DNA of 64,000 bases from Echinarachnius parma. Taxonomy: Eukaryota; Echinodermata; Echinoidea; Clypeasteroida; Echinarachniidae. Positions 1 through 64,000 of the stretch are shown piece by piece. The notes under the pieces are model-generated. The model did no database searches. It had not been told where the DNA came from and saw nothing but the letters and a program-made list of their open reading frames with translations. A program made the position numbers and the translations under genes. Within the stretch, counting starts at the first letter, position 1, and every line of letters starts with the position of its first letter. The DNA lies in assembly GCA_037951105.1 (NCBI GenBank), contig JBAMJV010001823.1:1-64000 (forward strand), read 5' to 3'.

Positions 1-2140
1 TTAGGGTATCAAAAATACTTGCTTAGGGGTTTACACAAAATTGATTACTTGCTTAGGGTATCAAATTACCGATAATCATACTTGCTTAGGGTGTATTTTT
101 TGCACCACGCAAATACTCAAGGTTCATTCAAGGTTCAAGGTTCATTTTATTTCTTTCTTTCACAAACATTTTTACATATAATAATAGAACAAAACAGCAT
201 AAGAAAAACAATTTAAGTGCAATATTAAGTCGATATACAATCCAAATGAAAGAAAGTGGAGACCTTAGAGAAGCTGGGCTTGCAAGAGCAAGGTCCCCAT
301 ATAACATAATACATCAATGTTTCACTTTTTAAAATGTTTAGGGTGCTTTTGGCAAGTCCTTGGTCACGCATGATACCCCCCTTTCTATGAGGACAGACCT
401 CCCCCCCCCCCCCCCCCCCGGGTAATAATACTTTTGTTGAACATGAAAATAAATGAACTGAACTGTAAGGTGTAATTAAAATTCAGATCAAACTGAGATC
501 TCATTGCATCGTTTATTTTGTTGGTGTATGTGTGTATATTTGTGTGTGTATGTCTGTGCATTTGTGTGTATGTTTGTATACATTTTTGTATGTATATGTG
601 ATAGTATGTGTATGTGTTTGTATGTTTGTAGGCCTACATAGTACATGTATGTATGTTGATGTGTCATGTGTTTGTGTGTGTATGTGTCTACAATAACATG
701 ACCAGCTTTCTGGCAGCTTTCCCACATGGAGATTTTAAATTCAGAACTAGAAATGCTGTGGCACACTAACTATTACAAAAAAAACACCAAAAACAAAACA
801 ACAGATTTCTAGGGGACCCCACCCCCCCCCCCTCCAGCTGCCGTGCGGCCACACCCTTGCTTCCACCCAAATTCTAGCTGTAAGAGTGTAGGTCTACCCT
901 ATTTTTTGAGGCATCGCATTTCCGATGTGACAGTTAACAAAATGCTTGTGCTTCAGATGTGACACTCTTTTTAACAACAATTCTTCATATAAAGAGAAAA
1001 GAGGTCTTTAAATAAATGTTACTATTTTGATTTCAAACCATGACACAGGTAACTGCAACAATCTTGATGACGAGTTCGTTTTTAACAGCAAGCAAAGAAA
1101 CTTGTACGTGAATGTTGACTTGATTCTGCATGTCTACTATTAAATATTTCTTGGAAATTTTCACCTGTAAACAGACAAACTTAGAAACAAACTCCTTTTA
1201 ATATTATATATTTGGTGTACATTTTGAGATAAAAAAGCAAAAATAAGAAGGAATTTGATACTTCACTACCAGTTCCCTATTGTGTTTTCAATGGCTACGC
1301 GCGAAAACAACAAGAAGTTTACCTACCCAACGCTAGGGGCGCCCTTCCCCATGTACGAAATTCAGCGTTTCATCGATCGCTGTACAAAACCGGCGCAGTG
1401 TCCAGGCTTCCCCTTGTAGTGTCTTTGGTTGCGTGCATTGTCAATGAGGGTTGAGGGGGTGCCGGTATTAAAAACACTTCGAACTCGTGAAGCCAAAAAA
1501 CAACGCGCGCGTTTGAAGGCGATATCTCAAAATATAATTAATATATCGCAAATCTGATCATCGCATCGGAATCTGGACTATTTTTTCAATATGCGTGTAC
1601 AATTTCAAGAAATTTGAATGATTTTTAACTTTTAAGTCTTAAACTGTCGGAAATGTTTTAGGGTGCCGCTGCGGGGGTCACTCAATCATATAGTGTCATG
1701 AATTCAGCAATGGATTTGAACGCAGTATTTTTCGCTGATACCCTGAAACCAGATCCAAGAGTAGCACCTATGCAGATCCAGTGAATTAGTTTTACGCATC
1801 GCTGCGGAAATGATGCGAGCAATTTGCCACATTACACCATAACTATCGCACATCAACGCTATTCAAGTAACAATCATCCGTCATAAACAAGCCAAAAAAC
1901 ACAACATTAACGCAAATACGGAGCATTTAAACGAAACATACTCCGACCATTAGATGATCACCAGAATAACAAACAAAAATGAACATAAAATAGACAATTC
2001 AAATTCAAGATTTATACCGAGATGAGGTCTTGCTTTCTTCCTTGATGTCTTCATTTTGATCAGGTTGGTCTAAATCAAAGACTGATTTCGGATCTTGTCT
2101 TTCAATATGTCTGGAGTATCAGTGAAATTTTGACCGACGC
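1..2140. other. Left flank without a recognised gene
   Basis: No reading frame here looks like a real protein. The first 100 bases carry four scattered copies of a short CTTAGGGT-type word, which is not a telomere array. There is a C run at about 402-419, a TG-rich stretch at 518-690 and a second C run near 822-832. The segment 1290-1520 is richer in CpG than its surroundings and could be regulatory, but I see no defined promoter motif. Confidence 0.5.
518..690. repeat. TG/TATG-rich simple sequence
   Basis: An interrupted microsatellite of TGTG and TATG words on the + strand. The open frames across it on the minus strand (His/Thr-rich) are a product of the repeat and not a gene. Confidence 0.7.
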
Positions 2141-2305
2141 GAAGACGCAATTAATGAGCCGTTTACGTCAAGCTTGACAAGTGAGGGCAGCAGACGAAAA
2201 CAAGAAACGCGCTCGATCGGCCGGTGATCTTGCAAGAAAATTAGATCCGACCTAGAGATGAGGCGGTGTTTTACACTTTTATACAAACAGAGTTAACAAC
2301 AGGCT

Positions 2306-2336
2306 ATGGAGAAATCAAGAAGAAAACTTCATCAAG
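2306..2336 (+). CDS. Predicted first coding exon of the zinc-finger locus
   Basis: This 31-nt exon encodes MEKSRRKLHQ plus one base. The ATG at 2306 has G at -3 and +4, a good animal start context. The exon ends at a GTATAC donor at 2337. Its phase (one base over) fits the acceptor at 5077/5078 exactly, giving a Gln-Asp join and an uninterrupted frame through the next two exons into exon A. CpG-richer sequence at about 2150-2250 could hold the transcription start. The exon is too short to be recognised by similarity, so the call rests on phase, donor and start context. A start at the in-frame ATG inside the next exon is the main alternative. Confidence 0.45.
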
Positions 2337-3929
2337 GTATACTGACTGTTGTAACATGTTTATATTCAAGCTTATGAAATCTATGGATTGTCTTTACCCT
2401 TTAGCCTTGATGTGGCGTTATGTTTGTGTGTTTTGGCTTGTTTATGGGAACGCGATTGCATGAATGAAATGCTGTGTGCGATTTATATTGAGTTGAACGG
2501 CAAAATAAACGCAGTCGTTCCGCCGTCAGGCCACCCCATGTTTTCGCTGGGTGCCGGTGAAGCTCGGTGTATGCATTATGCTCACAATCTGTCTCATTTA
2601 TCATCAGCGAAATTGTGCATTTCCCATTTCATATCTGATGGCCTTTAATTTAACCATGGATTGTATGCTGATGAGTGATGATGTGTAAAAATAAAGGCAG
2701 TGTATAAAGCTAAAGACACGAGTGTGGTTGTATTATACACTTCCAAAAATAAATGGAAACCAATTTGACTTCGTATTATTTTTATGAAGATTATCATACT
2801 ATAGTATTAGTAATTAATGTAGATCGACAAATCTAGCGCTTTCATGGCCTCTTTGTCTTTGACATGTTTGACTTTGACATTTTATTACTGACATAATTTT
2901 TACTAACTAGTTGGCTTTCTCGGTAAAATACGTCAGTATGATCATGATGCGGTGTCCGAATAGGAATATGCCATGGCCCCCCTAATTTTTAACAATCGAT
3001 ATCTGAAAAACTAAGTCAGTAAAAAATATAATGCTGTAACTGACCTTGATGATCGGATCGAAAAATCGGATCGGCAAATCCTTGATTCATGATCGGATCG
3101 GATCGGAAAAGTTTTTTTTTTTTTTTTTTTTTTCTTCTTTACCTTCTTTTTCTTTTCTTTCTTCAAGATTTTGTTTCCCCCCTCTGCATGATTCTCAACA
3201 TTTGTTCTCCCCTTTGTTCCTCTTCCTTTTCAAATGTAACTGGCCCAAACAACAAATTTACGCTTACAGCCTACAGGCCCGAGAAAACAAAGAAAAACCA
3301 AAAGAAAGACATTTGATTTTGAAATTTTTATATTTGACAGGAAGAAAATTATGAAGGAAGAATAAATAGAAAGTAAAAATCTACAAGTTATCAACATCAT
3401 TTTAAGAAAAGAAAGGTGTTAAAAAGCCAAGATAGTATAAATGATTAATAAAAGTAATAAAACAAGCACACAGAATGGACAAAGTCAAAGATAAATAGAA
3501 AAATCTTTAAAAGTTGATTGTTTTGTAATTTGTTTCCTGCTATTTTTGCTAAGAAAACAAAATCACATGATAAGTACCGTAGTGGCTAGAGAACTCGGCC
3601 AGTCGATCACACACAGCACAGTGCGCCAACGATAAAATTGTTCCCATTTCAGTGTTGAGCGCGCGTTAAGTAAAAACGTGCAATATTTCTGTTTCATAAG
3701 CCAATGACATTAGGTCATTAAATTCCGAATATAACTACTTTGGGCTATTTAAAAAAAAATGTACACCAACAGATTCGGAATCTACAGAATTTTTTCTTTC
3801 GATTAAGCCTGGTGTCTCAAAAATGTATATGAAATTTTCACAAACCTCGAGTTTCTGACATAAGGCACCGGACTAAATTAAATTAGGAACATACTTAGCT
3901 TAGGTATACCATAAACAGGGCTCCACACA

Positions 3930-4173
3930 AATTTCCCTTTCGTTACAAAGATAAGAAAAACTCCGGGGGAGTTTTGAAACCGTGTACAAAGTGAGTGCAG
4001 TGAGTTAGTGAATATCACTTTGCCTTTTTCGCTCATTACTTGGCCATGCAATGTCCATTTGACTTGAAATTTTCACACAATACCCTGTGGACATATGAGA
4101 TAACAGAAATATACATTGCATCAACCATTCATCACCTTTTGCACATCTCAACAAAGTTACTAGATCCCTTTAA
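3930..4173. mobile_element. MITE-like element, 'CTAGTAAC' family, 5' end missing
   Basis: The right end GTTACTAGATCCCTTT and about 240 bases of interior closely match the copy at 37228-37612. The left inverted repeat is missing. Other members lie at 10358, 18533, 23103, 37228 and 51311. Confidence 0.6.
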
Positions 4174-4298
4174 ACACCTGAGGTTGTGAAATAACATGCG
4201 AGCGAGAGAGCTTGAAAATTTTAGCAATTTCACATCGGCAAATCCCCAAATCCCGGAAAAAATGAGGGAGAAAAGAAGGGAAAGGAATAAATGAAAAA

Positions 4299-4386
4299 AG
4301 GGACCCATGTCTAAGGGTTTTTTTTTTTTAATGGGACCCATGTCTAAGGATTTTTTTTATGAAAAGGGGACCCATGTCTAAGGATC
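4299..4386. repeat. Short tandem repeat, three units
   Basis: Three copies of a GGGACCCATGTCTAAGG core separated by T-rich spacers. Confidence 0.75.
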
Positions 4387-5077
4387 TTTCTTTAAAAAGT
4401 CACCCTTCCCAGCGGCACATCCCCGTATACCCAATATACGTGAGTACCCCCCCCCCCCTTGGGGATTGTAATTGTCCCGTAATGCCGATTTGCATTTCAC
4501 TGCACAACAAAATCACATTGATTAATATGGCCCCCCTTTTTAAAGTCTGTTTTCTTTGAAAAATAATACATTTTTTCCAATGAAAGTGGTATCAAAGTGT
4601 TCTTAAAATCCTGAAGATTTAATTTATCCACAAAACATTTGTATAAACGTGACAAATCTGCCAAATCTGAGCCAATTCTGAAACCATGTCATTTATTCCC
4701 TTGTGCAACAAAAATTCCCATTCATTTGTACACACTTGACTATGAGCGCGCAGAAGATGATTCTTGCTTGCGCGATGAGTCTTATTGCGCTTACCACAAA
4801 GGAAAATAGATAAGCAAATGAACTTTAATATGTATGGCAAATGTTGATTTTTACAGGCCTGCGACATTTTTTTCTCTATGGCAATGTACGATAATACTCT
4901 ACTCAGAGGACTGTACTGCACTTGGAAGAAGAAGAAGAAGACGTGTGCATTGTGCGTGTCTACAAAATATGACTTTGATGTGAATGTTGCATACTGAGCT
5001 AGAGTTAGGCTTGCACTGTAACATTCCATATTTATGAAGTCAAATTTGTATCTAATTTTCACACTTTTTTTTTACAG

Positions 5078-5197
5078 ATATCCCAGATGTATGGGACTGC
5101 TTGATGCAACGCAACCGAAGCATCTTAATTCAGGCCTTTCATCATGAAAGCAAGACGGTTATTCAAAAGTTACTAAAAGGAGAAACTACATTGAGTG
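5078..5197 (+). CDS. Second coding exon of the zinc-finger locus
   Basis: The exon is bounded by a T-rich tract with TTTACAG and by a GTAAGT donor at 5198. Only one of three frames is open (39 codons, starting IPDVWDCLMQRN and ending KGETTLS). It begins with two bases and ends with one base over, so it chains to the exons on either side. The peptide looks mainly helical, with hydrophobic residues spaced through it, and I recognise no family. It contains an in-frame ATG (LMQRN) that could be an alternative start. Confidence 0.65.
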
Positions 5198-5644
5198 GTA
5201 AGTTTACTTTTGTATAATTACTGGATTTACTAGTACTTTGGTATTTGCAATGTGACAAATTTTTTTTTTACCTAGCTCTGTAATCAATTGCAAATATATT
5301 TAAGTGTATAGCTGTATTTTGCATCTAAAATTAATACTGAAAAATTGATGATCAATGATAATAATATATTTAATAATAATTATTATTATTATTATAATAA
5401 TAATAACTATATAAAGAAATAATTTTAATAGAAAATAATTTGTTTCCAGTTTATATGCTATAAAATGATATCATTGATAATCATCTCTCAAGTGCTTTAA
5501 ATTATTATCCCTGTCTACTTGAATACATACTCGCTGCTCCTTTGGGATACTTCGGCCTAATGCATTTTTGTAGCCATGGGGAAAACGGAGAGAAACTGAC
5601 CAGAAAGTAATCATTAATGAAAAATGGACCAAAAAAAAAAAAAA

Positions 5645-5702
5645 AAATTGGTTACCCGAGGATTCTGGATTGACCGGTGCTCTACCAACTGAGCTAGGAA
5701 TA
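5645..5702 (-). repeat. tRNA-derived sequence (minus strand), decayed
   Basis: On the minus strand this reads TAGCTCAGTTGGTAGAGCA, a good match to the internal A box of a tRNA promoter. The B box is decayed. It mirrors the plus-strand copy at 5758-5826, so the two form an inverted pair. Confidence 0.5.
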
Positions 5703-5757
5703 TAGCTTCTGACCATCATGAATAATGAAGATGGTTTCAGGTACGAATGACAGATTG

Positions 5758-5826
5758 GCTCCTAGCTTAGTTGGTAGAGCACCGTTATAGCAATCCAGAA
5801 GATCTCTGGTTCAAATCCTGGAAAAG
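5758..5826 (+). repeat. tRNA-derived sequence or SINE head
   Basis: Contains TAGCTTAGTTGG (A box) and GGTTCAAATCC (B box) at tRNA spacing. The T-arm stem does not pair properly, so a working tRNA is unlikely. A tRNA-type SINE head or a tRNA pseudogene fits better. Confidence 0.5.
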
Positions 5827-5881
5827 ATTCTTTTATTCAGTGAATTTTTCATTATTATGGTTTTTTTCTTTTGGTTTCCAG

Positions 5882-5974
5882 AGAGACGTGCTGTTGGAAA
5901 CTTCCTTGTTGAAGTTGGAGCAGTTCAGCTTACAGTGAAGCGCGATCCAATAAAACAGGAGCCCTTGTCCACAG
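5882..5974 (+). CDS. Third coding exon of the zinc-finger locus
   Basis: The exon sits between a TTTCCAG acceptor and a GTATGT donor at 5975. Its open frame begins RRAVGNFLVEVG and ends DPIKQEPLST. It starts with two bases and ends with one (G), and that G joins the TT at the start of every large zinc-finger exon to make a Val codon. The segment IKQE fits the psi-K-x-E consensus for SUMO attachment, which is common in transcription regulators, but that function is inferred. This is the last exon before the first zinc-finger exon and the likely shared splice donor for exons A-D. Confidence 0.7.
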
Positions 5975-7073
5975 GTATGTTCAGTTAACCCGTTCACTAC
6001 GACATTCTAAAATCCCCATAGACTTTGTACACAGCCAAACCCGGTTCCTGTAGTCAACGGTTCAACTTTGTGGGACAAATGTGTACTATAATAGGGGATA
6101 TATTGTTCTGGCTCTGAAATAGTCGCCAGCTTCAGCATACCTAGGCACACCATTACAAACCAAACTTTCATGATGATACTACAGGTATCGATTATAAGGA
6201 ACTCGATTATAACGAGGTACGAATCCCTTGGTCCCGATTGTTTTGACTTGCGTTCGTATGGCATAGTGCCTCGCTTGTAACAAGCTCTTTCTGCTAATGC
6301 ATATTCAAAGAAAAACATAAGATATAGAATTGACCTGAGCTTACGAGGTATCAAATTCGACCCGCCGCCAACTTGTGAAATGTGCAATCTTTCAGAAAAC
6401 GTTGATATGTGGCAAAGTTTTTGCTCACTCAGCTGAAAGCATGCAATGCAGAGATAGTATCACACACAATAATGATCATCGTACAGTACACACACACATG
6501 CACCCTATAGACCTATACACTCTCGCTCTTGTCCCCTCTCCTTATTCTTCATATGTATCCGTTGTTCTCTCTCCCTCTCTCTGTCTCTCTCTGTCACAAT
6601 AGCTGGTTAAGCCCTAGGCCTGGGTACCCACTAAGTTGACCCTAGTTAGCAACTCTAAGATCTTGTGTTTAATTCATAGCCACGTCGTCAAGGTGTCTGA
6701 CGGTACTTTGGATTACCTTGTCTTGCTTTTGTAATAAATTCAGCGCATCAATCCTTTAGAATGAATAAACATGATCTTGTGATTAAGAAATACCCCCAAA
6801 CCTGCCTTAGTGGCCACCTGCCTGTAGCAGCCAACCTGCCTATAGAGTATAGATAGAAATAGTGATCCCTTCCAAGGAAAAACAAGGTTATGGAACCTGT
6901 CTATAGATGGTGGTCCTGGATTTTGTATACAGTGGTCACTTTTCTTGTTTCACTAATATGGGTGGTTACTATACATAGGTTTGACTGTACTTGCATTTTG
7001 ATTTGTAGTTCTGATGTTCATGAGTGTGACTGTGTGTGACTCATGTCCAGATTTTTGTTTCTAATTTGTACAG
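5975..7073 (+). other. Intron before zinc-finger exon A
   Basis: Holds a partial GATTATAACGAGG-type element (about 6180-6330), a CA/TC-rich patch (about 6485-6600) and an inverted-repeat element ending in GGTTTGACTGTA (6797-6994). The 3' end is the pyrimidine tract TTTCTAATTTGTACAG, which is repeated with little change in front of exons B, C and D. Confidence 0.55.
6797..6994. mobile_element. Dispersed element with CAGTCAAACCT/AGGTTTGACTG ends
   Basis: Contains runs of GTGGCCACCTG and CTATAGACAGG words and ends in GGTTTGACTGTA. Related copies lie at 46419-46615, 46930-47048 and 63010-63153. Confidence 0.55.
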
Positions 7074-10000
7074 TTGAAGTGCACTACAATAGGACATATC
7101 CTGCAAGCACTCCAAAGACCACAGATGCGCCAAGGCACGGTGCTGATACCACAAAAGAATGGAACAGCCCCAAGAAGACTAAACGAACAGAGTTTGCTGA
7201 AACTCCAAACCAAGCTGCTTCTGGTACAGAAACAACGTATGAACCATTACCGAATATCAGCAGAGAAGAACTCGGCAGTTCTGCTGTAGCTGCCTTTGAT
7301 GATGGTATGGTTGATGATGATGATGACGAAGATGTTGGTGGGGGTTTTGGCATTGCGGAAGATGACTTGAATGGAGTGGAGCAATGTGAACAAGAAGTGA
7401 CTGGCACCACAAAAGAAGGCAGCAGTGAGATTAGAGTTGAAGGCAGACCAGCAAATATTGACACCAAAAAAGTGGATATTGCCACCAGACAAGCAGACAT
7501 TGACAACATACCAGGGGATATTGACACCACACCAGCAGATATTGACACCGGACAAGCGAATATTGACACCAGACAAGGGGATATTGACACCAGACAAGCG
7601 AATATTGACACCAGACATGGTGATATTGACACCAGACAAGCCAATATTGACACCAGACAAGTGATTAATGACACCAGACATGGTGATATTGACACCAGAC
7701 AAGCGAATATTGACACCAGACCAGCGGAAACTGACAATAGTCTAGTCGACATTGTCCTACACTGCTGCACTATTTGCAATGCGATTTTCCCCACTCAATG
7801 GGAACTAGACTTACATGCTGTCCGGTGCAAAACCGAAATTGCCGCAACCGTGCATTATAACTGCCATTTATGCGAAAAAACATACAAGGCACGAACGTGG
7901 ATGTCGTACCATCTCCTCAAGGCCCATGGTATGACGATCACAGAGATTGCTGAAGAGATGCCCAGCCTGAGGGGTCTTAAGAGCAAGAGTAGAGTGAAGC
8001 GTCGGTGGTTGCGGAAGAAGAAAAAAGGGGGAGGCAGGAGGAAGGTGACTTCAAAAGAAGCAGACACAAACTCTGACAAACCCATTAACAAAGACTCCAG
8101 TAGAAAGAGTACAAGATCATCTTTGAGGAAGAGAACAAGAGTGGCAAGGCTTTCAGGAGGGGACGATAGCTGTGATGAGTCGCCCACACGCAATAAGCGC
8201 ACGGTCAGTCGGTCACGTAAGGAGAAAAAAGCTGGTAAAAAGAGGACTTGGAATATTGAGGAGCCAGATGCAAATTACTGTGGTGTCAGCACTAGTGGAA
8301 AGAGTAGAAGAGCATCGCTTAGAAGAAGTTTGAGGGCAAGGAGGCCTTTGGTCAAATATGCAATAGGAGATGACCAAGACTCTTCAGAGGAAGGAGGGCA
8401 TGATGCTGACATAACTGGTTCATCAACTGACACCATTGAGTCAAGTGGAAGCCAAAATGAAAATGGTCTTGTAGATAATAGTTCAGGTGAAAAAGGTGGT
8501 GATGAGGCAAATGAAATGGAACAAGTCAACAGAGTAGCAGAAGCTGGAGACACACCTGACATTGATGGTTCTTTTCAAGAGGCATGTATTGCTGGGAACG
8601 ATTCCAACAAAGTTGTGAATTCTTCACACGACTCTGCAGATAAGGCTACATTGGATGATGAGACAGTCTCGCAGGAAGGAGAGGTGAAGCCCTTGAAAGA
8701 AGATGAGGTTTCTGATGTCTCTGATCAAGACAATGATGAAGATAGCAGTGAAGAGAGTGATGCTCAGAAGGAGGACATCAGTCAAAGCTCTTTCACAGAA
8801 AACCAAGCTTGTGAACCAAGTGGTACAGGAAATAAGAGCAAGAGAAGAAGAAATAATAAAGAACAGAAATCTTTGTTTGCATGCCAATTTTGTGGGGAGG
8901 AGTTTAACACACATTTGCGGGTTAAATCCCATATGAGCGATGTACACTTCAAAGATAGATATAAATGCAATACATGTGGCAAGGTTTGCAAAAATATTCG
9001 AACACACCTGAAACATTTAAAGACACATGGTGAGAAACATGCATGCCCTTTCTGCTCCAAATCTTATCGTAGTGAGGTTGTCTATCGTAGGCATTTAGCG
9101 AAGCATAAGTCTGACAGTAAATCCGATAATTTCATCTGCACATTTTGTGATCAGAAGCTGGCCAACAGGGCATCATTGCAAATACATGTGAATTCCCTCC
9201 ACACAAAAGAAAAGAAATTCCTGTGTACCCATTGCGACAGGGTATTCTACATAAAGGGACGGTTCAAATCTCACATGAAGGGGCATACAGAGGGTAGAAA
9301 GTGGAAATGTGATCTGTGTGATCTAGCATGGGTTGAGAAATGGCAAATGAAAGCGCACAAAAAAAGAGTTCACTACGACACATGTTCATATCTGTGTCAC
9401 TTGTGTGGCAATTCGTACAAATCACTTGAAAACTTGACTCAGCACAACAAAACTGCGCACACAGACACCTTTGATTTCCCTTGTGGCATCTGTGGGAAGC
9501 AATTCAAGAGAAAGACTCTTTTGAACGCTCACATGAAAGTGCATAATGACGTTAGACCACACAAGTGCGGGTTGTGCGAGAAGGCATTCCGAACCCGATC
9601 CCAGCTAGGTGTGCACATGAAATGGCACAACAACGAGCGGGATTTCAAATGCAGTTTGTGCGACATGTGCTTTCTGACCAAGTGCAACATGGACAAGCAC
9701 ATGCAAATACACCAGAAGACAAAGGCGCACTTCTGCACCGAGTGCGGATATGGGTGCGTGGATTACACCATGCTGCGCAAACATCTGGCCACAAACCACA
9801 ACATCGTTGTGGAGAGCAAGTTAACAAAGGGCAGTCATTCTTACAGGACAGCTAAGCGAAAAGGCTCAAAGAAAGCTGCCAACTCTACAAACAAGGAGCC
9901 TTTCGGAGATAAAGTTCCAACGGACACATCAAATAGTCCCACAGAAGATGACCGAGCTACTGACTCCCTACCCAGCATTACTGTGGAGAGTGGAGTTTCT

Positions 10001-10132
10001 CATGTCCTTGTAACCCAGGCACCTGCTATTGCTGGGAACTATTCATACACGGGGGAAATACCAAACCCAACCTGCGACGAAGAAGGCCAGGCCATTGCCA
10101 CTCAGGCCTTCATGAATATGATCCTTCGCTGA
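7074..10132 (+). CDS. Large zinc-finger exon A (13 C2H2-type fingers), 3' exon
   Basis: Probably a nuclear DNA-binding transcription regulator. From the acceptor at 7073 the frame runs 3059 nt to a TGA. Spliced to the three upstream exons it gives a 1100-residue protein. In order it has an acidic patch (7310-7390), a 7-residue repeat of the D/N-IDTRQ-A/G type with about 13 units (7450-7735), and two N-terminal fingers (7756-7925; the first ends His-x3-Cys). These are followed by one EEMPSLRG motif, a basic nuclear-localisation-like stretch with KSRVKRRWLRKKKK, and a long Ser/Glu/Asp-rich region. Eleven C2H2 fingers (about 8877-9805) and a tail ending AFMNMILR complete it. An ATG at 7043 lies in the pyrimidine tract and could start an unspliced form, but exon B lacks an equivalent. 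Exon C is the closest relative. Confidence 0.85.
7450..7735 (+). repeat. Coding 21-bp minisatellite in exon A
   Basis: About 13 units of 21 bp, each encoding a heptapeptide such as DIDTRQA or NIDTRHG. Exons B, C and D keep about 4, 3 and 6 units. The unit length is a multiple of three, so gains and losses stay in frame. Confidence 0.85.
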
Positions 10133-10357
10133 AAGAATACATGCGTCGTTGATTAACATTGAACCACGTTCTTTTCACCTGTTTGTGTATCCATATATTT
10201 ATCTAAATGTCCCTCAATCACTAGGTTACTGCGATAGCCGGCTATCTCATTGACAGCAGCTGGGTCTTTATCCCTGCAGTCAACTATGCCACACTCCAGG
10301 CTTCATGTACATGATAAGTCAGTACAGGACCTATAGACCTCATCGATGAATGCATTA

Positions 10358-10952
10358 AAAGGGAACTAGTAACATTGTTAAAATCCACAAAATTTACCTA
10401 CATGTATAACCCCAGTGGTTCTGACATATCTCATGGTATTTGTAGATTTATTACCAACAGATTTTGATATTCCATGTTTCTCTTTCATTATATGATGACA
10501 CACGCGGTACCCCGGGGTACCGTTGTACCCCGGGGTACCGCGTTGTGTAGCGCCATCTTGTGTCCACTTTAAGCACAACCGTATTGCGTTGTGTATGCAG
10601 TGCAGCGCGCGCTTGTATGCACGCTATACCCCGGTACAGCCCTAAAAAATAAATAAATAATTAAACAAAATGGCGGATATTCGTTTGGTACCCCAGGGTA
10701 CCATTTATGTCATCATATAAGGCTTATGTATGATTGTAGTGTTTGGATTTGAAATTCACTAGTTGAGAATTTCAACAGTGTACAATACGTACCACTTTGC
10801 ATTTTGGCTCATTATTTGGTCTTACATGTATGTAACTCATTTACCATGGATATTTCATACATCACTCAGTGGACACATCAGATTACAGAAATACACGTTT
10901 TATCAACCCACTGACAGTTCTTGCACATGTCAATCAAATTACTAGATCCCTT
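10358..10952. mobile_element. 'CTAGTAAC' MITE with a nested insertion
   Basis: Starts AAAGGGAACTAGTAAC and ends TTACTAGATCCCTT, giving short terminal inverted repeats. Its interior aligns with 18533-18903 except for the extra segment 10491-10718. Confidence 0.65.
10491..10718. mobile_element. Nested palindromic element with GGTACC repeats
   Basis: Bounded by TATGATGACA and TGTCATCATA, a perfect 10-bp inverted repeat. Inside are tandem palindromes of the GGTACCCCGGGGTACC type. The two sister spacers read straight across this point, so they act as empty sites. Confidence 0.65.
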
Positions 10953-11505
10953 AACAAAAATTAATAGATGAATTGTATGAATATGCTATGAAAGCCGATG
11001 GTGAATATGTCTTCGTACATACAGACCCATGAACGCATGCTTTAGAATGGTGATGCGTTTTCCAATTACATATTTTTTTCTGGAAACATATTTTTGTGAA
11101 CTTGTTGGTGGAATGGAATACTAAAGATGTTACCTTTCATTTATAAGTCTTAACCTAGAATTGAATCACCCCCTGGTTTATTGGAACAAAGGGAGATGAG
11201 GGAAGAAGTAAAGTATCTATCTCATTTTAAACCAAAGTGAAAATAACATCACTCTGTTGTGTGTATTATAGTACAGTGGAACCTCATTATAACGAGCACA
11301 CTAGGCCCATTGAATTTACATTTATGATGCTGGTTGTCAAAATAAATCCAATGCATCAATATTTTCTGTATTATATAAACTTTTCTATTTTGTTTTTACA
11401 CCATATATTGAAATTCCATGATTTCTTGAAAATATACTGGCATTTGTAGTCCTGTGGGGTTTTCAGTGTTATTTAAGTCCAGATTTTTGTTTCTAATTTG
11501 TACAG

Positions 11506-14500
11506 TTGAAGTGCACTACAATAGGACATATCCTGCGAACACTCCAAAAACCACAGATGTGCCAAGGCATCCTGCTGAAGCCAGAGAACAATGGAACAGC
11601 CCCAAGAGAACTGAAGGAACAGAGTTTGCTGAAACTCCCATCCAAGCTGCTTCTGGTACAGAAGCAACATATGAACCATTACCGAATATCAGCAGAGAAG
11701 ATCTCGGCAGTTGTGCTGTAGCTGCCTTTGATGATGGTAAGGTTGTTGATGATGACGACGATGATGATGTTGGTGGCAGTTTTGACATCGATGAAGATGA
11801 CTTGAATGGAGTTGAGCAAAGCCAAGAAGTGACTGCTATCTCAAAAGAAGGTCGCTGTGCAGACAGAGATGAAAACATCACACCAGCCGATACTGGCACC
11901 AAACAAGGGGATATTGACACCAAACAAGGGAATATTGACACCAGACAAGCACACATTGACAACATACCAGGGGATACTGGCAATAGTCTAGTCAACATTG
12001 TCCTACACTGGTGCACACTTTGCAATGCGACTTTCCCCACTTCATGGGAACTAGACTTCCATGCTGTCCGGTGCAAATACCAAAAGTCTGCAACCATGCA
12101 GTATTGCTGCCATATGTGTGAAAAAACATACCAGGCAAGAGGGAACATGTCATACCATCTCCTCAGTGCCCATGGTATGACGATCACAGAGATTGTTGAA
12201 GAGTTGCCAAGCCTGAGGGGTCCTGTAAAGAGGAAGATTGTTGAAGAGATGCCGAGCCTGAGGGGTCCTGTAAAGATGAAGATTGTTGAAGAGATGCCGA
12301 GCCTGAGGGGTCCTGTAAAGAGGAAGATTGTTGAAGAGATGCCGAGCCTGAGGGGTCCTGTAAAGAGGGAGATTGTTGAAGAGATGCCGAGCCTGAGGGG
12401 TCCTGTAAAGCGGAAGAGTAGAGTGAAGCGTAGGTTGTTGCAGACGAAGAAAAACGCTGGAGGAAGGACAAAGCTGACTTCAAATGAAGCAGATGCCAGT
12501 CCCTCTGACAGAATCATTAACAAAGACTCCGGTGGAAGGAGTACAAGATCATCATTGAGGAAGAGGACAAAAGTGGCAAGGCTTTCAGGAGGGGACGATA
12601 GCTGTGATAAGTCGCCCACAAGCAGTAAGCGCAAAGTCAGTTGGTCACATACAAATAAATCTGGTGAAAAGAACAAACCGAATGTAGAGGAAACAGACAC
12701 AAGTAACTGCGCTGGTGTCAGTTTCAGTGGACATAGTGGAAGAGCATCACTTAGAAGAGGTTTGAGATCAAGGAGAGATTCTGTCAAGAATAGAAGTGGA
12801 GATGACCAAGAGTCTTCAGAGAAAGGAGAGCATAATGCTGACGTCATTGGTTCATCGACCGACATCATTGAATTAAGTGGAAGCCAAAATGAAAATGTTC
12901 TTTTGGCAGTTAGTTCAGGTGAAAAAAGCAGTGATGAGGCCAATCAAATGGAACAAGTCAACAGTGTAGCAGAAGCTAGAGACACATCTGACATTGATGG
13001 TTCTTTCCAAGAAGCATGTATTGCTGATAACGATTCCAACAAAGTTGTGAATTCTGCACACTGTCCTGCACATAAGGTTACATTGCATGATGAGGAAAAA
13101 GATGAGGTGCAACCAGTGGAGGAAAGTGAGGTTTCTGATGTCTTGGATCAAGAGAATGATGAAGATAGCAGTGAAGAGAGTGATGCTCAGGAGGAGGACC
13201 TCAGTCAAACAGGAAATAAGAGCATAGGAAGAAGACAAAAATGTAGACTTTGTGGGGATGAGTTCAACACAAAACGCGGTGTTCGTGTACATATGAGCGA
13301 GGTACACTACAAAGATAAATATAAATGCAGTACATGTGGTGAGGTGTGCAAAGATATTCCAGCATATATACAACATTTAAAGACACATGGTGAGCCTAGT
13401 GAACTGGATCAAGCCAAAGTTTGCCCTCACTGCTCCAAAACCTATGTCATTGAGGCTTGCTTTCGTAAGCATTTAGCGGAGCATGAGGCTGACAGTAGAT
13501 CTGCAGATTTTATCTGCACAATTTGTGATAAGAAGCTATCCAGCAAGGGGGCATTGCAAAAGCATGTGAATTACCGCCACACAAAAGAGAAGAAATATCC
13601 ATGCACATATTGTGACAAGGTACTCTACCAGAAGTGTGCGTTCACTTCTCACATGAAGGGGCATACGGTGGGTAGACAGTGGAAGTGTGACCTGTGTGAT
13701 CAAGCATTTGTTGAAAAATGGAGAATGGAAGGGCACAAGAAAAGAGTTCACTTTGACACAAAGTCATATCTGTGTGACTTGTGTGGCACTTCGTACAAAT
13801 CCCTTGGAAGCTTGACTCAGCACAACAAAACTGCGCATACAGACACCTTTGACTTCCCTTGTGGCATCTGTGGGAAGCAATTCAAGAGAAGGAGCCATTT
13901 TAACACTCACATGAAAGTGCATAACGACGTTAGACCATACAAGTGCGGGTTGTGTGAGAAGGCATTCCGAACCCGCCCGAAACTCGCTGTGCACGTGAAA
14001 TGGCACAACAACGAGCGGGATTTTAAATGCAGTTTGTGCGACAAGTGTTTTCTGACCAAGGGCAACTGTGACAAGCACATGCAAATACACCAAAAGAAAA
14101 AGACGCACTTCTGCACCGAGTGCGGATATGGGTGCGTGGATTACACCACACTGCGCAAACATCTGGCCACAAACCACAACATCATTGTAGAGAGCAAGGT
14201 GACAAAATGCAGTAATTCTTACAGAACAGGTAAGCGGAAAGGCTCAGAAAAAGCTGCCAACTCCGCGAACAAGGAGCCTATCGGAGATAAAGTTCCAACG
14301 GACACATCAGATAGTCCCATTGAAGATGACCGAGCTACTGACTCCCAACCCAGCACTCCTGTAGAGATTGGAGCTCAATATCCTGTAGATGGATCCATGA
14401 ATTCGTCGTCTGGTGTTGCTACTGTAAGCAGCACACCACCTGTAGATAGAGACAGAGTTCCAACTGACGTACCGAATGGTCCCACAGAAGACGACCAAGC

Positions 14501-14732
14501 CACAAACTCTCTACACAGCATTAATATGGAGGGCAGAGCTCAGTATCCATTCAGTGAATCTACGAATTCATCTTGTGGTGTCGCTACTGTAAGCAGCACA
14601 ACACATGATCCTATGTATACAAATTCCTTTTCTCATGTCCCTGTAACCACGGGGGAAATCCCAAACCCAACCTGCGACGAAGAAGGTCAGGCTATTGCGA
14701 CTCGGGCCTTAATGAATATGATTCTTCACTGA
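11506..14732 (+). CDS. Large zinc-finger exon B (13 C2H2-type fingers), 3' exon
   Basis: Probably a nuclear DNA-binding regulator and a paralogue of exon A. The frame runs 3227 nt from the acceptor to TGA, and spliced to the three 5' exons it encodes 1156 residues. Two N-terminal fingers lie at about 12004-12175. Five in-frame copies of a 15-residue unit around IVEEMPSLRGPVKRK follow (12191-12415). A KSRVKRR basic motif, a Ser/Glu-rich region and eleven C2H2 fingers (about 13240-14185) come next. The tail carries two related Thr/Ser-rich segments (SSSGVATVSST, SSCGVATVSST) and ends ALMNMILH. There is no ATG near the start: upstream in-frame codons begin at a GTG, and the first internal Met lies well inside, near the second finger. 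This is the best evidence that the exon needs splicing from upstream. Exon D is the closest relative. Confidence 0.85.
12191..12415 (+). repeat. Coding 45-bp minisatellite in exon B
   Basis: Five 45-bp units, each encoding a 15-residue EEMPSLRGPVK-type peptide. Exons A, C and D carry 1, 2 (20522-20611) and 3 (26050-26184) units. The unit is basic at one end and may extend the nuclear-localisation region, which is inference. Confidence 0.85.
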
Positions 14733-14826
14733 AAGAATTCATGCGTCGTTGGTTAACACTGATTTATGGCCTTCCATTGGGAACACGATAGGCTACACCA
14801 TCTAGGAAGAAGGAACAAGTTCAATT

Positions 14827-15004
14827 GAGTGCAAATGGAACAGCCAAGTGTTCCTCCGGAAGCTAAAGACCAAGCTACTGCCTCTCTCTGTGTCCTCCCT
14901 GTGGTGACCGACTCTCACTTTCCTTCCAATGAAGCAATGGCTTCTGCTGTTCCGGTGGCCAATTACAGTGCCCCACCTCCTGTCCACCAATTTGCCGCAA
15001 ATTA
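14827..15004 (+). pseudogene. Tail relic of a zinc-finger exon
   Basis: Starts MEQPSVPPEAK and stops after about 55 codons at HQFAAN. The matching sequence at 28617-28901 continues to GNYTYTREIPNP, which resembles the exon A/C tail. This copy is therefore shortened by a stop. Expression is doubtful. Confidence 0.5.
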
Positions 15005-15156
15005 AACAACAATGTGATCTTAATGTAGCTCTTAAGATCTTTGTGAAACCCCACTGGGATGTTATGTTTTTTTTAACAAAGGGTGATTGGGGAGGAAGTA
15101 AAATATCCATCTCTATTGATACCAAAGTGGTAATGTCACTCTTCTTTTATACATGT

Positions 15157-15452
15157 ACTATCCCAGGTAGTAAGCCAACGTCCGTCCGTCGTTGGACCAA
15201 TGTTGGCAATTTTTTTTTGCAACGTTGCTGACTGGCAACGTTGGACCAGCGATGTGTGCATACGCTCAAATGACGTTGGTCCTACGTTGGCAAATTACGA
15301 TGGACCATCATCAATCCACCGTTGATTTAATAAGTTTTTCCAATGTCTAATGAGTTTCGAGTTTCTAACGTTAGACCAACGTTGGCATCCAACCATATTC
15401 CAACGGCCAACGAGTTGCGAGATCCCAACGTTGGCTTGCTACCTGGGATAGT
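15157..15452. mobile_element. MITE-like element with ACTATCCCAGGTAG ends
   Basis: The terminal inverted repeats match at 23 of 24 positions (ACTATCCCAGGTAG...AAGCCAACG). The interior is built of CCAACGTTGG-type words. A second copy with a shortened left end lies at 29416-29698. Confidence 0.7.
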
Positions 15453-15643
15453 ACAGTGGAACCTCTTTATAAAGAGCTTGCTTATAATGAGGTTCCTGAT
15501 ATAGCGAAGTTATTTCATAGGTCTGGGGTTTATATGTATTTGATTATATTTATGCCCTGATACGAGATACATGTGTATATGATATAACAAGGTAAATTCA
15601 ATGCATGGGCCCAGTGTGCTCGTTATAATGAGGTTTTACTGTA
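15452..15643. mobile_element. TACAGTGGAACCTC element
   Basis: About 190 bp with inverted ends TACAGTGGAACCTCTTTATAA and TTATAATGAGGTTTTACTGTA, flanked by TA-type sequence. The size and ends suggest a Tc1/mariner-related MITE. A second copy lies at 29698-29888, and partial copies precede exons B, C and D. Confidence 0.6.
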
Positions 15644-15701
15644 CCATCTCTTTAATATACATGTAGTTCTGAAGTGATGACATCACACTCCTTTGTTATA
15701 T

Positions 15702-16011
15702 AGGGTTCACGGGGTCACACTGGGTCTGGAAAACCTGGAAAGTCATGGAATTTTACTACTTTTTTGTTTCCAGGCCTTGAAAGTCAGGGACAATTTTACA
15801 ATTATACTAAATTGGGTCATGGAATTTTATTTTATCTGCACTTCCTCTCCTCGTTGCTAAAAAACACATCACAACTTTTGACCTTATTTGGAACAAAAAG
15901 TACAGAAAGAAGTCAAAGAAACTTTCTTACATACATTACAGTGGTGAAAAGTCGTGGAGTTCTTGTTGTTATGGTCATGGAATGGGACTTGAAATAAGTG
16001 TATGAACCCTG
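15702..16011. mobile_element. GGGTTCA...TGAACCCT element
   Basis: Bounded by GGGTTCAC and GTATGAACCCT and containing several TGGAAAGTCATGGAATTT words. Copies lie at 29940-30218 and, in part, 40628-40866. The ends recall hAT-type MITEs, but the superfamily is uncertain. Confidence 0.5.
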
Positions 16012-16299
16012 ATATTCCCTTGTAATATGGTTCTATACAAATTGTTGCTGGGCGATTTGAGCTGGACAATTGCCTTTGAGGCAACCTCTAGGTCTAAAAT
16101 GTTGGCTTGCCTGACAGCTCAGAACCAGTAACCCATTCAGGGAAGAATTTCAGCCAATGGATAAATATTTCAAATGAAATTCTGTACACTTCTACACAAA
16201 AGATCCAGTTTGAATGAAGTGGCTCATTATGTGTTTTGTGTAATCATTCTTGTAGTACGATGATGAAGATTTTGATTCATCCAGGAAAGAGTTCATAGA

Positions 16300-16420
16300 T
16301 ACAAAACTAAATCTATTCAACTGGACTTAATATTTCGGAGAGTAACAACCTATCCAGGCTACTTCTTCTTCTGCTGTACTACTCCAAGTCTAGTTGAATA
16401 GATTTAGTTTTGTTTTGATT
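16300..16420. repeat. Fold-back sequence
   Basis: An AAAACTAAATCTATTCAA arm is mirrored about 80 bp later by TTGAATAGATTTAGTTTT. A related, shorter version lies near 31590-31670 in the sister spacer. Confidence 0.6.
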
Positions 16421-16441
16421 GTTGTACTAGACATAACATAT

Positions 16442-17217
16442 GGGCAACTCCAGCGTCACAGACATTACAAACAGACATTATTTCAGCTTTCCAATGCCAC
16501 TACTAATTCATACATTTACCTAATTACAAACCAATAGCCTGGTTAAGTATGCAAAAAAAGTTTCAGAACATTTATCCAATTCGTTACTGAGTAATTCTGC
16601 AAAATGTGCGCCATCACGGACATAACATTTTTTGGACATGACTTTTTGCATCCATATACATTACATCTTTGCAAAAGTCTGTGAGTTCTGAGACCTCACA
16701 AAGGTGATTTAGGTATTCAAATATAGACAAGGCAATGATGAATTGAATCCAAGTTGGATTTTGCGAAACGGGCCAGGTATATGTGATCTAGACAACAAAA
16801 CGTTGCGTCACGGACATTACATTTTCAGCGTCACGGACATTACAGTTTGTCCGGAGGATTTGATTAATTGAAAAATATACTTTAGAGCACTCAAAAGACT
16901 GAAATTTTAATCTGAAAAGGTACTTTGATTATCAGTCATCGAATTTGGTGCCTTAAATAATAAAAATACCAGAAAATTGGGAAAATATAAGGATTTTCCT
17001 GAAATTTGCACAGGGTAGTCCCATGTGTGGAGATTCATGTATGGTTGCCGTTTCTCTTATAAGGAGACACCCGAGAATTAAAAAAATCATGTGAACTGAA
17101 AAATATATAATCATAGGATCATGTTGTATGAAAAAATAATCCAGAAAAAATCAATAGGATTTGAAATAGAGCCAATTGTTTGTTTGAGTTCATGTCCACT
17201 TTTTCGTGGAATTGCCC
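16442..17217. mobile_element. 776-bp DNA element with GGGCAACTCCA ends
   Basis: Terminal repeats are GGGCAACTCCA and TGGAATTGCCC, flanked by ATAT on both sides. Inside are repeated GTCACGGACATTACA-type words near both ends, as expected for transposase-binding subterminal repeats. No transposase frame is present, so it would be non-autonomous. The sister spacer after D lacks it. Confidence 0.6.
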
Positions 17218-17446
17218 ATATGCATTCTAAATATCCTCAGTGAAATACTGTGAGTTAGATTATGACATTTTTTGTTTAATACTATGCTAAACCAGCATGC
17301 TTCTGAAAAGAAACTTTTTTCTTGTATAGATTTTTATTTACAATCACTGGGATCCTATTAATTCAATGTATTCTGTATTTGTATAGATATTCCTATAAAT
17401 GTATTGTTTCTTACACTGTAATGTATATAACTTTCTATTTTGTTGA

Positions 17447-17452
17447 AATAAA
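17447..17452 (+). promoter_or_regulatory. Possible polyadenylation signal AATAAA (B side)
   Basis: AATAAA inside a stretch conserved with 32057-32062 after exon D. It lies about 2.7 kb past the exon B stop, which would mean a long 3' UTR. Weak evidence on its own. Confidence 0.3.
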
Positions 17453-17580
17453 GACTACCATAGTCAATACAAATTATGTCTTATTATCAAGTTTGTGGGG
17501 GTCAAGAAGTTTAGATGAATAGTAAAATATTGTAATGAAATGATATAAAGAAAGTTTACATGACTTTGCATGTATAATCT

Positions 17581-17712
17581 GGGCCCCGTTCCAGAAAAAG
17601 ATGCAACCGATTTTAAGTTCAATCATGTGACTACATGTACATGCACAAATTGTCTGACTTGCAATTAATCACAACTTTACAATCGATTGCATGTCTTTCT
17701 ACGACGGGACCT
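17581..17712. mobile_element. GGGCCC-ended MITE
   Basis: The ends are GGGCCCCGTTCCAGAAA and TTTCTACGACGGGACC, with inner arms around CAATCGATTG. Other copies lie at 32208-32333, 33554-33672 and 54566-54735. The last has the most complete inverted repeats. Confidence 0.6.
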
Positions 17713-17947
17713 TGGACAGACACAAACAAACGGTTAATTTAATACGATATATATATTTATATTTTGTCAAATGCAACTTTGGGTTAGTTGTACATTTATA
17801 TATTTTGAGGGGGTCTTCTTATTTAGTTGACGTACATGTCTTGAGATAACTCATTTTGGGTGAAAATTAAGTTCATTTGATTAATGAGTACAAATTAAGT
17901 GATGACACAAATTCAGTTGGAATTTCTTATAAAAACATTTTGCTAAA

Positions 17948-18346
17948 AGTATCGGAGATAAAGCTCCAACGGACACATCAGATAGTCCCACAGAAGATGA
18001 CAGAGCTACTGACTCCCTACCCAGCATTAATGTGGAGGTAGGAGCTCAATATCCCGTCAGTGGATCCATGAAGTCATCTTCTGGTGTTGCTACTGTAAGC
18101 AGCACACCACATGATGACAGAGACAGAGTTCCAACTGACATATCAAATGGTCCCATGGAAGACAACCTTGCCACAAACGCTCTACACGGCATTAATGTGG
18201 AGAGTGGAGTTTCTCATGTCCCTGTAAGCCAGGCACCTGCTATTGCTGGGAACTATTCATACACGGGGGAAATACCAAACCCAACCTGCGACGAAGAAGG
18301 CCAGGCCATTGCCACTCAGGCCTTCATGAATATGATCCTTCGCTGA
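17948..18346 (+). pseudogene. 5'-truncated zinc-finger copy E
   Basis: An open frame of about 132 codons nearly identical to the last part of exon C, from IGDKAPTDTSDSP to AFMNMILR and TGA. All fingers and the acceptor are missing. The left boundary falls at a TATC shared by the flanking spacer and the zinc-finger sequence, which suggests a microhomology junction. It has no start of its own and is best called a pseudogene fragment. Confidence 0.75.
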
Positions 18347-18532
18347 AAGAATACATGCGTCGTCGTTGATTAAAATTGACCAACGTTCTTTTCACCTGTT
18401 TATGTATCCACTAGATTTCTCTAAATACAGCAGCTGCGTCTTACTCCATACAGTCCACTATGTCACAGTCCAGGCCTTCATGTACATGATAAGTCATTGA
18501 AGGACCTAGAGACCTCTCCGCTGAATGCTTTT

Positions 18533-18903
18533 AAAGGGAACTAGTAACATTGTCAAAATCCACAAAAATTACCTATAACCCCTGTGGTTCTCGCATATCT
18601 TATGGTATTTGTAGATGTATAATACCAATAGAAGCATGGAACAGATTTTGATTTTTTACGTTGCTCTTTCATTATATGTATGATTGTAGTGTTTGGATTT
18701 TAAATACACTACATGTAGTAGAGAATTTCAACAGTGTACAATACCACTTTGCATTTTGGCTCATTACTTGGTCTTACATGTATGAAACTCATTTACCATG
18801 AAAATTTCATACATTACTCAGTGGACACATCAGATTACAGAAATACACATTTTATCAACCCACTTCCAGTCCTTGCACATGTCAATAAAATTACTAGATC
18901 CCT
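18533..18903. mobile_element. 'CTAGTAAC' MITE, uninterrupted copy
   Basis: AAAGGGAACTAGTAACATTG at the left and AATTACTAGATCCCT at the right. This copy is the reference empty site for the insertions in its sister copies at 10358 and 23103. Confidence 0.7.
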
Positions 18904-19428
18904 AACATTAATAGATGAATAGTATGAATATGCTATATAGCCGATGGTGAATATGTCTTCATGTATAGACCCATGAACGCATGCTTTAGAATGGTGATGC
19001 GTTTTCCAATTATTTTTTTTTTTTTTGGAAACATATTTTTGTGAACTTATTGGTGGAATGGACTACTAAAGATGTTACCTTTCATTTATAAGAATGTTTA
19101 GGTGATGGTCCCATTTAAGTCTTCACCTAGAATTTAATAATAAGAGACTGGGAAAGATGTAAATTATCTATCTCTATTTAAACGAAACTGATAATAACAT
19201 CACTCTGTTGTTTATACATGTACTATAGTACAGTGGAACCTCATTATAACGAGCACACTAGGCCCATTGAATTTACATTTATGATGCTGGTTGTCAAAAT
19301 AAATCCAATGCATCAATATTTTCTGTATTATATAAACTTTTCTATTTTGTTTTTACATCGTATATTGAGATTCCATGATCTCTTGAAAATAGATTGCATT
19401 TGTAGTACTGGGGGTTTTCAGTGTGACT

Positions 19429-19829
19429 CGGGTCCAAAACTTTGGAATTCCCTCGCACCCCATTTAAAAAGCGCTTCATCCTTAAATGTATTCAAACACA
19501 AATATAAAGACACACTTTTGAGCACACCAGATCCACTATTGTAATGTTAATATAGGTATAATCTCTCTTTTCCCCTTTTCACCCCTACTCCCTTTCTTTC
19601 ATTTTAGTATCTGTATTTGTACGTGCTTATTTTGAGGCAGTCGCTTCTCTGGGGACCATACCCACCAAGATTTGTTCATCTTTAATTATGGTCCCTTCTC
19701 CTATTCCTATTTCATTTATTTGTATTGTGCAATTGTTGTATTTATGTATTATTCATTTGTCTTGTTTTACATTGTAAATTATATTCTTATTTTGGTTTTA
19801 TGAGTCAATAAATGAAATGAAATGAAATG
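19429..19829 (+). mobile_element. 5'-truncated non-LTR retrotransposon 3' end
   Basis: Encodes a short stretch beginning GPKLWNSLAPHLKSASSLNV and continuing to a Phe-Lys-rich end and stop. This is typical of the C-terminus of LINE reverse-transcriptase proteins. About 280 nt of 3' UTR and a terminal run of GAAAT repeats follow. The repeat tail ends directly against TCCAGATTTCTG, the start of the exon C acceptor region. The copy is dead (no reverse transcriptase core). Confidence 0.75.
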
Positions 19830-19857
19830 TCCAGATTTCTGTTTCTAATTTGTACAG

Positions 19858-22800
19858 TTGAAGTGCACTACAATAGGACATATCCTGCGAGTACACCAAA
19901 GACCACAGATGTGCCAAGGCATCCTGCTGAAGCCAGAGAACAACGGAACAGCCCCAAGAGAACTGAAGGATCAGAGCTTGCTGTAACTTCAATCCAAACT
20001 GCTTCTGGTACAGAAGCAACGTATGAATTATTACTGGATATCAGCAGAGAAGATCTCGGCAGTTCTGCTGTAGCTGCCTTTGATGATGGCAAGGTTGTTG
20101 ATGATGACGACGATGATGATGTTGGTGGCAGTTTTGACATCGATGAAGATGACTTGAATGGAGTGGAGCAAAGCCAAGAAGTGACTGCCACCTCAAAAGA
20201 AGGCAGCGGTGAGCTTAGAGTTAAAGACAGCAGACCAGCAGATATTGACACCAGACAATGGGACATTGACACCAGACATGGGGATATTGACACCAGACCA
20301 GGGGATACTGGCAATAGTCTAGTTGACATGGTCCTACACTGCTGCTCACTTTGCAATGCGACTTTCCCCACTCCATGGGAACTAGATTTCCATGCTGTTG
20401 GGTGCAAATACCAAAAGTCCGCAACCATGCAATATAACTGCCATTTGTGCGAAAAAACGTACCAGGCGAGAGGGAATATGTCATACCATCTCCTCAGTGC
20501 CCATGGTATGACGATCACAGAGATTGTAGAAGAGATGCCAAGCCTGAGGGGTCCTATAAAGAGGAAGATTGTTGAAGAGATGCCAAGCCTGAGGGGTCCT
20601 GTGAAGAGGAAGAGTAGAGTGAAGCGTAGGTGGTTGCCAAAGAAGAAAAACGCTGGAGGAAGGACAAAGCTGACCTCAAATGAAGCAGACGCCAGTACCT
20701 CCGACAGAATCCTTAACAAAGACTCCAGTGGAAGGAGTACAAGATCATCATTGAGGAAGAGGACAAAAGTGGCAAGGCTTTCAGGAGGGGACGATAGCTG
20801 TGATGAGTCGCCCACACGCAATAAGCGCAAAGTCAGTTGGTCGCATACAAATGAATCTGGTGAAAAGAGAAAACCAAATGTAGAGGAACCAGACAGAAGT
20901 AACTGCGCTGGTGTCAGTCACAGTGGACATAGTGGAAGAGCATCACTTAGAAGAGGTTTGAGATCAAGGAGATATTCTGTCAAGAATAGAAGTGCAGATG
21001 ACCAAGACTCTTCAGAGAAGGGAGAGCATGATGCTGGCGTCATTGGTTCATCAAGTGGAAGCCAAAATGAAAATGGTCTTGTGGCTATGAGTTCAAGTGA
21101 AAAGGGTGGTGATGAGGCCAATCAAATGGATCAAGTCAACCAAGTAGCAGAAGCTGGAGACACATCTGCAATTGGTTGTTCTTTCCAAGAGGCATGTATT
21201 GCTGAGAACGATTCCAACAAAGTTGTGAATTCTGCACACGATCCTGCAGATAAGGTTACATTGGATGATGAGACGGTCTCGCAGGAAAACAGAGAGATGA
21301 AGCCCTTGCAGGAAGATGAGGTTTCTGATGTCTCTGATCAAGACAATGATGAAAATAGCAGTGAAGAGAGTGATGCTCAGGAGGAGGACCTCAGTCAAAC
21401 AGGAAATAAGAGCATAGGAAGAAGAAATAAATGCAGACTTTGTGGGGATAAGTTTAACACACAACGCGGTGTTCTAGTGCATATGAGCGAGGTACACTTC
21501 AAAGATAAATATAAATGCAATACATGTGGCGAGGTGTGCAAAGATATTCCAGCATATATACAACATTTAAAGACACATGGTGAGCCTTCTGAACTGGATC
21601 GAGCCAAAGTTTGCCCTCACTGCTCCAAAACCTATGTCATTGAGGCTTGCTATCGTAAGCATTTAGCGGAGCATGAGGCTGACAGTAGATCTGCAGATTT
21701 TATCTGCACAATTTGTGATAAGAAGCTATCCTCCAAGGGGGCATTGCAAAAGCATGTGAATAGCTGCCACACAAAAGAGAAGAAATATCCATGCACATAT
21801 TGTGACAAGGTATTCTACCTGAAGTATGCATTCAATTCTCACATGAAGAGACATACGGTGGGTAGACAGTGGAAGTGTGACCTGTGTGATCAAGCATTTG
21901 TTCAAAAATGGGAAATGGAAGGGCACAAGAAAAGAGTTCACTTTGACACACATTCATATCTGTGTGACTTGTGTGGCACTTCGTACAAATCCCTTGGAAG
22001 CTTGACTCAGCACAACAAAACTGCGCACACAGACACCTTTGATTTCCCTTGTAGCATCTGTGGGAAGAAATTCAAGAGAAGGACTCAATTGAACTATCAC
22101 ATGAAAGTGCATAATGACGTTAGACCACACAAGTGCGGGATGTGCGAGAAGGCATTCCGAACCCGATCCCAGCTAGGTGTGCACATAAAATGGCACAATA
22201 ACGAGCGGGATTTTAAATGCAGTTTCTGCGACATGTGCTTTCTGACCAAGTGCAACATGAACAAGCACATGCAAATACACCAGAAGACAAAGACGCACTT
22301 CTGCACTGAGTGCGGATATGGGTGCGTGGATTACACCACGCTGCGCAAACATCTGGCCACAAACCACAACATCATTGTGGAGAGAAAGTTAACAAAGGGC
22401 AGTAATTCTTCCAGGACAACTAAGCGAAAAGGCTCAAAGAAAGCTGCCAACTCTGCAAACAAGGAGCCTATCGGAGATAAAGTTCCAACAGACACATCAG
22501 ATAGTCCCACAGAAGATGACCGAGCTACTGACTCCCTACCCAGCATTAATGTGGAGGTAGGAGCTCAATATCCCGTCAGTGGATCCATGAAGTCATCTTC
22601 TGGTGTTGCTACTGTAAGCAGCACACCACATGATGACAGAGACAGAGTTCCAACTGACATATCAAATGGTCCCACGGAAGACAACCTTGCCACAAACTCT
22701 CTACATGGCATTAATGTGGAGAGTGGAGTTTCTCATGTCCCTGTAAGCCAGGCACCTGCTATTGCTGGGAACTATTCATACACGGGGGAAATACCAAACC

Positions 22801-22865
22801 CAACCTGCGACGAAGAAGGCCAGGCCATTGCCACTCAGGCCTTCATGAATATGATCCTTCGCTGA
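19858..22865 (+). CDS. Large zinc-finger exon C (13 C2H2-type fingers), 3' exon
   Basis: Probably a nuclear DNA-binding regulator. The frame runs 3008 nt from the TTTGTACAG acceptor to TGA, and spliced to the shared 5' exons it encodes 1083 residues. It has three heptad units (about 20239-20305), two N-terminal fingers (20334-20510), two 15-residue units, a KSRVKRRWLPKKK basic motif and a Ser/Glu-rich region. Eleven C2H2 fingers (about 21429-22370) and the AFMNMILR tail follow. The tail matches exon A and relic E. The upstream ATG at 19827 comes from the junction with the retrotransposon tail and is not conserved in exon B. Confidence 0.85.
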
Positions 22866-23102
22866 AAGAATGCATGCGTCGTTGTTTGTTAACATTTACC
22901 CACGTTCTTTTCACCTGTTTGTGTATCCACTAGATATATTTCTCTAAATAATGTCCCTCCATCACTGGATTACTGCGATGGCCGGCTATCTCGTTGACAG
23001 CAGCTGGGTCTTTATCCCTGCAGTCCACTATGCCACACTCCAGGCCTTCATGTACGTGATAATTCAGTGAAGGACCTAAAGACTTGTCTGACGAATGCAT
23101 TT

Positions 23103-24238
23103 AAAGGGAACTACTTGTAGTAACATTGTCAGCATCCACAAAATTTACCTTTAACCCCAGTGGTTCTCACATATCTCGTGGTATTTGTAGATGTATTTTT
23201 TACCAATAGAAGCATGGAACAGATTTTGATTTTCCACGTTGCTCTTTCATTATATGTATGATTGTAGTGTTTGGATTTTAAATACATGTAGTTGAGAATT
23301 TCAACAGTGTACAATACCACTTTGCATTTTGGCTCATTAATTGGTCTTACATGTATGAAACTCATTTACCATGGAAATTTCATACATTGGGCCATTCTTG
23401 GTCACGTGTGTGACCCAAAACATGACAAATTTTGAAATGGGATGCTTATATTTCAGTAAGTATGAGACTGTAATGATTTTTACTTCATATGTGACTTGAA
23501 TATGTTGTAGTCTTTCAAACTTAACACAAAAGATTTTATAAGGATTACGTAACTCAATGTCAGAGGTCAAATGGCATGGGTCACGTGTGTGACTTCGCAC
23601 GGAGCGCTTTTTTCATAACTAAATTTCATTTGGAAAATTTCTTTAAAATATGAATAGCTATAATGTTCATCTTATTACCAGAGAAGTACTGTACATTTGT
23701 AAGTACAACAATAGCAATGAATGAGAATTATATCAAACCGTTGTTTTTTATAGTACTTAATTATGTGGCAACGTCTGGTCACGTGTGTGACATTTTGGGG
23801 TGGTCACGTGTGTGACATGTACAATATGAATGGAAAAATGGGAATTTTATAATATCAGGTTTAGAAAAGAATTTTTACAAAGTTGGTATCAACCTGTACA
23901 GGAAAGTGAGAAGAATGAGCTTGCTAATTATCCTTTTGATATCTTGATTATTTTCTGAATTATGATTATTAGAAAAATATTGAAATATGTAAATTTATGA
24001 AAATGAGTAAAAAAGTTTCATTTTAAACTTCAAATCATGTATTTCATGAAACTTTACACATGGATCATTCCAAAAATGGAACAAAACTACAGAAAAATAA
24101 AACTTCAATTTTTCCGAAAAAGTTTCACTTTTCAAAGAATGGCCCATTACTCAGTGGACATACCAGATTACAGAAATACACATTTTATCAACCCACTGCC
24201 AGTTCTTGCACATGTCAATAAAATTACTAGATCCCTTT
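23103..24238. mobile_element. 'CTAGTAAC' MITE split by a later insertion
   Basis: The left half (23103-23388) and right half (24146-24238) together match the uninterrupted copy at 18533-18903. Confidence 0.7.
23389..24145. mobile_element. 757-bp DNA element with GGGCCATTCTT ends
   Basis: Terminal inverted repeats are GGGCCATTCTT and AAGAATGGCCC, with a 3-bp ATT target duplication on both sides. The empty site is seen at 18533-18903. Inside are four copies of GGTCACGTGTGTGAC or close variants. There is no transposase frame, so it is non-autonomous. A PIF/Harbinger-like origin is possible from the 3-bp duplication, but unproven. Confidence 0.8.
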
Positions 24239-24297
24239 AAAAACATTAATAGATGAATTGTATGAATATGCTATAATAGCCGATGGTGAATATGTCT

Positions 24298-24795
24298 AAG
24301 GCCCCTGTTACACATGCGTCGGCTTTTAAAACCGGCCCCGTGGCCGGTCTCACGCCTGCAATTTTAAGCCGCCTCGAGATCATTAAACCCCTGTTACACA
24401 CGGCAGAACCCCTGTACATCTATTCACACGATTCACGTTGATCGGGCCTCATACCCATATACGGCTCTGCTCATACCATATAAGTTTTGGCATCCGCGCG
24501 TCCTTTTATCCCATATTAGGCAGATTATGCTCAACACTTCCTTATAATTCCTTATTGCGCGCAGTATGCGCGCGCTGCAAGCGCATTTGCATATAAATGC
24601 CGGCCCAAGTCCAACTTACCCCTGTTACACATACCGATTGCGGGACTGAGGCTGGCTTCAAACCATATCCAGAGGTGGACAGAAATGGAGCCGGCCTCAG
24701 GTCGGCTTTTCAAAATTGACCCCTGTTACACATACATGGGGCCGCCTACGGAGGCGGCCTCAGTCCACTTCAGAGGTATGTGTAACAGGGGTCTT
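24298..24795. mobile_element. About 500-bp element with CCCCTGTTACACAT repeats
   Basis: The ends read TAAGGCCCCTGTTACACAT and ATGTGTAACAGGGGTCTTA, an imperfect inverted repeat. At least two further direct CCCCTGTTACACA copies occur inside. Sister spacers lack it (AATATGTCTT runs on to the AGACCCATGAACGC segment). Confidence 0.65.
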
Positions 24796-25316
24796 ATACA
24801 GACCCATGAACGCATGCTTTAGAATGGTGATGCGTTTTCCAATTAAAAATTTTTTCTGGAGACATACTTTGGTGAACTTGTTGGTGGAAGGGACTACTAA
24901 AGATGTTACCTTTCATTTATAAGAATTTTAATTTTGGGGTGATGGTCCCCTTTAAGTCTTAACCTAGAATTTAATCACCCCCTGGTTTATTGGAACAAAG
25001 GGAGACTAGGGAAGAAGTAAAGTATCTATCTCTATTTAAACCAAAGTGATAATAACATCACTCTGTTGTGTGTACTATAGTACAGTGGAACCTCATTATA
25101 ACGAGCACACTAGGCCCATTGAATTTACATTTATGATGCTGGTTGTCAAAATAAATCCAATGCATCAATATTTTCTGTATTATATAAACTTTTCTATTTT
25201 GTTTTTACATCATATATTGAAATTCCATAATCTCTTGAAAAAATACTTGCATTATTTGTAGTCCTGAGGGTTTTCTGTGTTATTTATGTCCAGAGTTTTG
25301 TTTCTAATTTGTACAG

Positions 25317-28300
25317 TTGAAGTGCACTGCAATATGACATATCCTGCGAGCACTCCAAAGACCACAGATGCGCCAAGACATCCTGCTGAAGCCAGAGAAC
25401 AACGGAACAGCCCAAAGAGAACTACAGGAACAGAGATTGCTGAAACTCCCATCCAAGCAGCTTCTGGTACAGAAGCAACGTATGAACTATTAACGGAAAT
25501 CAGCAGAGAAGATCTTGGCAGTTCTGCTGTAGCTGCCTTTGATGATGGTAAGGTTGTTGATGAAGATGACGATGACGATGATGATGTTGGTGGCAGTTTT
25601 GACATCGATGAAGATGACTTGAATGAAGTGGAGCAAAGCCAAGAAGTGATTGCCACCTCAAAAGAAGGCAGTGGTGAGCTTAGAGTTAAAGACAGCAGAC
25701 AAGCAGATATTGACACCAGACAAGGGGATATTGGCACCAGACAAAGGAATATTGACACCAAACAAGGGAATATTGACACCAAACAAGGGAATATTGACAC
25801 CAGACAAGCATACATTGACAACATACCAGGGGATACTGGCAATAGTCTAGTCAACATTGTCCTACACTGGTGCACACTTTGCAATGCGACTTTCCCCACT
25901 TCATGGGAACTAGACTTCCATGCTGTCCGGTGCAAATACCAAAAGTCTGCAACCATGCAGTATTGCTGCCATATGTGTGAAAAAACGTACCAGGCAAGAG
26001 GGAACATGTCGTACCATCTCCTCAGTGCCCATGGTATGACGATCACAGAGATTGTTGAAGAGTTGCCAAGCCTGAGGGGTCCTGTAAAGCGGAAGATTGT
26101 TGAAGAGATGCCGAGCCTGAGTGGTCCTGTAAAGAGGGAGATTGTTAAAGAGATGCCGAGCCTGAGGGGTTCTGTAAAGAGGAATAGTAGAGTGAAGCGT
26201 AGGTTGTTGCCGACGAAGAAAAACGCTGGAGGAAGGACAAAGCTGACTTCAAATGAAGCAGACGCCAGTCCCTCTGACAGAATCATTAACAAAGACTCCG
26301 GTGGAAGGAGTACAAGATCATCATTGAGGAAGAGGACAAAAGTGGCAAGGCTTTCAGGAGGGGACGATAGCTGTGATAAGTTGCCCACAAGCAGTAAGCG
26401 CAAAGTCAGTTGGTCACATACAAATAAATCTGGTGAAAAGAAAAAAACGAATGTAGAGGAAACAGACACAAGTAGCTGTGCTGGTGTCAGTTTCAGTGGA
26501 CATGGTGGAAGAGCATCACTAAGAAGAGGTTTGAGATCAAGGAGAGATTCTGTCAAGAATAGAGGTGCAGATAATCAAGAGTCTTCAGAGAAAGGAGAGC
26601 ATGATGCTGACGACATTGGTTCATCAACCGACATCACTGAATTAAGTGGAAGCCACAATGAAAATGGTCTTGTAGATAATAGTTCAGGGGGAAAAGGTGG
26701 TGATGAGGCAAATCAAATGGAACAAGTCAACAGCGTAGTAGAAGCTGGAGACACACCTGACATTGATGGTTCTTTTCAAGAGGCATGTATTGCTGAGAAC
26801 GATTCCAACAAAGTTGTGAATTCTGCACACGATCCTGCACATAAGGTAACATTGCATGATGAGACAGTCTCTCAGGAAAAAGATGAGGTGAAACCAGTGG
26901 AGGAAGGTGAGGTTTCTGATGTCTCTGATCAAGACAATGATGACGATAGCAGTGAAGAGAGTGATGCTCAGGAGGAGGACCTCAGTCAAACAGGAAATAA
27001 GAGCATAGGAAGAAGAAAAAAATGCAGACTTTGTGGGGATGAGTTCAACACACAACACGGTGTGCATGTGCATATGAGCGAGGTACACTTCAAAGATAAA
27101 TATAAATGCAGTACATGTGGCGAGGTGTGCAAAGATATTCCAGCATATATACAACATTTAAAGACACATGGTGAGCCTAGTGAACTGGATCAAACCAAAG
27201 TTTGCCCTCACTGCTTCAAAACTTATGTTAGTGAGGCTTGCTATCTTAAGCATTTAGCGGAGCATGAGGCTGACAGTAGATCTGCAGATTGTATCTGCAC
27301 AATTTGTGATAAGAAGCTATCCTGCAAGGGGGCATTGCAAAAGCATGTGAATTACCGCCACACAAAAGAGAAGAAATATCCATGCACATATTGTGACAAG
27401 GTATTCTACCAGAAGTTTGCGTTCACTTCTCACATGAAGGGGCATACGGTGGGTAGACAGTGGAAGTGTGACCTGTGTGATCAAGCATATGTTGAAAAAT
27501 GGAGAATGGAAGGGCACAAGAAAAGAGTTCACTTTGACACAAAGTCATATCTGTGTGACTTGTGTGGCACTTCGTACAAATCCCTTGGAAACTTGACTCA
27601 GCACAACAAAACTGCGCACACAGACACCTTTGATTTCCCTTGTGGCATCTGTGGGAAGCAATTCAAGAGAAGGAGCCATTTTAACGCTCACATGAAAGTG
27701 CATAACGACGTTAGACCACACAAGTGCGGGTTGTGCGAGAAGGCATTCCGAACCCGCTCTAAACTCGCTGTGCACGTGAAATGGCACAACAACGAGCGGG
27801 ATTTTAAATGCAGTTTGTGCGACAAGTGTTTTCTGACCAAGGGCAACCTGGACAAGCACATGCAAATACACCAGAAGACAAAGGCGCACTTCTGCACCGA
27901 GTGCGGATATGGGTGCATGGATTACACCGCACTGCGCAAACATCTGGCCGCAAACCACAGCATCATTGTGGAGAGCAAGTTAACAAAGTGCAGTAATTCT
28001 TACAGGACAGGTAAGCGGAAAGGCGCGGAAAAAGCTGCCAACTCCGCGAACAAGGAGCCTATCGGAGATAAAGTTCCAACGGACACACCAGATAGTCCCA
28101 TTGAAGATGACCGAGCTACTGACTCCCAACCCAGCACTCCTGTAGAGATTGGAGCTCAAAATCCTGTAGATGGATCCATGAATTCGTCGTCTGGTGTTGA
28201 TACAGTAAGCAGCACACCACATGAGGAAAGAGACAGAGTTCCAACTGACGTACCAAATGGTCCCACGGAAGACGACCAAGCCACAAACTCTCTACACAGC

Positions 28301-28513
28301 ATTAATGTGGAGGGCGGAGCTCGGTATCCCTTCAGTGAATCTATGCATTCATCTTGTGGTGTCGCTACTGTAAGCAGCACAACACATGAACCTGTGTGTA
28401 CAAATTCCTTTTCTCATGTCCCTGTAACCACGGGGGAAATCCCAAACCCAACCTGCGACGAAGAAGGCCAGGCTATTGCGACTCGGGCCTTCATGAATAT
28501 GATCCTTCACTGA
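25317..28513 (+). CDS. Large zinc-finger exon D (13 C2H2-type fingers), 3' exon
   Basis: Probably a nuclear DNA-binding regulator and the closest paralogue of exon B. The frame runs 3197 nt from the TTTGTACAG acceptor to TGA, and spliced to the shared 5' exons it encodes 1146 residues. In order it has an acidic Asp run (about 25560-25590), six heptad units, two N-terminal fingers (25862-26035) and three 15-residue units (26050-26184). A basic segment, a Ser/Glu-rich segment, eleven C2H2 fingers (about 27020-27965) and a B-like tail ending AFMNMILH follow. Individual fingers differ from B mainly in and around the helix. Confidence 0.85.
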
Positions 28514-28616
28514 AAGAATTCATGCGTCGTTGGTTAACACTGATTAATGGCCTTCCCTTGGGAACACGATAGGCTACATCATCTTTGAAGAAGGAACAAG
28601 TTTAGATTGAGTTAAA

Positions 28617-28901
28617 ATGGAACAGCCAAGTGGTCCTCCGGAAGCCCAGGCTACCGCCTCTCTCTGTGTCCTCCCTGTGGTGACCGACTCTCACTTTCCT
28701 TCCAATGAAGCAATGGCTTCTGCTGTTCCGGTGGCCAATTACAGTGCCCCACCTCCTGTCCACCACTTTGCCGCAAATGAGCCTATGCATACTTTTGCCA
28801 ATGTTGCCATTAGCAGCATAGCTAGTGTACCTGTAAGTGGAACACCTGGTACTCCTGGGAACTACACCTACACGAGGGAAATACCAAACCCAACTAAATA
28901 A
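28617..28901 (+). pseudogene. 94-codon tail relic of a zinc-finger exon
   Basis: The frame starts MEQPSGPPEAQATAS and ends GNYTYTREIPNPTK. The last part matches the GNYSYTGEIPNP tail of exons A and C, and the following 140 bases match their 3' region. It therefore looks like the end of a fifth large exon that lost its fingers. An independent small gene cannot be excluded. Confidence 0.5.
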
Positions 28902-29415
28902 TGTCCCTCCATCACTGAATTACTGGCAATGGCCAGGTCCTCATCCGTGCAGTCCCCTATGCCAAACTGCAGGCCTTCATGAGCATGATAAGTCATAGAA
29001 GGACCTAGAGAACTCTCCACTGTATGCCTTTACAGGGGACTTCTAGGCCAGATCAAGTCATTGTTTGACAGTTTTAAGAAGCATAAGAGGAATAATCTGT
29101 TAAAGTTTGATCAAAACCGGACAAAAAACATGAGAGTTATGCCTATTTGAACATCATGTAGTAATGAGCAATTATTTCAAAATTGCCGCCAATGAAATGC
29201 AACATCACTGATGAGCAAAATCACCACAGCTTTTGTACATGAAAATACATTTATTTCACTTGTACAACAATGTGATTTTGCTGGTCTCAGCTCTTAAGAT
29301 CTTTATGAAAATCCCGGGGCTGTTATTTTTTTGTTTAAAGGGTGATCGAGGAAGAAGTAAAATGTCCATCTCTATTGAGTACCAAAGTGGTAACGTCACT
29401 TTTCTGTTATACAAG

Positions 29416-29698
29416 TACTATCCCAGGTCCAACGTTGGTCCGTCGTTAGACCAATGTTGGCAATTTTTTTTTTTGCAACGTTGCTCCAACATTGACTGGC
29501 AACGTTGGACCAGCGATGTGTGCGTACGCTCAAGTAATGTTGGCAAATAGCGATGGACCATCATTGATCCAGCGTTGATCCAATAAGTTTTTCCAATGTC
29601 TAATGAGTTTCTAACATTGGACCAACGTTGGCATCCAACCAGATTCCAACGGCCAACGAGTTGCGGGATCCCAACGTTGGCTTGCTACCTGGGATAGT
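29416..29698. mobile_element. MITE-like element, CCCAGGT ends (second copy)
   Basis: Sister of 15157-15452 with the same CCAACGTTGG-rich interior. The left end is shortened after ACTATCCCAGGT. Confidence 0.65.
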
Positions 29699-29888
29699 AC
29701 AGTGGAACCTCTTTATAAAGAGCTCGCTTATAATGAGGTTCCTGATATAGCAAGGTTATTTCATAGGTCCGGGATATATGTATTTGATTATATTTATGCC
29801 CTGATACGAGATACATGTGTATATGATATAACAAGGTAAATTCAATGCATAGGCCCAGTGTGCTCATTAGAATGAGGTTTCACTGTAC
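29698..29888. mobile_element. TACAGTGGAACCTC element (second copy)
   Basis: Sister of 15452-15643, with AATGAGGTTTCACTGTA at the right end. Confidence 0.6.
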
Positions 29889-29939
29889 CATCTCTTTATT
29901 ATAGTTCTGAAGTGATGACATCACACTCTTTTGTTATAC

Positions 29940-30218
29940 AGGGTTCACACTGGACCTGGAAAAACTGGAAAGTCGTGGAATTTTACTTTTTTTCTTTTCC
30001 AGGCCTTGAAAGTCGGGGGAAATTTTACAATTATACTAGTACGGGTCATGGAATTTCATTTTATCTGCAGTTTCTCGTTGCTGAAAAACGCATCACGACT
30101 TTTGACCTTATTTTGGTACAAAGGCAAAAAGTACAGGAAAAAAGGGCAAAAAAACACTTTCATACAGTGGTGAAAAGTCATGGAAAGACATGGGACTTTA
30201 AATAAGTGTATGAACCAT
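29940..30218. mobile_element. GGGTTCA...TGAACC element (second copy)
   Basis: Matches 15702-16011 in order and spacing, including the TGGTGAAAAGTC words near the right end. Confidence 0.5.
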
Positions 30219-32056
30219 GTTATACCATTGTAATGGTTGTAACAAAAATTTGCTGGTCGATTTGAGCTGGACAATTGCATTTGAGGCAACCTCGAGATCT
30301 CAAATTTTGGCTTGACTTACATTGTTGAGAACCAGTTACCAATGAATTAATATCTGTGATATCACACTTCCGTACTCTATTCAACTTGGCAGTTTCAATG
30401 TATCGGCGAATCAGTTTGAATGAAATTTACTTATTATATGTTCTTTTGTTCTTGTTCACTCCAGCTTGTTGCTGGTCGCACCTTCCACCTACCTGTGTAT
30501 GTATATAATTCTATGTTGAGTATAGTTAGCTGTTATTTGTACGCCTGAAGAAGAATCTGCCAGATTTGATAGCTCGCGGCTTCATTGATTTACATTTAAT
30601 TACACTTGCCTTTATAGTGGGCAAGCAGTTTTCAGCAGCTTTTTACATTTATTATATGTTTTGTGTAGTTTTGATTGATAGATTGATTGATCCATTTTAT
30701 TTCAAATTCAGTAAAAAAAAAAAAAAAAACTTTTACAAAGTACATATAAAAACAAATTAAATATGTAGAACAATGTATTGGCAGAGATGCAAATTTTGGG
30801 GAAGTGAAATGGGTGTATCAGTAAAAGCCTATGTGGCTTGACAAGTTGATACACCCCCATTACAAAGAATTAAAAAAAACATTATTATAGACTTTAGATA
30901 GCTGACGATTACATAATTGGATTTAACTTAAAGTCATGCCTGTGTCTAACTCCATGAAAATTACTTGGAGCTTCCTCGTTTCTCTTCGACCGTGTTGTTT
31001 AGCTTATGGTAAAAGAAGAATAAAATAGGGTTTGATTTTTTCAAATGTCCCTTTAGTATGAAGATAATTATCATTGAAATCTTTTATTTGAAAAACGTTG
31101 ATCAACGCTTTTGATAAAAAGTACAATTGTCCTAGCTTAACACGTCCGGATGCAGCACGCGTGGGAAACATTTCGGAGATTGAACTTTGAGCCGAGCGAG
31201 CACAAATTCCATGAATTCTGTACTACGTCTGTAAGCATACATGGGTGCGAATATCTCAAACGGATGATTATTACTGCGACAAATGTATGGCAGACCATCA
31301 GTATTCGGTGATAAAATATGAACTCAATATTCGTTTTTTTTCACTAGGTAAACAGTGTTCGTTTTCTTTCAAACTTTCACAAATCTTTCAATTGTATTTT
31401 ACAATGATATTGATATAGGATTGAAGTCTCAAATGTCATTTTGTGCAATATCTGACACTTTACAGGTATCACTTTAAACATACTGTGACAGTAGATGGTA
31501 CTTGTACTTATTTTTAAAGGAGTTTCCAAATTGAATATTGCGTAGTACGATGATGAAGATTTTTATTCATCCAGGAAAGAGTTCATAGAAAGAAAACTAA
31601 ATCTAGACTTACTATTTTGGGATAGGTTGTGAAACTGTAATAGTAAGTCCAGTTCAATTGATTGAGATTTGTTTCTATTCTTGTAGTAGACATGAAATGT
31701 TAACCTCGTTCACTACGAGGTTCTGAGATCCCCATAGACTTTGTACATAGCCGTTCATTCCCGTAAGCAACGGGCTAATTATAAACTGTTTATAACCTGA
31801 AGTGAAATACTGCAAGTTTTTTAAAGTCATTCAGCTCTATCACAATGAAACAATATTGTGAGTTAGATTTTGACATCTGTTGGTGTAATACCATGCTAAA
31901 CCAGCATGCTTTTTTCTTTTCTTTTATTAACTTTATGTACAATCACTGGGATTTTATTAATTTAATGTATTCTGTATTTTATGAGTTATATCGCATTCCT
32001 ATAAATGTATTGTTTCTTACACTGTATAATATGTATGTAACTTTCTATTTTGTTGA

Positions 32057-32062
32057 AATAAA
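32057..32062 (+). promoter_or_regulatory. Possible polyadenylation signal AATAAA (D side)
   Basis: Conserved with 17447-17452 in the duplicated spacer. It lies about 3.5 kb past the exon D stop. Confidence 0.3.
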
Positions 32063-32207
32063 AAGACTACCATAATCAATACAAATTATTATCTTATTGT
32101 CTTATTATCAAGTTTGTGGGGGTCAAGAAGTTGAGATGAATAGTAAAATATTGTAATGAAATGATATAAAGAAAGTTTACATTACTTTGCATGTATAATC
32201 TGGGCCC

Positions 32208-32333
32208 CGTTCCAGAAAAAGATGCAACCGATTTTAAGTTCAATCATGTGACTACATGTACATGCACAAATTGTCTGACTTGCAATTAATCACAACTTTA
32301 CAATCGATTGCATGTCTTTCTACGACGGGACCC
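32208..32333. mobile_element. GGGCCC-ended MITE (D-side copy)
   Basis: Nearly identical to 17581-17712, as expected from the segmental duplication. Confidence 0.6.
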
Positions 32334-32942
32334 TGGACAGACACAAACAAACGGTTAATTTAATACGATATATATTTATATTTTGCCAAATGCAACTTTG
32401 GCTTAGTTGTACATTTATATATGTTGAGGGGGTTGTCTTGTTTTAGTTGACATGTCTTGAGATAACTCATTTTGGGTGAAAATGAAGTTCATTTGATTAA
32501 TGAGTACAAAGTGATGACACAAATTCAGTTGGAAATTCTTGTAAAAACATTTTGCTAAAAAGTATCAAAAGAAACAATTTAAAAGTGATCCAATAACTTC
32601 AAAAGATGAAGTGGGAGTGTCGCGACACTCGAGATACATGTTTTGAAGAAATGGGCATTACACAATGTGTGTAAAAGACCTATGATTGTAAAATTGAAAC
32701 CATGCATATCTTTGTTAATTATTGACCAATTTGTTAATCAAATGAAAGCAATTGTTATCGGGTCTTTCTAATGGTATGAAAATCTACATTTTGATTTTTA
32801 CCGACAAGTGCCAGGTTTTGCTATAGCCAGTCACATATAAGCTTTTGTGATGTTCAATTATACTTTTCCGTAATAAGGGAGATATTTGAAAAATCAAAAT
32901 CCATTTCATACTTCTGTTTACATATTAAGCCAAACCACAGTG

Positions 32943-33133
32943 TACAGGGAAACCCCGTTATAACGAGCTCGCTTATAACAAGGTACCGTTTATAACAAGG
33001 AGAATCGTTTGGTTCCGATTGTTCCAATGGCATAATGCTCGGATTATAACAAGCTCAGTTACAGCGAGATTCCAGTTATAACGAGGTAAAATCGATGGTC
33101 CCGACTACCTCGCTATATCGGGGTTTCCCTGTA
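32943..33133. mobile_element. TACAGGGAAACCCCGTTATAA element
   Basis: About 190 bp with ends TACAGGGAAACCCCG and CGGGGTTTCCCTGTA, and repeated TTATAACGAG words inside. It looks like a Tc1/mariner-type MITE. Confidence 0.7.
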
Positions 33134-35800
33134 TAAGAGAAATGTGAAAGCTCCAAAGGATTTTGGTTGAATTTGGCAAAGTTTTAACACTCTTAACAGT
33201 AAGACATGTAAACAAGTTTAATACATATAGGACATACGTTCAACTTCTTATGTCTCAGTATAACTGTGAAGCCTTGCGATAAGAGCCACAAAAAGCCGAT
33301 TAAGAGGCAATTACTTTTTGGTGGCGTCAACGCCTCGTAGAATGTGGTCCTTGAAAATAGGCATGCCAGACACTCTGTCACTCCCTAAACCATCATAAAG
33401 CAAAAAATGACATGTCATGGCAGAAGTTTAACCATATTGAATTTCCAGCTCTGCTTTACCTAAGTGGCAAGAAATTGCCACTGAATGGCCAGTTTTCATT
33501 GGCCAGTTTTCGTGGTTCTTGCCCACTGCAAGGCTTTTCAGGAATTTGTGACTGTGACTGGGAAATAAGAGATACAATCGATTGTAAAGTTAGTTAATTG
33601 CATATTTTCCGACTTTCAATTGGTAATTGCATCTTTACAATCGATTGCAACTCTTTCTGCAACAGGGCCCAGATTTATGTTCGTTGTAATGTCCACTACC
33701 AGTAGCACTTTAAGTTCAACTTAGAATCTTTGTCAAACATCCCCCTAAAGTGATGGGGTAGAAATGGATTGGAGACACTATTAAACAGCATTCACAATTT
33801 AAACATACAAAAGAATAAAACATGGAGTTCTTTTTTGGAATCATGGAACTTGAATTTAATTCATATTTTTCAAAGCAAGCAGATATGACGAGACGGTTGA
33901 AACAGATATGCCTTTAAGGAAAAGGGAAATAAAAAACAATACAGACATAACAACCTATATTTCCACTGTGCAGAAATTAAGTCAAAATAAAAACCGTTTC
34001 GTTCAGTGTAAACGATTTACGTTTTATTTGTCATTTTATTGCAAGTTTGTTTCATGGTTTCTGCTTTAACTGAGAATTTAAATGAAAGTAAAACAAAGTG
34101 AAATTTCCTTTTCTTTTTTTGTTGTATTTGTTTATATGATGCATAATGATAAATACAATAAACATTGTCAAGCAAAAACCATCTAATTGTAAATATATTT
34201 TACACAAGAATTAAACACAGAATTTGTTAGTGTGTGCACAGTATCTATATATTAGTGTTTTAGAGTACATGTACTTCTTTTCTGGATAATGCACTAGTTT
34301 GCTTATGTACATATGTTTGTTTCTTTCACAGTGCATAATCGTATCGTATGAACAATGAAGGATGTTTTTATTATGAGTCGTAATAATTTAATAGAAGAGT
34401 TACCAAAGAGCATAAAACTGAAGAGAAATTGCTTAAAGGTAAATTGCACCATGCAGGTATTCCAAATTATTCAGTTTTTCGAATCATTCAGACTTAGTGG
34501 CTTTACCATACATTTAGATGACAATAATTGATTCAAGTACAATTTTTGTTATTAATAAATAATGCACACCTCTACTTGCTTATGTTAATTTCATGCTGTA
34601 ATAAACTTGAGTCAGCAACTCAACAATCCATTGTACAAAGAAAATGCAATATCTTGTCAATATAACCATCAAATGAGAATATTTTCTGAGTGTACTAAAA
34701 GGAAATTACTTAAACAAAAAGTATGTATAATAACAACATAAACATATGACAAGAAAATATGGAGACAAATATCTATAATGACTTCTTCCTTAATAATGAC
34801 AAGAAAACAAAATACAAAAAGGCATTACAAATACAAGAAAATTATTCAACTATATTTTACTGAAAAACATCCACAAAAGAACCTCCCATTACATTCCCTT
34901 TTCAATTTGGTCGGCCATATTACATTGTTTATTTTGACTGATACCAAACCTATCTCAAATCGGATAAAATTCAAAATGGTAAAATTCCTAAAGTGTTTTT
35001 TGTTTTTTTGTCTTTTAAATCAAGTTGATAATGTCCAGTCTAATATGTTGTTTTCTAAGCAGTTCCGATCGAACAGCTACATTTCGTTTTGATCAAAATT
35101 AAACGTGAATATTTTGGAACATAACTTGGTAACACTTTTTGAATTATTTTGCCATTTTGTACACTGTATATACCTTAATTCTTACAAATCAACTTACATT
35201 CATCAATATTAGTTATAATCATCTAGAATAATAGGCCACTGTACTATGTCTGTATTCATGTTACGCAGTGGTTTGAGCATGTAGTGACCCAACATCACCA
35301 TGCTATAATTGTGAGCCTGTTCAACACATAGATGGAAAGCCATTTTGAAAACATGCAAATTCTGTTTGGTTAAAGGGAAACTTTGCAATCATGACTTGAA
35401 AAGACTTAATTGTTTAATTGTTTACAAGGACTAAAAAATCTTGTTTTTTAAACAAGGGTGACCAATTTAACAGATATAGCTTTTGAAATATTGAAACATC
35501 TCACTCTATGTAATTTGAAGGAAAAAATGTGAGAAGATTATTTAAGTCTACTGCATGAGATCCTCTATTAAAAACACCTTTCAACAGATTACCCTATCAA
35601 ATTTGTGAGAATTGTAAACAGGGCAAGTAACAAGTACAAGTAACAATTTCTTTGAAAAGATCTCCTTGATCAGCTTTGTGTGTTAGCACAGGCCTGGTGG
35701 CCCGGGGCTACTAAAAATTAGCTTTGGGCTAACAAATTTCATTGAGGCTAAATTGCCGTATGGGCAACCAAATATAAAAACAGATTTTTAATGTCTTTTG

Positions 35801-35806
35801 TTTATT
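35801..35806 (-). promoter_or_regulatory. Possible VCP polyadenylation signal
   Basis: AATAAA on the minus strand, 148 nt past the stop of exon 18b. No AATAAA or ATTAAA occurs between exons 18a and 18b, so both terminal forms would probably share a site here or further on. Confidence 0.35.
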
Positions 35807-35953
35807 TGGGGTCACCACCAGATCTAAGTTACAGGCAACTAGAATTTGAAAAAAATTGTTCTTACTTGCCCAACTGGGCTACCAGGCCAAAAATTTGATG
35901 TATAGCTTTGTGTGTTATGTGATGAACAGGGTCACTGAGGAGGGGGGGCGTGT

Positions 35954-56808
<20,855 letters not shown>

Positions 56809-57848
56809 TGTTGCTTTCTGGAGTCTTTTGATAGTAGGTTTGATTAGACAAAATAGAAGACTCCTGTTCGAACGACACAAACAATACATGCGAAAATATA
56901 CCGGTGCTTGGATGTGCTTCCACAAATATAGTAAATTTATCTATCTGTGATTTACAAAATAGCGGGGGTGGCGCCCCGGTGGCGCGGTGCTAAAGTGCAC
57001 ATGGGCCAGGGTGGGGCAATAAACAATATACAAAATAAAGAAATAATCAAACTGAATAATTTTCCGCCAGTAAAAAAAAAATACAACAAAATGTTTAGGC
57101 CGGGGGGGGGGGGGGGGGGGGGGGGTACTCCGGCCATGTATTGGCAATTAGGGTATGTGCAGCTTTGTCAACCCCCTTTTTCGGAAGCAATTGCCACATT
57201 TTCTTTGAAAAAGGACCCGTTTTTTTATTTAAAAAAAACATAGCCACTCTATAAAAGATGCGTGATCACAGTGCAGATGCGTCAGCTCGGCAATTAAGAC
57301 CATGTTTCTCTATCAGCTCAGTGACAGCTCTCGGTCTTTATATTTCCCCCCTCTCATCTGCTCCCTAGACCCCCATTTTGAAGTTGGCTGATCGAGGCAC
57401 ACTACCGCCAGAAGATGTACCGCCCCCCCCCCCCCCCCCCCCCCCCGGATTTAAGCCAAGTGACCAAGCCAGCAATCATTAGAGTCCAGTCCATGGTATT
57501 ACGGGCCCCGTCTACGGAAATTGATTGGTCACTACAGCTTTGGAAAATGTATTACCCCAGCTGCACTTATAAGGCCTATATCAATTTTTCGAAGTTTTCG
57601 CTATTTTTTCCAATTTATAATATTTTAAAGAAAAATTAGTTAATGACACACCAAAAAGAGGTATATAAGTCAATCGTGTTAGTGATCTACCACAACCACA
57701 TGATTAAAAACACTGAATTTTATACAAATTGTAGTATATTCCTTACATGTTGTGCTTGGTCTAATAGTTTTTTCCAAGGCTGTATAAGTTCGGTAAGAGA
57801 TTTTTAATAAACCTCTTTCGCTCACAATTTTTTTTTATTTACTATAGT

Positions 57849-58398
57849 TAAAGGTACCGTTGAGTATTGGTATTTCCCGAAGTGCCCCCCGATATTTTTT
57901 TGTGAGATAATGAAAAACTGACTGTCATATTTGAAAGAACATATACAATTTTAATGACAGAATAAACTGTATTTGATCAAAATCGGTTCAGAAACGGCTG
58001 AAATATCCATAAGTATATTCTTATTCAAAAATCAAAAGATTCACCGGCAATCACCGGGGGATATTTAGACTTTTTAGAAAAAAAAATTAAAAATGCTTAA
58101 AGACTACTTGGAAAAAAATCTGAATAGGTTTTTAAAAAGTCGTTGATGATATCTCTATTGAATCATTATTTTAACAAAACATTAAATGCACAATTTTGTA
58201 TGAAAAATGGCTAAAACCAGTGATTTTTTTTAATAGCGCCCTCTTGAGTTGTAACGGCTCTTTTTGAATGATAACAGGGGTTTTACTTAGTCGTTTGTAA
58301 TTGTGTTTACTTTTCGAGCATGGTGAAATTATAACTATTACTTTGTACCGTAATATGTGCAGGTTTTGGTTTTTGACCAATACTCAACTATCCCTTTA
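57849..58398. mobile_element. 550-bp MITE-like element, copy 1
   Basis: Ends TAAAGGTACCGTTGAGTATTGGT and ACCAATACTCAACTATCCCTTTA. The interior shares AATCGGTTCAGAAACGGCTG and AGCGCCCTCTTGAG with copies at 60656-61197 (opposite orientation) and 61378-61700. Confidence 0.75.
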
Positions 58399-59189
58399 AC
58401 AGTCCCCGCCCCCCCCCCCCCCCCCCCGATCTCCTATTATTTGTTTATTTATTTATTTATTTTTGTAGGCGAGGAGGCTTGGTAATATATGCCAATGCCG
58501 ATTGTACTAAATTGTCGGGTTCACAGGGTCACCAGGGGGTTAGGGGGATTCATTACATTGACGTAGCGTGGTTGGACTGATTGTCGGCACAATAGAGCTT
58601 TATACAACTCTAGTATTTCTTTGTGTTTTTTTAAAGAAATGTTACCCTTTTAAATGTTGTTCACTGTTTTTTTCTTCTTCAAATGATTGGGGTACAGACC
58701 CCCCATGCCCCCCTCCCCGTAGCTACGCCACTGACTATAAATCATTAATCCTATCCGTAAATGGCTGTTTGAGTGAGTGACATTACTGGGGTTCCACGTT
58801 TTATTTGAGCCTTTAAATTAGTTTAAGTAAGTATTTAAAAGTGGAAGCACAAGTGATGATGCGCAAAATATGTTCACGAAAAGTATGGTACGCTTACTGT
58901 AAGACTTACGTGGAGTTAGCTCAACAATGCACATCGTAATACGAGTCAGTCCTCAAGCTGTTATTTGCTCAATTAATTTATGATTTTGATTAAATCCCTT
59001 GTTTAAAATGTGTTAATATATTCATTTTGAAATTACCAGAACAACAACCAAATTCATAGTGGGCAGTCACAGAAAATTCTGTGGCACTTGAATACTTTGT
59101 ATTACGGGCTTCGATTGATTGGAATTCCCCGGCTCCAATGTCATCACCGTTCATTTTCCCTTTGTCATTATGCGATTACGCAATGGACC

Positions 59190-59293
59190 TTTTAGTCTAG
59201 TTTTAGACCCTGAGCTGAACTTATTCATCCCCCTACGTTTTTGTCATTTATTAGGGGAATGAAAAATTGCAGCTGGGTCTAAAACTAGACTAT
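59190..59293. repeat. Fold-back element with TAGTCTAGTTTTAGACCC arms
   Basis: A perfect 18-bp inverted repeat about 70 bp apart, the form of a very small MITE. Confidence 0.7.
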
Positions 59294-60655
59294 GGACATT
59301 GGGACAGATGTGTCGAAAGATCCGTTTTTGTGATGGGGCCGGTGAGGCCCGTGGTGGGGGGGGGGGGGACAAAAGTTTTCTGGGGCAATCAACTGGACAG
59401 CTCGAAGCCCGCCCAGTTGCTGGGGGAGGGGGCTTCCAGAAGAAAAGTGTATACTTTTCAATCGAATTACGTACAATGTGGATAACGTTCCATTTTCTAC
59501 AGGGTCGTAGATACGGGGGCATGAGGAGTGGGGGTAAATGCATATTGTTGGTTTTCCCCCTGGTGCACCCCCCCCCCCCCCCAACACACACACGTACACA
59601 TACACAACAACAAATCATGCTTGCAGTAAAATGGACAAAGTGAATCGACCCTATAATAAACATGCTAAAATATATAATTGTTGGCCGAAAATATAATAAC
59701 GCTGAGAGGATAAAGGTTGCCGGTTGGGGTGAGGTTCATAAATAGGGGGTCAAGTTTAATCGGAGATGGTAAAATTTAAAGTTTCAGGCATCATAGCAGA
59801 TTATGGTGAAGGCGAGACATGGGGGCACTCCTAAATAATGTACTTATTTATTTGTTCACATATTTTGTATGGGGGGGGGGGGGGGGAGGGGGCGCAGGCC
59901 ATCACCGTAACTTCGCCACTGAATCCTCAAAAACACAATAATTTTATTTGATACTGCAATCAGATGACATTCATATACTGTATATTTTATTTATCTGAAA
60001 ATATGTGTGTGTGCGTGTGTGTGTGTGTACATTTCGATGTACATTTTGTATGCATACATACTTCCTTTTATGTAATTGAACATGTTATTGATATTTTTGT
60101 CTATTGTTAATTAAATGGAGGAATACAACATGAAAAAAGTGTGCCGACGTGTGTGTGTGTGTGACTGTGAAAAATAAACCTTTATTGCGCCCTCGATTAA
60201 CAAGCTGTATAGGATGGTAGCTCAAGTATTTGGGCTTTAAAATTAAAACAACTTGTGGAACTTCAGGGGCAAATCACGTTTTACAAGATATGATTCAATA
60301 CCTTATGGCACTTCTTTTTGAAGTGCTCCCTTACATTGCAAGATAGTTGATCAATATATAGGCCTAGAACTTATCGTATTGTATTGTATTAACCAAATTA
60401 CTTCGTATATATATGCATCTCGTGTTTGCTGAATTAATATTTTCATGTCTATGCATTTCTGTTTATTTATATGCAAGTAGGTTACCTCAAGATTTCATTT
60501 CACACATACAATTAAACATACATACACACACACACACAAGCAATCATGCACAACCAAACACAGATCTTGGGGGTGTTTCACAAAGATCCCAAGTCGAACT
60601 TTAACGTTAAATTGGACCTCAAAATTATTGAAAGCAAGTTTCTTTGTAAAATTGT

Positions 60656-61197
60656 TAAAGGGGTAGTTTAGTTTTGGTAAGGCTGAACTTTAGTAGCCAA
60701 AACCTGCACAGTAACATTATAAACTAATAGTTATAACTCCACCATGCTCGAAAGGTATACAAAATTACAAACGACCAAGTAAAACGCCTGTTATCATTCA
60801 AAAAGAGCCATTAAAACACAAGAGGGCGCTTTTTTAAAAGGCATTGGTTTCAACCATTTTCAACCAAAATTATGCATGTGAGGTTTTGTTGATATAATGA
60901 TTAAATAGCGAGATCATCAACAACCATTTAAAAAACGCTTTTAAAATTTGTTGATAAAGTGCAAGCATTTTTTTAATTTTTTCAAAAAATCATCTAATTA
61001 TTTGGGCCCCAAATAATTATAAGATCAGATATATTTATTGATATTTCAGCCGTTTCTGGGTCGATTTTGACCAAATAAAGTTTATTCTGCCATTAAAATT
61101 GCATGTTCTCTCAAATTCGACACTCAGTTTTTCATTACCTCACAAAAAAATTGCGATGTGCAGCGCCCTCTCTACCAAAACTAAACTACCCCTTTAA
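60656..61197. mobile_element. 550-bp MITE-like element, copy 2
   Basis: Ends TAAAGGGGTAGTTTAGTTTTG and CAAAACTAAACTACCCCTTTA. The interior matches copy 1 in reverse orientation. Confidence 0.75.
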
Positions 61198-61377
61198 ACA
61201 AGTTATTTGAACAGGCCTGCAATTTTGACAGGAACCATTAACATTTTCTTTATCAAAGAGACTTCAAGTTATTGATGTGAAATTTTGTGGAAAGTTACAA
61301 ATATTCGCATTTGGGCTCTTGAATATGTTTAATTCCGAAGCTACACTAATGGTTTTCCATCATTGTCAAACTTAGTG

Positions 61378-61700
61378 TTAAAGGGGTACCCTAGTTCAGT
61401 TTTGGTATAGAGGGCGCTGCACTAAATAATTTTTTTGTGAGATAATGAAAAACCGAGTCTAAAATTTGAAAGAGCATACAATTTTAATTGCAGAATAAAC
61501 TTTATTTGATCAAAATCGGTTCAGAAACGGCTGAAATATCAATAAATATATCCGATCGGAATAAATCTGGGGCCCAGATTTATTTGATGAATAAAAAAAT
61601 AAAAAATAAATAAATGGTGGAGTTATAACTATTAGTTTGTAATGTTATTGTGCAGGTTTTGGTTACTAAAGCTCAGTCTTACCAAAAACTGTACTACTGT
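61378..61700. mobile_element. MITE-like element, copy 3, internally deleted
   Basis: The left end TTAAAGGGGTACCCTAGTTC and the GGTTCAGAAACGGCTG interior are kept. The middle is shortened compared with copies 1 and 2. Confidence 0.55.
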
Positions 61701-62527
61701 ATTAAAGTTCGACTTGGGATCTTTGTGGAACACCCCCTTCTCCCATATACTGTACTTTGTGGGAAACAAACCCCACGTCCAGCCTCTGAAGAACTAAACA
61801 AACAACTTCCCCGATGGATGGAAGAAAGTGGAGTCACATTAAATAAAGTGTTAGCCCCGGAACCCCTTCTTCCAACTTGGACAGCAAAATCTTAGCCGGA
61901 GGGAGGGCCACCACAAAGCAAACCACTATCATTATATTTTCAAAAATTATTTGTTAAATTTTCTTTTGCACTTTTTCATTTGATTTGGTAGAAAATGCAG
62001 TTCATTACATTTTTCAGTATACTATCATAAAATCAGCAATTATTCTTTGTTTGTTTTTCCTCATATAGTTATGTTATTGGATTACACCAAACCACTAATC
62101 TGGTAATGGATACAATGTTTAACTCATGAATAGAACATATCACTGGTTTAAAATATAACATTCTTCAGCATTTGATTATACTCAGTACAAAATAATCAAT
62201 AATCAAACATGGTTTGTACTTTTCTACTGAGATTTTAATATTGAACTGTCAGTTTATGTATAATTATAATTATAATGTACAAGCACAATAATTCTTTGCA
62301 ATTTACATGCACATCTATAGGTCAGCATCACTTGAAAGACAAAAAAAAAGAAGAAAAAAAAATAGGAGAAACAAGCTCAGCTCATATAGGCAAGTATTCA
62401 TAAATAGAAGTTGATATACACTCACTAACATAACATACAGTCGGTTGAGAGAGAGAAGTGAGCCGAGTCACTTTTTGTAGCATTTGTAGAAAACCACCAC
62501 ATTTATAGATCTCTTATTTTTTTTTTA

Positions 62528-62788
62528 TAGATATTCCCAAAATTATAAATTAATAATTATCAGATAATTTGGCATGACAAAGGAGGCTCTGAACAGACTG
62601 AACTACAAGATGGTATGCAGATAAATATTCCCCAAATTATGAATAATTATCAGATAATTTGGCGCGACTTGGCGTGACAAAGGAGGCTCTGAACAAGATG
62701 GTATGCAGATAAATATTCCCCAAATTATGAATAATTATCAGATAATTTGGCATGACAAAGGAGGCTCTGAGCAACAAGATGGTATGCA
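62528..62788. repeat. Minisatellite, three units of about 90 bp
   Basis: Each unit carries AATTATCAGATAATTTGGC, GACAAAGGAGGCTCTGA and AAGATGGTATGCA. The AATTATCAGATAATT core is itself nearly palindromic. Confidence 0.8.
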
Positions 62789-62878
62789 TAACTCAACTTA
62801 GCCAACAATGACATCAACAGCCTTCTCACTCTCACCCGACAAATATGATGGTTCCTATACAGTCAATACTGTGTATAG

Positions 62879-62981
62879 CATGGGCGTAGATCTGTCATTG
62901 ATACATATTCATCAGGGGGGGTGATCTATTCATTCATCCCCCCCTGATGAATAGGTATTACATAAGTATCTACGCCCATGG
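62879..62981. repeat. Fold-back element with CATGGGCGTAGAT arms
   Basis: Outer arms CATGGGCGTAGAT/ATCTACGCCCATG and inner arms TATTCATCAGGGGGG/CCCCCCTGATGAATA make a nearly complete hairpin. Confidence 0.75.
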
Positions 62982-63009
62982 TGCATATTAACCACTTATA
63001 ATAATAAGG

Positions 63010-63153
63010 GAAATCGTAACTGCCACTGTAGACAGTTGTCCACTATAGACAGGTTCCATAACATTGTTCTTCTCTTCATGAAAATACTTTTGGTGGCTGC
63101 TATAGGCAGGTTGGGTGCTATAGACAGGTGGCCACTACGACGGGTTTGACTGT
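63010..63153. mobile_element. Partial CAGTCAAACCT-family element
   Basis: CTATAGACAGG words and the GGGTTTGACTGTA right end, as in 46419-46615. Confidence 0.5.
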
Positions 63154-63216
63154 AATTACACCTACTACAGTATGTGACAGAAGCATTTTAATGCACTATT
63201 TACTGCCAGGATGTAT

Positions 63217-63402
63217 TCGACAGGTCTCAAATTCATGAAAGCCCGCTAGCTTAGTTCCTTGTTAAGTCTATTTAAGATGGGGTGGCTACAGATTAAACAC
63301 AGCTAAGCTAACCCTAGTTGGGAACTAGGAAAACTGTCTGTTGCTCAATTAACCACACATTTAAAATACACTTGGCAAGGAACTAAGCTAGCCGGGATTC
63401 AT
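63217..63402. repeat. Inverted-repeat element with GCTAGCTTAGTTCCTTG arms
   Basis: AAATTCATGAAAGCCCGCTAG at the left is mirrored by CTAGCCGGGATTCATAAAT at the right. A further partial copy follows at about 63415. Confidence 0.6.
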
Positions 63403-64000
63403 AAATATTGGGCCGGATCTCAAATGCGTGAAACCCTGTTAGCTTAGTTTCATATAGAGCTCGGGAAGCAACAAGAAGCAAAAGCAAAATTTATATCTAA
63501 CATAATTAAATAAATAAATAATAAAATGTTCTAGTACATAATTGTAAATGTATGTGCATGTATATACATCATTATACAGACGTGGCAAATTAATGCATAC
63601 CTGGTAAAAACTATTTTATAAGTTCCTCTCACAGGCCAAAAATGGGGTCGTCCCTTGGATGGACAACATTTTAAGCATAAATACAAAATTATACTGCTGT
63701 CTGAATTTTACAGTTTGTTTGGTTGTTAATTTTATTTTTTATTTCTATCTTTAAAGTGCTGTGAACGTCACAGTCGGAAAATGTGCTGTACTACATGTAT
63801 TATTATCATTGACCATAAATACATGTAGAACTGATACTGGCCTCGGACACTCTTTTATCGTGCATCGTTTCATTTTAGGATAACTGCTCAAATTTTCTAA
63901 AAGGAGAAAATATATATGAGGTTAGTACATTCACAGAATGGTTCACTGCATTTAGTATAGGTCTACAAAAGGGGATATGTCATCTCATTTGTATTTATAC

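Follow-up and report, generated by a model that had tools for sequence, protein, structure and literature searches.

The window, that is, the whole stretch of 64,000 nucleotides analyzed here, carries a zinc-finger locus. We read it as a single transcription unit in which one N-terminus can be followed by any of several alternative terminal exons (probability about 0.68). Judged from its sequence, the one gene here is probably the source of several alternative DNA-binding proteins. Three short 5' exons precede four large finger exons, here called A to D:

2306-2336, plus strand: shared exon 1, encoding MEKSRRKLHQ and one further base; weak donor AAG/GTATAC
5078-5197, plus strand: shared exon 2, 120 nt, homologous to exon 2 of the paralogue P described below
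5882-5974, plus strand: shared exon 3, 93 nt, donor CAG/GTATGT, homologous to exon 3 of P
7058-7073, plus strand: acceptor of A, TTTCTAATTTGTACAG
7074-10132, plus strand: terminal exon A, 3059 nt, 13 C2H2 fingers, 1018 codons and stop
11490-11505, plus strand: acceptor of B, TTTCTAATTTGTACAG
11506-14732, plus strand: terminal exon B, 3227 nt, 13 fingers, 1074 codons and stop, no usable in-frame ATG before codon 197
17950-18427, plus strand: truncated fifth copy, the tail of a finger exon only, matching that of C at 96% identity and open to its stop
19425-19826, plus strand: insertion close upstream of C
19842-19857, plus strand: acceptor of C, TTTCTAATTTGTACAG
19858-22865, plus strand: terminal exon C, 3008 nt, 13 fingers, 1001 codons and stop
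25301-25316, plus strand: acceptor of D, TTTCTAATTTGTACAG
25317-28513, plus strand: terminal exon D, 3197 nt, 13 fingers, 1064 codons and stop

The three short exons add up to 244 nt (31 + 120 + 93), which leaves one base and an in-frame join to each large exon. This base completes a Val codon with all four, and the coordinates and phase proposed in an earlier note on this DNA were reproduced. The encoded N-terminus has 81 residues. Compared with random intronic frames, codon usage ranked exon 2 in the top 2.5% and exon 3 in the top 1.5%. The donor of exon 1 scored 4.6, under the cut-off of ≥6 used for candidates. Exon 3 includes the residues IKQE, which we take to be a sumoylation-type motif. 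A Pfam scan of the 81 residues returned no families, neither BTB nor KRAB, and scanning the window for Rfam families and tRNAs gave no matches.

For the large exons, the same note had given four sets of coordinates, a common acceptor, one phase, separate stops and 13 fingers per module, all of which were recovered. Each exon is open down to its own single stop, and Pfam zf-C2H2 was detected in all four (E 1e-25 to 6e-33). A plus-strand scan of the window for the 16-nt acceptor, with up to two mismatches allowed, returned four sites, all exact and all at A to D. The near-identical contig C6721, probably the other haplotype, also carries A to D, and the acceptor is identical in 8 of the 8 copies on the two contigs. 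Nucleotide divergence among the exon copies was 5-16%. The first AATAAA or ATTAAA was found 222 nt past the stop in A, 269 nt in B, 1231 nt in C and 2243 nt in D. The weak exon 1 donor and the distance of these hexamers from C (1.2 kb) and D (2.2 kb) speak against the one-unit reading.

A divergent paralogue, P, starts next to the gene on the opposite strand:

2018-2054, minus strand: exon 1 of P, MKTSRKKARPHL, 37 nt, phase 1, recognized by eye
2055-2305: 251 bp separating the start codons of the two divergent genes, a probable bidirectional promoter

The remainder of P was located off the window's contig, on the minus strand of C6721. It has exons of 120 and 93 nt, with phases equal to those of the window gene, and one finger exon of 2909 nt; the whole frame joins, with a single terminal stop. 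Because P keeps the exon lengths and phases, the gene model with three short exons is real. Exon 3 of P was 83% identical to exon 3 of the window gene at the DNA level over 64 nt, a match that was weak assembly-wide (E 0.69) and reached E 9e-7 on C6721 alone. For exons 2 and 3 together, dN was 0.31 and dS 1.01 over 71 codons. As the anatomy of the two genes indicates, multiplication in the window gene was confined to the last exon. P has one finger exon, and this single-module gene next door serves as a natural control.

No second set of 5' exons was found on the plus strand of the window by tblastn or blastn, as the earlier note had held. When the 81-residue N-terminus was searched against the whole 1.2-Gb assembly, eight matches were obtained at E ≤ 10. 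Four were exons 2 and 3 of the locus on C1822 and C6721, two were exons 2 and 3 of P, and the other two were unrelated and weak (E 5.9); save for these last, exons 2 and 3 occurred nowhere in the assembly beyond the locus, its C6721 copy and P. The genome search for further copies of the 5882-5974 exon, which the note had suggested, likewise gave only the C6721 copy and exon 3 of P. Exon 1 is too short for an assembly search, and the finding of one set covers exons 2 and 3. A protein search with D against 5.8 billion proteins, in which the 7985 candidates with the most common words were scored, yielded at least five multi-finger proteins of a generic kind at E ≤ 0.001. Searches of the 5.8 billion proteins with the N-terminal 330 residues and with the N-terminal 83 gave no matches. 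Since the protein searches gave generic matches or none, there was no orthologous locus for comparison.

The four modules show the marks of selection. Among pairwise indels, none of 65 in the exons was off-frame, compared with 38 of 61 in the flanks; many of the exon indels fall within short in-frame repeats, which explain in part why their lengths are multiples of three. Under neutrality, 8-11 stops would be expected per copy at 8-10% change and about 5 at 4.5%, and none was observed. All four frames are open on both C1822 and C6721, with a between-contig dN/dS of 0.34-0.62. Among B, C and D, dN/dS was 0.47-0.50, and omega = 1 was rejected for these three over the whole exon (p = 5e-6; kappa from a grid, as in the tests on codons before the first Met below). 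None of the 52 zinc ligand positions varied across nine sequences. DNA-contact positions varied at 33 of 52, other finger positions at 55 of 175 (p = 4.5e-5). At the 52 contact positions, A had 28-32 differences from B, C and D and 24 from P. A is thus farther from B to D than from the far older P at these positions, and the proteins are expected to differ in the DNA they bind.

These results leave little room for the reading in which A alone is used while B, C and D decay, the "dead" exons the earlier note had allowed for. The truncated fifth copy indicates that copies do get lost. However, the frames are intact on two contigs, the zinc ligands are kept and omega = 1 is rejected, which makes this very improbable.

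An internal start at the large exons is the strongest of the other readings, and still an unlikely one. On both contigs A, C and D have an in-frame ATG exactly 31 nt ahead of the acceptor, as does P, and the peptide from it begins MSRFLFLICT. A, C, D and P could also, or instead, be transcribed unspliced from their own promoters and translated from this ATG without the shared N-terminus, B having lost its start. An in-frame Met at codon 6 of D fits such expression, as does a TATATAAA-like box in a 134-nt block before B, C and D. However, B has AAG in place of this ATG on both contigs and its frame is intact nonetheless; within the exon, no in-frame Met occurs until codon 197, in agreement with the earlier statement that B has no start codon near its beginning. 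The ten codons from the ATG also change: a residue is replaced in D (F>V) and, on C6721, in C (L>F), C on C1822 has one silent change and B has lost the start, whereas the 16 nt of the splice site never do. Moreover, homology between A and the other copies reaches no farther than about 29-41 nt ahead of the exon, so the copies took along no promoter of A. Constraint on the codons before the first Met of B is supported, but the evidence is mixed, and the non-significant sets favor internal starts. Omega was 0.65 (p = 0.0025) for nine sequences including P, a result that leans largely on P, so the constraint may predate the copies. For B, C and D of both contigs it was 0.59 (p = 0.03), and for A to D of both contigs without P it was 0.79 and not significant (p = 0.23). 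On the window contig, p was 0.36 for A to D and 0.064 for B, C and D; the first 77 codons alone gave p = 0.08-0.50 across all five sets.

Somewhat less probable still is that B, C and D are separate genes, each with non-homologous 5' exons and a promoter of its own in the spacers. In the spacer between C and D, four phase-1 ATG-to-donor candidates reach score ≥6. Two of them, with ATGs at 24685 and 24736, end at one strong donor, at 24775 (GAG/GTATGT). This donor lies within an insert (24298-24795) that is absent from the other spacers. Against separate genes, the A-B spacer is 1373 nt long and mostly common to the spacers before C and D; it has one candidate (13 nt) and the B-C spacer none, by the same matrix that gives the exon 1 donor only 4.6. 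No homologue of exons 1 to 3 was found in the spacers by tblastn or blastn on the plus strand.

In the preferred one-unit reading, one promoter and the three short exons would supply the 81-residue N-terminus. The donor at 5974 would then join one of the four tandem last exons of about 3 kb in each transcript, in cis or in trans, and each last exon would contribute 13 DNA-binding fingers, a conserved C-terminus and its own stop. With the same 16 nt at every one of the four acceptors, exon choice may be set by how far the polymerase reaches before cleavage and polyadenylation. The unit duplicated in tandem would comprise the end of intron 3, the last exon and the 3' flank, and the duplications would have occurred in the lineage of the window gene, after its split from the single-module P. 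The module-swapping locus of the earlier note is partly supported, by its single 5' half, its intact and selected modules, their contact divergence, the uniform acceptor and the structure of P, whereas the splices from exon 3 to B, C and D are what we infer from the sequence. If these joins are real, an animal can add to its repertoire of proteins binding long DNA sites through copies of one gene's last exon alone, with promoter and effector half fixed, which is cheaper than duplicating whole zinc-finger genes. A second array, on contig C6255, consists of three 15-finger frames of ~950 codons with a common acceptor-like start. It suggests that the design may be recurrent in this genome, and a broader view, which we hold only tentatively, is that of a cis-encoded cassette locus that swaps whole 13-finger arrays behind one effector N-terminus and grows by last-exon duplication, while selection keeps the scaffold and diversifies the base-contact residues.

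Vertebrate tandem C2H2 clusters, such as those of the KRAB type, combine tandem duplication with rapid change at DNA contacts, and as a rule whole genes are duplicated there, effector exon included. Here, in contrast, the finger exon alone was multiplied, and no KRAB was found in the N-terminus. Clustered protocadherins and UGT1A join a constant part to one of several large tandem alternative exons, with a variable, promoter-driven 5' exon and a constant 3' part; the present locus is their mirror image, constant in 5' and variable in 3'. Unlike mutually exclusive exons of the Dscam type, it has no constant exon downstream, and each exon ends in its own stop.

The comparison with Drosophila lola and mod(mdg4) drawn in the earlier note holds in logic only. 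As described in PMC3228551 and PMC11426971, these loci combine constant 5' exons with single terminal exons that vary, the N-terminus is a TTK-type BTB domain and isoforms arise by trans-splicing. For mod(mdg4), at least 30 isoforms are given, of which most carry FLYWCH domains; the C-terminal C2H2 fingers differ in 17 of 20 lola isoforms (PMC11426971). Constant 5' exons, one variable terminal exon and isoform-specific DNA-binding fingers would be common to all three loci, here as read from sequence anatomy. The likeness does not extend to the N-terminus, in which no BTB or other Pfam domain was detected, or to the alternative exons, which are ~3 kb long with 13 fingers each. Homologous last exons of similar length and the same phase, each with its own stop, are also found in the type B 3'-terminal exons of PMC3228551, e.g. 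human capping protein beta, which that source ascribes to multiple poly(A) sites and not to mutually exclusive splicing. Unlike the examples it gives, the modules here are multi-finger DNA-binding regions of ~1000 codons. Among the open-access papers listed for the terms searched, none reported tandem multi-finger terminal exons.

The spacers hold two further features. One is the block mentioned above, in three copies:

11267-11400, 19224-19357 and 25076-25209: identical block of 134 nt upstream of B, C and D

An identical run of this length was reached in none of 20,000 permutations. The block was considered as a promoter, a splicing selector or a conversion tract; its first ~53 nt are a dispersed repeat, and about 40 nt are absent from its middle before C on C6721. 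Docking-selector RNA pairing is a feature of mutually exclusive exons of the Dscam type. Pairing of the block with intron 3 was equaled by 4 of 40 resampled blocks, and with introns 1 and 2 by 14 and 26 of 40, which is not convincing for a selector. As a coding exon it was rejected, with no phase-1 donor candidate at score ≥6. The other feature is the insertion at 19425-19826, which is missing from the same place on C6721 and, by eye, presumably represents the 3' end of a LINE.

Three short coding exons on the forward strand of the window (exons 1-3; 2306-2336, 5078-5197 and 5882-5974), encoding an 81-aa N-terminus, were followed by four zinc-finger terminal exons, here called modules A to D:

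7074-10132, + strand, module A, open to one stop
11506-14732, + strand, module B, open to one stop
19858-22865, + strand, module C, open to one stop
25317-28513, + strand, module D, open to one stop

TTTCTAATTTGTACAG was found directly 5' of each module, and all four exons started with TTGAAGTG. The last 16 nt of the acceptor were the same in 8/8 copies, that is, A-D of the window and of contig C6721, which carries a near-identical locus. Exons 1, 2 and 3 (31, 120 and 93 nt) leave one base, which forms Val with the TT of each module, and the frame runs on. Each module carries 13 C2H2 fingers and matches Pfam zf-C2H2. Coordinates, reading frames and translation agree with the earlier note, which had described one 5' half and four 13-finger 3' exons with a common acceptor, the same phase and their own stops; this observation is confirmed.

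Queried with exons 1-3 at both the protein and the DNA level, the + strand of the window yielded no second set, in line with the single 5' exon set claimed before. The suggested genome check for further copies of exon 3 was extended to the 81-aa N-terminus and run across the entire assembly (1.2 Gb in 14790 contigs; E<=10); exon 1 is too short for detection in this way. The eight matches were exons 2 and 3 of the window locus, exons 2 and 3 on C6721, two to a divergently transcribed paralogue, P, on the C6721 minus strand (E 1e-8 and 0.69), and two unrelated (both E 5.9); exon 3 was thus seen only in the window, on C6721 and as a weak P match. Compared over pieces >400 nt and >93% identity, C6721 and the window were collinear over long stretches, all four modules included, at ~94-99% identity. 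C6721 most likely represents the other haplotype; a duplication of very recent date would look identical.

P was assembled from four exons:

window 2054-2018, - strand, exon 1, recognised by eye
C6721 49357-49238, - strand, exon 2-like, upstream of the window-type gene on the opposite strand
C6721 42758-42666, - strand, exon 3-like, same lengths and phases as the window exons
C6721 39979-37071, - strand, single finger exon with 13 fingers, joining in frame

Joined, they formed a single frame, open up to a stop at its end; exons 2 and 3 match those of the window gene in length (120 and 93 nt) and phase. Exons 2+3 of P and the window gene differed by dN 0.31 and dS 1.01, which, with the retained lengths, phases and open frame, indicates that the short exons are truly coding. 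Because P has the same short exons and one finger exon, the simplest ancestor would have had this structure, with the window gene multiplying the last exon alone. The start codons of the two genes are 251 bp apart, which suggests a bidirectional promoter. An open stretch 3' of D's stop (28611-28898, + strand; VKMEQPSGPPEAQATASLCVLPVVTD...) matches by eye the C-terminal tail of P, and looks like a remnant of an older tail.

The possibility that B, C and D are dead, raised in the earlier note, is made unlikely by their reading frames and by selection. Pairwise, 0/65 module indels were off-frame vs 38/61 in the flanks; these counts are not independent, and many module indels are repeat units. Neutral change would have produced ~8-11 stops per copy at 8-10%, or ~5 at 4.5%. 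All four modules were open on C6721 too, and window/C6721 indels were multiples of three (A 3, 21, 150; B 42, 6; C 3, 18, 6; D 6), with dN/dS of 0.49, 0.34, 0.49 and 0.62 for A to D. Among B, C and D, dN/dS was 0.47-0.50 and omega=1 was rejected (p=5e-6). By region, the same test gave p=0.006 for fingers 1-2, p=0.001 for the tail, p=0.17 for the linker, p=0.11 for the main finger array and p=0.064 for the pre-Met region of B, the exon codons ahead of its first in-frame Met.

As previously stated, B has no start codon near its beginning: this Met is exon codon 197 (211 on C6721), 3' of finger 1. D has one at exon codon 6. Selection on the pre-Met codons of B is supported, but the evidence is mixed. 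Omega was 0.65 (p=0.0025; coarser grid 0.63, 0.0019) for nine sequences including P, 0.59 (p=0.03) for B, C and D of both contigs, 0.62 (p=0.064) for those of the window contig, 0.79 (p=0.23) for A-D of both contigs and 0.83 (p=0.36) for A-D of the window contig. The first 77 codons alone gave p=0.08-0.50 across all five sets. Pairwise dN/dS was 0.40-0.78 ahead of C's first Met and 0.42-1.11 for the first 77 codons. Across the 69 of these 77 codons that can be compared, P vs each of the four modules gave dN/dS 0.34-0.40 at dS 1.1-1.25, P being common to all four comparisons. The strongest of these results depends on P, so part of the constraint may be older than the copies. In a simulation at 7% change per branch, the neutral chance of zero stops in the pre-Met stretches of B, C and D combined was 0.019.

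The earlier note's reading, module-swapping behind one N-terminus, is strengthened but unproven: one 5' set, the P-supported gene model and the intact modules favour it, and we infer the joins of exon 3 to the modules. Every transcript would most likely join exon 3 to one module. Because all modules share the same 16 nt at their acceptors, module choice would probably depend on splicing competing with cleavage as each module in turn is reached, with A favoured. AATAAA/ATTAAA hexamers lay 222, 269, 1231 and 2243 nt after the stops of A, B, C and D.

Internal promoters or separate 5' exons for the modules are possible, as is trans-splicing. In A and C the 31 nt 5' of the acceptor translate as MSRFLFLICT; D has MSRVLFLICT, B has KSRFLFLICT, the C6721 copy of C has MSRFFFLICT and P has MFMCFFVYIA. 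Translation could thus begin at this point in A, C, D and P; B, which reads K in place of M, could not use it. In spacers where ~1 in 5 of the other columns vary, three identical 134-nt blocks were found:

11267-11400, before B
19224-19357, before C
25076-25209, before D

The block includes a TATATAAA-like box, and its first ~53 nt are a dispersed repeat with what we take to be a pogo/Tigger-like end. Ahead of C on C6721, ~40 nt from its middle are missing.

PMC3228551 assigns homologous 3'-terminal exons to a class that probably reflects multiple poly(A) sites, and cites mod(mdg4) and lola as genes that are trans-spliced and whose single terminal exons vary. According to PMC11426971, mod(mdg4) has at least 30 isoforms, most with FLYWCH domains, 17/20 lola isoforms carry different C2H2 fingers, and both have TTK-type BTB domains, whereas Pfam found neither BTB nor KRAB in the N-terminus of the window gene.

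The finger-exon tree (n=9, A-D on two contigs and P), rooted on P, was (A,(C,(B,D))) with supports of 99-100, every copy pairing with its own C6721 counterpart. Sliding identity revealed a mosaic C, with an A-like tail and 3' flank and a B/D-like body. A's homology to the other copies starts only ~29-41 nt 5' of the exon, and the spacers in front of B, C and D contain sequence that is also present in the 3' flanks of other copies, which points to tandem duplication of the end of intron 3, the last exon and the 3' flank. Two further features were located here:

17950-18427, truncated fifth copy, tail only
19425-19826, ~400-nt insertion 31 nt before C's acceptor, absent on C6721

By eye, we take the insertion to resemble a LINE 3' end.

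Zinc ligand positions varied at 0/52 in nine sequences, and the C-terminus (IPNPTCDEEGQAIATQAFMNMILR) was nearly unchanged across them. Contact positions (-1, 2, 3, 6) varied at 33/52 among A-D vs 55/175 other finger positions (p=4.5e-5), and at 15/52 vs 29/175 among B-D alone (p=0.07). At contact codons, dN exceeded dS for A vs B, C and D (0.46-0.48 vs 0.34-0.42); among B, C and D, dN was below dS in 2/3 pairs. Contact differences out of 52 were 32 (A-B), 29 (A-C), 28 (A-D), 24 (A-P), 10 (B-C), 8 (B-D) and 14 (C-D). Judged from sequence, the products are likely long-site DNA-binding regulators with a common N-terminal half.

C2H2 fingers were very abundant genome-wide (11379 first-look candidates, 150 scored), and some clusters were present twice, e.g. 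on C3042 and C3421, as expected if both haplotypes were assembled. Contig C6255 (1-9951) held a second tandem array of three 948-958-codon, 15-finger open frames, ~3.55 kb apart and 94-96% identical, with a common acceptor-like start AG|GTGATGG. This array begins at the contig end, where its 5' end is cut off, and the next 10 kb past it held no other frame with >1 finger. Elsewhere in the window, a p97/VCP (transitional endoplasmic reticulum ATPase) exon was found at 39296-39535 (- strand, E 6e-23), with more AAA-type ORFs, by eye, on the minus strand to ~48 kb.
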